Notes under the pieces: model-generated
Told to the model about the DNA's origin: nothing
Database searches by the model: none
What the model saw: only the letters and a program-made list of their open reading frames with translations
Shown here: positions 1 through 64,000 of the stretch, in pieces
Numbering within the stretch: position 1 is the stretch's first letter
Layout of the letters: every line of letters begins with the position of its first letter
Source of the DNA: Vibrio tarriae
GTDB lineage: Bacteria; Pseudomonadota; Gammaproteobacteria; Enterobacterales; Vibrionaceae
Length of the DNA: 64,000 nucleotides
Direction of reading: 5' to 3'
Assembly (NCBI RefSeq): GCF_002216685.1
Contig: NZ_CP022352.1
Span: 186,001-250,000, forward strand
Program-made: the position numbers and the translations under genes

Positions 1-293
1 ACATTGGTGATTTGTGCCGCCTCAGCCAATAAGCGCACTTGATTGAGATTGTCCGCATCTGAAAGTTCAGGGTTAAACAACTTCGAACCATGAGATACAG
101 CGTCATAACGACTTTTCACCCAAAACTCGAGTTCTGAAACGTGATAATTGAGCTTGTTTTGTGTTTCGGTGGTTAATGATTGAATCATCTCTCGTTTGAG
201 AGAGAGCATATTAATCGTGCCTAACACCATTAGCGATATGGTCACCAAGATGACCACACTGGCGTATATTCTTCCTTTGAATCCTAGAGTCAT
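1..293 (-). CDS. Methyl-accepting chemotaxis protein, N-terminal part (cut by window edge)
   Basis: The reverse strand reads openly from an ATG at 293 to the window edge, giving 97 residues. The first ten residues are MTLGFKGRIY, followed by a hydrophobic membrane segment at about residues 10-32 and then a helical, polar stretch typical of the periplasmic sensor domain (Cache type) of chemoreceptors. The signalling domain would lie outside the window, so the family call rests on the N-terminal layout alone. Its function would be ligand sensing at the inner membrane and signalling to CheA/CheW. A chemoreceptor next to a polysaccharide locus may sense its breakdown products, but this is only a guess. 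Confidence 0.6.
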   Translation of the reverse strand, partial: MTLGFKGRIYASVVILVTISLMVLGTINMLSLKREMIQSLTTETQNKLNYHVSELEFWVKSRYDAVSHGSKLFNPELSDADNLNQVRLLAEAAQITN

Positions 294-545
294 GACTCCC
301 CTGCAGTTTTCATGCATGTGATTGCGGTTCCTCTTCAGGTGGGTTCGAATCTTAGAGTAATAGAATGAAATGACACGAGAGCCACCTAGCCAACCTTTAA
401 AACTTGGTGCATAGATTCAAGATATGCAAGCTCTATCACAGAAAGTTCAAATATTCAGAAGAGCAAAGTCCAGTTAAAGCCATGAATATCAAAGGGATGT
501 TTATTCGTGAATTTTATGCAATAAAGAGTCATAGAAAGGAAAAGC

Positions 546-572
546 ACAAGAGCAGCTAAAAGCTGCTCTTGT
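546..572 (-). terminator. Rho-independent terminator of kdgR
   Basis: A perfect 12-bp stem (ACAAGAGCAGCT with its complement) and a 3-nt loop are followed, on the minus strand, by a T-rich stretch. It lies 25 nt beyond the kdgR stop codon. The rest of 294-596 shows no gene. Confidence 0.85.
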
Positions 573-596
573 AACAATCAATGAAGGGTTAAGTGC

Positions 597-1391
597 TTAT
601 TTTTGGGTTAGATAAGGATATTCAACGCAACCTAGTTTCGCAGAAATACGTGCCGCAGCCTGGTGCAGCTCTTGCACATATTCAACCTGCTTTTGCTCAG
701 TAAAACGAATTGTCGGCAGTGAAACGCTCATACCTGCAACCACACGGTTAAAACGATCATAAACAGGTACAGCCAAACAGCGCAATCCAACTTCTTGCTC
801 TTCATTATCTTGAGCAAAGCCTTGTTCCTTAACGATGGGCAGCTCTTTCAACAGTGAATCCACATCGCTGTGTGTATTTTCTGTCGATTGAGTAAATTCT
901 ACCTCAGCCAAAATTTGGCGAACTTCCTCTTCACTGCGCTCAGCTAACAAAACTTTACCTATTGCCGTCGAGTAAAGCGGGTTACGACGGCCGATACGAG
1001 ATTGCATGCGTAGATTGTATTTCGAATCAATCTTGTGGATGTAGATGATACCATCACCATCCAACGCCCCTAGGTGTAAAGCTTCCATGGTTAAATCTGA
1101 AATTCGGCGCATTTCCACATCGGCCAATTCAACCAAGTCAACGTATTCTAGGGCTGCCGCCCCTAATTCAAACAGTTTCAATGTCAGTGAGTAATTTTCT
1201 GTTTCACCTTCTTGAGAAACATAGCCCATCGTTTTCATCGTCTGCAAAAAACGGTAAACCGTGCTTTTGGACATCATTAAGCGTTGAGCTAGGTCACTAA
1301 TACCAATGTCTTTCTGAGTTGCTAGCGCTTGAAGAATACCAAAGGTTTTCATTACCGATGAAACAGATTCAGGTTGTTTATCAATTGTCAT
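597..1391 (-). CDS. kdgR: KdgR, IclR-family repressor of uronate catabolism
   Basis: This 264-residue protein has an N-terminal winged helix-turn-helix (about residues 15-75, with MSKSTVYRFLQTMKTMGYV as recognition part) and a C-terminal IclR effector domain (about 80-255). It closely resembles the enterobacterial KdgR I know from memory in the HTH and in the HKIDSKYNLRMQSRIGRRNP region, and length matches. KdgR binds 2-keto-3-deoxygluconate and related intermediates and then leaves AAA-N5-TTT operators. Eleven such boxes occur at the promoters in 5.8-28.4 kb, which strongly supports the name. It is transcribed alone, and I saw no clear box in its own upstream region. Confidence 0.93.
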   Translation of the reverse strand: MTIDKQPESVSSVMKTFGILQALATQKDIGISDLAQRLMMSKSTVYRFLQTMKTMGYVSQEGETENYSLTLKLFELGAAALEYVDLVELADVEMRRISDLTMEALHLGALDGDGIIYIHKIDSKYNLRMQSRIGRRNPLYSTAIGKVLLAERSEEEVRQILAEVEFTQSTENTHSDVDSLLKELPIVKEQGFAQDNEEQEVGLRCLAVPVYDRFNRVVAGMSVSLPTIRFTEQKQVEYVQELHQAAARISAKLGCVEYPYLTQK

Positions 1392-1809
1392 TTTTTATAC
1401 CTATTACTTAATTCCGGCTTTTGACATGCTTAAATGTGCTGTGACCTACCAAGAACGGCGCAAATTACCGAACTTTTTTATTTAGCTCAAACAATTCAAT
1501 ACAACTGGTTTCAATGTTAGACGCCAATCTAAAATAATGTTCTACAAAAAAACAGACCCGAATTCGATTTTTTTGTTTTTTTCTCGCCCGAATTAACGAA
1601 AATTGTGAATTTTACGAGCTTTTGCGCACAAACTGGTTCAATAACAAATTGATAGCGAACTAAAACACAAGGTGAGTTATGCATCTAATCATCAAAAATC
1701 ACTTAAAAACCTTGTGAAAATAACGATTGATAAACCCTTTTTCAGAAATCTGTTCGCGGCAAATATCCACGTCTTCGAACGATATATGCCGCAAACAGAG
1801 AGAGGTTTA
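1392..1809. other. Intergenic region between kdgR and the ABC ATPase gene
   Basis: 418 nt with no convincing gene. It holds the kdgR promoter side, with two copies of CCCGAATT at about 1558 and 1588 separated by T-runs. A 10-bp inverted repeat with one mismatch lies at 1751-1760/1788-1797, just downstream of the ATPase stop. It has a 27-nt loop and no T-tract, so I do not call it a terminator. Confidence 0.5.
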
Positions 1810-3516
1810 TCAGCTTCCGACTGCGTAGTTATAAACGGTTTCAGGTGGCAGCTCAGCCACTGGAACCGCAGAGATCAATTGCTTGGTATAGGCTTGCTGA
1901 GGATTAAAGATCACTTCATCCACGCTGCCTTGCTCCACAATTTTTCCATGTTGAAGGACAAGCACGCGATCACAAAAGTACTTCACGGTCGCAATGTCAT
2001 GGGTGATTAAAATAAACGCGGTGCCATAGATATTTTGAAACTCAATCAGCAGATCCAGCACTTGTGAGCGTAGTGATACATCCAGCGCTGCCGTGGCTTC
2101 ATCGGCAATCACCACTTTCGGAATCGTCACCAATGCCCGAGCAATCACGATCCGTTGCCGTTGACCACCAGAAAAGGCGTGCGGATAACGGCTCGAGAAT
2201 TCAGGTGGTAAACCAACCCACTTCATGATGTTACGTACTCGCTCTTCACGCTGAGTTTTGTTCATTTCGGTGCGCAGTTTGACTAATGGCTCTTCGATGA
2301 TATCGAACACTGTCATTCTCGGGTTCAGTGATGACCATGGATCTTGAAAAATCAAACGCATGTCCGCAAACAGAGGATCACGAACTTGCCGTTTATAACC
2401 AGCCAGTTCAATGGTGGTTTCACTTTTTTCATCGACATAAAGAATGGTACCGGAACTGGCCGGTGACATACCTAAGATGGCTCGACCAAGAGTACTTTTT
2501 CCAGAACCGGACTCTCCTACAATGCCCAACGATTCACCGGGGTAGAGCGTCAGCTCGGCATTATCTACTGCCGTCATCCAGCTCTTTTTCTGGAATATTT
2601 TGGCGGGCTTTTCAAAAATCTTTGTTACTGCCTGCAAGTCTAAAATCGGTTGAAGGCTTTTCTCTTCTCGCATCGCGTAAGGCACTTTAACTTTAGAGGG
2701 TTTTTCCAACGCCCGCGTGGCTTTCATCAACTTCTGAGTATAAGGGTGTTGTGGGTTTTCAAAGATTTGTCGAACGTCACCACATTCAACCAGTATTCCT
2801 TTCTCCATCACTGCGACACGATCTGAAATCTGTGCCACCACGCCAAGATCATGAGTAATGAACAAAATTGCCATACCAATCTCTTGCTGGAGTTTGTCGA
2901 ATAAGTGCAGGATTTCCGCTTGGGTGGTTACATCCAAAGCCGTAGTCGGTTCATCCGCAATCAAGATGTCAGGACGGGAAGCTATCGCCATGGCAATCAC
3001 AACTCGTTGGCGTTGCCCACCGGATAACTCAAACGAATACTTATTAATGAGGCTCTCTGGTTCCGGCATCTGCACTTGATACAGCAGTTCAATGGCTCGT
3101 TTGTGAGCATTTTCTTTACTGATACTTGGTTCAACTAAGCACAGCACTTCTTTAATTTGATCGCCAACCGTATGAACTGGGCTTAATGCCGCCATCGGCT
3201 CTTGCGATACCAACGAGAAGTTAAAACGGCGCAATAAGCGCATTTCAGCACTACGTGGATCGATTTGCGCTATGTCGATGGTTTCATTGGTCTCAGTGGT
3301 ATAGAGGATCTTGCCAGAATCAATTCGACCGGGTTTATCCAACAGTTGCATGATGGCGGAAGAGGTCACGGATTTGCCGGAACCTGATTCACCGATCACC
3401 GAGAGCGTTTCACCACGATACAAATCAAATGATACCCCTTTCACTGCCTGAAAGTGCTCAGTACTGGTTGGGAAACTCACATTTAAATCGATGACTTGTA
3501 GAATTTTATTACTCAT
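1810..3516 (-). CDS. Fused double ATPase of a peptide/oligosaccharide-type ABC importer (DppD-DppF-like)
   Basis: The 568-residue protein carries two complete nucleotide-binding domains: Walker A GESGSGKS at residues 42-49 and 334-341, signatures LSGGQ at 164-168 and FSGGQ at 448-452, and Walker B/glutamate at 183-190 and about 467-473. Each half resembles the separate DppD/OppD and DppF/OppF subunits, so one chain supplies both ATPases. Its start overlaps the stop of the upstream permease by one base (TAATG), implying translational coupling. It would drive import for the binding protein encoded at 6060-7979. Dpp-type transporters carry oligosaccharides in some vibrios (the chitin-oligosaccharide system), so the likely cargo here is an unsaturated uronate oligosaccharide; this is inferred from context. 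Confidence 0.9.
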   Translation of the reverse strand: MSNKILQVIDLNVSFPTSTEHFQAVKGVSFDLYRGETLSVIGESGSGKSVTSSAIMQLLDKPGRIDSGKILYTTETNETIDIAQIDPRSAEMRLLRRFNFSLVSQEPMAALSPVHTVGDQIKEVLCLVEPSISKENAHKRAIELLYQVQMPEPESLINKYSFELSGGQRQRVVIAMAIASRPDILIADEPTTALDVTTQAEILHLFDKLQQEIGMAILFITHDLGVVAQISDRVAVMEKGILVECGDVRQIFENPQHPYTQKLMKATRALEKPSKVKVPYAMREEKSLQPILDLQAVTKIFEKPAKIFQKKSWMTAVDNAELTLYPGESLGIVGESGSGKSTLGRAILGMSPASSGTILYVDEKSETTIELAGYKRQVRDPLFADMRLIFQDPWSSLNPRMTVFDIIEEPLVKLRTEMNKTQREERVRNIMKWVGLPPEFSSRYPHAFSGGQRQRIVIARALVTIPKVVIADEATAALDVSLRSQVLDLLIEFQNIYGTAFILITHDIATVKYFCDRVLVLQHGKIVEQGSVDEVIFNPQQAYTKQLISAVPVAELPPETVYNYAVGS

Positions 3517-4676
3517 TATTTTGCTCCCTGATCATGGTATGGGTCGCAGGCATCGCGCAAACCATCTCCCACAAAGTTCATTGCCAATATCACGACGACA
3601 ACCGCTACTGCTGGAATGAGTAGCCAAGAAGCATCTGCCAGTGCCCGAATATTCTGCGCCTCTTGCAGCAGCACACCCCAACTGACCATCGGAGCTTGCA
3701 AGCCTAAGCCCAAGAAGCTGAGCGCGGTTTCACCCAAAATCATCGCTGGGATCGCCAATGTAACGACCGCAATAATGTGGCTTAGGAAGTTGGGCACCAT
3801 GTAGCGGCGAATGATTTCAAAGGGGCTGTTACCGTCCAGCCATGCTGCAGCGACATACTCTTCGTTACGCAGTGACATAAATCGGCTGCGTACCACACGA
3901 GCCATATCAGGCCATGACACTAGGCCGAGAATAATGGTGATGAGGAAATATTTGGTTAATGAGCTCCATTGTGCTGGTAAGGAGGCTGACAATGCCATCC
4001 ACAACGGCAATGTCGGGATGGATTTCATGAATTCGATGCTGCGCTGAATAAAGTTATCAATCGCACCACCAAAATAGCCCGAAATACCACCGATCAAGAT
4101 ACCCAGCACAAACGTAGTGAATACCCCCATCAGACCAACCGAGAGCGAGATTCGCGCCCCATAAATGAGGCGAGATAACAAATCACGTCCCATACGGTCT
4201 GATCCTAAAATGAAGAACGGCTGCTTAGGATCTTTAGGAACAATGAGTTTATAGCTGAATGGGATGAACCCTAATAACTCATAGCTTTCTGTTTTTCCGA
4301 AGAAAGCAAAATAGGCTTTTTTATCTGGATTCAGCTCGTAATGACGTTTTAAGGTTCTTGGATCGGTTTTGCTGGTATAGAGATCCAAATGAGGAGCCCA
4401 ACGCCAACCCGCATCTGTTTGTTCAAACAGGCTAACCGCTTGAGGTGGAGCATAAGTAAAACGTCGCCAGTTATCGCTTGGTTGAAACGGGGCAAAAAAC
4501 TCCGCAAACAGAGCAATAAAATACACGATGACCAGAAACCATAAGCTATACCAAGCCAGCTTATGTTGGCGCATTTTTAAGCCAATTAACTGCCACTGAG
4601 TTGCTGTTGAGAGATCCAGCGTTTTCTTCTTGCGGCCAAACAGGCGGCCCACCCTTTGAATTGTAGAGGTTGTCAT
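3516..4676 (-). CDS. ABC transporter permease, DppC/OppC type
   Basis: 386 residues with an N-terminal cytoplasmic tail, a membrane segment at about 40-62, a large periplasmic stretch (about 65-165), and then the permease core with five predicted membrane segments. The EAA-type coupling loop is EEYVAAAWLDGNSPFEIIRR in the C-terminal half. DppC-type subunits usually have about 300 residues; the extra length here lies in the periplasmic insert, as in chitin-oligosaccharide-type systems. The start lies 2 nt after the stop of the preceding permease gene. It would form the membrane channel with the product of 4679-5686. Confidence 0.9.
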   Translation of the reverse strand: MTTSTIQRVGRLFGRKKKTLDLSTATQWQLIGLKMRQHKLAWYSLWFLVIVYFIALFAEFFAPFQPSDNWRRFTYAPPQAVSLFEQTDAGWRWAPHLDLYTSKTDPRTLKRHYELNPDKKAYFAFFGKTESYELLGFIPFSYKLIVPKDPKQPFFILGSDRMGRDLLSRLIYGARISLSVGLMGVFTTFVLGILIGGISGYFGGAIDNFIQRSIEFMKSIPTLPLWMALSASLPAQWSSLTKYFLITIILGLVSWPDMARVVRSRFMSLRNEEYVAAAWLDGNSPFEIIRRYMVPNFLSHIIAVVTLAIPAMILGETALSFLGLGLQAPMVSWGVLLQEAQNIRALADASWLLIPAVAVVVVILAMNFVGDGLRDACDPYHDQGAK

Positions 4677-4678
4677 AA

Positions 4679-5686
4679 TTAAAACTCCTTCGCTACGCCA
4701 ACTCGTACCCGAGGGTCAACCCAGTACAAAAGTAAATCGGAAATTAAAGTACCAATGATGGTCAAGATGGACATGATAAGCAGGACATCACCCGCTACAT
4801 ACATGTCTTGGGCGCGCAGAGAGGCCAACATCAGAGGGCCCAGCGTTGGAATATTCATGACCTGACTGACGATGATGTCCGCACCCAGTAAGGCAGGAAG
4901 CATCCAGCCTATGGTTGAAACAATCGGCAGAATCGCGATGCGTACAGGGTATTTCAGGATAAGCTTCGCTTCAGTTTGCCCTTTCGCTCGCGCAGTTTTG
5001 ACATACGGTTTTTTCAATTCATCGAGCAAGTTAGCGCGCATGATGCGAATAATGCCAGCCAACCCTGCGGTCCCTACCACCAGTATGTAGATCCAACTAC
5101 GCGAAACGGCATCAAAGAATTTGCCCCAAGACATAGGTTGTTCAAGATAAGCTTCAGAATAGAGGCCAGAAACCATCGTATCGAAGCTGTAATAACCAAT
5201 CAGCAGAGCAACAATCGCGATAACGAAGTTCGGCGTGGCCATGCCAATAAAACCGAAGATAGTGGCGACGTAATCACCCCAAGAATATTGGCGAAGTGCG
5301 GAATACATCCCGATTGGAATCGCAATCAAAAACTGAAACAGAAACACTGCAGCAGCCAGTGACACGGTGGGCCAGATACGAGGTTCAATCGTGTTCCAAA
5401 CCGGTTGGTTGGTGGTCAGGGAAATACCCAAATCACCCGTCATTAAACCCAACATCCAGTATGCGTAGCGTTCGAGCAACGGCTTATCCAAACCATACAT
5501 TTCGCGCATGGTATAAATCATCTGCGGATCAACGGTTTGCCCCATCGATTGCAGCTCAGCAATTTTAGATGAAGCAAAATCTCCGGGTGGAAGATCGATA
5601 ACGGCAAATACAACAATCGAGACAGCGAAAAGCGTGACAAGTATCGACACCAAACGCTTACCTGCAAACAGAAAAAAACTGCTCAT
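4679..5686 (-). CDS. ABC transporter permease, DppB/OppB type
   Basis: 335 residues with an N-terminal membrane segment (about 9-30), a periplasmic loop containing the MYGLDKPLLERYAYWM stretch typical of DppB/OppB proteins, and five further membrane segments. The coupling loop includes KPYVKTARAKG. A KdgR-type box at 5832-5851 lies 146 nt upstream of the start codon and a terminator at 6015-6036 separates it from the binding-protein gene. The permease-permease-ATPase block may therefore be transcribed both from its own promoter and by read-through. Family assignment is firm; substrate is inferred from the locus. Confidence 0.9.
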   Translation of the reverse strand: MSSFFLFAGKRLVSILVTLFAVSIVVFAVIDLPPGDFASSKIAELQSMGQTVDPQMIYTMREMYGLDKPLLERYAYWMLGLMTGDLGISLTTNQPVWNTIEPRIWPTVSLAAAVFLFQFLIAIPIGMYSALRQYSWGDYVATIFGFIGMATPNFVIAIVALLIGYYSFDTMVSGLYSEAYLEQPMSWGKFFDAVSRSWIYILVVGTAGLAGIIRIMRANLLDELKKPYVKTARAKGQTEAKLILKYPVRIAILPIVSTIGWMLPALLGADIIVSQVMNIPTLGPLMLASLRAQDMYVAGDVLLIMSILTIIGTLISDLLLYWVDPRVRVGVAKEF

Positions 5687-5831
5687 TACTGTTCCTTAAT
5701 ACGATACGGTAAATCACTAGCAAAATGGCTCATCTTCAATCTCAAGCTTTAGCCTATGTTGCGGGCAGTAAGTCGATCAAAGATTTAGCCTCATTCAAGT
5801 TCAATTTTATTAGAACGCATCGAATTTAATT

Positions 5832-5851
5832 TTTAAAACGCTTTTTCATAT
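5832..5851. promoter_or_regulatory. KdgR-type operator upstream of the permease genes
   Basis: Core AAAACGCTTTTTCA fits the RAAAYRNYRTTTYA pattern with one mismatch. It sits between the terminator of the binding-protein gene and the first permease start, suggesting an internal regulated promoter. Confidence 0.6.
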
Positions 5852-6014
5852 TTTTGCCGAGTAGATCATTATCGTTTTTAAGAAGCGTGATCACACCCAG
5901 ACAATTCACCGTGCAAATGACATGGAATTTTGCATACAAGAAACCAAAGCAATCGCTCTAAATCGAGTAAGAACAACCAACGACAGTAGTAATCGCTTAT
6001 TAGGAGCAATAAAA

Positions 6015-6036
6015 AACCCCATCCGAAGATGGGGTT
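6015..6036 (-). terminator. Terminator after the binding-protein gene
   Basis: A 9-bp stem AACCCCATC/GATGGGGTT with a 4-nt loop is followed on the minus strand by TTTT and an AT-rich stretch. It lies 24 nt past the stop at 6060, inside the transporter gene cluster. It probably lowers permease/ATPase expression relative to the binding protein. Confidence 0.85.
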
Positions 6037-6059
6037 GTCTAACGATCAAAGGGATGGAG

Positions 6060-7979
6060 TTACTTCGATTTCCACAGTTGACTCATTCGCATTGGCCCAG
6101 GAGTGGGAAAGTTGTATGACTGAGGCATGTTTTCAGGCACATTGTGCAGCTTGTTATTCACCACAACACCCGCAGGCATAGATTCCACGGTACCAATCAC
6201 ATAGAAGTTATCTTTAGCAATCTGGATGATCTCTTTCATATAGCCATTTTGCTCCTCCTGCGATGAGGTTTTTGTCAGTTTTTGCCACAGCTCAAGCTGG
6301 CGTTTAACATGCGCTGGCGGCTCAACTGCAAACTCATTGGTTGGCTCACTAACCCACAGGTAGTAACCCAATCCCCATGTTGATTCTGGGCTGAATGGCA
6401 TGTAATGACGAGCATCGTCAATGATACCGACACCACCATCCCCGATGATTGGAATCATGTCGAAATCGTTGGTCAAACGAAGGTTAGTCACATGGTTGAT
6501 TTCAAGTACACGAATGTCTAAATACACGCCGACAGCTTTCCATTGGTTTTTCACCAGTTCAAGTGAATCTGCCAATACGCCTTTATCCGCGACTTTTGAG
6601 AGCGCTTCAATCCGCAAACGTTGACCATTTTTGAGTAAGCGGTAGCCTTCTTTATCACGTTTATTCAAACCGAGTGAATCCAGAAGTTGGTTCGCTTTTT
6701 CAGGGTCAAATTCCGTGTACTGAGTCGCCATTTGCTCATCATAGAAAGGCGAAATCTTCAGTGGTGCAACTTGATAAGGGCCAACCGAGCCAGAGAACAC
6801 CGTTTCACTGATCTCTTCACGGTCAATCGCGTGAGATAACGCAATGCGGAAATCTTTGTTTTGGAACAACTCACGCTTGAGTGGATCTTTCGTGGTTTGG
6901 TTCAGCGCAATCGCCAATTCAGTGCTGAGCGTGCTTGGACGGAACTCGTAGGTGTAACCCCCTTTCTTCTCATTTTCAATCAGAAGTGGGCGATAAGACG
7001 TTTGACCAATATGGCGATGTTGGTAATCCGCTTCGCCATTGGCAGCACGTAACACCATTTCTTCTTGATCTTCACTGTAGCGCCAGCGAACAGAATCTAA
7101 ATAAGGCAGTTGGTTACCTTCAGTATCGACTTGCCAATAGTAAGGGTTACGCTCAAACACGGCATAACTTGCATTCGGTCCCGGAGGTGTAGCCACCTTC
7201 CATGCGGTTAACACTGGGCGATCAACGTTGGTGTAATGCTCAATAAAGTAGTGAGCTTCACATTTGGTTGCCGCATATTGACGCCATGAATCAAAGCCAG
7301 CCGCTTTCGCATTCGCAATCGCTTTATCATTGAACTTAGGTAAAAACTGTGAGCAGTAATGCTTAGGGAAGGCGGTATAGCTTTCACTATCGACCGTCGC
7401 AAGGCTACGGATAAACAGACCATTCGGTTTGCTCAACGTAATTTTGACTGTGTACGTATCAATCACTTCTGCGCGAGCGGCATCATGGGTTGGTAGAGCA
7501 AGTGGTCGGTTACCTGAGTGTTCTGGATCGCCCACAATATCATTGATATAAAACGCGATGTCCTCTGCAGTAAACGGAGAACCATCAGACCATTTCACAC
7601 CTTTGCGCAAAGTGATCACAAATTCTGTGTTCTCAGCGTTAGACGTAAAACCGGTCGCCAAGTTTGGGATGATTTTTGAATAGGTAGAATCAAAGTTAAA
7701 CAGGTTATCGTAAGCTACCGTACGAATGCGATGTCCGTTATCGACCACTTTACCTACTAGGTTTAAAGTGCCGCCGTATTGACCAATCGATTCATTCGGC
7801 TCAACCACCAATGGGTTTTCTGGTAAACGCTGTTCCACCGCTGGCAATTTGCCTGCTTTGACTAACTCTGCTAATTGTGGGGCTTCATTGTAGGTTGCTG
7901 CCCATGTTGAAAATGACAGCGCCGCCGCAACAGATAGTGCGATTTTGCCGAATATAGGGGTAAGGTTATGTTGTTTCAT
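6060..7979 (-). CDS. Periplasmic substrate-binding protein of the ABC importer (family 5, OppA/DppA-like)
   Basis: 639 residues starting with a signal peptide (MKQHNLTPIFGKIALSVAAA, cleavage near TWAA). The family 5 solute-binding fold is shown by the WSDGSPFTAEDIAFYIND stretch at about residues 130-147 and by the domain layout. At 639 residues it is longer than typical dipeptide-binding proteins (about 530), closer to the oligosaccharide- and large-peptide-binding members. A good ribosome binding site (GGGAGTG) precedes the ATG. The gene lies 49 nt after the DUF2264 gene in the same direction and before the permeases. It presumably captures imported unsaturated oligosaccharides in the periplasm; no binding residues can be assigned by eye. 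Confidence 0.9.
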   Translation of the reverse strand: MKQHNLTPIFGKIALSVAAALSFSTWAATYNEAPQLAELVKAGKLPAVEQRLPENPLVVEPNESIGQYGGTLNLVGKVVDNGHRIRTVAYDNLFNFDSTYSKIIPNLATGFTSNAENTEFVITLRKGVKWSDGSPFTAEDIAFYINDIVGDPEHSGNRPLALPTHDAARAEVIDTYTVKITLSKPNGLFIRSLATVDSESYTAFPKHYCSQFLPKFNDKAIANAKAAGFDSWRQYAATKCEAHYFIEHYTNVDRPVLTAWKVATPPGPNASYAVFERNPYYWQVDTEGNQLPYLDSVRWRYSEDQEEMVLRAANGEADYQHRHIGQTSYRPLLIENEKKGGYTYEFRPSTLSTELAIALNQTTKDPLKRELFQNKDFRIALSHAIDREEISETVFSGSVGPYQVAPLKISPFYDEQMATQYTEFDPEKANQLLDSLGLNKRDKEGYRLLKNGQRLRIEALSKVADKGVLADSLELVKNQWKAVGVYLDIRVLEINHVTNLRLTNDFDMIPIIGDGGVGIIDDARHYMPFSPESTWGLGYYLWVSEPTNEFAVEPPAHVKRQLELWQKLTKTSSQEEQNGYMKEIIQIAKDNFYVIGTVESMPAGVVVNNKLHNVPENMPQSYNFPTPGPMRMSQLWKSK

Positions 7980-8028
7980 CAGTCACTCCCTGATGTTTTT
8001 GATTGTTCAAGTTTAAGTTAACGCCGCT

Positions 8029-9750
8029 TCATGCAACGCTTTTACTTCCTGCCGATATCTGAACCTCTAACTCCGTAATACCTCGATGCGTAACACCAGA
8101 TATCGCAGGTACACATGCGTGTGGATAGAGGATGTTGGTATTGGGAGCACAGGGGTAACAATGGTTTTCCCCAGGTCCCCGAATTAATGCCAGTTCGCTA
8201 AATAATTGCTCTGACTCGATGCGTTTTGATGAAGGTTCACTGTGAGTAAACCAACCACGCCAAGCGTCAACACAATAACCTGTCTGAATGAAAGCCAATT
8301 CACGTTGGCTTTCAATTCGATGAATGCGGATTTCTTTTCCCTCTTTCAGGGTTTGGTAAGTCGTTACGTAACAACCGGTAAAAGGTGACCACTCTGAAAC
8401 TAACGTGTCGCCCACTCGGTAGGTCCGATGGTTCGATTTCCGCCCATACCAACCATGGGTATCGGGATGTTGTATCGCGAGAAGGTTGTCACCAATCCAG
8501 CCTTGGCTGACCCAACGCAAGCTATCGATACAAAAACCATGCTGTGAGCTGTAGGCGAATTTGTAGTATTTGTCCGCACACTCGCGCAGTTCACTGCTTC
8601 CCGGTGCATTGCTGATGAGATAGCTGCCACCATTACGCCAAATTTGATGATGGTGGTTAACCCAATAGGCTTCTGCATGAGAATGAAGAGGCGTAACACG
8701 GCTTTGCCAAAACGGATGATCCTCTTCCAACGCTAATGCGTTAAACGCTTTAAAAGCCAGCAAAGGAGAAGCGGAGCTAGTATAAAACTCACTCATCAAA
8801 AGATTAGGGTAAGCAAAGCCCGGCATTGGCGTGCCATTACAATCCCAAATCGGTTGTTCCGCCCACCAGTTCATCCCCTGCGTCCATAACGTGCGCCACA
8901 AAGGTACATTGCTATGTTCAGGAAGTAGACGCGCCAATTCGGCCCAGAAAGCCAAAATGGCAAAACGGTAATTAAGCGATCGACCGTACCCCAACTGGCT
9001 ACCATCAGTACCAAACCAATTCACATAGGTTTCCGAAAACTGAAGCGCTTGCTTAAGCAAATTAGGAACACGGGGACATTGCGGTTTCCAGCGGCAATAC
9101 ATCAATGCATACAGTTGAAAAGCGAGCGGGTTGTAATAGTCCGTCACTGAGTTGTTGCCATCTTTGTACCAACCCTGTTCTAACTGCATCTGACTAATGG
9201 CATTCAGATCATTGTCTAACTCACTGCTTTCAATGCGTACATCCACACTCTGTAAAGCAGTGAGGATAAGCACTCGAAACCAATACCAATTATTCGGCGG
9301 TAAACTCAAGTGATTGACAGATAACAGCCAGAGTGCCAAATTTTGCTGCTCAGTCGATGAAAAGGGAGACCAATAGATTTCAGGTGCTTCCACTAACGCC
9401 ATTGCAATGGCTGACATCTCCACCACTCGTTGATCATAATCTTTGGCTTTCTGCCAATAATTGGGGGAGTGAGGGTTGGTTCCTTCCATGATTTTCTGTG
9501 CAAGCTGCTGATTGAGCTCTAGGCATAATTTCTTCGCAGGTACTGCCAGCCAAAGTAGGCGACAATAATATTCGATTTGAGCCGTCTGTTCAGAATAGTG
9601 TGCAGCACCATAAGCTTGAGCATCCAAGTTTACCGAGTCAGTAACGACAGCAAGCTGTAAATCCGCAATTTTCTTAGTTAAATCATTAACATTGCTGCGG
9701 TGATTAAATGGTTTAGGTTGCTGAATTAGGTCTTTCAACCGCATGCACAT
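8029..9750 (-). CDS. DUF2264-family protein, probable enzyme acting on uronate oligosaccharides
   Basis: 573 residues without a signal peptide, so likely cytoplasmic. The N-terminal two thirds look like an alpha-helical toroid rich in W, H and Y (for example NWYWFRVLILTALQS and DGSQLGYGRSLNYRFAILAF), and the C-terminal part is beta-rich. This matches what I know of the DUF2264 family, which is found in polysaccharide-utilisation loci. From memory, one CAZy glycoside hydrolase family (GH154, beta-glucuronidases) has been linked to this fold, but I cannot verify that here. It is the first gene of the transporter operon, with a KdgR-type box 62 nt upstream of its start. A role in trimming imported glycosaminoglycan pieces is an inference. 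Confidence 0.7.
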   Translation of the reverse strand: MCMRLKDLIQQPKPFNHRSNVNDLTKKIADLQLAVVTDSVNLDAQAYGAAHYSEQTAQIEYYCRLLWLAVPAKKLCLELNQQLAQKIMEGTNPHSPNYWQKAKDYDQRVVEMSAIAMALVEAPEIYWSPFSSTEQQNLALWLLSVNHLSLPPNNWYWFRVLILTALQSVDVRIESSELDNDLNAISQMQLEQGWYKDGNNSVTDYYNPLAFQLYALMYCRWKPQCPRVPNLLKQALQFSETYVNWFGTDGSQLGYGRSLNYRFAILAFWAELARLLPEHSNVPLWRTLWTQGMNWWAEQPIWDCNGTPMPGFAYPNLLMSEFYTSSASPLLAFKAFNALALEEDHPFWQSRVTPLHSHAEAYWVNHHHQIWRNGGSYLISNAPGSSELRECADKYYKFAYSSQHGFCIDSLRWVSQGWIGDNLLAIQHPDTHGWYGRKSNHRTYRVGDTLVSEWSPFTGCYVTTYQTLKEGKEIRIHRIESQRELAFIQTGYCVDAWRGWFTHSEPSSKRIESEQLFSELALIRGPGENHCYPCAPNTNILYPHACVPAISGVTHRGITELEVQISAGSKSVA

Positions 9751-9811
9751 GCTGACTCCTGAGTGACATTTGCTGCTCTATTGAAATAATTTAATCGCAC
9801 AAACAAATATT

Positions 9812-9831
9812 TTTGAAACGCTTTTTTATAT
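9812..9831. promoter_or_regulatory. KdgR-type operator upstream of the DUF2264/ABC operon
   Basis: Core GAAACGCTTTTTTA fits RAAAYRNYRTTTYA with one mismatch, 62 nt upstream of the start at 9750. The remainder of 9751-9964 shows no gene. Confidence 0.65.
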
Positions 9832-9964
9832 TTATGATATTTAGATCAAAACTCATCCCCATAAATCACAGTGATTAATTACCCCGATCACATTTTCATC
9901 ATGAAAATTTCGTTTAATTTAAAAAGCCATTTCATTAATGATGTTTCAAACCATGATTCAAAGA

Positions 9965-11167
9965 TTACCCAAGGAAGTCTTGGTACTGCTGTGCGGTTTT
10001 TCCTGCCCGTAAGCATTTGCCCATCGCACGCAAATAGGGGCGAAGGTGAGTGAAAAACTGTTTATAGCCGACGCAAAGATGATGTGGTGCAGTGAGCGAA
10101 AGCTCCCCTCGATCATTTAAGCGTTGTGCAGGACATGCGCCATGGCATAAATCCCATTGCGGACACCCTTGGCAATGAAGCTGGCTGCCTATGGGTTTAC
10201 GTTCTGAAAAACTCTGTTGGATTGGGGTTTCAATCAGGTCGGGATAATCGTGTTCACGCAGATTACCCAGTTTGAATTCAGGAAAAACAAAGTGGTCACA
10301 ACTGTACACATCGCCATTGTGTTCAACGGCCAAGTTGTCGCCGCAACGTTGGGCATGCACACAGATCGATGAAGGCAAACCGAGACTCATGCCCAACGCA
10401 TTATCAAAGTGGCTGACAAAAACTTGCCCGATATGATACTGACGCCACTCTTCAAAGACATCAATCATAAACTGGCCAAACTGCTGAGCACTCACACTGC
10501 GTGAAGAGATGCCTTCTCCCGCAATACTTTCCACCACAGGAATAAACTGAATGAACTGAGCACCAAGCGAAACCAAATGCTGGTAAACCCTTGTCCCATG
10601 GTCTCCGTTGTGCGCTTGCACCACAGTCAACACATTGTATTCCACTCGATAACGCTGCAAACAACGCAGCCCTTTCACTACCGCTTGGTAAGTCCCTTGC
10701 CCACTGCGAGTCTTACGGAAGTGATCGTGCAGCTCTTCATCACCATCCAGACTGATGCCCACCAAAAATTGATGGTCGGCCAAAAATTGCGCCCATTCGT
10801 CATTAATGAGTACCCCATTGGTTTGTACGGTATTTGCAATGTGCATTCCCGGCCTAGCGTATTTGCGCTGTAAGGCCACCGCTTTACGATAAAAATCGAT
10901 GCCACGCAGAGTGGGTTCGCCACCCTGCCAGCCAAAAGTCACTTCACGACATCCCATGGGCTGGCTTTCAATGTAGTTCCGCACATGCGCTTCTAGCAGT
11001 GCATCATCCATATCAAAGCGGTTTTGCCCCGGGTAATACTGGGTTTTATCGAGATAGAAACAGTAGGCACAATCGAGATTGCACAAAGGCCCAATCGGTT
11101 TTGCCAAGAGATGAAATGGCCGTTTTGCCGTTGGTTTGCGAGTAAAAATCCGTTGTTCTGACATCAA
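9965..11167 (-). CDS. Anaerobic sulfatase-maturating enzyme (radical SAM/SPASM)
   Basis: 400 residues. The radical-SAM cluster motif CxxxCxxC is C29, C33, C36 (CNLDCAYCFY), followed by GGEPTLRG at about 80-87. Between about residues 260 and 350 lie the SPASM cysteines (CGDN...YSCDHF and CQGCPQWDLCHGACP), which hold two auxiliary Fe-S clusters. The enzyme oxidises the active-site Cys or Ser of sulfatases to formylglycine in the cytoplasm without oxygen. It is divergent from two Cys-type sulfatases starting at 11348, its obvious clients. KdgR-type boxes in the shared 180-nt promoter region suggest co-regulation. Confidence 0.94.
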   Translation of the reverse strand: MMSEQRIFTRKPTAKRPFHLLAKPIGPLCNLDCAYCFYLDKTQYYPGQNRFDMDDALLEAHVRNYIESQPMGCREVTFGWQGGEPTLRGIDFYRKAVALQRKYARPGMHIANTVQTNGVLINDEWAQFLADHQFLVGISLDGDEELHDHFRKTRSGQGTYQAVVKGLRCLQRYRVEYNVLTVVQAHNGDHGTRVYQHLVSLGAQFIQFIPVVESIAGEGISSRSVSAQQFGQFMIDVFEEWRQYHIGQVFVSHFDNALGMSLGLPSSICVHAQRCGDNLAVEHNGDVYSCDHFVFPEFKLGNLREHDYPDLIETPIQQSFSERKPIGSQLHCQGCPQWDLCHGACPAQRLNDRGELSLTAPHHLCVGYKQFFTHLRPYLRAMGKCLRAGKTAQQYQDFLG

Positions 11168-11241
11168 TAAAAATCCAGTGTAGGCATCTGACCCTGCAAT
11201 GGCAGGGCAAATTATCTTCCCAATCGATTTTATCCATTTTT

Positions 11242-11261
11242 ATCAAAACATCTTTTCATTT
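11242..11261. promoter_or_regulatory. KdgR-type operator between the maturase and sulfatase genes (1)
   Basis: Core AAAACATCTTTTCA fits RAAAYRNYRTTTYA with one mismatch. It lies 75 nt upstream of the maturase start on the minus strand. Confidence 0.6.
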
Positions 11262-11268
11262 TTTCCTT

Positions 11269-11290
11269 AGGTGGAGATTTGATCACAAAT
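11269..11290. promoter_or_regulatory. Possible CRP site upstream of the sulfatase operon
   Basis: TGGAG-N6-TCACA resembles the CRP palindrome TGTGA-N6-TCACA, with a perfect right half and a poor left half. Carbon-catabolite control would suit the locus, but the match alone is weak. Confidence 0.3.
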
Positions 11291-11309
11291 TCGAAATGGC
11301 GTTCCATTA
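11290..11309. promoter_or_regulatory. KdgR-type operator between the maturase and sulfatase genes (2)
   Basis: Core GAAATGGCGTTCCA fits the pattern with one mismatch in the TTT half. It lies 39 nt upstream of the sulfatase start. Confidence 0.5.
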
Positions 11310-11347
11310 TAGAATTTTGATCAAAGAACTCTGCCCATCTCTGAACA

Positions 11348-12835
11348 ATGAAAAAACCAAACTTACTTTATGTTTTTCCCGATCAGTGGCGCATGATGGC
11401 GTTGAGCATTTGGCAACACGCCACCTACCGGCCTTTTTGCTCTGGCGAGCCCGATCCTGTTTTCACCCCAGTGTTGGACAATTTCATTCAGCAAGCCACC
11501 TTGCTGACCCATGCTGTCAGCAATTGCCCATTATGCAGTCCTCACCGTGGAAGTTTGTTCACTGGGCAATACCCTAATAAAAGTGGCGTTCCACTTAACT
11601 GCCACTCTTTACGGACTATCTCAAATTTGCCGGCTGACGCGGAATGCTTTACCGATGTGCTCTCACAAGCAGGCTATCACATTGGTTACATCGGTAAATG
11701 GCATCTCGATTACCCGACTCCGAATGCGCCTGATAAGCCGGACTGCTATGTAGAAGAACAGTTTCCGGTTTGGGATTCCTATACCGAGCCAGAACGCCGA
11801 CACCACATTGATTACTGGTATGGCTACGGCACTTTTGATGAACATCGCAACCCTCATTATTACGATACGCAAGGTAAACGCCATCAGCCCAAAACATGGT
11901 CGGCCGAGCATGAAGCGGATAAAGCGATCGCTTATCTACTTAATCAGCATGGCGAACGTGATGCACAGAAACCCTTCGCGCTTTTTGTGTCGATGAATCC
12001 GCCACACAGCCCGTATAACAGTGTTAATGACTGCCGTGAGAGTGACCTCGCGTTGTATCAAGCCGCCAGCAATCAGGAACTATTAATCCGCCCAAATGCC
12101 GATGCTTCAATCAACAAAGCCGACAGTGCGCGTTACTATTTCGCCAACATCAGCGGTGTGGATAAAGAGATTGGGCGTATTTTTCAGGCACTAGACGAGA
12201 TCGGCGAGTGGCACAATACCGTGGTCGTGTTTACCAGCGATCACGGTGAAACCCTGTGTAGCCACAGCCTAAACGATGCAAAAAACGTCATTTATGATGA
12301 AGCTCTACGCGTGCCTTTTGTGATTAAAACAGACCACCAGCAGCAATCGACCATCAGCCAAACCTTACTGAGCAGCCCTGATATTATGCCGACCATCTTG
12401 GGCTTACTTGGCGTTCCGATGGCAAATCCTCTTTCGATAGATGGTCGCGATCTCTCTTGCGTGATTACCCAACCACCCGCTCATCCCGCTTTACCAGACT
12501 GCGCGCTTTATCTGCGTAATCAAGACGGAGAGAAAAACGCCTTAGGCGAAGTGATTTCCTATTTCCCGCAGAGCCGTGGTATCCGAACACTTCGCTACAC
12601 ACTGGCATTGGAAATCAATCATCAAGCAGAGCTTATCGCCACCCAGTTGTTCGATAACCAAGCTGATCCGTACCAATTAACTAATTTACCCTTTGAGCCT
12701 CAGGATTCATTCGTAAAACCACTCCTACAACTGATGGCCGAAGAACTGCACCGAATTCAGGATCCTTGGGTAGAACAAGGCATTTTGGCCTCACTCCTAC
12801 CCTATCCAGTTCAATCAACGAAGGATAATTCATGA
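11348..12835 (+). CDS. Type I (Cys) sulfatase, probably cytoplasmic, glycosaminoglycan-type
   Basis: 495 residues of the alkaline-phosphatase-fold sulfatase family. The formylglycine motif CxPxR is C63-S-P-H-R67 followed by GSLFTG. The N-terminal metal aspartate lies in FPDQW (D12), GKWHLDYP is at about 117-124, and the second metal motif is TSDHGET. There is no signal peptide, whereas most bacterial polysaccharide sulfatases are exported, so desulfation probably occurs after uptake. The stop overlaps the next sulfatase start by four bases (ATGA), indicating a tight operon. Which sulfate it removes (uronate 2-O, GalNAc 4-O or 6-O) cannot be read from the sequence by eye. Confidence 0.92.
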   Translation: MKKPNLLYVFPDQWRMMALSIWQHATYRPFCSGEPDPVFTPVLDNFIQQATLLTHAVSNCPLCSPHRGSLFTGQYPNKSGVPLNCHSLRTISNLPADAECFTDVLSQAGYHIGYIGKWHLDYPTPNAPDKPDCYVEEQFPVWDSYTEPERRHHIDYWYGYGTFDEHRNPHYYDTQGKRHQPKTWSAEHEADKAIAYLLNQHGERDAQKPFALFVSMNPPHSPYNSVNDCRESDLALYQAASNQELLIRPNADASINKADSARYYFANISGVDKEIGRIFQALDEIGEWHNTVVVFTSDHGETLCSHSLNDAKNVIYDEALRVPFVIKTDHQQQSTISQTLLSSPDIMPTILGLLGVPMANPLSIDGRDLSCVITQPPAHPALPDCALYLRNQDGEKNALGEVISYFPQSRGIRTLRYTLALEINHQAELIATQLFDNQADPYQLTNLPFEPQDSFVKPLLQLMAEELHRIQDPWVEQGILASLLPYPVQSTKDNS

Positions 12836-14295
12836 GAAATACCCAACCCAATGTCATTATTCTGTATGCCGACGATTTAGGTTTTGGCGACTTAAGTTGC
12901 TATGGCGCGAATGACATTCCAACACCAAATTTGGATCAACTCGCCGAGGAGGGGCTGAAGTTTGATCAAGCCTACGCCACTGCCGCAACTTGTACGCCTT
13001 CTCGCTACAGTTTATTGACGGGCAGTTACCCTTGGCGCAATCCAGATGCCGCGGTACTGCCCGGTGACGCCGCACAAATCATTACCAGTGACGATGCGAC
13101 TTTAGCCAACTTGTTCCAAGAACACGGCTATGCCACCGGCATTGTCGGCAAGTGGCATCTTGGTTTGGGCAATGGGGAATTGGATTTTAATCAGGAGATC
13201 CAAGGTACACCGAATGATGTCGGTTTTGATCACTCCTTTATTATGGCCGCCACCAACGATCGCGTGCCTTGTGTTTACATCCATAACCGCCAAGTCGCGA
13301 ATCTCGACCCCAAGGACCCGATTGAAGTCACCTATGATTGGGCCAAAGCCTTTCCTGATGTACCCAATGGTCGCCAAAACCCAGAGTTACTGGATGTGAT
13401 GTACGATCACGGACATGATGGCACCATCATTAATGGCATTAGCCGCATCGGCCATATGCGGGGTGGTAAATCCGCGTTATGGAATGATGAAACCATGGGA
13501 GAAGTCTTTGCCGATAAAGCCATTTCCTTTATTGAACAACATCAGCAACAGCCATTTTTCTTGTATTATGCGCTGCACCAGCCACACGTACCTCGCATTC
13601 CTAACCCTAAATTTCGTGGCGTGACGCCACATGGTGTACGTGGTGATGTGATTGTTGAAATGGACTGGTGTATCGGCAAAGTTCTCAAAAAAATCGATGA
13701 GCTTGGGCTCAAAGACAACACCTTAGTGATCTTCTCCAGCGATAACGGCCCCGTACTTAACGATGGCTACAAAGATCAAGCTATAGAACTCAATGGGCAA
13801 CATCGTATGTCGGGGCCATTACGAGGTGGAAAATACAGCTTATTTGAGGGTGGAACACGCGTTCCATTTATCGTCCGTTGGCCGCAGCAAGTCGCTTCAG
13901 GTCAAAGCTCCGCGCTTTTTAATCAGGTAGACCTCTATCATAGCTTCGCTCAGTTGCTCAACCGTCCGTTGACCCAAACAGAAGCCCCCGACAGTCAACC
14001 TTTACTCGACACACTGTTAGGTAGAGACTTTGTTGGGCGAAATGATATGGTCTTGGAAGGGATGCAGTACAAAAAAGTGTTCCGAAACCAACACTATGCT
14101 TATATCCCCGCACACGATGACGACTTTATTTGCCAATACACAGGTAATGAGAAAGGTAACCAATCCTCACCTCAACTTTATGATTTAAAAGATGACGTGG
14201 GTCAGCTCATCAATTTAGCTGAACAGATGCCAGAAAAGGTTGAAGAGCTCGAGTTAGCGCTTCAAAAAGTCATCAAACAGGCAAGGACTCGCTAA
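12832..14295 (+). CDS. Type I (Cys) sulfatase, arylsulfatase/N-acetylgalactosamine-sulfatase-like
   Basis: 487 residues. The modified cysteine motif is C54-T-P-S-R58 followed by YSLLTG. Metal aspartates D14/D15 lie in LYADDLGFGDLSCYG; GKWHLG is near residue 104 and the second metal motif is SSDNGP. There is no signal peptide. The overall arrangement resembles arylsulfatase A and GalNAc-6-sulfatase relatives, which fits GalNAc sulfate esters of chondroitin, but subfamily is inferred. It is translationally coupled to the preceding sulfatase and needs the maturase at 9965-11167 for activity. A hairpin terminator follows the stop. Confidence 0.93.
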   Translation: MRNTQPNVIILYADDLGFGDLSCYGANDIPTPNLDQLAEEGLKFDQAYATAATCTPSRYSLLTGSYPWRNPDAAVLPGDAAQIITSDDATLANLFQEHGYATGIVGKWHLGLGNGELDFNQEIQGTPNDVGFDHSFIMAATNDRVPCVYIHNRQVANLDPKDPIEVTYDWAKAFPDVPNGRQNPELLDVMYDHGHDGTIINGISRIGHMRGGKSALWNDETMGEVFADKAISFIEQHQQQPFFLYYALHQPHVPRIPNPKFRGVTPHGVRGDVIVEMDWCIGKVLKKIDELGLKDNTLVIFSSDNGPVLNDGYKDQAIELNGQHRMSGPLRGGKYSLFEGGTRVPFIVRWPQQVASGQSSALFNQVDLYHSFAQLLNRPLTQTEAPDSQPLLDTLLGRDFVGRNDMVLEGMQYKKVFRNQHYAYIPAHDDDFICQYTGNEKGNQSSPQLYDLKDDVGQLINLAEQMPEKVEELELALQKVIKQARTR

Positions 14296-14298
14296 ACA

Positions 14299-14330
14299 GA
14301 ATTGGCTATTCATTACTGAGTAGCCAATTC
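14299..14330 (+). terminator. Terminator of the sulfatase operon
   Basis: A 10-bp stem GAATTGGCTA/TAGCCAATTC with a 12-nt loop follows the sulfatase stop by a few bases, then TTTC. The remaining 14331-14580 shows no gene. Confidence 0.65.
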
Positions 14331-14580
14331 TTTCATGCAGCATGGAGATATATGGATCACGTTCCAATTTGAATAATTTCATTTATTCGAACTAGAGAGC
14401 ATGTCTCCATCACAGTTCAGACACTTATTTTGTAGAATAAACTTTCTAGCTACCCTTAGTGTGTGATAGTTGTTGCCCGTAAAAAATCACTAAACCGTAT
14501 TAGTATTAACGTACAGATTACTTTTAAATCGGCGGTGACTCTTCACTTTATCCGTTTGATTATGTATAGGTCTCTCATAA

Positions 14581-16668
14581 ATGCCTAAAAGACTGGCCGA
14601 AACCGCAGCGTCATTACTGCAACTTGAACACATAGGGATAAGCCAATATGACGTTTCCCAACTCCTATGCCGGCATTTAAGTACGTTATTACCAGTAGAA
14701 GGAGTCCAGATCTGTCACCCTGCCGCGCAGGATCTGTGTGCTTTACATGAAGGCTCTTGTTTAATTGAATCTGACTTTAGCGACAAACTCGATAGCACTT
14801 GGTGGCAATGGCTCTCCAAACTTAGAAGAGATGCCGGATTTGTCCTTATTCCACACTCGTTATTGGTTAAAAAGAGAAAGGCTTTGGTATGCCGCCTCTC
14901 CTTTGAAGAAGAGCATTCCACTGTACTGATTTTATTATTGGAGAATGAACAACATTTTCAAAGTTATGCTGATGAATGGCATATGCTCGCCACCGTTTTG
15001 CAGCAGTTTTGGCTCACTCAATATATTAAGCTCACCGCAGCGGAGAAACGTCGAGCCGTCGATCACCAATATGGTCTGATCCTCAATAAACTACAGACAC
15101 AAACTCGCCGTCATCAAGCAATGAGCAAAGTCGCGCTCGGCGTTGCCGAACTTACTTCAGCTCGTACTGAATTTGATCTCCTCAAACAAAGTGTCAAATT
15201 GTTACGTGAAGATCTAGGATTAGATCGCGTTGGTACCTTTTTAATCGATCATAAAGTGAGCCGCTATCACGGTGTATTTGGAACCGATGACCAAGGTCAA
15301 TATCGTGATGAATCCGATGACTACTACCCTTACACTCAACTGGATCCTCGCTTTTTAAGTATATTAAGTCAGCCGAATAACTGGTTTCATTTGGTATCAG
15401 ATATTACGCTTTACCATCAACACCAACCGATCGGACATGGTTGGAATGCGATGGTTGTGCTACGCAATGAATCTCAAGAACCCCTTGGCTGGATTGCCAT
15501 GGATAATTTACTCAACCAACAGCCTTTTGACCTCGACATTCAGGAAGCATTAGAAGTGTTTGCCAAAACCGTATCACGGATTTTGGTTGAAATCCGCCAT
15601 AACAACCGGGTACGCATGATCAGCCAAGCGCTGCAATTGATGTCGCACGCCAGAAACTCACTGGAAATCTGTAAGCAGGCTGTCGAGTTCTCTGTCTCTA
15701 AGCTGGATATTGATCGTATCGGTATCTTTTTACCCAGTGATTCAGAACCAGACATACTACAAGGCACCTACGGTGTGGATACCGATGGCGTGATCCGTAA
15801 CGAAAGCTATTTTTCTATGACCTACCCAGAATCGGCACTGTTTGAACAAGCTTTTACAACACCCAATACACTGGTCTTGCTCAATGACGTTCCGCTTTGG
15901 CACGACAGAAAAATGGTCGGCCACGGTTGGAATGCCGCGATTGCATTATCCGTTGATAACCAATTAATCGCGTTCATTTGTGCGGATAATTTACTCAGGC
16001 AGCGCCTGCTTTCCTCACATCAGCATGAGTTGATCCAGTTGTTTACTCGTAACTTTGGCGAAATGTTGGCAAGACTACGCGGACAAGAAAAGCTAGAAAA
16101 ACTGAATAAAACTCTTGAAGAGCGCATTACCGCCCGCACTCGAGAGTTGCAAAGTGTTAATCGAAAATTGGCGCAAGCTGCTCGAACCGACAGTTTGACT
16201 CAACTTTACAATCGACGAGCCTACGAAGAATTCATCCAAGAGTATTGGCAAACGTACCAAGCGCAGCAACCGATCACGCTTGCCGTCATGGATTTGGATG
16301 GTTTTAAACTGGTTAATGATCAGCTCGGCCACCAAGTAGGGGACGAACTGCTGAGACAGTTTGCTGATTTACTGCGTGATATTTTCGTTCGACCGACGGA
16401 TCGCCTCACTCGTCTTGGCGGGGATGAATTCGCTGTCATCATGTCTGGCTGTGATCCGCAATCTCATTTGAACTTATTGACTCAAGTGATTGCCGAGTTT
16501 GACCAAAGAACTGCACAGGCTTTCAATCATCTTTCGGTATCGATTGGCGCGGCAAGCACTACCCCAACTCCAACAATGACGACTGACAGCTTTTTCAGCC
16601 TTGCCGATCAAGCTCTTTATCAAGCGAAAGCCAATGGCAAGCAACAGTTGGTGGTCTATTCTGTCTAA
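14581..16668 (+). CDS. Diguanylate cyclase with two tandem GAF-like sensor domains
   Basis: 695 residues. After an N-terminal region of about 180 residues come two related GAF-like repeats (about 185-340 and 350-505), each containing a D/R-VG/IG-FL strand followed by a GV-GTD or GVDTDG stretch and a GHGWNA motif. A coiled-coil linker (about 505-535) leads into the GGDEF domain, with catalytic GGDEF at 613-617 and an intact inhibitory RxxD site (RPTD) at 604-607. It should make cyclic di-GMP and be feedback-inhibited. It has no membrane segment. It lies alone between the sulfatase operon and the convergent lyase gene, with no KdgR box visible, and may link polysaccharide status to biofilm behaviour. 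Confidence 0.92.
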   Translation: MPKRLAETAASLLQLEHIGISQYDVSQLLCRHLSTLLPVEGVQICHPAAQDLCALHEGSCLIESDFSDKLDSTWWQWLSKLRRDAGFVLIPHSLLVKKRKALVCRLSFEEEHSTVLILLLENEQHFQSYADEWHMLATVLQQFWLTQYIKLTAAEKRRAVDHQYGLILNKLQTQTRRHQAMSKVALGVAELTSARTEFDLLKQSVKLLREDLGLDRVGTFLIDHKVSRYHGVFGTDDQGQYRDESDDYYPYTQLDPRFLSILSQPNNWFHLVSDITLYHQHQPIGHGWNAMVVLRNESQEPLGWIAMDNLLNQQPFDLDIQEALEVFAKTVSRILVEIRHNNRVRMISQALQLMSHARNSLEICKQAVEFSVSKLDIDRIGIFLPSDSEPDILQGTYGVDTDGVIRNESYFSMTYPESALFEQAFTTPNTLVLLNDVPLWHDRKMVGHGWNAAIALSVDNQLIAFICADNLLRQRLLSSHQHELIQLFTRNFGEMLARLRGQEKLEKLNKTLEERITARTRELQSVNRKLAQAARTDSLTQLYNRRAYEEFIQEYWQTYQAQQPITLAVMDLDGFKLVNDQLGHQVGDELLRQFADLLRDIFVRPTDRLTRLGGDEFAVIMSGCDPQSHLNLLTQVIAEFDQRTAQAFNHLSVSIGAASTTPTPTMTTDSFFSLADQALYQAKANGKQQLVVYSV

Positions 16669-16738
16669 TAAATAAGGGCTTACCTAAACGACCCATTCAT
16701 GGCAGATCGTACTAGGACAAGCCCTACTTAGGCTTCAG

Positions 16739-19309
16739 TTAAAGTTGAATAACTAATTGAGGTGCAGATCCACTCTCTTTACTAGAGAAATTCACATCCG
16801 ATTTCTGGTGTGCGGGACCTTTATTTTCTAACAGCAGAGACAGCTCGCCTTGCACTATAAGATTCGAAACATCCATCTCTACCCACTCACTCACTTGAGG
16901 AGGTGAGATCGTCACCGTCGCACCTTGTTGTACAATCGGCGGCAAAGTGCTCCAAGTCAGGCTGTTTTCTTGCCATGCACTGGGTTTTAAACGGGATACC
17001 GTGATTGCTCGGGATGCAGCGTTATTGACGTTTTTCACATGCAATCTCAACACCGCTTGTGAATGGGAGGACAGCGCCTGTTGACTCAAGTCGAACTTTA
17101 GAACCGTTTTACGGTTATAGCCCGTAATATCGCTTTTTACGACTAAGTAACTGTTGGTGCCAAAGCTTTGGTTGGCGTATTGCCCATCACGCACAAATAC
17201 ATCGGCACTGACAGTCAAGGTCAAAGGTGGAACCATTGGTACGGCCTCAAAATCCGCCATCACACCTTTCCCCATCAAACGAGACTCTCCAGAAGTTATG
17301 ACTCTTGTTTCCCAAACCTTGTTGCCTTGTTCCACTTTTAACTGTACTTGATCTCCGATCCCCGGTGTCGTCAATGTGATTTTCGGTGTCGTCTGAGATT
17401 CGTCAATCACCAACACACTTGGTTTATTCACAGTGACGGTTTTACCACTCGGCAATTGCAGCGTTCCCGCTTGGTGGAACACAATGCCACTCACCTGCTT
17501 GCTCACATGCGATACCGCTTGTATCTGTGGCGTGTTCGATAGAACGCTTACAGGCACTGAAGCTGCGTAGCTGGCCACCGATTGTGCATCACGATTCGGC
17601 ACCACTATGTACTGATAAGAGGCGTTTGTTGGCTGCCAACTGTGACCCATACGTAACATGAAAACATCCGCAGAAACGGGAGCATCCGGTTGGCCTGTAT
17701 TGATATTTCTCCAGTTGCCAGTTTGGGTTTGATTATCCATTTGCCCATACCAATTGGCAGGAAAAACATAGCCAATACCATCATGGTGAACCCAAGACGC
17801 ATTCACTAACTGACGGCTGCCAGTACTATACACTTGACCATCCACAGTAACAGGTCCATTCAAGCGTGTTTGGTTAACTGTGGTATTCACATATTCTGCG
17901 CGAGTCGACTGAATACCCGCGCCTAAGGCGACCAGTTCATCATCAAAGCTAAACCATGCTTTTTTGGCTTTGGTTTGGTAGGCATCCATATCCATGACAG
18001 CAACGCCATTTCGCCCGTCCGATACGCTACCGACAAATTGGGTTTGCATTTCGATACGCCCCCAATCTGCTGGTTTAATCGCAAATTGTGGTGCCGTTGT
18101 ACCCGGCACTAAAGCCCAGTTCCACACAGGGAAGAGGCCGTGGTATTCATCACCTCTTTGCATGATGAAAGTGCTACCAAAACCGATCCAGTTACCGAGT
18201 AGATTTTCACCATTCCCCGCTTCAGTGGGTTTAATTCGCTTAGAATTCATCTTGATACCAATGAAATGGCCATTAGCCACTTTGCTGGCATAGTCTGAAC
18301 GGTAAAAAGAGCGAAATCCTGCGATGCTTTCCGGCGCACCATTCACATGTTGTTTAAACTGCTGCGCTTCAGCCGCGCGTTCAGGAGCCAACGCAGCGAC
18401 GTAATCGGCTTGGCGTAGAATAGGACCGAGGTTTGCTTTATCCACTCGGCTTAAGCCACGACCACGCGCGTTATAATCCAGCGTGCCATGCCGGCTCATC
18501 CAACGGACACCATCTAAAAAGTAATCCGCAACGAGGCGATTCTTATCTGGGGCAAAATGCCACTGTAAATCGCGAACGTGGTAAGCCCAATAAGACGCGG
18601 CATCAAAGAAAACATCCCCATACCCGCCGTTATAAAGTTGAGCGCCATGTTGCTGGAAGGAAAAATCGGCTTGCACACCTTCTGCTTCAGTAAACACAAT
18701 GGTCTCTTCAATGCCGCCAAGCCCACGTTTCACTTGCGCTGAATCGCTCCCAAGCAAACCGCCGTAGATGACTCCTTTTGAAATATCCGTGCGGTTAGCA
18801 CCAGTTTTGTAAGGCTCTGTCGGCATATCTGAGCGTATCGAAGTACTCAAATCGCTAGGCAACTGGTTTCCAAGCAAAAAGGCTGTTGGGCCGAGATAAA
18901 TCTGTTTACCAATCTCATTCCACCACCAGTTGCTGTTGGTACGGTCAGCGCTGTACCAATGATAAAGACCCGCGATGGCGCCTGCCGCAAAAGTGGGATC
19001 ATTGGAAAGGTAATATTGGGCAGCCAACGCACGCACACGAGTCAAGTGCTCACGGATAGGCGCTTCTTGAGTTGGAATCAGTGCATAGTCAATATCCGAC
19101 CAATGACCATCAGTTTGCTGATTGGCCAGATATTGCGCTGCGAGTGTAGACAGTGGTTGCCCAAGCCCTTGAGCCGCTTCAACGGCAACCTGAGCAAAAT
19201 CAGGCGCAATACGCTGCGTGAGGGTTTGAATGTCGTCTGCCAATGCTGATTGACAGATCATATAGGGAGCCAATAGCCACCACTTTGTCTTCAGTTTGTT
19301 GATCATCAT
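16739..19309 (-). CDS. Secreted polysaccharide lyase family 8 (chondroitin/hyaluronate lyase-like) with C-terminal DNRLRE-type domain
   Basis: 856 residues with a signal peptide ending near SALADD (residue 25). The helical toroid contains NWWWNEIG (127-134). The spacing of N172 (TGANRTD), H221 (QQHG), Y230 (NGGYGD) and R284 matches the catalytic Asn-His-Tyr-Arg set of chondroitin AC lyase, so an active PL8 enzyme is expected. A beta-sandwich region follows. The last roughly 155 residues (VSADVFVRDGQYANQSFG onward, with VLKFDLS and ITVSRLK) form a DNRLRE/CBM96-like module that may bind carbohydrate. It would cut glycosaminoglycans by beta-elimination, giving 4,5-unsaturated uronate ends for GH88. 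PL8 also contains xanthan lyases, but sulfatases and kdu genes favour chondroitin or hyaluronan. Confidence 0.93.
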   Translation of the reverse strand: MMINKLKTKWWLLAPYMICQSALADDIQTLTQRIAPDFAQVAVEAAQGLGQPLSTLAAQYLANQQTDGHWSDIDYALIPTQEAPIREHLTRVRALAAQYYLSNDPTFAAGAIAGLYHWYSADRTNSNWWWNEIGKQIYLGPTAFLLGNQLPSDLSTSIRSDMPTEPYKTGANRTDISKGVIYGGLLGSDSAQVKRGLGGIEETIVFTEAEGVQADFSFQQHGAQLYNGGYGDVFFDAASYWAYHVRDLQWHFAPDKNRLVADYFLDGVRWMSRHGTLDYNARGRGLSRVDKANLGPILRQADYVAALAPERAAEAQQFKQHVNGAPESIAGFRSFYRSDYASKVANGHFIGIKMNSKRIKPTEAGNGENLLGNWIGFGSTFIMQRGDEYHGLFPVWNWALVPGTTAPQFAIKPADWGRIEMQTQFVGSVSDGRNGVAVMDMDAYQTKAKKAWFSFDDELVALGAGIQSTRAEYVNTTVNQTRLNGPVTVDGQVYSTGSRQLVNASWVHHDGIGYVFPANWYGQMDNQTQTGNWRNINTGQPDAPVSADVFMLRMGHSWQPTNASYQYIVVPNRDAQSVASYAASVPVSVLSNTPQIQAVSHVSKQVSGIVFHQAGTLQLPSGKTVTVNKPSVLVIDESQTTPKITLTTPGIGDQVQLKVEQGNKVWETRVITSGESRLMGKGVMADFEAVPMVPPLTLTVSADVFVRDGQYANQSFGTNSYLVVKSDITGYNRKTVLKFDLSQQALSSHSQAVLRLHVKNVNNAASRAITVSRLKPSAWQENSLTWSTLPPIVQQGATVTISPPQVSEWVEMDVSNLIVQGELSLLLENKGPAHQKSDVNFSSKESGSAPQLVIQL

Positions 19310-19470
19310 GGTTTGTTCTCTTTGTAGGGGATTTCATTTGTTATTAGGAGAAACCAAACTTGACGTTGTCGTAAAACTCTCGCTAACACTGACATCATTG
19401 CCGATGTTAGAAACATGTTTCACTTTGCTGATTGTTTAAACAATTCTATTTGGAACAGTAACACAACCAT

Positions 19471-19490
19471 AATGAAAAGCTTTTTTATTT
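19471..19490. promoter_or_regulatory. KdgR-like operator upstream of the PL8 gene
   Basis: Core GAAAAGCTTTTTTA fits the KdgR pattern with two mismatches and lies 162 nt upstream of the start codon. It is the poorest box in the set. Confidence 0.4.
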
Positions 19491-19601
19491 TTAAGAGAAT
19501 GTAATTTCGATCAAATTTAAAACATCTGTATGAACTATCAACATCAGCTGTCTGGAGTAGGAATAAGCACTTTAAATCAACTTAAACAGAGAATTATGTA
19601 A

Positions 19602-19623
19602 AAAGGACGCCTAAGCGTCCTTT
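19602..19623 (-). terminator. Terminator after the GH112 gene
   Basis: A 9-bp stem AAAGGACGC/GCGTCCTTT with a 4-nt loop, followed on the minus strand by a T-rich tail, lies 22 nt past the phosphorylase stop. It ends the kdgK-to-GH112 gene run and separates it from the PL8 unit. Confidence 0.88.
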
Positions 19624-19644
19624 GTTCATTTATGAATGAATTCA

Positions 19645-21828
19645 TCACTCAATCCATTTCCATTCATAGCCTTGTAGACGAATCTCAACGTCATATCCCC
19701 GTTCATCTACAACAGTCAGCATTTGCGGCAAGCTTGAAAAGTTCACCGCGGTCGCGACGTTCATCTCTGGATAATAGGCCACGTCCACCAATGGATGAGA
19801 TGACAACCAAGGTTGAGGATATGCTTCATTACCGCCTAGCCATACCAGAATGTGTTGTAACAAACGTGCATTGACCATGGTAAACGGCAGATTCCCTAAG
19901 TAAACCGCCCGCCCTTCACCATAATTTCTTGCTGTCAGAGCGAGATGCTGCCCTTGCGCTGCAAGTACGGCCAAATCATCCGCCTGCGGGTAAACGTAGC
20001 TTGGATTACCAAAGTCTTCTTCACCAGTAACAAACTGGCTCAGGTAATGATCTTTGGCGATGTTCAGTGGCATGGCGACACGTCCCATGGTCAATGCCGT
20101 TTCTTTCTCTAGGCCAAAAACATCACCTAGTTGGAAATAGCGTCCGTTCTTTTGCAGTGCAGAAGGATCACATACCCCCAGTAAGCCGCCGCCATTGGCG
20201 ACAAATCGACGTAAAGCCACCAGCACTTGTGGATCGGCCCAACACTCACCACCGCTCCATGCAGAATTCGCATCGCCCGTGTTGATGATCACTTTGATGT
20301 CATCACCAATGCCGTGCTGGATGATGTCTTCAAAACTGATGAACTCGACTTCAAATGGCAGCCCTGCCAAACATTCGAGTAAGTTATTGCCGACAAATTC
20401 CATCACATCCGGACGAGGCGGAACATAAAAGCGCTGATCGCGTGCTTGGTTTTGTAGCCAGCTACGTGCTTTACCCCACGCGCTTAATACCGCGACTTTA
20501 CCCGGCAGCTTCTGTGATTCAGTACGTGCCGTTTTATCCAAATAAGTACCAAACTCACGTGAAATCTCACTCACATGGTCAATAAAATGCGGGAACTGGT
20601 TAGCTAAGGAGAGATAGCCACCGTAACCAATTCGATCCAATGGTTTTTGCAACATCGCACGGCGAATCTTAGTCCAGTTCGACATGGATTCAACAACTGG
20701 ATCATTCCCTTCACGGAACACATCTGGGAAGAAATAAGGATAGAACCGTGCTTCGCGAATTTGGCTACCTTGTGAATCGGTTAAGCGACGCAGTGCCACG
20801 CCATCCTCCACTGCACCAATGTTGATATCTAAACCAATTTTTTGATAGCTATCCAAGAAAGGCTCGGTACCGATCCAATGATCGCCTTGGAACATGGCGG
20901 TTTTCTTACCTGCTTGGTGAGACATTTCCACCAACTGCGCGGCAAACTCCACCACAAAATCTTGCACAAAGGTCATCCAGTCACGGTAGCGCTGCGATGG
21001 TACCTTGTACGTTCCGTTGTAATAGCCTGCATCCACAAAATCTTCAGGGGAGAGTTTATACCCAAAGCGGCGTTCAAAATCTTCCAAAGCACGCGGGCTA
21101 ACGGTTTCACCGTAACCCGTCCAATCACGATAGATATCTTGGTTCTTTTCACCAGTATCAATCACAAAGAGGAAAGCGAAAGTCGTGAAACGAACCACGG
21201 TCGTGTGCGGGTGCTCATCCAGCCATTTTTGGAAATGTGCCAGAAGATGTGCTCGACACTCGGGATGATAAGGATCCAAACTCTTGATTTTTGGCCCTTT
21301 CCAGTCGTTGGTTAGCGCGTTATACATGGATACGCTATCCCAAACCTGGCGTGCCATGAAAGTCACCGTGTATTCATGGTAAGGCACCGCTTGGAAAATT
21401 GTCACCTGCTGGCGATCAGCATCAAACTCCCACTGCGCAGCAGGAATCACTTGGTTCGTTGTGCGGTTACGCACTTCCCACCATTGCTTAGGATCGCTGT
21501 CGTCATCCAGCTCATACTTGTCTTTGCTGTAACCTTTTAGTGGTGTCAGCACTAAGGTTTCATCCATTGCCGTAACAGGGAAAGACATCAAGTATTTGCG
21601 GTGCAAGTATTCTGGGTGTTGGTTCGCAAAGGCTTGGTCGGCACGCACTAAACACATGATCGAATAGATTTCGCTGTCTTGCTCTGCCAGACAAGCTGGC
21701 ATGCTGGTGCCATCACTATCGCGCAGTGCATCCGCTTGCCAACGCTGATATAAATCCAAAACTACCTCTTCCTGTCCCACTTCGACAGGCAGGGTCATAT
21801 GCCCTTTACGTGAGGTCATCTTAGTCAT
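19645..21828 (-). CDS. 1,3-beta-galactosyl-N-acetylhexosamine phosphorylase (GH112, lacto-N-biose phosphorylase type)
   Basis: 727 residues, the usual length of the family, no signal peptide. The N-terminus GHMTLPVEVGQEEVVLDLYQ and RDSDGTSMP are hallmarks of GH112; the C-terminal part has the glutamine-amidotransferase-like stretch (VIINTGDANSAWSGG, GGGLLGVCDPSAL). The enzyme splits Gal-beta-1,3-GlcNAc or -GalNAc with phosphate, giving galactose 1-phosphate and the free amino sugar. galT, 2.3 kb upstream in the same run, would take up the galactose 1-phosphate. It lies 68 nt after GH88. From memory, a Vibrio vulnificus homologue was shown to be a lacto-N-biose phosphorylase. Its presence with PL8, GH88 and sulfatases is unusual. 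Confidence 0.9.
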   Translation of the reverse strand: MTKMTSRKGHMTLPVEVGQEEVVLDLYQRWQADALRDSDGTSMPACLAEQDSEIYSIMCLVRADQAFANQHPEYLHRKYLMSFPVTAMDETLVLTPLKGYSKDKYELDDDSDPKQWWEVRNRTTNQVIPAAQWEFDADRQQVTIFQAVPYHEYTVTFMARQVWDSVSMYNALTNDWKGPKIKSLDPYHPECRAHLLAHFQKWLDEHPHTTVVRFTTFAFLFVIDTGEKNQDIYRDWTGYGETVSPRALEDFERRFGYKLSPEDFVDAGYYNGTYKVPSQRYRDWMTFVQDFVVEFAAQLVEMSHQAGKKTAMFQGDHWIGTEPFLDSYQKIGLDINIGAVEDGVALRRLTDSQGSQIREARFYPYFFPDVFREGNDPVVESMSNWTKIRRAMLQKPLDRIGYGGYLSLANQFPHFIDHVSEISREFGTYLDKTARTESQKLPGKVAVLSAWGKARSWLQNQARDQRFYVPPRPDVMEFVGNNLLECLAGLPFEVEFISFEDIIQHGIGDDIKVIINTGDANSAWSGGECWADPQVLVALRRFVANGGGLLGVCDPSALQKNGRYFQLGDVFGLEKETALTMGRVAMPLNIAKDHYLSQFVTGEEDFGNPSYVYPQADDLAVLAAQGQHLALTARNYGEGRAVYLGNLPFTMVNARLLQHILVWLGGNEAYPQPWLSSHPLVDVAYYPEMNVATAVNFSSLPQMLTVVDERGYDVEIRLQGYEWKWIE

Positions 21829-21896
21829 CTTTCATACTCCGAAAAGTTGCGATTCTAGGCTGAACTCCCTCAGCCTAGAGAAGAGAGGTTACTGAC

Positions 21897-23084
21897 TTAC
21901 CAGAAGAAGTTCCGGTAGCCGTTTGCACGCATCAGTGCTTCTAGATAGTAGTAATCACCATAAGGCAGCATGTTGTTGCAAAGACCAATTTTGACGAAGG
22001 ATGCGCCTTCCGCCAGCAGACCGAGAGCCTGTTCATCATCGGTTAAATCGCATTGCTTCATGAGACCTTGCAGCAAGAACAGACCCCAATCGCGGTACAT
22101 TTTTGCTTCTTGTTCATCGTCAATGCACTGCGCAATCAGCAGCAAGCCTGCCGCGGTAATCGCACCAGCAGAGCTGTCCTTATACTGAATTTCATCAGCC
22201 GGTAGGCTGTAATCCCACACAGGTACACCATCGTCCGTGATGTGGTCAGTCGCGTATTTCGCAAGCTGCTTCGCGAGCGTTAAAAACTGCTCATCACCGG
22301 TATAAAGGTAGGTTTGGGCAAAGCCATGAATCGCCCATGATTGACCACGAGCCCAGCAAGAATCATCCGCGTAACCTTGGAAAGTCTCGCCCTTAAGCGG
22401 CTGTTGAGTCACTGGATGGAAATTAAATGAGTGATAAGTTGAGAAATCATCACGCACTATGTGCTTGGCTAAGGTTTCACTGTGGCGCTTAGCAGCATTC
22501 GCATAGACCGGTGAACCTGTCATCTTTGATGCCCAAAAGAGCAGTGCGGTATTTTGCAAAGAATCGATGATCGATTTCCCTTGGGTGATTTCAGGGCCAA
22601 GGGGATGCGTATCGTTCCACGCGACAATGTAACCGCCAATTTTGCGGAAGCGATGAATCAGATGATCGGCGGCGCGAATCGCCATCATCTTGGATTCTTC
22701 ATCCCCTGTCAGTTGATAGTCCGCAACACAGCTTAAGCTGTATTGAAAACCTAAATCATGATCCAACCAGAACGGATCCAAAAGCATGTTGGCAAAGTAA
22801 GATTTGCGCAGTTTAGCGCTGTTTTTAAAGGTTTCTTGGCCTGTCATTTGGTAACAAAGCCAGAGTTCCCCCGTCCAAAATGAGGATACCCAATCAAATT
22901 GGCCACAAAATTCCCATTGATGATCGTGAGTACCGATTTTAGGGTTACGCTCACCAATTTTCGGAATATTACGTGCAATAGCTTCCACCACTTTACTCAG
23001 ATGATTGAGTACCCGAGGTTCATCTAAAGTGCTTGGCAATGGTCGAAGTGCAATAGGTTTGGTCATATAAGTCATTCTCATCAA
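21897..23084 (-). CDS. Unsaturated glucuronyl hydrolase (GH88)
   Basis: 395 residues, no signal peptide, alpha6/alpha6-barrel type. The likely catalytic aspartates are D110 (LDHDLGFQY) and D174 (SIIDSLQN), with spacing close to D88/D149 of the characterised Bacillus enzyme. DDSCWARGQSWAIHGFAQTY is another family hallmark. It hydrolyses the unsaturated uronate from lyase-made oligosaccharides; the product rearranges to 4-deoxy-5-ketouronate, the substrate of KduI. Two overlapping KdgR boxes lie about 85-115 nt upstream, giving it an own regulated promoter. Several in-frame ATGs exist at the start (residues 1, 2, 4 and 7); MTKPIALRPLP may be the true N-terminus. Confidence 0.93.
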   Translation of the reverse strand: MMRMTYMTKPIALRPLPSTLDEPRVLNHLSKVVEAIARNIPKIGERNPKIGTHDHQWEFCGQFDWVSSFWTGELWLCYQMTGQETFKNSAKLRKSYFANMLLDPFWLDHDLGFQYSLSCVADYQLTGDEESKMMAIRAADHLIHRFRKIGGYIVAWNDTHPLGPEITQGKSIIDSLQNTALLFWASKMTGSPVYANAAKRHSETLAKHIVRDDFSTYHSFNFHPVTQQPLKGETFQGYADDSCWARGQSWAIHGFAQTYLYTGDEQFLTLAKQLAKYATDHITDDGVPVWDYSLPADEIQYKDSSAGAITAAGLLLIAQCIDDEQEAKMYRDWGLFLLQGLMKQCDLTDDEQALGLLAEGASFVKIGLCNNMLPYGDYYYLEALMRANGYRNFFW

Positions 23085-23166
23085 TTATTCGATTTGCTTC
23101 ATAAGCAAGCTCATACTGAAATCATAACTTGCTTATGAAATATTCACATCACGCCGAGTCACATTT

Positions 23167-23186
23167 TCCAAAACATCATTTCAAAA
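23167..23186. promoter_or_regulatory. KdgR-type operator upstream of GH88 (1)
   Basis: Core AAAACATCATTTCA is a perfect match to RAAAYRNYRTTTYA. It overlaps the next box by six bases, giving centres 14 bp apart. Confidence 0.8.
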
Positions 23187-23200
23187 ACGTCATTTCAAAA
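23181..23200. promoter_or_regulatory. KdgR-type operator upstream of GH88 (2)
   Basis: Core AAAACGTCATTTCA is a perfect match and identical to the core of the box at 26973-26992. Confidence 0.82.
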
Positions 23201-23244
23201 CAAATGCTAAGTTTGTGACTCATACGCGGTGAATTGCAGGCTTA

Positions 23245-24006
23245 CTAGCGGGCTAACCAACCACCGTCTACGGCAATGGTATAACCATTGACGTAATCAG
23301 ATGCTGGCGAGGCCAAGAACACCACGGGGCCAGCTAAATCGCTTGGTAAACCCCAACGCTGAGCCGGAATACGTGACAGAATTTCTTGGTTACGATCGGC
23401 ATCCGCTCTAAGTGCCGCCGTGTTATTGGTTGCCATGTAACCTGGTGCAATCGCATTGACATTGATGCCTTGTGAAGCCCACTCATTGGCCAGCAAACGA
23501 GTGATACCCATAACAGCACTTTTTGATGCGGTATAAGAAGGCACACGGATCCCGCCTTGGAAAGAAAGCATGGAAGCAATATTGATGATTTTTCCGCCTT
23601 GACCTTGAGAGAGGAACTGTCTTGCGACCGCCTGTGAAAGGAAGAAAACGCTTTTAATATTGATATCCATGACATCATCCCAATCTTTTTCGGTAAATTC
23701 GATGGCATCCGCACGACGGATAATGCCCGCGTTGTTGACTAGAATATCGATGCGTCCGGCTAATCCCACCGCTTCATCAACGACTTTAGTAATGACTTGC
23801 TGATCACTCAGATCGGCCGTCATTGAGAAAAAACGCTGACCAGCTGCTTGAACGAGTTCAGGCGTATCCGCTGCATCGGCATAGTTAACCCCGACAATGT
23901 CACAACCCGCTTGCGCTAACGCGACGGCCATTCCTTGACCTAAACCGGTATTACACCCCGTGACTAACGCCACTTTCCCTTTAAGATCAAAAGCTTCTAA
24001 TATCAT
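23245..24006 (-). CDS. kduD: 2-dehydro-3-deoxy-D-gluconate 5-dehydrogenase
   Basis: 253 residues, the classical length. Short-chain dehydrogenase features are present in order: TGCNTGLGQG cofactor loop (about 17-26), NNAG (91-94), S145, Y158 and K162 of the YxxxK catalytic site, and the C-terminal GYTIAVDGGW. It reduces 2,5-diketo-3-deoxygluconate to 2-keto-3-deoxygluconate using NAD(P)H, the step after KduI. The gene sits between galT and GH88 on the same strand, with a KdgR-like box 59 nt upstream. Confidence 0.94.
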   Translation of the reverse strand: MILEAFDLKGKVALVTGCNTGLGQGMAVALAQAGCDIVGVNYADAADTPELVQAAGQRFFSMTADLSDQQVITKVVDEAVGLAGRIDILVNNAGIIRRADAIEFTEKDWDDVMDINIKSVFFLSQAVARQFLSQGQGGKIINIASMLSFQGGIRVPSYTASKSAVMGITRLLANEWASQGINVNAIAPGYMATNNTAALRADADRNQEILSRIPAQRWGLPSDLAGPVVFLASPASDYVNGYTIAVDGGWLAR

Positions 24007-24064
24007 TTCTGGATTCCTGTAAATTCGATTTACGCTTTCGTTTTATGAAAGTGATGAATATTTT

Positions 24065-24084
24065 TTAAAAACAACGTTCCAAGT
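24065..24084. promoter_or_regulatory. KdgR-type operator upstream of kduD
   Basis: Core AAAACAACGTTCCA fits the pattern with one mismatch, in the 129-nt gap between galT and kduD. Confidence 0.5.
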
Positions 24085-24135
24085 TTAAAATTAGGCAAAA
24101 AAATTTATGCGGATGCTCAAGTGCTACTGCTGCTC

Positions 24136-25191
24136 TTACCTTGCTTGTTGTCGGTAATGTACCGCACTCACACTTCTCAATCTTTCTGCGGCCTGTTCTG
24201 GCGTTAAATCACGCTGGCTTTCTGCCAGCATTTCATAACCCACCATAAATTTACGCACGGTCGCACTGCGCAATAGCGGTGGATAAAACAGTGCGTGTAC
24301 TTGCCAATGTTGGCAATCTTGTTCTTCCAAGAAAGGAGCTCCATGCCAACCCATTGAATAAGGGAAGGAGCATTGGAAAAGATTGTCATAACGCGTAGTC
24401 AGTACTTTGATCGCGATGGCCAAATCCTGACGTTGTTCACCAGACAATTCCGTTAAACGACTCACTCGTTGCTTCGGCAACAGCAAGGTTTCAAACGGCC
24501 ATGCCGCCCAATAAGGCACCAGCGCTACCCAAAACTCCGTCTCAACGACAATGCGTTCTTGCAGTGCTAACTCACGCTGAACATAGTCGTACAGCAAAGG
24601 CGAACCGTGCTCAGAAAAATAATCTGCTTGATGTCGATCCTTTTGGCTGACCAGCGTAGGCACAAAACTGTTGGCCCAGATTTGTCCATGTGGATGCGGC
24701 TGGGAACAGCCCATGGTCGCACCTTTATTTTCAAACACTTGAACCCAAGGATAGTGTTGACTCAGCTCCTGAGTTTGCTCAATCCAAGTCCGGATCACTT
24801 GCTCAATTTCGACAGATTCCAATTCTGGAAGTGTCTTGCTGTGATCGGCAGAGAAACAGATCACACGGCTTTCGCCTCGTGCGCTGTGCATTTTAAAAAG
24901 CGGATCATTCAACTGTTCTGCAAAGGGGGTGGTTTCCGTTAATGCTGCAAAGTCATTCTTAAACACATAAGTGCCATTGTAGGTAGGATTGACTTCCCCA
25001 TTGACTCGCTGATTTCCGGGGCATAGAAAGCAGCCTTTGTCGTAGCTTGGTAGTGACTGCTCACTGGCAGCTTCTTGCTGTCCCTGCCATGGGCGCTTCG
25101 CTCTGTGGGGAGACACCAATACCCACTCACCAGTCAACGGGTTGTAGCGACGGTGCGGATGCTCTGCTACTTCAAATTCTTCTAACGTCAT
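24136..25191 (-). CDS. galT: Galactose-1-phosphate uridylyltransferase
   Basis: 351 residues. The catalytic motif is QPHPHGQIW with H166 and H168, matching the numbering of the E. coli enzyme, and zinc-binding C54/C57 occur in CFLCPGN. It swaps UMP from UDP-glucose onto galactose 1-phosphate. No galK or galE is present in the window. This makes sense if the galactose 1-phosphate comes directly from the GH112 phosphorylase in the same gene run instead of from galactokinase. It lies 66 nt after eda and before kduD. Confidence 0.94.
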
Positions 25192-25257
25192 GTTTTCAAT
25201 ACTCTCTACATCCCAGATTTCAACTTGATGGCGTTACCTCAACATCCATCACCACTT

Positions 25258-25890
25258 TCAAGCCGTCAGTGCATCTACCGCTTTGCGAACCAGATTGCCG
25301 ATCTCAGGCCAGTTCTGTTCATCAATCAATTGACCCGGAACCATCCAAGTACCGCCACAAGCCAACACGCTGCTAATGGCTAAATAATCTTGAATATTGG
25401 CGGCTGAAATTCCGCCTGTTGGCATAAATTTCACCGGGTAAACCGCGTTCAACGCTTTGAGCATGTCAGTACCGCCCGATGCACTCGCAGGGAAAAACTT
25501 CAATGTTTTCAATCCCATTTCCATTGCTTGCTCAACAAGGCTCGGGTTATTGACGCCTGGAACTATGGTGACACCACGTTGTTGGCAATATTTGACTATG
25601 GTTGGGTTAAAACCGGGGCTGACGATAAAATCGACTCCCGCTTCAATCGCGGCATCCACTTGATCGGTTCTAAGCACGGTGCCTGCTCCAATCAACATCT
25701 CGGGATAAGCATGACGCATTAAGCGAATCGCCTCTGCTGCGGCTTCCGTTCTGAATGTCACTTCGGCACAAGGCAGGCCGTTCTCCACCAAGGTTTTCGC
25801 TAATTGCACCGCATCTTCTGAACGCTTAATCGCAATCACGGGAACGACTTTCATCGCGCTTAACTGTTTCTCTAATTGGTTTTTACTCAT
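25258..25890 (-). CDS. eda: KDPG/KHG aldolase
   Basis: 210 residues, typical of the class I aldolase trimer. The Schiff-base lysine is K131 (TLKFFPAS) and the general acid/base is E43 (CAEVTFRT); PGVNNPS and MPTGGIS line the phosphate site. It splits 2-keto-3-deoxy-6-phosphogluconate into pyruvate and glyceraldehyde-3-phosphate, completing the uronate route. It starts 22 nt after kdgK. Confidence 0.95.
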   Translation of the reverse strand: MSKNQLEKQLSAMKVVPVIAIKRSEDAVQLAKTLVENGLPCAEVTFRTEAAAEAIRLMRHAYPEMLIGAGTVLRTDQVDAAIEAGVDFIVSPGFNPTIVKYCQQRGVTIVPGVNNPSLVEQAMEMGLKTLKFFPASASGGTDMLKALNAVYPVKFMPTGGISAANIQDYLAISSVLACGGTWMVPGQLIDEQNWPEIGNLVRKAVDALTA

Positions 25891-25912
25891 TTTTCTCTCC
25901 TAGCATGACTGT

Positions 25913-26848
25913 TCACAGTGTTGGCATTGCATCTTGCGCGATGATGGCTCCGTAATGGCGTATCACCTGCCCCGCCAATGTATGTCCAGCTAAAGCCGCT
26001 TGAATTGCGTTTTGGCTAGACAACCACTTATAGATATATGCAGCGTTAAACGAGTCCCCCGCCGCAGTGGTATCAACCACATCGTGAATCGCCGTTGTCG
26101 GTACCCACTGCTCTTTGCCTTGTGTCACAACCATGCAGCCATCACTGCCGGACTTAAGTACCAGTTGAGCCAAACCAAAGGCTTGTAAGCGCGTTAAGGT
26201 GTCATTTTGCGATTTTTCTTGATACAGCTTTTGCTCATCGTCTAAGGTCAGCAATGCAATATCCGTCAATGCCAAAGTCTGTTCATAACATTCCTGAGCT
26301 TGTGCTGGCGTTGGCGTTGGCCATAAACGCTCTCGGTAGTTGGTATCAAACGCCACCACACAGCCCGATTCTTTTAGCTTTTTAATTAAATTCAGTAGCT
26401 TGGTTAGTGAGGCGCTATCTTGAATGGCTAAGGTAATTCCCGAGAGATAGATAAGGTCGTAGTCAGACAAAATGGTGTACAAGTGGTCATTATCTTCCCG
26501 TGCAATCCAGTAACGAGCGGCAGCATCTTGTCGCCAGTAATGAAAATCACGCTCACCATCTTCTCGATTTTCAATCAGATACAAACCGGGCAATTTATCT
26601 GCATAACGAGCCACATAAGTGGTATCCACGCCTTCTTGTTGCCAGCTGTTGATCATGTCATCGCTAAGATGGTCTTTACCCAATGCTGTAAAATAGCTGA
26701 CCGATAGATCGACATTGGCAGCGCGAGCTAAACGAGCAAGGTAGACAGCCGTATTCAGCGTATCGCCACCAAAGCCCTGTCGTAGTCCCGACTGAGTTTT
26801 CTGGATCTCCAGCATACATTCGCCCAGCACAGCAATTTTCTTTTTCAT
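25913..26848 (-). CDS. kdgK: 2-dehydro-3-deoxygluconokinase
   Basis: 311 residues of the PfkB sugar-kinase family. The N-terminal GFGGDTLNTAVYLARL substrate stretch and the C-terminal DTTAAGDSFNAAY (anion hole and catalytic D265) are clear. It phosphorylates 2-keto-3-deoxygluconate to KDPG. It is the first gene of the minus-strand run kdgK-eda-galT-kduD-GH88-GH112 and shares with the divergent kduI a 305-nt region bearing two KdgR boxes. Confidence 0.95.
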   Translation of the reverse strand: MKKKIAVLGECMLEIQKTQSGLRQGFGGDTLNTAVYLARLARAANVDLSVSYFTALGKDHLSDDMINSWQQEGVDTTYVARYADKLPGLYLIENREDGERDFHYWRQDAAARYWIAREDNDHLYTILSDYDLIYLSGITLAIQDSASLTKLLNLIKKLKESGCVVAFDTNYRERLWPTPTPAQAQECYEQTLALTDIALLTLDDEQKLYQEKSQNDTLTRLQAFGLAQLVLKSGSDGCMVVTQGKEQWVPTTAIHDVVDTTAAGDSFNAAYIYKWLSSQNAIQAALAGHTLAGQVIRHYGAIIAQDAMPTL

Positions 26849-26916
26849 AGTGACGTACCTAATACAGCAATCTACATTTCAAGCTATGTAGAGTATTTAA
26901 TCACATGAAATTTATT

Positions 26917-26936
26917 TTTAAAACGACATTTCAATT
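26917..26936. promoter_or_regulatory. KdgR-type operator upstream of kdgK
   Basis: Core AAAACGACATTTCA is a perfect match to RAAAYRNYRTTTYA, 69 nt upstream of the kdgK start. Confidence 0.82.
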
Positions 26937-26972
26937 TAAGTTTTGTTATGTTTTCTTTTCTGTGAGCAAGTT

Positions 26973-26992
26973 AATAAAACGTCATTTCAAAA
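26973..26992. promoter_or_regulatory. KdgR-type operator between kdgK and kduI
   Basis: AATAAAACGTCATTTCAAAA matches the first 17 positions of the enterobacterial consensus I recall. It is the best box in the window, 56 bp centre to centre from its partner. Confidence 0.87.
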
Positions 26993-27153
26993 ATTTTCAT
27001 TTCAAGTAAGAGTGGTAAAGTGCGTACAAGTTGAATGAGGGTGGCTATGTAGAAGGTAAAAAAGAGCAATACCATTACCGAAAGACACGGCCATACAGTT
27101 GATTCATGTCACTGGGAAACAAGGTGACATACTTATTGAAAGAGAATTGAGTA

Positions 27154-27990
27154 ATGCAAATACGCCAAGCAATCCATAGCCAACATGCGAAAACCCTCGA
27201 CACTGAAAATCTACGCAGCCAGTTTTTGGTTGAGTCGATCTTTGTCGATGACCAATACACCATGACTTACAGCCATATCGACCGCATCGTGTTTGGGGGG
27301 ATTAAGCCCCTTAACCAAACGCTGAGTTTTGCGGCAGACCTAGGCAAAACTTTCGGCGTTGATTACTTCTTACAACGCCGCGAATTAGGGCTTATTAACA
27401 TCGGCGGCGATGGCGTGGTGACGGTTGATGGTGAGACTTACCAAGTTGCGGCCAAAGAAGCCTTGTATGTGGGTATGGGGGCTAAAGAGATCGCGTTCGC
27501 TAGTGTAAACCCTGCGGATCCCGCGAAGTTTTACTACAACAGTGCGCCAGCTCATCAAGCTTATCCAAACAAAAAGATCACCTTACAAGAAGCATCACCA
27601 GTAACCTTGGGGGATGCTGCAACCAGTAACAAACGAACCATTTACAAGTACATCGTTCCAGATGTGTTGCCAACATGCCAATTGCTGATGGGGCTCACTC
27701 AACTAGAGCCAGGTTCACTGTGGAATACCATGCCTTGCCACACTCACGAGCGCCGGATGGAAGTCTACTTCTACTTTGGCATGCAAGATGACGCAGCCGT
27801 GTTCCATTTGATGGGCGAACCGAAAGAAACGCGTCACCTCGTTGTACGTAACGAGCAAGCGGTTATTTCACCAAGCTGGTCTATCCATTCCGGCGTGGGC
27901 ACTCAGGCTTACACCTTTATCTGGGGTATGGTGGGTGAAAACCAAGTCTTCACCGATATGGATCATATCGCAATGCAAGACTTGCTATAA
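27154..27990 (+). CDS. kduI: 4-deoxy-L-threo-5-hexulose-uronate ketol-isomerase
   Basis: 278 residues, identical in length to E. coli KduI. The cupin metal ligands H196, H198, E203 ([14 protein letters not shown]) and H245 fall at the same numbers as in E. coli. It isomerises 5-keto-4-deoxyuronate, produced from the GH88 product, to 2,5-diketo-3-deoxygluconate. It is transcribed divergently from kdgK and followed by the porin gene in the same direction. Confidence 0.96.
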
Positions 27991-28124
27991 CGAAGCGACT
28001 TCCTCACTTTTTGGCCAACCTAAGCGATTAGGAAGAGTGATGAGATCGTTCCATGGATAACATGGAAATACATCGATTGGATTCAATGAGCCTCTGAGTT
28101 ATCGGATAACTTGGATGGTAATTT

Positions 28125-28185
28125 TATACTCAAACTACTTGGCGTTGTAGCCATCATCGCTGCAATGCCAAGTAGGAAGGGAATA
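28125..28185 (+). repeat. Internally deleted ERIC element
   Basis: The left end TATACTCAAACTACTTGGCG and right end (GCAATGCCAAGTAGGAAGGGAATA region) match the termini of the full-length elements at 43702, 49211 and 50353. The central 65-70 bp are missing. It lies between kduI and the porin gene. Confidence 0.65.
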
Positions 28186-28225
28186 TTGAATCATAAAAAG
28201 ATGATGCATAGCTGTTCTTAACTCA

Positions 28226-28256
28226 AAGCGCCCTCCGTGGGCATTTTTTATTTAAA
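28226..28256 (+). terminator. Possible kduI terminator
   Basis: A short GC-rich hairpin (GCCC/GGGC, 5-nt loop) is followed by ATTTTTTATTT. The stem is short, so the call is moderate. Confidence 0.5.
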
Positions 28257-28415
28257 AACATAAAGATAAACTGTTTTTCGACATTTACTTTTTTACCTCC
28301 TCACGCTTAGCCTTACTTTTATCAGGTGTAAATACCAATCTGTCTCAATCTGTGAGTTTTGTTTTATTATTTTAGTTTTTTATCTACAGTTTTGATTCTG
28401 ATCTTACTTTAAATA

Positions 28416-28435
28416 ATTAAAACGCTATTTCTATT
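28416..28435. promoter_or_regulatory. KdgR-type operator upstream of the porin gene
   Basis: Core AAAACGCTATTTCT fits the pattern with one mismatch at the last base, about 80 nt upstream of the chosen porin start. Confidence 0.72.
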
Positions 28436-28516
28436 TTAATGATTAAAAAGATCTATATTATTGCAATGGTGAATCAGTTCACTAAAAAACCAATAATTTT
28501 AAGAAATGGAAAGCGT

Positions 28517-29965
28517 ATGAAAATGAAACATGTAGGCTCTAAAACCCTCGTTTGTACCTCCGTTTTGACGGCTTTGTTTGCTGCATCAACCTTTGCAGAA
28601 ACACTGGATCCAAACGATATTCGTAACCAAAGTGCAGCGGCGGTTGATCTTACGACTGAAGCCAAACAAGCGTTCTACGACAGCTCTAGCTCTAAACTGC
28701 ACTCATTCCTTTACTTCCGTGATCGCGAAGAGCGAAAAGAAGGCGAGAGTTTCAAACCCAATATTGAAAACCAAACTCTGCAATTAGCATGGGATTACAA
28801 GTCTGGTTACTTCAAAGATACCGTGGGTCTCGACATCTGGGCTAACATCAACCAGAAAATCGGCGACACCACCGGAATGTCTGAGATCCTGTACTTTGAT
28901 CATGAGTGTGCTAACGATCCTTCTAGCCAAACTTATGACCCAGCGACAGGTCAAACCACTCGCGTTGCTTGTGAAAAATCCTACGCAGCCTTATCGGTAT
29001 TTGCATTAAAAGCAAAATTTGGTGATGAGGCGACAGGGTTGGCTTTGCGTGGTGGTTATACACCCATTAACTTCGGCACGATTCGTTCTAGCTGGGGTTT
29101 GAACCCACACTCTTACCGCGGTATTGAAGCTAAAGCCCACTTTGGCAATTGGGTAGTCGGTTATGCTTTCGCTGATGAATTCAAGAATGACTGGCGCAAA
29201 GATTTCTTACCGATGACCACCGTTTGGCATCAACAACAAAACCCTTTATCAACCAACCAAGGTCATGTAATCGACTTTATCCATACCGTGGGAGCCGTTT
29301 ATAACTTTGATGGTGGTTCATTCGATGTGGGTTACGGTGTTGGTAAAGAATACCGTACGAACTGGCAAGCTCTTGCGAAATATGGCTTTGACCTAGGTGG
29401 TGCAAAAGTCGATTTGACTGGTTTCTACCACGGTTCAATTGCTGAGGAAACTGAGTTAACCGGCGTAAAAGATGCAAAAGCCCAGAGTTATATTGGCTTA
29501 GGAGCGAACATCAAACACGGAAACTTCACTTGGATTGCAGGGGTTTCTGCAACCGATACACAAGGTGAAGAGCTCAACTACAACTTCCGACTCACACCAT
29601 GGGCAAACTCAGATAACCGCAGCTTCCAACAGACGCTTTCCGGCTTAGACGATTACAACACTGATGGTACTCGTGCTGTGAAATTGGGTGTGAACTACAA
29701 CTTCGCAAGCTTTGGAGTACCGGGGCTATCAGCGGGTATGGGTGGCAACTACGGTACTCATGTACGTTCAGATGCGAAAAATGCGGTGTATGATGGCAGC
29801 ATGTACTCCGTGGATTGGAACGTCGGTTACAAGTTCCTTGATGGTGGTCTGGAAGGTCTGAACATTCAAACTTTCCGTAGCTTGTTCCGCGGCGATGACA
29901 TAGTACACAAGAACGATCGTAACGATTTGAAAGTGTTAATCTCTTACAGTGTAACGCTGAAATAA
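28517..29965 (+). CDS. OprD-like outer-membrane porin for uronate oligosaccharides
   Basis: 482 residues from the chosen start MKMKHVGSK, which follows a GGAA ribosome site and gives a proper signal peptide (cleavage near TFAE). An earlier in-frame ATG at 28439 would start almost inside the operator and place 26 polar residues before the signal peptide, so I reject it. The body is beta-strand rich with alternating aromatic residues and ends in strand YSVTLK. The N-terminal helix-like SAAAVDLTTEAKQAFYDSSSSK and overall pattern resemble the OprD/chitoporin family. It would let lyase products cross the outer membrane. Specificity is inferred from the KdgR box and the neighbours. Confidence 0.82.
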   Translation: MKMKHVGSKTLVCTSVLTALFAASTFAETLDPNDIRNQSAAAVDLTTEAKQAFYDSSSSKLHSFLYFRDREERKEGESFKPNIENQTLQLAWDYKSGYFKDTVGLDIWANINQKIGDTTGMSEILYFDHECANDPSSQTYDPATGQTTRVACEKSYAALSVFALKAKFGDEATGLALRGGYTPINFGTIRSSWGLNPHSYRGIEAKAHFGNWVVGYAFADEFKNDWRKDFLPMTTVWHQQQNPLSTNQGHVIDFIHTVGAVYNFDGGSFDVGYGVGKEYRTNWQALAKYGFDLGGAKVDLTGFYHGSIAEETELTGVKDAKAQSYIGLGANIKHGNFTWIAGVSATDTQGEELNYNFRLTPWANSDNRSFQQTLSGLDDYNTDGTRAVKLGVNYNFASFGVPGLSAGMGGNYGTHVRSDAKNAVYDGSMYSVDWNVGYKFLDGGLEGLNIQTFRSLFRGDDIVHKNDRNDLKVLISYSVTLK

Positions 29966-29992
29966 TCCCTCGTTGTTTCAGTTATTTCTGTG

Positions 29993-30020
29993 GCCTAATG
30001 GATTTCCATTAGGCTTTTTT
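29993..30020 (+). terminator. Terminator of the porin gene
   Basis: A perfect 9-bp stem GCCTAATGG/CCATTAGGC with a 4-nt loop, then TTTTTT, lies 28 nt past the porin stop. Confidence 0.93.
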
Positions 30021-30129
30021 ATTCTGCCCGAGTCATGATTTTCAAGTTTGGCGTTTAGGCGATGTAATCCATGATGTCTTTAAAAGCATCGTATTTACCA
30101 AACCGCAGAACAAGCAAAATACAAAAGAA

Positions 30130-30153
30130 AAAGGCCTGATCTCTCAGGCCTTT
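30130..30153 (-). terminator. Terminator of speAB
   Basis: A 10-bp stem AAAGGCCTGA/TCAGGCCTTT with a 4-nt loop, then T-rich sequence on the minus strand, lies 18 nt past the speB stop. Confidence 0.9.
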
Positions 30154-30170
30154 ACATTGCTTAACTCAGA

Positions 30171-31100
30171 TTACTCTTCGTCTTTCTTGTTGGATGCCCA
30201 AACGTAGAGCAGCTCTAGAGCGATCGTTGCACCCGCCAGTGAAGTCAGGTCGCTTTGATCGTAAGGAGGTGATACTTCTACCACATCCATACCGATCAGG
30301 TTGATACCTTTCAGCGCGCGAATGATTTTCAGGATCTTGTCTGAGCTCAAGCCACCACACACTGGTGTACCCGTACCCGGTGCGAAAGCGGGATCCAGAC
30401 AGTCAATGTCGAAAGTCAGGTAAACTGGCTTGTCACCCACGATTTGGCGAATTTGCGCCACGATCTCTTCGACAGACATATCGTTGGCTTGCATCGCGTT
30501 AATCACGTTGAAGCCGTGGCCTTCTTGTTTGTATTCCGTACGAATACCCACTTGCACAGAGTGCTTAGCCGAGATCAGACCTTCTTTTGGCGCATGGTAG
30601 AACATGGTGCCGTGGTCATACGCACTGCCGTTCGCGTAAGTGTCGGTGTGTGCATCAAAGTGGATCAGCGCCATTTCACCGTAGTGCTTAGCGTAAGCAC
30701 GCAGGATTGGCAGAGTGATGAAGTGATCACCACCCAGTGCCAGCATGGTTTTGCCACTTTTCAGGATTTCGCTGGTCGCGGCTTCTAGGCGGTAAGTGAA
30801 ATCTTCAGCATCACCACAATCAAAAACCAAGTCACCCGCATCAACCACGTTGATTTTTTTGAACAGGTTGAAATCCCAAGGAAATTTCTTACCTTCCCAA
30901 GCGAGGTTAACCGAAGCACGACGAATCGCGTCAGGCCCCATACGAGCGCCCGGGCGACCGGACGTCGCCATATCCAAAGGCACGCCAAGTACCACGACAT
31001 CAGCGTTAGTATCTACTGGGTTACGCACATAAGGACGACGTACAAACGTCATCGCGTTTGAGTAGAGTGAATAATCAGTTTTAGTAAACAAATCATTCAT
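30171..31100 (-). CDS. speB: Agmatinase
   Basis: 309 residues of the ureohydrolase family. The binuclear manganese ligands lie in [18 protein letters not shown] and [16 protein letters not shown]. It hydrolyses agmatine to putrescine and urea. The start codon follows directly on the stop of speA (no gap), so the two genes form one operon making putrescine from arginine. Confidence 0.96.
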
Positions 31101-33023
31101 TTAGAAATCCTCTAAGTAAGTATAGCCGCTCAGGCCTAATTCAAGTTCCGCCAATACGGTTTCTTGTTCTTCTTTAGCAACACGTTGAGAAACGAGTTGA
31201 CGATAGTTGGTGCGAATTTTATCTACGTCAATGTGAACGTAGCGCATCATATCTTCAACCGTGTCACCTTCATTGATAAAGGCAATTTCAGACTCACCAT
31301 TATCGTTAATGTTTACCACTACACTGTGCGTATCACCAAACAAGTTGTGCATATCACCCAAGATCTCTTGGTATGCACCGACTAGGAAAAAGCCCATCAG
31401 ATAAGGCTTGTCGCTTGTCCACGCTGGTACAGGCAGTGTACTTTCAATACCTTGGCCTTCAACGTACTGTTCAACCGCGCCGTCTGAGTCACAGGTGATG
31501 TCGAGCATCACTGCGCGGCGATCGTTCATCTCTTCCAAACCAGAAAGCGGCAGCACTGGGAACACTTGGTCAATACCCCAAGCATCTGGCAGTGACTGGA
31601 ACAGTGAGAAGTTCACGAAGAACTTGTCTGCTAAACGCTCTTGCAGCTCATCCAAAATTGGACGATGGAAGCGGTTTTTGTTACTCATCTTCTGACGCAG
31701 TTCATGGTAGATACGCAGTGACAGCTGCTCTGCCCATGCACGGTGCTCAAGGTTTAATACACCCGTTGCAAACTGGCTGTGTGCTTCAGAAAGATCGCTT
31801 TGCGTGTCGTTGTAAATTTCAATCAGTGCGCGGTCATCGGTACCATGCTGCACTTCTTCAAATCCACGCCACATGTTTTTAATCAGCATTGGCGATTCTG
31901 CATCTGGTGCAGGAATATCTTCTGGTGAATACGCTTCTGTACCGATGACGTTGGTGATCAACACCGCGTGATGCGCCGTGATCGAACGACCGGATTCAGA
32001 AATGATCACCGGACGCGGCTGACCGTATAGGTTACATACATCGCTGACTGTGCTCACGATGTTACGCGCATATTCGTGAAGACCGTAGTTCATCGAGTTG
32101 GATGACTGGCTACGAGTACCATCATAATCCACCGCCAAACCGCCACCCACGTCGAAGAAATCGATGTGTGCGCCCAGCTCACGCAGTTCACAGTAGAAAC
32201 GTACCGCTTCGTTCACGCCATTACGTACGTCGCGAATGTTCGCCATTTGTGAACCAAGGTGGAAATGCACCAGTTGCAGCGCTTCCAGTTGGTCTTCCGC
32301 TTTCAAGCGGTTAATCACGGTGAGCACTTGTGATGCCGCTAGACCGAACTTCGATTTTTCACCGCCGCTCGATTGCCATTTACCCGCACCTTGAGAAGCC
32401 AAACGAATACGCAGACCCAGACGTGGTTTCACACCAAGGCTTTTCGCTTCTTTCAGGACCAGATCCAGCTCTGACAATTTTTCCAGAACGATAAAAACTT
32501 TATGACCCAGTTTCTCACCGATCAGTGCCAGACGAATGTACTCTCTGTCTTTATAACCATTACATACAATCACTGAACTGGCTTGCTGAGCCATCGCCAA
32601 CACTGCCAGAAGTTCAGGCTTACTGCCCGCTTCCAAGCCGAGTTGTTTGTGTTCTAATTCGGCCTGACTGGCCAAAATTTCGTCTACCACCTCTCTTTGT
32701 TGGTTCACTTTGATGGGATAAACCAGCAGGTATTTATTCGGGTAGTCGTACTCTTCAATCGCCTGATTGAAAGCGTCACAAATGTTGTGCACGCGTTGAT
32801 GCAGGATCTGCGGGAAGCGTACAAGCACAGGCAAATTTAAATCACGCGCTTCGAGCTGTTTAACAATTGAGCTTAATTGCGTTTGATGGGCTTTGTCTTT
32901 TCTCGGCGATACATACACTTCGCCTTGATCGTCAATGCCAAAAAAGCCTTGGCTCCAGTAATGCACATTGTAGTCAGCGCGAACGCGGTCTAATTTGGAT
33001 GGTTGTTCCACATCGTATCTCAC
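31101..33023 (-). CDS. speA: Biosynthetic arginine decarboxylase
   Basis: About 640 residues. The PLP lysine lies in [16 protein letters not shown] near the N-terminus, followed by the alanine-racemase-like barrel ([39 protein letters not shown]) and the C-terminal domain with TCDSDG. It converts arginine to agmatine. The start is uncertain: no ATG or strong ribosome site occurs at the N-terminus, and candidate GTG codons are at 33086, 33023 and 33011. I chose 33023 because it gives the family's usual length and begins shortly before the conserved [20 protein letters not shown]. Confidence 0.93.
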
Positions 33024-33457
33024 AAAAACAGAGAGGATTACAATGATTTCATCGGTTGAAATCACACCTGACACCCTAGATGTCACGCGCTTTATCGGTG
33101 AAAAGCTAGGGTGTGTCTAATGATAATAATTTATCGTTATGACAACTGTTAGTTATCACACATAAACTTGCATAAATGTCTTCATTTCATTCATTTTTTC
33201 TGGCGCGCACTTGATGCCACAAGGCATAGCCACAAAGCACTCATCGATTCTCTGCAATAAAAATGCCATTGAATACGCAAATTTATAGGCTGAAACAAAC
33301 AAATAGAATGCATCAATTCGTCATCTGTATATTGCTGTCTATTGCGATGTGCACAATTCAACCAACTGGCCATGTTAACTCGAGTTTTCATTTGGTTGTT
33401 CTTTGTAATTACATACAATTCCGTTAAGGTGATTTGACCAAAGAGGTGAGATATACG
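33024..33457. other. Intergenic region between speA and the mscS-like gene
   Basis: About 430 nt, AT-rich, with the divergent promoters of speA and the channel gene. I find no RNA gene, hairpin terminator or convincing operator here. Confidence 0.4.
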
Positions 33458-34018
33458 ATGGAATACCTAGCTTTATTACAAACCCACTATAAATGGTTGA
33501 TGACAATACTCATCATCGTCTTATATCCGCATATTTCACGGATAACCTTACGTCTGTTCGAAAGCATGATTACCGGACGGGTAGACATTCACCGTTTGAA
33601 ACGCGCGCGTTGGCTCATCCGCACCTTACTCTTTATAGTGATGCTGTTTACGACCTTGATTTTGTGGGGTATTGAGTTACGTGGTTTACTGGTCGTCGGC
33701 TCATCCCTGTTTGCCTTGCTTGGGGTGGGTCTGTTTGCCGGTTGGTCACTGCTGAGCAATGTCACCGCATTCTTAATTCTGTTTGTACAAAATCACTGCC
33801 GGATCGGCTGCTGGGTACGTATTGTCGATGGTGCAAACTTTATTGAAGGGAAGATCATTGACATGGCACTGCTGAATGTTGAGTTGGAAACCCTTGAGGG
33901 CAACCGCGTACTTTACCCTAACAACTTATTTATTGTTCGCCCAGTGATTGTCTTGCAAAAGGCACCCGAGAAAGCGGTCAAAAAGCCAGAAAGAAAACAG
34001 CTACCCAAGGGATTGTAA
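33458..34018 (+). CDS. Small MscS-family mechanosensitive channel-like protein
   Basis: 186 residues. Membrane segments lie at about 12-30 and 50-75, followed by the pore-like helix with LFALLGVGLFAGWSLLSNVTAFLILF and a beta domain of MscS type (CWVRIVDGANFIEGKIIDMALLNVELETLEGNRVLYPNN). It lacks the large C-terminal domain of full MscS. The start at 33458 is favoured over 33434 by the ribosome site AAGAGGTGAG at 33441-33450. mgtE starts 3 nt after its stop, so the two probably form one unit linking osmotic release and magnesium entry. Confidence 0.85.
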   Translation: MEYLALLQTHYKWLMTILIIVLYPHISRITLRLFESMITGRVDIHRLKRARWLIRTLLFIVMLFTTLILWGIELRGLLVVGSSLFALLGVGLFAGWSLLSNVTAFLILFVQNHCRIGCWVRIVDGANFIEGKIIDMALLNVELETLEGNRVLYPNNLFIVRPVIVLQKAPEKAVKKPERKQLPKGL

Positions 34019-34020
34019 TT

Positions 34021-35367
34021 TTGAGCGAATACCAAGACTTATCTCAACAAATTGAACTAATTGCCACTGCCGAAGAGTCCGAGCAGACCTATTTGCTCGG
34101 TGAGATGGTAGAAAATGGCTTAGATGAAGGCTCGATCGCTCTGATTTTAGAAGCGTTTCCCGTCGAACAACGGGTACGTTTATGGCGAAGTTTGCCACTG
34201 GAGATGCACATTGATGTGCTGACCGAAATGCGCGCCGAGGTGCGGGTTTCGGTCATTAATGCGCTGTCAGAAATTGAACTCAAACTGACGCTGGCTAAGC
34301 TCGATAACCTGTCACTGATCGAATGGGAAGACTCGCTACCCGATGACATCATCAGTGAAGCATTAAGCCTGATTAACCGTGATGAACTTGAGCTATACGA
34401 CCAAGCCAACGAGTTTGCAGATGATGAAATTGGCCACTGGGCGGATCGAAAAGTTTATACCTTACCTTTTAGCATCAGTGTTCGCCGCGCCAAAGTCTTG
34501 TTGGATAAATATCACTACGACTCCCCTCAATACATTTACCTCATCAACAAAGCCAAAAAGTTCCGTGGCTTAGTAAGCTTTAGTGATGTATTGCAAGCCG
34601 AAGAAACAACTCAGCTCAAGAGCTTGCGTATGGAAGAACTGGTGACGCTCAATGCGCAGCAAACCTTATCAGACGCGGTGGATGCCCTCGAACACACCAC
34701 TTTGCCAATTGTGCCAGTGCTGAGTGACGATGAAACCTTGATTGGTGAAATTGACTGGCACTTTGCGCTCAGTGTGCAGCGTGAAATGTATGAAGCACGT
34801 CTGATGGCCGGTACCGGTATGGATGAAGGTGATGATCTGTTCGCACCAGTACTCAAAAGCTCGAAAAAGCGCGGGCTGTGGCTCGGTATTAACCTTCTGA
34901 CCGCCATTCTTGCCTCCATCACCATTGGCTTATTTGAAGATGTCATATCCCAAGTTGTGGCCCTAGCGGTGCTGATGCCAATTGTTGCTTCAATGGGTGG
35001 CATTGCCGGAAGCCAAACCTTGACTTTGATGGTACGCGCGATGGCGCTTAATCAGATCACCGTGGGTAACCGTTTTGCCTTACTGAAAAATGAACTCGGC
35101 ATTGGTTCAATCAATGGCCTAGTCTGGGCGCTGATCATCGGTGGTATGGCCGCACTTTGGTTCCAAGAGCCGGTGATCGGCGCAACGATTGCGCTGGCAA
35201 TTGTGGTCAACATTATTACCGCAGCACTATTTGGGGTGTTGATCCCGATAATTCTGGATAAATTCAAGCTCGATCCAGCGCTGGCAGGTTCGGTTATTCT
35301 CACCACCGTGACCGATGTGGTCGGCTTTTTTGCCTTCCTCGGTACCGCCAGTTTGGTGATGTTGTAG
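34021..35367 (+). CDS. mgtE: MgtE-type magnesium transporter
   Basis: 448 residues: an N-terminal superhelical domain with short leucine-rich helices (about 1-125), two CBS domains (about 130-250), then five membrane helices including the conserved MPIVASMGGIAGSQTLTLMVRAMAL and GSVILTTVTDVVGFFAF stretches of the ion pore. The start codon is TTG, with AAGGGA nine bases before it, located inside the end of the upstream gene. This indicates coupling to the MscS-like gene. Magnesium uptake gated by cytoplasmic magnesium is the family role. Confidence 0.95.
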   Translation: MSEYQDLSQQIELIATAEESEQTYLLGEMVENGLDEGSIALILEAFPVEQRVRLWRSLPLEMHIDVLTEMRAEVRVSVINALSEIELKLTLAKLDNLSLIEWEDSLPDDIISEALSLINRDELELYDQANEFADDEIGHWADRKVYTLPFSISVRRAKVLLDKYHYDSPQYIYLINKAKKFRGLVSFSDVLQAEETTQLKSLRMEELVTLNAQQTLSDAVDALEHTTLPIVPVLSDDETLIGEIDWHFALSVQREMYEARLMAGTGMDEGDDLFAPVLKSSKKRGLWLGINLLTAILASITIGLFEDVISQVVALAVLMPIVASMGGIAGSQTLTLMVRAMALNQITVGNRFALLKNELGIGSINGLVWALIIGGMAALWFQEPVIGATIALAIVVNIITAALFGVLIPIILDKFKLDPALAGSVILTTVTDVVGFFAFLGTASLVML

Positions 35368-35374
35368 CATTTCC

Positions 35375-35405
35375 TAGGCATAGCATGACGGCTATGCCTA
35401 CTTTT
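35375..35405 (+). terminator. Terminator of mscS-mgtE
   Basis: A perfect 10-bp stem TAGGCATAGC/GCTATGCCTA with a 6-nt loop, then CTTTT, begins 8 nt past the mgtE stop. Confidence 0.88.
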
Positions 35406-35482
35406 CAAACTGTTTTATCCTCTCTGCCCCTCAACATCTATTGCTCTTTGCTTGAAGCATCTCGCATCTTTTATCTTCCATT

Positions 35483-35515
35483 TTGCAATATTTGCAATTT
35501 GCAATCGCACAATGC
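35483..35515. promoter_or_regulatory. LuxO-type enhancer sites upstream of qrr
   Basis: TTGCAATTTGCAA at 35492-35504 fits the LuxO pattern TTGCA-N3-TGCAA exactly. Overlapping partial copies lie at 35483-35497 (TTGCAATATTTGCAA) and up to 35515 (AATGCAA). They are about 80-110 bp upstream of the sigma-54 promoter, a normal enhancer distance. Confidence 0.88.
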
Positions 35516-35578
35516 AATCGGATGAGCATTATTTCATCTTAATTTGCGTAAAACCCGCACAAATCTATGCATATCAAC

Positions 35579-35595
35579 TTGGCACAGATACTGCA
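35579..35595 (+). promoter_or_regulatory. Sigma-54 promoter of qrr
   Basis: TTGGCACAGATACTGCA has GG at -24 and GC at -12 with the required 12-bp spacing. It ends about 11 nt before the predicted RNA start. Confidence 0.9.
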
Positions 35596-35605
35596 TTATT
35601 AGTAA

Positions 35606-35710
35606 TGACCCTTATTAAGCCGAGGGTCACCTAGCCAACTGACGTTGTTAGTGAATGAAATTGTTCACACTGTTTTATCAGCCAATCACCCTTTTGTGAT
35701 TGGCTTTTTT
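35606..35710 (+). ncRNA. qrr: Qrr quorum-regulatory small RNA
   Basis: About 105 nt. The first stem-loop (TGACCCTTATTAAGCCGAGG with its closing GGGTCAC) and the following CTAGCCAACTGACGTTGTT match the near-invariant core of vibrio Qrr RNAs, which pairs with hapR/luxR, aphA and luxO mRNAs with Hfq. It ends in a perfect 10-bp terminator stem AGCCAATCAC/GTGATTGGCT plus T-run at 35680-35710. Sigma-54 promoter and LuxO sites upstream complete the gene, so expression should be high at low cell density. Vibrios of this group carry several qrr copies; I cannot tell which one this is. A 60-codon reading frame crossing it is spurious. Confidence 0.96.
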
Positions 35711-35741
35711 CTTTCTTGTGCTTAGCCTTTCTTCACGCGAT

Positions 35742-35846
35742 TTACTTATCACGCTCTTCCACCACACCGAGGTGCGTTTTTGCACAGCCGTGAAATAAGT
35801 GACGCCAGCCATTGCAATACCGACTGAAGCTGCTAAAAGACAACAT
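35742..35846 (-). CDS. Possible small protein coupled to the AraC regulator gene
   Basis: A 34-codon frame starts at an ATG that shares one base with the TGA of the AraC-type gene (TGATG), the classic coupling arrangement. The product contains FSRYCNGWRHLFHGCAKTHL and ends in VVEERDK. I do not recognise it. It has no signal peptide or membrane segment. It may be a chance frame, but its position at the exact junction is suggestive. Confidence 0.3.
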   Translation of the reverse strand: MLSFSSFSRYCNGWRHLFHGCAKTHLGVVEERDK

Positions 35847-36691
35847 CAATCTTTGTAGTGATGTGAGCGATACGCTCGCGGTGTCATGTGGCTCCAAGCT
35901 TTAAAACGGGTACTAAAATTGGCGGCATTGGGGTACCCCACCATGTCGCCAATTTGTTGAATAGGCCAATCAGACCGAGCTAACTCACGCGCTGCATATT
36001 CCATACGTAACCGAGTTAAATGTGCGGTGGGGCTATGCCCAAAATACTGTAAGCAGAGACGATGCAGATGAGCCACCGAGCACGGTACAAGCGCCGCCAT
36101 CGCACTCACAGGCCACTCTTTGTGTAACTGTTTCTGCACACGCTCAAACATTCGATTAAGGCGAATTTGGGCACGAGGCATCTGCCGTTCACCCGGTGTC
36201 GCCAGTAACAGTTCTATTTGCTCGACTGCACGTTGTGCTACGGGCTGGCCGATCCCATCAGGCAAAATTTGGGTTCGTAATAAGGTTTGAATGCAGGTGT
36301 ACATCACATCGGCTGCTGGCGTGAACCCATAGTGGATCTGTTCACCAAGATGGTTGGGCCACTCTCGTTGCGCGGAAAGGAACAACCAAGCTAACTGCCA
36401 ATTTTCCTCTTCAATGCCAAAACCGTTTTCCACACCCGCCGGAATAATCATCACTGAACCCGGTTCAAGCAGGTAGCGTTGACCTTGGCTGTTTAACCAG
36501 CCTTTGCCACGAATGGTAAACAACAGCATATGTTGCTTGGGTGATTTTCGATAAACATTGAAGGACTCGCGGCAAGTCGCAATCCCACATTGCACAACGC
36601 CACTTTGCTCTAGCTTAAGCACATGTTCTTGATCAATGACCTCATGCTGGGTTTTCTCTGAGATCAAATAGCTCTCTTGTTTTTCATGCAT
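35846..36691 (-). CDS. AraC-family transcriptional regulator
   Basis: About 281 residues from MHEKQESYLI, the start I prefer because the upstream extension (to 36769) is cysteine/leucine-rich and would run toward the ribosome site of the divergent MATE gene. The N-terminal half is an AraC-type cupin (LLEPGSVMIIPAGVENGF), and the C-terminal half carries two helix-turn-helices (MAALVPCSVAHLHRLCLQYF and IQQIGDMVGYPNAANFSTRF). The cupin suggests a sugar-like effector. It is divergent from the MATE pump gene at 36788 and may control it; no operator could be recognised. Confidence 0.85.
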   Translation of the reverse strand: MHEKQESYLISEKTQHEVIDQEHVLKLEQSGVVQCGIATCRESFNVYRKSPKQHMLLFTIRGKGWLNSQGQRYLLEPGSVMIIPAGVENGFGIEEENWQLAWLFLSAQREWPNHLGEQIHYGFTPAADVMYTCIQTLLRTQILPDGIGQPVAQRAVEQIELLLATPGERQMPRAQIRLNRMFERVQKQLHKEWPVSAMAALVPCSVAHLHRLCLQYFGHSPTAHLTRLRMEYAARELARSDWPIQQIGDMVGYPNAANFSTRFKAWSHMTPRAYRSHHYKD

Positions 36692-36787
36692 GATGAGATT
36701 TTGGCAATAGTTTTGGAGTTTTAAACACAATACTGCGATGGCACAGAGATCTACACTATTCACATTCATTCCAAGGAGTCAGATCAC

Positions 36788-38176
36788 ATGATTGCCCACT
36801 TTCGCCAACTCGACCGACCATTTTGGCAAAAATTACTCCAAATCGGCTTACCCGTCTCAATGCAGTCCATGTTGTTTTCGTTATTAGGCGTGGTCGATAT
36901 TTTTATGGTCAGCCAGTTGGGAGAATCGGCCACTGCCGCGGTAGGGGTTGGCAACCGCATTTTCTTCTTCAATTTGATCGTAATTGTCGGTGCCAGTGGT
37001 GCAGTCAGTGTGTTGGCATCTCAATATTTTGGTGCGGGCAATCTTGATGGGGTTCGCCGCACGCTTGCCCAATCTTGGATAATGGCGGTCGTGCTGACGC
37101 TACCTTTTGCATTGATGTACAGCTTGATGCCGGAAAGTATCGTAACGCTCGTCACCGATGATCCACACTATGTTGCGCAAGCAACAGATTATCTGTGGGT
37201 CACCGGGAGCAGTTTATTTTGTACCGCGTTAGTGGTGCCATTAGAAGGTGCATTACGCAGTATTGGGGAAGCAAAGCTCCCAACGCGTGTAAGTATTTTT
37301 GCCATTATCGTCAACGCTATCCTCAATGCCTTACTCATCTTCGGTCTGTTCGGGTTTCCAGAGCTTGGGGTACTCGGTGCTGGCTTAGGTACCACTCTGT
37401 CGCGCTTATTCCAAACCACACTATTGTTCATCTTGGTCAAACGCCGTTATGCCCACTTACTGCCCAACCAGAATCATTGGCAGGAAAGCTTACAGCGCCA
37501 CCATCGTCAACGTTATTTTAAGATTGCTTGGCCCATGCTTATCCACGACAGCGCTTGGGCTGCCGGGCTCTTAGTTTACAACGTGATTGTCGGGCAATTA
37601 GGTGTTTCAGAGTTGGCGATTATTTCACTGCTTGCTCCTATCGAGAGTGTGTTGATCTCCGCTTTCCTTGGGTTTGCGGTCGCAGCATCGATCATTTTAG
37701 GTAATGAGATTGGCGCACAAAACTATCAGCGTGTAGAAAGCACCGCGTGGTGGTATGTCATCACCAGTTGCAGCTTAGCCTTAGTGCTCGCTTTACTCTG
37801 CATGGCTGCCAAACCACTGCTTGCCTGGGTCATTAGCCACAGTCCGTTAGAAAACCATCAATTGGCACTCAATGTTTGCCTTGTGATGGCCTTTGGCATG
37901 GTTTTTAAAGTCTTTAACATGGTCGGAATTGGTGGAGTGCTCAAAAGTGGCGGTGATATCCGTTACAGCATTTTTATTGATCTGTTTGGTCAATGGGCGG
38001 TGGGTCTTCCTCTCGCTTACCTGACAGGCGTCGTCTGGGGGTGGCCACTACATTGGGTATTAATGGCTATTTGGCTTGAAGAGTGGGGCAAAATAGGACT
38101 CACCACACAGCGGATAAACTCAAAACGCTGGATTAATAATCTCATTAGTGAGCCAATATCTGAAGTTGCAGCTTGA
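36788..38176 (+). CDS. MATE-family multidrug/Na+ antiporter
   Basis: 462 residues with twelve predicted membrane segments. The MATE hallmarks are an N-terminal LLQIGLPVSMQSMLFSLLGVVD and a symmetric second half beginning near KIAWPMLIHDSAWAAGLLVYN. A strong AAGGAG ribosome site lies nine bases before the ATG. The protein would export cationic or other toxic compounds in exchange for Na+ or H+. It is divergent from an AraC regulator. Substrate cannot be inferred. Confidence 0.92.
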   Translation: MIAHFRQLDRPFWQKLLQIGLPVSMQSMLFSLLGVVDIFMVSQLGESATAAVGVGNRIFFFNLIVIVGASGAVSVLASQYFGAGNLDGVRRTLAQSWIMAVVLTLPFALMYSLMPESIVTLVTDDPHYVAQATDYLWVTGSSLFCTALVVPLEGALRSIGEAKLPTRVSIFAIIVNAILNALLIFGLFGFPELGVLGAGLGTTLSRLFQTTLLFILVKRRYAHLLPNQNHWQESLQRHHRQRYFKIAWPMLIHDSAWAAGLLVYNVIVGQLGVSELAIISLLAPIESVLISAFLGFAVAASIILGNEIGAQNYQRVESTAWWYVITSCSLALVLALLCMAAKPLLAWVISHSPLENHQLALNVCLVMAFGMVFKVFNMVGIGGVLKSGGDIRYSIFIDLFGQWAVGLPLAYLTGVVWGWPLHWVLMAIWLEEWGKIGLTTQRINSKRWINNLISEPISEVAA

Positions 38177-38249
38177 AATAAAATAGAGCGAGCTAATTAT
38201 CTCTAATCACTCGCTCTACTATTTTAGTGTTGCTTAACAAGCAGAAAAC

Positions 38250-38783
38250 TTAAAAACGGTAGCCTAGGCCTACGGTATAAGTCAGTGCTGTTGTATCAAC
38301 TAGGTGCTCGCTGTATTCAATGCCAGTATTTAGACTAAAGCTTTGAGTCAAATTCAACTCAATGCCTGTGCCTACTGCAAAGGCACTGTCTTCAATACTT
38401 CCATTCACTGTCTTACCTGATTTATTTTCTATCTTATAAGTTGCATATCCAAGTGTGGCATAGCCACTGACCACATCGTTAAAACGGTAAGTTGGGCCAA
38501 TATGGAAACTGCCATAAGAACGATCAACGCTATTCAACACAATTTTATTGTTAACCACCGAGAATGATTGAGCATCACTCAGGACAGTACCCGTTAAACC
38601 AACTAATAATCCTAAACGACCAGGTTCATAACGATATTTAAAAGCAAGCCCTTTCAAATCGTCATTAAGTCTTTTGATGTCTGTCTGTGCATATCCAACA
38701 CTGAAAGTATGGTCAGCAGCATTTGCGTGAGCAATTTGTAATGAAGCCGTTAATAGGGCAACAATAGCAATGGTATTTTTCAT
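38250..38783 (-). CDS. Ail/OmpX-like outer-membrane beta-barrel protein
   Basis: 177 residues with a signal peptide (MKNTIAIVALLTASLQIAHA), cleavage near residue 22. The mature part has about eight amphipathic strands and the C-terminal strand ends YTVGLGYRF, with the terminal phenylalanine needed for barrel assembly. GYAQTDIKRLNDDLKGLAFKYRYE resembles Ail/Lom/OmpX proteins, which act in adhesion or serum resistance in other genera. The 236 nt upstream are markedly AT-rich and hold no gene. Confidence 0.8.
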   Translation of the reverse strand: MKNTIAIVALLTASLQIAHANAADHTFSVGYAQTDIKRLNDDLKGLAFKYRYEPGRLGLLVGLTGTVLSDAQSFSVVNNKIVLNSVDRSYGSFHIGPTYRFNDVVSGYATLGYATYKIENKSGKTVNGSIEDSAFAVGTGIELNLTQSFSLNTGIEYSEHLVDTTALTYTVGLGYRF

Positions 38784-39019
38784 TATTATTAACTTCTCAA
38801 AATATACAGTAAAAATATAAAAATGAACTCAGTGGTTCAAATGAAACCTAAACCAATATATTCACAAGGTCAATAACTCAAAACTACGCGATCTAATAGT
38901 AAATAAAAATCATCTTTATTTACATGGAGTTATGAATATAAAAAATGCAAAATGAAACCCATACAATATCAATTGTATGGATATCAATATTTTGAATTAA
39001 TGTCTAAATATCGAACAAA

Positions 39020-39352
39020 TTACGAAATAAGACCATCACACTTCGTAGCACAGATAAAATCATTTTTGTGTAGACCTTTGATGGAATGGCTCCACCAAGT
39101 TACGGTCACTTTACCCCACTCTAATAAAATTGCCGGATGATGAAATTCTTGTTCCGCCAATTCAGCAATCTGATTAGCAAACGCCCAGGCTTGTTTAAAA
39201 TTTTTGAAGCGATATATCTTTTCTAGTTGGGCAATACCGTCTCGGTGAATTAATGCCCAACCATCCAGTTCACTGAGCAGCTGTTGCTGCTCTTCTGATG
39301 TCAAACCGATAGCGTCTGCACTGCACGCTTCACAACGTAATTCATCCAGCAT
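39020..39352 (-). CDS. phhB: Pterin-4a-carbinolamine dehydratase
   Basis: 110 residues with the family's signature HHP in [18 protein letters not shown] and a second histidine at SHSIKGL. It regenerates quinonoid dihydropterin from the carbinolamine formed by phenylalanine hydroxylase. Its start overlaps the end of phhA by 11 bases, so the pair is translationally coupled. Confidence 0.95.
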
Positions 39353-40136
39353 GTTGTTGTTCCTTTGGTTGAAAAAGAGGCGGGAGTAACCCGTCTTGCA
39401 TAGCTTGCCACACCAAGCCCATCACATCGCGTTGACTGAGTTGATACAGTTGACTGAGATCCGGCAACACATAATAAATCGGCTGCATGATATCAATGCG
39501 GTAAGGAGTGCGTAGCACTTGCATAATATCGAACGGCTCACGTTTTGGGATTGTGCTTTCTGAAGCGTAAAGCGTTTCACCCGGTGACGACAAAATGCCC
39601 CCGCCATAAATTTTGGTTTGTCCCTGTTCTTGAACTAAGCCGAACTCAACCGTAAACCAGTACAAACGCGCTAAGTAGCTACGCTCTTTGGGGGTCGCTT
39701 TCGCACCTAGCTGGCCATAAACATGAGTAAAAGCGGCGAAATCAGGGTGCGTGAGCATAGCGCAGTGACCATACACTTCATGGAAGAAATCCGGCTCTTG
39801 GAGATAATCAAACTCCTCTCGACGCCGCAAAAACGTGGCCACTGGAAACTTCTTATCGGCGAGTAAGGCAAAGAAGCGATCAAAACTGATCAATGCCGGA
39901 ACAGGCTCAACTTGCCAACCGGTTTCTCTTTGCAATACTCGGTTTATTTCCGGCAATTGTGGCAGGCGATCTGTCGGCAAATTAAGCATATTCAAACCAT
40001 CTAAATAAGCTTGGCAGGCTCTGGTTTTCACCACCTCTTGCTGGCGAGTGATCAGCTCATGCCAAACAGCATGCTCATCCTGATCCCAATCAATATGACC
40101 ATGCTCACTAACGGGTTTAGAGTGATACTGAGTCAT
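39342..40136 (-). CDS. phhA: Phenylalanine-4-hydroxylase
   Basis: 264 residues from the start [13 protein letters not shown], which follows a strong AAGGAGT ribosome site; an upstream GTG-type extension to 40211 is less likely. Iron ligands lie in [14 protein letters not shown] (two histidines) and the glutamate in WFTVEFGLV. It hydroxylates phenylalanine to tyrosine with tetrahydropterin. A TyrR-type palindrome lies 91 nt upstream. Confidence 0.95.
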
Positions 40137-40226
40137 CGCCCTACTCCTTAACAAATTCGTTACATTAAGCCTACCTAGCGCAATCTGAACTGCCAATGGG
40201 ATCTTGCTCAATCAAGCCAACATTAA

Positions 40227-40244
40227 TGTAACAATAATTTTACA
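40227..40244. promoter_or_regulatory. TyrR/PhhR-type box between phhAB and aacS
   Basis: TGTAACAATAATTTTACA fits TGTAAA-N6-TTTACA with one mismatch. TyrR-family control of phhAB is known in other gammaproteobacteria. Confidence 0.6.
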
Positions 40245-40369
40245 GTCGTGCATTTTTTAGTTATTTTTCATAGGCCTGATCCTGACCCGTCAAGTTGACT
40301 TTCGAACTTGCGAGGACAAAACTTGTTCACAGTGATCACGTCAGAATTGATTTTTAGACAGGGAATATT

Positions 40370-42349
40370 ATGTCATCGACTACACCATTGTGGACGCCAA
40401 GCCACGAGCGCATTTCCGCTTCTAACCTGCAACAGTTCATCGCACATGTGAACATGCAAGGTGAAGCGATCGACAGTTATTCTGCGTTGCATCACTGGTC
40501 TGTTGCTGAAACACGGCAATTCTGGCTTGAGGTGTGGCAATTTTGCGATGTGATCGGCTATCGCGGAAACTGCATTATTGGTGAAGGACTACCTCGTTTT
40601 GGTAAAACCATGGTTCCCGCTCGTGATTCGATCTGGTTTCCACAAGCTCAGCTCAACTATGCAGAAAACCTACTCTCTTACGCATTCCAAAATCCCGATG
40701 GGATCGCCCTCTGGTTTAAAAATGAAAATGGCCATACCAAGAAATTCAGTTGGCAGCAGTTGTGTGATCATGTTTCCGTCGTTCAACAGTGGTTGGCACA
40801 AAATGGCGTTGGAGAGGGTGATGTCGTGGCTGGCTATCTTCCCCACTTACCCGAAACCGTGATTGCCATGTTAGCCGCCACCAGTTTGGGGGCAATCTGG
40901 ACTTCGACGTCACCGGATTTTGGCGTGGAAAGTGTGATTGAACGCTTTGGTCAAGTTCAACCGAAAATTCTGTTTTGTTGTAATGGCTACACGTTTAACG
41001 GTAAATCGTTTCCCATGCAAGAGCGTAATGCTCAGATAGCTAGCGCCCTGCCAAGCCTAGCCAACACTTGTCAAATCGAATATCTGCAAGATCGCAACTT
41101 CACACCGGATTTCAATGATAGCTTTTCTGACTGGCAATCGATTTTCGCCAGTTATCAACCGCGAGGAGTCGAATACCGCCGGATTGGTTTTAACGATCCG
41201 CTGTTTGTTTTGTATTCCTCTGGAACAACGGGCAAACCGAAATGCATCACGCACTCCGTTGGCGGTACGCTACTCAACCATTTGAAAGAGCATCAGTTAC
41301 ACTGTGATATCCAGCCACAAGATCGCGTGTTCTATTACACGACAACAGGTTGGATGATGTGGAACTGGCATGTCTCTGCACTCGCCAGTGGCGCAACCTT
41401 AGTGATTTATGATGGGCATCCACTCTACCCACAAGCGGGAGCGTTATGGGCTCTGGTTGACGAAGCCAAAGTCAGCTTGTTTGGCACCTCTGCCAAGTAC
41501 CTAGAAACTCTGCAAAAAAATCAGTTTTCTCCATGCGATTTTTACTCATTAAGCCACTTAAAAACCCTGTGTTCGACCGGTTCGGTGCTCTATCCCGAGC
41601 AATTTGACTATGTGTATGAGCATGTCAAATCCGATCTGCATCTGGCTTCTATTTCTGGTGGCACGGATATTTGCGGCTGCTTTGTGCTTGGTAACCCTAT
41701 TTCTCCGGTTTATCAGGGCGAATGCCAAAGTGCGGGCTTAGGTTTGGATGTCGTGGCTTACAATCAGCATGGAGAGGCCATCGTCGCTGAGCGTGGAGAG
41801 CTGGTATGCCGAAATAGTTTCCCCAATCAACCGATTGGATTTTGGCATGATGATGGCAGCCGTTATCACCAAGCTTACTGGGATAAATACCCGGGAGTTT
41901 GGCATCATGGCGATGAAATCGAAATCACCGACAAAGGGGGCGTATTGTTCTTCGGTCGTAGTGACACCGTTCTGAACCCGGGTGGTGTTCGGATTGGTAC
42001 GGCTGAAATCTATCAGCAAGTCAATGCATTACCTGAGATCCACGATTCGATTGCCATTGGTCGCCAGATTGACCGTGATGAGCAGGTGATTCTGTTTGTT
42101 CAACTCGTGCAAAACGTCCCCTTTAATGACGAACTGCAGCAGAAAATCCGCACCTTACTGCGTGAACGCTGTTCTCCACGTCATGTTCCTGCTCACATTT
42201 ATGCCATCAGCGAAATCCCGCGCACGAAATCGGGCAAATTGGTCGAACTTGCCGTAAAACAAGTGTGTCATGGTGATGAAGTGAAAAACCTCGGCGCTAT
42301 CGCCAACCCACAAGTGTTAACAGAAATAGAAAGATTACTCACGGCATGA
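40370..42349 (+). CDS. aacS: Acetoacetyl-CoA synthetase
   Basis: 659 residues of the ANL adenylating family. The N-terminal ACS cap precedes the AMP-binding loop LYSSGTTGKPKCITH (about 279-293), GWMMWNW, and the C-terminal PRTKSGKLVELAVK with the catalytic lysine. It activates acetoacetate to acetoacetyl-CoA. Placement divergent from phhAB suggests reuse of acetoacetate from aromatic amino acid breakdown, although the later tyrosine-degradation genes are not in this window. Confidence 0.92.
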   Translation: MSSTTPLWTPSHERISASNLQQFIAHVNMQGEAIDSYSALHHWSVAETRQFWLEVWQFCDVIGYRGNCIIGEGLPRFGKTMVPARDSIWFPQAQLNYAENLLSYAFQNPDGIALWFKNENGHTKKFSWQQLCDHVSVVQQWLAQNGVGEGDVVAGYLPHLPETVIAMLAATSLGAIWTSTSPDFGVESVIERFGQVQPKILFCCNGYTFNGKSFPMQERNAQIASALPSLANTCQIEYLQDRNFTPDFNDSFSDWQSIFASYQPRGVEYRRIGFNDPLFVLYSSGTTGKPKCITHSVGGTLLNHLKEHQLHCDIQPQDRVFYYTTTGWMMWNWHVSALASGATLVIYDGHPLYPQAGALWALVDEAKVSLFGTSAKYLETLQKNQFSPCDFYSLSHLKTLCSTGSVLYPEQFDYVYEHVKSDLHLASISGGTDICGCFVLGNPISPVYQGECQSAGLGLDVVAYNQHGEAIVAERGELVCRNSFPNQPIGFWHDDGSRYHQAYWDKYPGVWHHGDEIEITDKGGVLFFGRSDTVLNPGGVRIGTAEIYQQVNALPEIHDSIAIGRQIDRDEQVILFVQLVQNVPFNDELQQKIRTLLRERCSPRHVPAHIYAISEIPRTKSGKLVELAVKQVCHGDEVKNLGAIANPQVLTEIERLLTA

Positions 42350-42479
42350 ATTAAGCATTGCTATAAGCTGCAACAGCCTGAATACAAAGCTTAATTTAAG
42401 TAATACCAACACATTTATCGGTTTGATTTTCGTGCCACAGTGGTATTCTTGGCTCAGCTGTTCTCTGCATAGACTTTTT

Positions 42480-43397
42480 ATGGATTATATTCACCTCTCC
42501 CGCTTTAGCTTAAAACACCTGACAGCCCTGCATGTCATGCTCAACACGCGCAGTGTTACCCAAACCGCCGCTCGACTGTGTGTAAGTCCATCCAGTATCA
42601 GTAAAATCCTCGCTCAATTGCGTGAACTACTTAATGACGACCTTTTTTACCGGGATGGAAATCAGTTGATCCCGACCCCTTATGTACAGCAAATGGGGCC
42701 AACAGTGCATCATGTTCTGTCCAGTATGAATGGCTTATTGCACTGCACCGAATTCGATCCTCAGGCATACCAAGGCCACTATCGTTTAGCGATGCGTGAA
42801 AGTACATTTGAGCTATTTGCGTCCAAAGTCACTGCGATTCTCGCCGCTTGCTCATCCGAGCTCTCCATGACGATTCACTCCAAAGAACATTATGGGTTTG
42901 AGGCTTTGCAGAGTGGCTTGATTGATTGCATTCTTCTGCCACATGACATCAGCCAGCCACCAACCTTTGCCCAAGACTTAGTTTGGCAGGTAATCGAATC
43001 GGATGAGCTGGTCTGTTTGATGAGCGCTGATCATCCTCTCGCTCACACTGAACTCAGTGTCGAAGCCTACCTTGCTTATAAGCACATCGGCATTCTCGAT
43101 AATGAGCTCAATGAGCCGTATTTTGAGAAGTACCTGACTCAGCAACACGAAACTCGACGTATTGCTGTTGCCACTCCTGACTTTGGTGCAGCAGCCATCT
43201 TGTGTCGGCAGACACACTTGCTGCTCACCTGTTCAAAGATGTGGGCGGATCACGCAATGCAAGCTCAAGGCTTGGTGCAAAAAGCCCTACCCTTTGAATA
43301 TGGTAAGGTGGCTTACAGCTTAGTCTGGAACAAACCCAGCATGAATGACCGAGCCATTCGTTGGCTATGCCAGCAACTGAACAGCCAGTTAACTTGA
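42480..43397 (+). CDS. LysR-family transcriptional regulator
   Basis: 305 residues from MDYIHLSRFSLKHL. The N-terminal helix-turn-helix is RSVTQTAARLCVSPSSISKI, and a periplasmic-binding-protein-like effector domain follows from about residue 90. The earlier ATG at 42423 adds 19 residues outside the usual domain start and is not preferred. It is 130 nt downstream of aacS in the same direction and may regulate it. Effector unknown. Confidence 0.88.
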   Translation: MDYIHLSRFSLKHLTALHVMLNTRSVTQTAARLCVSPSSISKILAQLRELLNDDLFYRDGNQLIPTPYVQQMGPTVHHVLSSMNGLLHCTEFDPQAYQGHYRLAMRESTFELFASKVTAILAACSSELSMTIHSKEHYGFEALQSGLIDCILLPHDISQPPTFAQDLVWQVIESDELVCLMSADHPLAHTELSVEAYLAYKHIGILDNELNEPYFEKYLTQQHETRRIAVATPDFGAAAILCRQTHLLLTCSKMWADHAMQAQGLVQKALPFEYGKVAYSLVWNKPSMNDRAIRWLCQQLNSQLT

Positions 43398-43413
43398 AAT
43401 AAAAATGAGTGGA

Positions 43414-43449
43414 AAAGGAAAGGGTCAGCAAATGCTGACCCTTTCCTTT
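43414..43449 (+). terminator. Terminator of the LysR gene
   Basis: A perfect 17-bp stem (AAAGGAAAGGGTCAGCA and complement) with a 2-nt loop lies 17 nt past the stop and ends in a T-rich arm. The 43450-43701 stretch holds no gene. Confidence 0.88.
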
Positions 43450-43701
43450 GTTGCTCTGTTTTTGATTTTTGTTAATAACCCTAGCCATGAGTTGTCAGTC
43501 AATAAACAGAAACTGAGACGTGTACTCGGGAAACTGAGCGTCGTCTTTGATTATTCAATCATTAGTTTAGGCGCAAGGTTGGATTTTTGTTAGTGAAAAG
43601 AAGTAAATGGCCAATTTACGATTTGGAAAAGATAGGTAAATCACACTGTAAACGAAATTGAAATGCAATAACCCAATGAATGAAACAGTGGCGGTAAGAT
43701 T

Positions 43702-43829
43702 TATACCCAAACAACTTGGAGTTGCAGGTAGGCGGCAAGTGAGTGAGTTCCCATGAGCATAGATAGACTATGTGATTGGGGTGAACGAACGTAACCAACA
43801 CCGCTGCAGCTTCAAGTAGGAAGGGGATA
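43702..43829 (+). repeat. ERIC element (full length)
   Basis: 128 bp beginning TATACCCAAACAACTTGGAG and ending near AGTAGGAAGGGGATA. The centre TGTGATTGGGGTGAACGAAC matches the core of the enterobacterial ERIC consensus that the ERIC2 primer targets. It lies just downstream of the methyltransferase stop codon. Confidence 0.92.
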
Positions 43830-43895
43830 GCAAGAAGCGAAAAAATAAAGCCGCTGTACAAGTAGCGGCTATAACGAACAATGTGAATCGATGAA

Positions 43896-44474
43896 TTACT
43901 TACGAGCAATTCCAACAACGACAGATTGTGTGCCTTGTGCGGTAGTGACATCAAACGCCATCTGAGTCTCCACTGAAGAGAAACCCGCATTGTGAAGTAC
44001 AGATTCAATGTCTGTCGTAGCCAAGCCAGTTTCAGATTTACCATCGGCTAACCAATCGAAATGCACAAAATATCCCCCCTCATCCACTAGAGTGAAGATA
44101 ATATCGGCCACATCTTGTAGATTTGGTAAGAAAGCGCACACCGACGAAGCAACGACCAAATCAAACTGTTTACGAAAGGCAGGATGTTGAGCAACCAAAC
44201 CGCGAGTTAAGGAATCAACGACTGGTTCTACATTGCGCAATTCTTTGCGATCAAGCTCCTCAATCATGGCCTCTGATGAGTCCAGCGCAACAATATCACG
44301 AGCAAGCGGTGACATCCGCTGACTAAGCAATCCTGTACCACAGCCAAAATCCAAAATATGTTTTCCCTGCAAAGGGAGGATTTTTGTCAGATGTTCAAAT
44401 ACGCTTTGCGCAAAAGCATGGGTCGCTGGGTCTTTTTCCCAATTTGCTGCGTACTCATCCCAGTCGTGTGCCAT
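43896..44474 (-). CDS. Class I SAM-dependent methyltransferase
   Basis: About 192 residues from MAHDWDEYAANWE, chosen because GGAGG sits five bases upstream. Motif I is ILDFGCGTGLLS (SAM loop), and LDSSEAMIEEL gives the acidic ribose-binding residue. It belongs to the UbiE/type 11-12 group, whose substrates range widely, so no reaction is assigned. Its 3' end abuts an ERIC element. The short C-terminus carries VVGIARK. Confidence 0.85.
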   Translation of the reverse strand: MAHDWDEYAANWEKDPATHAFAQSVFEHLTKILPLQGKHILDFGCGTGLLSQRMSPLARDIVALDSSEAMIEELDRKELRNVEPVVDSLTRGLVAQHPAFRKQFDLVVASSVCAFLPNLQDVADIIFTLVDEGGYFVHFDWLADGKSETGLATTDIESVLHNAGFSSVETQMAFDVTTAQGTQSVVVGIARK

Positions 44475-44639
44475 CATGGCCTCCGTATTACTTCTTGTAT
44501 TCGGGCAATGCTGCCAAGAGTAAACCAAAATGAAGTCAAGTTCATAGAGTTACAACGCATTCTTTATTAAGAAAATCCGTTTCGACTCCATTTGTCGAGA
44601 ATTTGTACCGATAAACAATACATCGAATTTTGCTTATGA

Positions 44640-44834
44640 TCCCAAGAGTTTGACCCGCTTGAGCGTCATGACGTGACCAATGTCGGGCTTGAGTTACGTG
44701 ATGAGGCAGCGCTAAAAACGGCCACGAATGATTCAGTTGAGGTAGAAGATATTGAGCGTATCGAAAACCACTTGCAGCAAAGCTTGGCGGCATTACCTTA
44801 CCAATTACAGCTCACGGTGAGCGTTGCTCGCTAA
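44640..44834 (+). pseudogene. Gene remnant: C-terminal reading frame without a start
   Basis: From the in-frame stop at 44637 an open frame runs 64 codons to TAA at 44832-44834. It reads like genuine protein, acidic and helical (EVEDIERIENHLQQSLAALP), ends in LQLTVSVAR, and is followed at seven bases by a hairpin terminator. No ATG exists in frame and no ribosome site is seen. I take it as the tail of a gene whose 5' part has been lost; parent family not recognised. Confidence 0.5.
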
Positions 44835-44840
44835 CTCATC

Positions 44841-44862
44841 TCAGCCCGCTGTCGCGGGCTGA
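44841..44862. terminator. Bidirectional terminator hairpin
   Basis: A 9-bp stem TCAGCCCGC/GCGGGCTGA with a 4-nt loop lies between the gene remnant and the convergent YddG-type gene. AT-rich sequence follows on both sides, so it can serve both. Confidence 0.75.
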
Positions 44863-44865
44863 ATA

Positions 44866-53403: not shown

Positions 53404-54648
53404 GTGAATCAACTGAAAAAGGATATTTCTCTGGGAGCAGGAATCGCTCAACTTTCCACGACGTTAATGGGGACCGGACTGTTTATGGTTCCAGCGATTG
53501 CCGCAGGGATCGCCGGTGTATTCTCACTCTGGGCATGGCTGCTGCTGTTTGTTGCGATTTGCCCGATCGCCTTGACCTTTGCGCAATTAGGTAAACGTTA
53601 CCCCAATGCGGGGGGCACCGCTTACTTTGTACGCCAAGCATTTAATCCACGCCTTGAACGTGCAGTGGCATGGTTGTTTCTCAGCGTTATTCCTGTGGGC
53701 GTTCCGGCGGCAGTCACGCTCGCCGCCAGTTTTCTGCAAGCCTTACTCCCAGCGCCTTTGGCTAACCCACTGCTGACCCAAACTCTAACTATATTGCTCT
53801 TAGTTGGGGTTAATTTGGCGGGTACTAAGTCATCAGGCCGTTTACAAACCCTCATCGCGTTGGCCATTTTCAGTTTGGTGATTGCTCTTTGGTGGCGTGG
53901 TGAAGTAACCACGCAAGATTTGGTCATGCCTGCATTAACGCAGGAGGGATGGGCTTCGATCGGAGCCGCGCTGGCGGTCATGTTCTGGTGTTTTGTCGGC
54001 ATTGAGGCTTTTGCCCATATGGGAGAAGAGTTTCGTAATCCGCAACGCGATTTTCCATTGGCGATTTTGATCGGCAGTTTTGTCGCTGGATTGACCTACT
54101 GGGCGTGTTCCGTCGTCGTACTGAAATTTGGTGCGTTTGGCACTCCTCAATTTGATAGTGGCGCGATTCCTTGGCTCAGTGACCAACTGTTTGGCACTCG
54201 CTGGGCAATCATGATCAGTGTGATTGGCTTTTTAGCCTGTTTTGCCAGTCTGAACCTTTACACTCAAAGCTTAGCGCGCATGGTGTGGGCACAAGCACGA
54301 GAATATCGTCCTGAAAGTGCGATCGCTCGCGTCTCGATTCGGGGAGTTCCTGCTCACGCAACGATACTCGTCGGAGTGGTGCTGTTTGCTTCTTGCTTTA
54401 TTGGCCATTTGACTGGGCTTGATCTCGAATTCTTCCTCAAGCTGGCGAATGGTATTTTTGTATTGGTTTACTTATTGGCGATGTTAGCCGCATTCAAACT
54501 CCTGACGGGATGGAGTAAACACCTTGCTGGCTTAGCTTTGGTTTTGTGTGCTGGAGTGTTTATCTGTTTAGGCTGGTCAATGCTATACGCTCTAGGCGTC
54601 TTTGTGCTATTGATTCGGCCATGGCAAGCTCGGGTGCAAACAATCTAA
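53404..54648 (+). CDS. yjeH: YjeH-like amino acid exporter (APC superfamily)
   Basis: About 414 residues from GTG (VNQLKKDISLGAG), preceded by AGGTGG; the ATG at 53326 has no ribosome site and adds a cysteine- and arginine-rich tail. Twelve membrane segments; GAGIAQLSTTLMGTGLFMVP, WLFLSVIPVGVPAAV and MFWCFVGIEAFAHMGEEFRN strongly resemble E. coli YjeH, an exporter of methionine and branched-chain amino acids. It is divergent from the LysE-type exporter gene. Confidence 0.88.
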   Translation: MNQLKKDISLGAGIAQLSTTLMGTGLFMVPAIAAGIAGVFSLWAWLLLFVAICPIALTFAQLGKRYPNAGGTAYFVRQAFNPRLERAVAWLFLSVIPVGVPAAVTLAASFLQALLPAPLANPLLTQTLTILLLVGVNLAGTKSSGRLQTLIALAIFSLVIALWWRGEVTTQDLVMPALTQEGWASIGAALAVMFWCFVGIEAFAHMGEEFRNPQRDFPLAILIGSFVAGLTYWACSVVVLKFGAFGTPQFDSGAIPWLSDQLFGTRWAIMISVIGFLACFASLNLYTQSLARMVWAQAREYRPESAIARVSIRGVPAHATILVGVVLFASCFIGHLTGLDLEFFLKLANGIFVLVYLLAMLAAFKLLTGWSKHLAGLALVLCAGVFICLGWSMLYALGVFVLLIRPWQARVQTI

Positions 54649-54690
54649 TGGTGTGGAGTGGTAGTTAAGATTAAGAAGGGAAACAGCGCT

Positions 54691-55671
54691 TTAGAAAAGT
54701 TCAACGTCATCAGAAAATGGCCGTTGCGCGCTGGCAATTTTACCGTTCTCACACAGCTGTTCATAGCAGTGCACCTGATTTCGACCATGCTCTTTGGCGT
54801 AATACAGTGCTTTATCGGCATGATCGAGAATGGTAGGTAAATAGTCGCCTGGTCTGAGTGAGCAAAAACCAGCGCTAAAGCTCAGTTCACCAATTCTCGG
54901 GAAGTTATGGCGTCGGATCTGCTGGCGAAAGCCATCCAACTGCTGTTTGATTTGTTGTTCATCTCCGCTTGAAAAAATAATCACAAACTCCTCACCACCA
55001 AAGCGAAATAGCTGAGAAGACGGGCCGAAATAGTGCTGCATCTGTTGAGCAAATATCAGCAGAATTTCATCACCTATCATGTGACCGAAGTGATCATTGA
55101 TCGCTTTAAAATGGTCAATATCCAACATCGCGATCCAGAGTTTATGATTCTCTTCTATCGAGGGATTGATGGCAAAGGTGTGGCGTAATCGGTCTTCTAA
55201 CGTGCGACGATTCAGTAATCCGGTCAGCTTATCGCGCTCACTCTCATGCAAAATCATCGTGTAATTACGATAAATTTTCGCAAACCCGTCGATCAACATA
55301 CGATAAGGTTCAGGATCTTTATTGAGGATTAAGCAGAGTTCTGCGGAAAAATGCTCTTCTATCGGAATCGGGCAAAAGCATTGATATTGACCATTCGCTT
55401 GTTTAGAAAAGGCCATTGTAGATTGGGAATGCTGATAACCATTGTCAGCACACACTTGATCATATTGCCACTGGTACTGTTTTTTACCTGCAGCATCTTT
55501 GGTAATCATTAGGCGTGCCACCATAAGGGTTGAACGTCCAAGATGGTGAAATAAGGTCGCCGTGGAGAGCGGTAGCAATTCCGATAAGGTCGCCAAAATG
55601 CTGTAACTGAGTGTCAAAGAGTTTTTCTGCTCAGTAATTTCAATAACCGATTCAAGCACCTTATCATTCAT
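54691..55671 (-). CDS. Diguanylate cyclase (GGEEF) with GAF-like N-terminus
   Basis: 326 residues. An N-terminal sensor region of about 150 residues precedes the GGDEF domain (RDKLTGLLNRRTLEDRL to the end), catalytic motif GGEEF in FRFGGEEFVIIFSS. The usual inhibitory RxxD is absent: the corresponding position reads PSSQ. It is cytoplasmic and should make cyclic di-GMP without product inhibition at that site. It lies directly downstream of the giant adhesin gene on the same strand. This neighbourhood matches the V. cholerae pair I remember as VCA0848-VCA0849. Retention of such adhesins is controlled by cyclic di-GMP through LapD/LapG. Confidence 0.92.
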   Translation of the reverse strand: MNDKVLESVIEITEQKNSLTLSYSILATLSELLPLSTATLFHHLGRSTLMVARLMITKDAAGKKQYQWQYDQVCADNGYQHSQSTMAFSKQANGQYQCFCPIPIEEHFSAELCLILNKDPEPYRMLIDGFAKIYRNYTMILHESERDKLTGLLNRRTLEDRLRHTFAINPSIEENHKLWIAMLDIDHFKAINDHFGHMIGDEILLIFAQQMQHYFGPSSQLFRFGGEEFVIIFSSGDEQQIKQQLDGFRQQIRRHNFPRIGELSFSAGFCSLRPGDYLPTILDHADKALYYAKEHGRNQVHCYEQLCENGKIASAQRPFSDDVELF

Positions 55672-55746
55672 ACGTTTTTCTATCCGACTGAGAACCGCGT
55701 TTACTCAATTATAGAAAAGGAAATAAAGAATAGAAAAATCGCGAGA

Positions 55747-55779
55747 GGAAAAAATCAGCCCCTAAAAGAAGGGGCTGAT
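55747..55779 (-). terminator. Terminator of the giant adhesin gene
   Basis: A 9-bp stem ATCAGCCCC/GGGGCTGAT with an 8-nt loop, followed on the minus strand by TTTTTTCC, 23 nt past the stop. Confidence 0.9.
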
Positions 55780-55801
55780 GATTCAGTCGTAGAATGGATC
55801 G

Positions 55802-58800
55802 TTAGTCGTGACGCAACAAATTCTGATCCAACAAAGTGCCGATAATGTCCAGTGAACTCATTCCAGTGAAATCAATTTGAGTCGCGAGGTTTTCGATCAC
55901 AATGGTTTGTTGAACCTGATTGTCGGCTGTCACTTGTAAGGTGACATCACTGTTCACGACTTGTGCCATCAACTGATTGGAGGAGCTCAAGTTAACCAAC
56001 AGTTGGTCTAGATCCAGATTGTTGTTCAAATCTTGCACGACGTCCGTCAAATCAATGCTATCGCCTTCACTTACGTTGAAATCACGAATGCGATCTACCT
56101 TGTCATCAACACCGTCAAGCGTCCACTTGAACAAATCTGCGCCAGCACCACCCTCCAATATGTCAGCACCCAAACCGCCCACCAGTACATCGTCACCCGC
56201 ACCGCCTTGAACAAAGTCATCACCGCTACCGGACAATAGCGTCATGCCGCTATTGTCCGCCACCAGCAAGCTATCATCGGTTGCACTGCGATGATCCAGC
56301 AGTGAACCATCTGCCGCAATCTCAATCCGATAATCGATGCTGTTTGCGGATGGCGCGCTGCTACCATCACTCTCGGTAGACAGTGCTGTAAGCGACAAGG
56401 TGTGTAATCCCTCCTCCAAACCGACTACTTTGAGACTCTCTAGCGCATCAGGAGAGACTTCCCAGAGGCCATTACCTAAATCGGTCACTGAGCCTGTCGT
56501 GCTGCTTAAGCTCGCCCCCGCTGGAAGATGATCGACACGCAAACTCAAGGTTTCATGTAAATCCGTTAAGGCCGCAATCGCGCCTAAAAGAGCAATCCCT
56601 TGTGCACTCACGCTCTGATTAGCATAAATCTGCTGGGCATAACCGAAGGCAGGATTCATGCTCAAGCTTGGCGCGTTAGCCACCGGATTGACCTGAATCG
56701 GGTAAGTTTTGCTCTCTTCCAATGCCATGCCTGAGGCATTTTCGAAGTAGACGCCCATATCCTGCGCAGTCACGGTGAGATTGATTTGCGTCCCTGCGAT
56801 AGTCGCTGCATCCACAAATAAGCCGTAAGCGGAGTCACTATGGTTCAGTAGCGCGTTAATCGCCTCTGGACTGCCTTCGAGGATCACACTGCCATCCAAT
56901 GCATAACTGACGGCCACTGAGCTGCCTGCTGGCACTTGTGCACTCAAAGTACCTTCGCTGACACTCAACGTCACCTTCATCAGATCATTGGCGTGAACAC
57001 CCGCGTAATCGACATCTGAGACCGTAATGCCAGTCAGTTTTTGTCCTGATGCTTCATCAATTTGTGTGGTCATCGAAGTCGCATCAATCTCAGGTTTATC
57101 ATTGATTGCGGTTACCTCAATCACAAACTGCGCGCTGTTATCGTGTGCGGTTGAAGCATCGCCCGCGATTTCAATCCCTGAGTTGCCGTTGTCGTTTACA
57201 TTCAGTGTCACGGCTACCTGACCATAGAAATCTGGCGCTGGCACAAATTTAACCACTCCTGACGCAATCGCCGCATTGATATCTGCCACATTACCCGTGA
57301 TGGAAAGCGCCCCCGTACCATCGCCCTGAATGGTCAAACCGCTGCTAAGCGATGAGTCGATGATCAGCACGCCGCTATTCACTCCGATTTGCAGCGTATA
57401 ATCCGTATTCGGGTCATCCAACTGGGCATCAATATCAGCCAACGTGAAGCTATTGAGCAGTAGAGGTGTATCCTCTTCCGTCACTTGATCCTGCACGTTA
57501 ATCAATTCTGGACGATCGTTCACCGCCGTCACATCTACATGCACATCAAACTCTTGCGCACTACCAAGGTGCTGATCACCTGCCAATCCGGTATCCACGG
57601 ACTGCACTTTAAAATGCAGATTGCCATTCCAATTCAGTTGGTTGTTATCGCCGGAATTGAACACCACTTTATCAAGCTGCTGCGCATTAATTTCAAATAC
57701 CCAAACGCCGCCACCAAGAGAGGTTCCCAAGGTGCCATCCGCCAAGCTCAAGGATGCGCCATCCGGCACACCGGAGATCTCAACACGCAAAGTCTCTGGG
57801 CTGTTTTCGGTGTAATTCGCCCCCCCCGGTAAGCTTGGTGCTTTATCGAGAATTTGCGCACCAAGAGCGATGTCGATCGCTTGTCCTTCATTGCCCACCA
57901 CATCTTGCGCTGGCGTAATATCCACATCGTCGCCGACCGGCGTTATATTTAGGGTAAATTGGCCAGTATGTTCCACAGGTTGGTTAAGCAATGACTCTTG
58001 GGTATAGACCTTGATCCCCAATTGCACTTCACCACTGAAATCTTTGGCCGGTTTAATCGCCAGCGCTGATAGATCCAAGCTGGTTAAATTCGGATTGCGA
58101 ATTTGCACGCTCCACTCGCCGCCGCCGTTATTTTTCACCACATAGTCACTCGACAGTGACTTGACGAGGAAATCGGTCGGCAATCCAGTGAGAACCAAGG
58201 AAACAAATTGCTCCGAGCCATCATTGTCATTCAGGCTAACGTTAAACGCACTGCCTTGATCGGCAAGGGCAATCCAACTGTCTTCATCCCCGGTCACCGA
58301 AATCGGACTACCAGAGCCAATCGTGATATCGTCCACCACAGGTTTCACTTCAAAGCTGACTTGAGAGGTGAAGGTTTTATCAGCATCGCTGCTGCTCACA
58401 CCTTGTGAACTGGCGTTGGTTTCATCAAATACGGTGCTGTCAGTGACTTTTCCGGCCACAGTAATTCCCACGGTATTGATGTCGTTACCGCTTGGATAGT
58501 TCGGCGCAGGCTTGAAGTATATTTCGCCGAGTGCAGCCGGCAGCTGTGCTTGAGTGAGCGTAATGCTGGTTCCCAAACTTTGGCCATTGGCATCGACAAA
58601 TACGCCCGCATTGGTGTCATTCAACGTCAGGGTGACTTCAGTTAATATTTCTTGCCCTTGCGTATTACCATTGAGGCTATCCGCCAAACCAATCGCGAGA
58701 TTGAGGTGCACAATGCCATCTTCATAGGCGATACCGTCTTGCGTTGGCGTATCGTTCGCCAAATCGGTCGGTTGATGGTTTGCATCCAGTCCCAGCGTCT

Positions 58801-61800
58801 CTTGCACATTGAGTGTAATGCTTGGGGTCACATGATTATCGAGTGGCTGATCGCCACTGCTGCTGAGTACATCCGCAACCGGAGAGATCGCGACAGGCAC
58901 TTGCGCCGTCAATGTTTTCTCATCACCCGACTGAGTATCTGTCGTCACAAACGTGATCGGCAGCTTAAAATCCCCCGCAAAATCGCGCGGTGGGATCAGC
59001 ACCAATCCTTCCAATCCAGAAATCGAACCATCGGCATTCAACGTGCCTTTAAACACGTATTGGCCATCAACAAAGTTGAAATCTTGCCCACCAATCGAGG
59101 CTCCGGCAGGCAGATCGCTCGCGTTAATCACAATACTCAGTTCATCGGCTACCGCATCAAAGCCGGTGGCATTGACCATGAGTTTGTCTTGGATCTGTTG
59201 TCCCAAATCCACCGTGTTATCTTCTTTGCCAATCACCAAATCATCGGCATCGCCAACCCAGTTGAGCTGCGCGGCAACGCTGTTATTACCCGTGACCACG
59301 GTGGGGAAACTCAACGTTAACTCCGTGCTCACCTGCTCGGTGATTTTCGCTTCATTGCTGTCTTCACCTTGGTCATAGACTTTGGCGGTGATGGTGATCT
59401 TGATGTCGTTGAAACCGTTGTTATCCGGGTCGTTATTACTGCTGTACACCAAACCATTGGGCGCTTTGATGCTGAAATCAGCTTCGTTGGTGATTGTCCA
59501 TGTGCCATCACCGTTGTTGATTGCGCCAGTGATCAGCAGTTGGTTCAATACCTCCGGCGGTACGTTGCCAAAACTGACCACCAGTTGATCCACCAACTCA
59601 GCGGACTGATAACTGCCTGCGGTGTTGCTATCAAGGTTATCAAAGCGAATCACATTCGCCCCCGCTTGACCGCCACTCGCATCATTGATGGTGAAATCAA
59701 TCTTGCCACTGGCATCAGCTTGTACCGTTTGAGTAGCGCTGCCCGCGTTTTCGACTAACAGTTGCCCATCCGGCTCAGCGATCGGGTTCACTTTCACGCC
59801 AATCGAACCGTGGATCACTTCCTCAGCAATACCTTGACCTGGATTACCCGCATCCACGTACTCGTGATCTTGCTCTTTCACGGTAATCGTCGTATCCAGT
59901 GTGAAGTCGGTACTGGAGTTGTGCGGAGGAATGACCTGAATGTAGCCTGCCGCGGAAACCTGATTTGAGAAATCGAGATCCGATTGTCCTACTGCAGGTT
60001 CAAGTACCAGCACGCCATTGACTAAGGTCACTTCCACATTATTGACGAACACTCGGCTACCATCTGGGAAGCCAGAGATTTCAACTCGGCTGAAGTACTC
60101 TTGCGCATCAGGGTTTTGAATATTCCCCGGCGTGTTTTGCGGCACCCAAGTGACATGAATACGGCTGTCTTCATTGCCAGACACGGCATTGTGGTAGTTT
60201 TCGGTCACATCAATTTTGGGCTCAACCAAAATACGGATGGTTTCGTCCACTTGGCGTACATGACCATCGTTTTCGGTGACAATCACCGTCGCCTTAATAT
60301 CAATATTGGCGGTTGATGAAGCCACTGGCTGAACCTGAATGCCGGTGATCACTTGCGCAGTCGTTAAGTTGGCTTGGTAAATCGGTTTATGGTTGCTGTC
60401 GTAGCCAGCAAACACCAAATCGACGCTCGTACCGTCACTGTCAAACAGCTTTACACCGTCCGGAATGTTCGAGAGCAGTACCGAAATGGTTTCTGAGCTG
60501 TCCGTCGGGCTGTCCGCGATTTCACCAGAAATGATACTGAAGTTGAGATCGACTAAGCTATCTTCCGCTACGGTAGCCATCACGCCTTGATGAGTACCGT
60601 CATTAAATGACTGCCATTGCGTATTGCCGCTAATAAAATCAACATTCGGAAGATCGGCGACTCCTTTCACGGTGACATTGACGGTTTTGCTGCCTAGCGA
60701 TTCAATATCCTGAGCTTGACCCGTTGATAGGTTAGCCGTGTCTTTCACAATGCCTTCAACCACAAACGAGAAATTCTCGTTGCTGTGTTTCGTTGGTAGA
60801 ACCTCAACCTGAGATAGCGCACTCTGCGGGATCTCATAGTAAGTTTCCCCGTTAGGGTAGGTTCCAACCGTGATCAGACTTGGGGCAGAGCCTAACCACA
60901 CCAAAGTGGCGCCCGTGTCGGTAAAATCGGACAGACGAACGAACAGCGCTTCTGAGCCATCCGCATCGTTTGAGCCAGTCATGGAAATCACTTCACTGAG
61001 CAGGAGAGGATCGTGCTCAACACTCGGATCAACCGCATTTTGATTGGAAGCGTTATCTTCAAAAATCGAAATACGATTAACGGTAAAGCTGCCGCGATCC
61101 GCTTCTGGCGCAACATCAATCACAATCTCTTTGGTTTCTGATTGCGCCGTCTGCTTGCCAGCAACGTAATTGGTGGACTCTTTAGTGATGGCCGTGACAT
61201 CCAGTTTGATTTGGCCTGCGAAGTTATCCGCCGGGTCGACCTGAACTTGGGCTATCTTGTTAGCTGGCACTTCATAGTAAGTACCATTAGCATCGGTTTT
61301 GGTTGGGATCGGCGAGCCATCGCTATACACCAAGTTGGCGTTTGCGCCATTTTCAGTAAAACGAATCTGGTAGGTGATCGCCTCAGGATTACTGTTGTCT
61401 TGAGTCTCCGCTGCGATATTGAGGCTAACATTACTGCCATCTTCCACCGCATCATAGTGAAACTCACTGCTGCTCTTCCACGTCGCAATATCCGCTACGC
61501 TTTCAATCTCGATGCGCATATTGCCGTTGGTGACATGGTCAAGCACACCATTGTGCAGAATTTCCACTCTCACAGAGGCATTCATGCCTCCATTGCCTGT
61601 CGAGTAGTGACGATCTGGCACAAAGTAGAGGTTTTCGACCGTGGCAATAGTGCCATTGATCGATTGTTGCAACAGTGCAGCAGGCAACACAACATGTCCG
61701 CTCGCCGGATCGACATCCAGTTTCACTAGTTGGTTGCCGCTATCCAAATAATAGAAATCGCCACGGATCTGGTTTGGATTCCAAATCGAGACTTCACCTA

Positions 61801-64000
61801 AGCTTTCCCCTTGGTCTACGTCATACAGGTTGACCTGCAAGGCGAGTTTCAGAGCTTCAACTGGCAATCCACCCAAGTTATCTTGCGCATTGCTTTGCTC
61901 ACCCGCAGGCACCAAGTTCAGCGCCGCATCGTGGCCTTGGTCTTCATAGCCCGTAAATTTCTGCTGAGTAATGGTCGCCTTATGATCGGAAATCGTGATA
62001 TTGAGCTGCTCAGTGGACGTGTCCTTGTCATAATCGGTCGCCGTCACATCTACTGTGAAATTGATGTCGTTCCCGTCAGCATGATCCAACTGCGCAACCG
62101 GAGTGAAACGCGCCTCGCCATTCGGTTGAATGGTTAGCGTACCAAGATCGCGACTCACGCCATTAACAATTTCCACCACAGTGACAGTTTTCACTGCGCC
62201 ATTGAGCTCAATATCATTGCTCAGCACACTACCTTCACGGAACTGGATATCACGCCCCGCTTCGTCTACTGCGCTAAAGTGAGTCACTACTCCGCGATCA
62301 GCGCCTTGCGTATCTGGGCTTAAGTTATTGTCTCGCGAGAACAGGTTCACCGACGATGCCGCCGCCCCCTCCTGCACGGCGATATTTTTATCATGCAGGA
62401 TCGGTACATCATCCACGATAGTGACAGGCAAGGTGATCGGTGAGGTATCGCCGTCCACATCTTGCGCGAGCACCGGAATATTCAGCGTTAGCTCATTGGC
62501 ATTGAGTGGATGATCCACCACGCCATTTAAGGTAAAGCTGTAACTGCCATCGGCTCTTAACACGAGAGTAAATATCACTGCGCTATTGGCGATACCTTGA
62601 TAGGTATAGACTTGACCACTACTGGTTGTAGTTATACTAGGCGCGCCCCATACCACAGGCTGACCTTGTGAAGTGAGCCCGGTGTCGCTACTTGTGCTGG
62701 TATCAATCTGATAATGGGCAATGCCATCTGCACCTTGGGCGGTCGTAAATTGGCCATTGGCGGTGGTTGATTCTTTGCTCTGATCTGTACCAGTGGCTAA
62801 ATCATCTTCATTGACCGACAAGGCTTGCGCGCTGATCACTGAAGGCTGGTCATCAACCACGGTCACCGGCAATACAATGCTTGAGGTATCGCCATCGTAA
62901 TCCGTCGCCACCACTTTGAAATTCAACAGCAATTCATCACTGCTTGCGGCGTGATCCAGTGGTCCTGACAAGGTGAACTGATAACTACCATCAACATTCA
63001 ACTGTAATGTGAAAATCACGCTACCATCGGGTTTAGTTGCAGTGTAATTGTGGTTGCCACTGGCATCGATACTGTCTGCCAAGGTGAGCGCTTGCCCGCC
63101 GGAAGTCACTCCAGCTAACGGATTGCTGGCAAGATTCAGCGTGTAGGAAACCACATGATCCGCGCCTTGCGTTGTCGTGAAATGACCTGTAGCGGTTAAG
63201 GATTCTTTACTGGTATCCGAGCCTTGAGTCAGATCGTCTTCATCAACCGACAGCGCTTGTACAGCGGTAATGGTCGGTTTGTCATCGGCAATCGTGACGG
63301 GCAGATTGACACTGGCTTTGTCACCATCAAAATCCACCGCCAATACTTTAAAGTTCAGTTGTTTACTGTCACTGCCTACGGCGTGGTCAATCGTTCCTGA
63401 CAGAGTAAAGGTATAGCTGCCATCAGTATTCAGCACTAAGGTGAAAATTGGATTACTACCCGCCGTTGCCGTGTACGTGAGATTGCCGTTACCATCATCT
63501 ACAGGTGCAGAGAGCACCACTGCAACACCATTTGACGTTAGCCCTTGCACCGGATTGACGCTGCTATCGAGCGCAAAGCTCGCGACTGTATCTGCCCCTT
63601 CCACCAACTGGAATTGGCCATTAACGGAGACTGGCTCTTTAGTCGTATCCGAGCCTTGCGGCAGATCGTTTTCATGTACGTACAAGCCCTGCACATTGGT
63701 GAAGTAAGGCTTGTCGTCATTGATTTTGACGGGCAACACGATACTGTCGCTGTCGCCATCATAGTCGGTGGCAATCACTTGGAAGTTGAGCGTTAAATCG
63801 TTGCTATTGAGCGCATGGTCAACCGGCGCCGCCAACGTGAAGCTGTAGGTGCCATCGGTATTCAGAGTCAAGGTAAAGACGGTGACTGAACCTGCCGTCG
63901 CGGTGTAAGTCAGGTTACCATTGCCATCATCGACAGGCGCTGACAGCGTCACCGCCACGCCATTCGACATCAGTCCTTGAACTGGATTGACGCTGCTATC
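55802..64000 (-). CDS. craA: Giant RTX adhesin exported by type I secretion, 3' part (CraA-like; 5' end outside window)
   Basis: The frame is open from the right edge for more than 2,730 residues. The upstream part holds near-identical repeats of about 140 residues (T1SS-143 type), each with a (V/D)NEDDL-type start, a TTAQGADGIAHY-type strand, FTLxLNxDGSYxFTLSG, and a calcium-binding DYDGD box. Diverged cadherin/Ig-like domains with many D/N-rich loops follow. Near the C-terminus lie RTX nonapeptides (SGDDFVQGGAGDDVLVGG, GADILEGGAGADLF) and the secretion signal ending in LDQNLLRHD. It would be a cell-surface adhesin in biofilm or host attachment. The N-terminal retention module and any LapG cleavage site lie outside the window. 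The name rests on neighbourhood and architecture. Confidence 0.9.
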   Translation of the reverse strand, partial: DSSVNPVQGLMSNGVAVTLSAPVDDGNGNLTYTATAGSVTVFTLTLNTDGTYSFTLAAPVDHALNSNDLTLNFQVIATDYDGDSDSIVLPVKINDDKPYFTNVQGLYVHENDLPQGSDTTKEPVSVNGQFQLVEGADTVASFALDSSVNPVQGLTSNGVAVVLSAPVDDGNGNLTYTATAGSNPIFTLVLNTDGSYTFTLSGTIDHAVGSDSKQLNFKVLAVDFDGDKASVNLPVTIADDKPTITAVQALSVDEDDLTQGSDTSKESLTATGHFTTTQGADHVVSYTLNLASNPLAGVTSGGQALTLADSIDASGNHNYTATKPDGSVIFTLQLNVDGSYQFTLSGPLDHAASSDELLLNFKVVATDYDGDTSSIVLPVTVVDDQPSVISAQALSVNEDDLATGTDQSKESTTANGQFTTAQGADGIAHYQIDTSTSSDTGLTSQGQPVVWGAPSITTTSSGQVYTYQGIANSAVIFTLVLRADGSYSFTLNGVVDHPLNANELTLNIPVLAQDVDGDTSPITLPVTIVDDVPILHDKNIAVQEGAAASSVNLFSRDNNLSPDTQGADRGVVTHFSAVDEAGRDIQFREGSVLSNDIELNGAVKTVTVVEIVNGVSRDLGTLTIQPNGEARFTPVAQLDHADGNDINFTVDVTATDYDKDTSTEQLNITISDHKATITQQKFTGYEDQGHDAALNLVPAGEQSNAQDNLGGLPVEALKLALQVNLYDVDQGESLGEVSIWNPNQIRGDFYYLDSGNQLVKLDVDPASGHVVLPAALLQQSINGTIATVENLYFVPDRHYSTGNGGMNASVRVEILHNGVLDHVTNGNMRIEIESVADIATWKSSSEFHYDAVEDGSNVSLNIAAETQDNSNPEAITYQIRFTENGANANLVYSDGSPIPTKTDANGTYYEVPANKIAQVQVDPADNFAGQIKLDVTAITKESTNYVAGKQTAQSETKEIVIDVAPEADRGSFTVNRISIFEDNASNQNAVDPSVEHDPLLLSEVISMTGSNDADGSEALFVRLSDFTDTGATLVWLGSAPSLITVGTYPNGETYYEIPQSALSQVEVLPTKHSNENFSFVVEGIVKDTANLSTGQAQDIESLGSKTVNVTVKGVADLPNVDFISGNTQWQSFNDGTHQGVMATVAEDSLVDLNFSIISGEIADSPTDSSETISVLLSNIPDGVKLFDSDGTSVDLVFAGYDSNHKPIYQANLTTAQVITGIQVQPVASSTANIDIKATVIVTENDGHVRQVDETIRILVEPKIDVTENYHNAVSGNEDSRIHVTWVPQNTPGNIQNPDAQEYFSRVEISGFPDGSRVFVNNVEVTLVNGVLVLEPAVGQSDLDFSNQVSAAGYIQVIPPHNSSTDFTLDTTITVKEQDHEYVDAGNPGQGIAEEVIHGSIGVKVNPIAEPDGQLLVENAGSATQTVQADASGKIDFTINDASGGQAGANVIRFDNLDSNTAGSYQSAELVDQLVVSFGNVPPEVLNQLLITGAINNGDGTWTITNEADFSIKAPNGLVYSSNNDPDNNGFNDIKITITAKVYDQGEDSNEAKITEQVSTELTLSFPTVVTGNNSVAAQLNWVGDADDLVIGKEDNTVDLGQQIQDKLMVNATGFDAVADELSIVINASDLPAGASIGGQDFNFVDGQYVFKGTLNADGSISGLEGLVLIPPRDFAGDFKLPITFVTTDTQSGDEKTLTAQVPVAISPVADVLSSSGDQPLDNHVTPSITLNVQETLGLDANHQPTDLANDTPTQDGIAYEDGIVHLNLAIGLADSLNGNTQGQEILTEVTLTLNDTNAGVFVDANGQSLGTSITLTQAQLPAALGEIYFKPAPNYPSGNDINTVGITVAGKVTDSTVFDETNASSQGVSSSDADKTFTSQVSFEVKPVVDDITIGSGSPISVTGDEDSWIALADQGSAFNVSLNDNDGSEQFVSLVLTGLPTDFLVKSLSSDYVVKNNGGGEWSVQIRNPNLTSLDLSALAIKPAKDFSGEVQLGIKVYTQESLLNQPVEHTGQFTLNITPVGDDVDITPAQDVVGNEGQAIDIALGAQILDKAPSLPGGANYTENSPETLRVEISGVPDGASLSLADGTLGTSLGGGVWVFEINAQQLDKVVFNSGDNNQLNWNGNLHFKVQSVDTGLAGDQHLGSAQEFDVHVDVTAVNDRPELINVQDQVTEEDTPLLLNSFTLADIDAQLDDPNTDYTLQIGVNSGVLIIDSSLSSGLTIQGDGTGALSITGNVADINAAIASGVVKFVPAPDFYGQVAVTLNVNDNGNSGIEIAGDASTAHDNSAQFVIEVTAINDKPEIDATSMTTQIDEASGQKLTGITVSDVDYAGVHANDLMKVTLSVSEGTLSAQVPAGSSVAVSYALDGSVILEGSPEAINALLNHSDSAYGLFVDAATIAGTQINLTVTAQDMGVYFENASGMALEESKTYPIQVNPVANAPSLSMNPAFGYAQQIYANQSVSAQGIALLGAIAALTDLHETLSLRVDHLPAGASLSSTTGSVTDLGNGLWEVSPDALESLKVVGLEEGLHTLSLTALSTESDGSSAPSANSIDYRIEIAADGSLLDHRSATDDSLLVADNSGMTLLSGSGDDFVQGGAGDDVLVGGLGADILEGGAGADLFKWTLDGVDDKVDRIRDFNVSEGDSIDLTDVVQDLNNNLDLDQLLVNLSSSNQLMAQVVNSDVTLQVTADNQVQQTIVIENLATQIDFTGMSSLDIIGTLLDQNLLRHD

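What the first reader, a model, noticed from the sequence alone, without database searches (positions are those of the whole stretch)
597..29965. A complete KdgR-controlled glycosaminoglycan utilisation locus with eleven operator-like boxes
PL8 lyase, porin, ABC importer, sulfatases with maturase, GH88, KduI, KduD, KdgK and Eda form an unbroken path from polymer to central metabolism. KdgR is encoded at one end. Boxes with core AAA-N5-TTT sit at 5832, 9812, 11242, 11290, 19471, 23167, 23181, 24065, 26917, 26973 and 28416, i.e. before nearly every transcription unit. KdgR regulons are best known for pectin, so control of a sulfated-glycosaminoglycan set is notable.
Basis: partly seen in the sequence, partly recalled or inferred. 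Interest (0 to 1): 0.75.

Follow-up and report, generated by a model that had tools for sequence, protein, structure and literature searches.

The report
KdgR-controlled chondroitin sulfate utilisation locus
A Vibrio genome carries a gene set for eating chondroitin sulfate (a cartilage and mucus polymer) that a sugar-acid sensor best known from plant-pectin digestion appears to control, and the set includes an unexpected galactose-handling branch.

Summary
A weight matrix trained only on 19 relatives' loci places its 11 best hits in the window (14.4-21.7 bits; best outside the locus 11.1) all between genes of this locus. On 45 kb of E. coli K-12 the kdgT, kduI and kdgK promoters are among the matrix's five best hits, so these are very probably KdgR boxes.

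Homology points to chondroitin sulfate (PL8, relatives of 4-O- and 6-O-sulfatases, GH88), not to heparin. In 148 Vibrio genomes GH112 occurs in 17, and exactly those 17 carry the close GH88 and close DUF2264.

I infer an intracellular relay (dehydratase, GH88, GH112, GalT) that also consumes GlcA-Gal-beta-1,3-HexNAc-type glycans or the proteoglycan linkage region. Its substrate is unproven. This is a new variant of a known kind.

The parts
597..1391 (-). kdgR, IclR-family repressor
   Evidence: NF011671 KdgR equivalog 432.6 bits, cut-off 275; 66% identical to E. coli KdgR; only match in the genome
1810..3516 (-). Opp/Dpp-type ABC importer, fused ATPases
   Evidence: PF00005 (two stretches), PF08352
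3516..4676 (-). ABC permease (OppC-like)
   Evidence: PF00528, PF12911
4679..5686 (-). ABC permease (OppB-like)
   Evidence: PF00528, PF19300
5832..5850 (.). KdgR box before the permease operon
   Evidence: 18.5 bits; no box before oppB in 6 of 6 relatives' loci, but one of 15.8 bits in genome G037
6060..7979 (-). Family-5 solute-binding protein
   Evidence: PF00496; N-terminus looks like a signal peptide by eye
8029..9750 (-). DUF2264/GH154-type, probable beta-D-glucuronate dehydratase
   Evidence: PF10022 292.6 bits; PDB 9o4u E 1.8e-18; 8 of 8 alignable active-site residues kept
9812..9830 (.). KdgR box before DUF2264
   Evidence: 18.5 bits
9918..9936 (.).
   Evidence: 19.0 bits
9965..11167 (-). 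anaerobic sulfatase maturase (anSME)
   Evidence: TIGR03942 476 bits, cut-off 349
11242..11260 (.). KdgR box between anSME and sulf1
   Evidence: 17.2 bits
11290..11308 (.). KdgR box between anSME and sulf1
   Evidence: 15.7 bits
11348..12835 (+). sulfatase (sulf1), chondroitin 4-O-sulfatase-like
   Evidence: 6s21 'Endo-4-O-sulfatase' 570 bits; CSPHR motif in the sequence; no signal peptide seen by eye
12832..14295 (+). sulfatase (sulf2), GalNAc-6-O-sulfatase-like
   Evidence: 7oze 539 bits; 6s20 'N-acetylgalactosamine-6-O-sulfatase' 532 bits; CTPSR motif in the sequence
16739..19309 (-). PL8 lyase with CBM96
   Evidence: PF02278 232.8 bits, PF24517; chondroitinase AC 1hm2 E 2.5e-89
19471..19489 (.). 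KdgR box before PL8
   Evidence: 16.2 bits
19645..21828 (-). GH112 beta-1,3-galactosyl-N-acetylhexosamine phosphorylase
   Evidence: PF09508 537 bits; 3wfz E 1e-174; 82% identical to a V. vulnificus protein (P0015)
21897..23084 (-). GH88 unsaturated glucuronyl hydrolase
   Evidence: 1vd5 E 4.7e-74; PF07470 35.7 bits
23167..23185 (.). KdgR box before GH88-GH112
   Evidence: 14.7 bits
23181..23199 (.). KdgR box before GH88-GH112
   Evidence: 14.4 bits
23245..24006 (-). kduD
   Evidence: TIGR01832 434.6 bits, cut-off 338.85
24065..24083 (.). weak KdgR-like box before kduD
   Evidence: 9.4 bits, 11.0 in the leave-out run; kduD has a box of 12 bits or more in 8 of 10 relatives' loci and 13.4 in G088
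24136..25191 (-). galT, one of two copies in the genome
   Evidence: TIGR00209 609 bits; other copy on contig 2, 67% identical
25258..25890 (-). eda, KDPG aldolase
   Evidence: PF01081
25913..26848 (-). kdgK, KDG kinase (pfkB family)
   Evidence: PF00294 and context
26917..26935 (.). KdgR box between kdgK and kduI
   Evidence: 21.7 bits
26973..26991 (.). KdgR box between kdgK and kduI
   Evidence: 20.9 bits
27154..27990 (+). kduI
   Evidence: NF002091 453 bits, cut-off 250
28416..28434 (.). KdgR box before the porin
   Evidence: 17.8 bits
28439..29965 (+). OprD-family outer-membrane porin
   Evidence: PF03573 51.7 bits

Best explanation
This is a chondroitin-sulfate utilisation locus on the smaller contig of a Vibrio of the V. 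cholerae/V. mimicus group, repressed by KdgR and opened when its effector KDG builds up (effector recalled, not tested). Proposed flow, inferred from homology: PL8 cuts the polymer outside; OprD and the Opp-type ABC system import oligosaccharides; two cytosolic sulfatases, matured by anSME, remove 4-O and 6-O sulfate; GH88 takes off the unsaturated uronate, which KduI, KduD, KdgK and Eda bring to pyruvate and triose phosphate. The DUF2264 protein probably dehydrates saturated terminal GlcA so that GH88 can remove it too. GH112 then phosphorolyses an exposed Gal-beta-1,3 residue to Gal-1-P, which the locus's own GalT takes up. Shown here: gene content, boxes, their match to E. coli KdgR-related promoters, and co-inheritance. 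Inferred: localisation, substrates, order of steps, repression.
For: Boxes. E. coli promoters found by the same matrix. Only one KdgR match in the genome, with the stretch MMSKSTVYRFLQTMKT (taken as the recognition helix) unchanged from E. coli. Box placement in relatives, counting genes with at least 60 bases in front: GH88 17 of 17, DUF2264 5 of 5, kduI 6 of 6, kdgK 6 of 7, the sulfate-permease(-galE)-galT unit 7 of 8, kduD 8 of 10, PL8 7 of 10 (the matrix was trained on these regions, and divergent genes share boxes). Sulfatase, lyase and GH88 relatives. Dehydratase residues. Co-inheritance of GH112, close GH88 and close DUF2264 in the same 17 of 148 Vibrio genomes, and of sulf1 in 16 of those 17. 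A V. vulnificus-like genome has most of the locus with 10 boxes.
Against: No expression, binding or growth data. The permease box (5832) has no counterpart in 6 of 6 relatives' loci; kdgR itself and the GGDEF gene have no strong box. In E. coli a 15.8-bit site inside the kdgR coding sequence and a 12.9-bit site before yebK are not known targets to me, and the sites near eda (8.8) and kdgR/yebQ (10.1) are weak. At 10 bits the other half of the window still has 3 hits. The PL8 scores far below the NCBIfam chondroitinase-AC cut-off (354 of 1000 bits), so hyaluronan remains possible. DUF2264 also matches 8oi4, named beta-galactosidase, so a hydrolase is not excluded. Co-inheritance may partly reflect transfer of the cluster as one block.
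Confidence: 0.8

Rival explanations
1. GH112 and GalT form a separate module for lacto-N-biose or galacto-N-biose from mucins. It is only parked in the chondroitin locus and shares its regulator by position.
For: The V. vulnificus GH112 VV2_1091 is listed with GlcNAc as acceptor (review passage; the primary paper is not held), and a V. vulnificus GH112 is 82% identical to ours. In loci L015 and L018, titled Phycisphaeraceae and Planctomycetes, GH112 sits in a stretch with no match to our GH88, beside a GH123-type gene (scanned in L018; its relative in L015 by clustering).
Against: GH112 lies 61-120 bases from GH88 in the 16 of 17 Vibrio genomes measured (matched stretches). Of 148 genomes none has one of GH112, close GH88 and close DUF2264 without the other two. 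A search for GH101 gave no match, but no control genome rang either, so it tells nothing.
Confidence: 0.25
2. The GH112 branch serves the proteoglycan linkage tetrasaccharide GlcA-Gal-beta-1,3-Gal-beta-1,4-Xyl left after chondroitin digestion: a chain-end clean-up role, as the dehydratase would have at the other end.
For: It needs the same beta-1,3-galactoside bond and comes with a chondroitin sulfate locus. The linkage structure is recalled knowledge.
Against: No GH112 in the review passages I saw is listed with galactose as acceptor. One tetrasaccharide per chain is little carbon for a dedicated galT (and galE in some relatives).
Confidence: 0.25
3. The main polymer is hyaluronan or another uronate-HexNAc polymer rather than chondroitin sulfate.
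For: PL8 members differ in substrate (one search lists xanthan, hyaluronate and chondroitin lyases); Vibrio alginolyticus LWW-9 has a PL8/GH88 hyaluronan locus (PMC8222515, passages).
Against: Two sulfatases closest to 4-O and GalNAc-6-O enzymes plus the maturase. The LWW-9 passages name a PTS importer, and the words GH112 and phosphorylase do not occur in that paper's main text.
Confidence: 0.12
4. The boxes are AT-rich palindromes of no function, or belong to another regulator.
For: The bare core is not enriched window-wide, and the degenerate palindrome is no commoner genome-wide than its reversed control (66 against 65).
Against:: spacing-specific, concentrated between the genes of this locus, conserved in relatives, and the E. 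coli kdgT, kduI and kdgK promoters are among the matrix's five best hits in 45 kb.
Confidence: 0.03

Closest known systems
KdgR regulon of enterobacteria and Vibrio (Rodionov et al. 2004, seen only as a reference in PMC6537148 and PMC6045597)
   Same: Orthologous regulator, matching boxes and the kduI/kduD/kdgK core; E. coli kdgT, kduI and kdgK promoters are hit by our matrix
   Different: Here lyase, sulfatase, maturase, dehydratase, GH112 and galT units of a chondroitin locus carry the boxes; the passage in PMC6537148 ties the Vibrio KdgR regulon to oligogalacturonate/pectin
Bacteroides caccae PUL25 with BcGDH, BcGH88 and PL35 (PMC12269599: abstract, passages and one section)
   Same: A GH154-type dehydratase primes saturated GlcA for GH88; 8 of 8 alignable active-site residues are shared
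   Different: A Bacteroides PUL with a PL35 lyase and BcGH109; no GH112 or KdgR in the passages I read
Hyaluronan locus of Vibrio alginolyticus LWW-9 (PMC8222515, passages)
   Same: PL8 plus GH88 plus KDG-pathway enzymes in a Vibrio
   Different: PTS importer; the words KdgR, IclR, GH112 and phosphorylase do not occur in its main text
Lacto-N-biose/galacto-N-biose pathway (GH112, GalT, GalE) of bifidobacteria (recalled) and the V. vulnificus phosphorylase VV2_1091 (review PMC8950772, passages)
   Same: GH112 and GalT here; a GalE-type gene beside them in 8 of 21 Vibrionaceae loci (clustering; one copy scanned)
   Different: Tied to GH88 and a uronate regulator; no N-acetylhexosamine kinase identified in the locus

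Membership tests
KdgR regulon | KdgR ortholog encoded | tested here: met
   NF011671 432.6 bits; 66% to E. coli KdgR; only match in the genome
KdgR regulon | Boxes of the KdgR motif before target operons | tested here: met
KdgR regulon | KdgR binds and represses; KDG relieves | not testable with these tools
   Needs footprinting and expression
Chondroitin sulfate utilisation locus | PL8-type lyase with export signal | tested here: met
   PF02278, 1hm2; the signal is judged by eye from the N-terminus
Chondroitin sulfate utilisation locus | 4-O and 6-O GalNAc sulfatases plus maturase | tested here: met
   By homology only
Chondroitin sulfate utilisation locus | Activity or growth on chondroitin sulfate | not testable with these tools
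   -
GH154-type glucuronate dehydratase | Active-site residues N176 N177 W178 F181 Y229 R285 Y289 Y354 of BcGDH | tested here: met
   8 of 8 kept; residue list from a section of PMC12269599. Loop residue Y175 is Pro here.
GH154-type glucuronate dehydratase | E74 and R78 of BcGDH | not tested
   Outside the alignment
GH112 galactosyl-HexNAc phosphorylase | Three GH112 domains and the acid Asp of the GD(H/Q)WIGTEP stretch | tested here: met
   the third domain is just under its cut-off (26.3 of 26.6 bits); the catalytic role of that Asp is recalled
GH112 galactosyl-HexNAc phosphorylase | Acceptor specificity | not testable with these tools
   -
Heparin utilisation locus | Heparinase-type lyase | tested here: not met
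   None among the 20 genes between 597 and 31100 scanned with Pfam at E 0.001

The most novel reading that the evidence does not exclude
In Vibrionaceae a KdgR-controlled relay (glucuronate dehydratase, then GH88, then GH112 phosphorylase, then GalT and often GalE) takes apart GlcA-Gal-beta-1,3-HexNAc glycans, such as glucuronylated core-1 O-glycans of marine invertebrates or HNK-1-like ends (structures recalled). This would be a new catabolic route in which a uronate sensor also commands galactose entry, with phosphorolysis sparing a kinase step.
Probability: 0.35. Interest if true: 0.7.

Novelty: new variant of a known kind. Interest (0 to 1): 0.52.

Why it matters
It moves KdgR from a pectin/oligogalacturonate regulator towards a general sensor of unsaturated-uronate catabolism that vibrios have attached to animal-matrix degradation. 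It also gives a biochemically known enzyme, the Vibrio GH112 phosphorylase, a testable physiological setting: directly behind GH88 and in step with a dehydratase. Three genes whose close forms are found together or not at all in 148 genomes make a sharp enzymology question.

Tried and rejected
Bare-core counting over the whole window was uninformative. GH101 as an O-glycan entry enzyme: no match, but no control genome rang either, so no conclusion. KdgR boxes on the GalNAc (aga-like) and galTKM-like regions: none of 12 bits or more; best 6.4 in the first and, in the second, 11.2 inside what looks like galM (gene names there judged from N-termini and position; only the AgaZ-type family, and galT were searched). 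The original paper on the V. vulnificus enzyme is not held. PMC8688573 held none of the KdgR-box terms I asked for. PMC3878776 (passages) uses the name KdgR for a LacI-family protein of Bacteroides, not this one. Literature: 10 searches, several with listings cut to 10-20 titles. Among the titles and abstract starts listed I saw none that puts a chondroitin or hyaluronan locus under KdgR in Vibrio or couples GH112 to GH88. Papers that contain both terms (for example PMC12834350, PMC8254964, PMC5716241, PMC6265309) were not opened. The library lacks most subscription papers, the 2004 KdgR regulon paper among those I did not find.
Full report
What is there. The window lies at 186001-250000 of the 1.1-Mb contig of a 4.12-Mb, two-contig genome. 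Its GH112 is 98% identical to V. mimicus and 96% (best segment) to V. metoecus, so it belongs to the V. cholerae/V. mimicus group; I did not resolve the species. From 597 to 29965 it encodes KdgR, an Opp-type ABC importer with a family-5 binding protein, a DUF2264 protein, an anaerobic sulfatase maturase, two sulfatases, a GGDEF protein, PL8 with CBM96, GH112, GH88, KduD, GalT, Eda, KdgK, KduI and an OprD porin.

Are the boxes real? The core alone is not enriched in the whole window. In the 3.3 kb of locus intergenic DNA it is: 15 against 7.4 +- 2.3, 0 of 200 shuffles. Among spacings N2 to N10 only N5 and N6 exceed every shuffle, and the same pattern appears in 178 intergenic regions of 19 relatives. 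A 19-column matrix built from those relatives alone (106 sites, 92 distinct, 15.6 bits) was run over all 64 kb. Its 11 best hits, 14.4 to 21.7 bits, all lie in locus intergenic regions; the next is 11.2 (9901, also in the locus) and the best outside the locus 11.1. The box at 24065 scores 9.4. To guard against plain homology of promoters I retrained it leaving out orthologous regions for each of eight promoters; the ten strong boxes stayed at 15.6 or more and 24065 rose to 11.0, while the best value in 31101-64000 was between 9.2 and 11.6. At 10 bits the locus intergenic DNA has 13 hits against a shuffle mean of 0.96 (maximum 4 in 100 shuffles), the coding part of the locus none and the rest of the window 3. 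In 55 kb taken elsewhere in the genome the best is 11.2. Genome-wide, 9 of 66 degenerate palindromes fall in the locus against 0.47 expected, although their total is no higher than that of the reversed-pattern control (65). All 3 exact copies of AAACGNCATTTCA lie here; with one mismatch allowed there are 51 matches, against 37 for the reversed control. Both patterns were written after seeing the boxes.

Are they KdgR boxes? I took five stretches of E. coli K-12 around kdgT, kdgK, kdgR, eda and kduI (45,005 bases, chosen from recall as KdgR-related). The Vibrio matrix gave as its best five: the kdgT promoter 21.4, the kduI promoter 19.2 and 16.6, a site inside the kdgR gene 15.8, and the kdgK promoter 15.6. 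The sixth, 12.9, lies before yebK. The eda region (8.8) and the kdgR/yebQ promoter (10.1) were weak. So three of five chosen places have strong promoter boxes. The window's KdgR is 66% identical to E. coli KdgR, with the stretch MMSKSTVYRFLQTMKT unchanged, and has no other match in the genome.

Which promoters? In the 19 relatives, among genes with at least 60 bases in front, boxes of 12 bits or more precede GH88 in 17 of 17, DUF2264 in 5 of 5, kduI in 6 of 6, kdgK in 6 of 7, the sulfate-permease(-galE)-galT unit in 7 of 8, kduD in 8 of 10, PL8 in 7 of 10, sulf1 in 4 of 5, anSME in 4 of 7 and OprD in 1 of 1. They precede oppB in 0 of 6, the binding protein in 0 of 3, GH112 in 0 of 8 and galT in 0 of 3 (one GH112 with a shorter gap, in L014, has 13.4). 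The matrix was trained on these regions, divergent genes share boxes and rows include split draft genes, so the numbers show distribution, not proof. GH112 and galT are therefore downstream genes of boxed units. The permease box at 5832 has no counterpart in those 6; genome G037 has one of 15.8 bits.

Which polymer? The first sulfatase is closest to the endo-4-O-sulfatase 6s21 (570 bits). PMC6460246 (passages) places a Vibrio chondroitin 4-O-sulfatase and BT_3349 in S1_27 and the 6-O-sulfatase BT_3333 in S1_15; that 6s21 is BT_3349 and 6s20 BT_3333 is recalled. The second sulfatase is closest to 7oze (539 bits) and to the GalNAc-6-O-sulfatase 6s20 (532 bits). PL8 is closest to chondroitinase AC but below the curated cut-off of that NCBIfam model. 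GH88 is closest to unsaturated glucuronyl hydrolases. None of the 20 proteins I scanned is a heparinase-type lyase. By eye the sulfatases, GH88, GH112 and DUF2264 lack signal peptides, whereas PL8, the binding protein and the porin have N-termini that look like them. Desulfation and uronate removal are therefore inferred to be cytosolic.

The part that was missed. DUF2264 matches the beta-D-glucuronate dehydratase structures 9o4u and 9nwf and, a little weaker, 8oi4, named beta-galactosidase. PMC12269599 (abstract, passages and one section) reports that the Bacteroides caccae enzyme primes saturated GlcA for GH88, doubts that family GH154 contains hydrolases, and names ten active-site residues whose alanine mutants were inactive (on what it calls a relatively poor substrate). 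The eight that fall inside the alignment are all kept in the window's protein; two lie outside it. GH112 is 82% identical to a V. vulnificus protein. A review lists V. vulnificus VV2_1091 with GlcNAc as acceptor (PMC8950772 passages). Genome G037, whose GH112 is 98% identical to that V. vulnificus protein, carries in the 37 kb fetched two PL8 genes, GH112, GH88, kduD, galT, galE, sulfate permease, OprD, the importer, DUF2264, anSME and both sulfatases with 10 boxes, but not kduI, kdgK, eda, kdgR or GGDEF. So the characterised enzyme very likely sits in the same setting. That G037 holds VV2_1091 itself is inference.

Co-inheritance. In 148 Vibrio genomes GH112 occurs in 17 (E 1e-50). The same 17 have a GH88 of at least 81% identity; 19 others have a GH88 relative of 68% or less (E 1e-30). 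In 16 of the 17 I measured the gap between the matched stretches: 61-120 bases. The same 17 have DUF2264 of at least 46% identity; three more genomes have a distant DUF2264 (29-32%), each also with a GH88 (E 1e-30). Sulf1 (54% or more) is in 16 of the 17, missing in G057, and two further genomes have a 42-43% relative (E 1e-80). The formal overlap probability is 1e-22, but relatedness and block transfer make it meaningless as a p-value. In 21 Vibrionaceae loci GH88 precedes GH112 in all: directly in 17, and with a sulfatase-like gene between in the 4 Enterovibrio loci. GalT is within the fetched stretch in 18 of 21; by clustering 15 also carry a sulfate permease and 8 a galE (domains checked in L009 only).

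Mechanism. I propose that KdgR keeps the set shut until KDG accumulates; that lyase and dehydratase are two ways of making the unsaturated uronate that GH88 needs; and that once the uronate is gone GH112 and GalT harvest a beta-1,3-linked galactose. Chondroitin itself has no such galactose. The candidates are the linkage region, which the lyase exposes, or glucuronylated Gal-beta-1,3-HexNAc glycans, for which dehydratase, GH88 and GH112 would be used once each. The second fits the strict co-inheritance of dehydratase and GH112 and the dedicated galT better; neither is shown.

Verdict. KdgR control of a chondroitin sulfate set is well supported as a prediction. KdgR regulons in Vibrio are not new as such (a PMC6537148 passage cites Rodionov et al. 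2004), so this is a new variant of a known kind, made more interesting by the galactose branch.

Noticed in passing
window 14581-16668 (+): A GGDEF/GAF protein sits between the sulfatases and PL8. It is present in L002, L025 and G088; in the fetched stretches of the 19 other relatives only a partial 33% match in L013 was seen. No strong KdgR box precedes it.
   Followed up: partly
L009:3999-5621 and its cluster in 15 Vibrionaceae loci: A SulP-type sulfate permease precedes galT (often with galE) in relatives but is missing from the window, L002, L025 and G088. It may deal with sulfate freed in the cytosol.
   Followed up: partly
L025 (V. metoecus OP3H): GH112, PL8, DUF2264 and GGDEF are in pieces and no sulf1 was found, so the locus looks decayed or badly assembled there; G057 shows the same pattern for GH112, DUF2264 and sulf1.
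   Followed up: no
L042 (own genome, contig 2, 1688000-1707000): What looks like an aga-type GalNAc operon with two DeoR-like regulator genes, without KdgR boxes; the reading frames between its PTS-like genes look irregular.
   Followed up: no
L036:4832-4850 (E. coli K-12, inside kdgR): A 15.8-bit KdgR-like box within the kdgR coding sequence of E. coli.
   Followed up: no
L009:12244-14259 and relatives: A second, shorter PL8 follows GH112 in several relatives but not in the window, L002, L025 or G088; the L009 copy has no CBM96 match.
   Followed up: no
L015 and L018 (titled Phycisphaeraceae and Planctomycetes): GH112 69% identical to ours with LacI-type and GH123-type genes nearby (domains scanned in L018) and no match to our GH88; suggests another use or a transfer of GH112.
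   Followed up: partly
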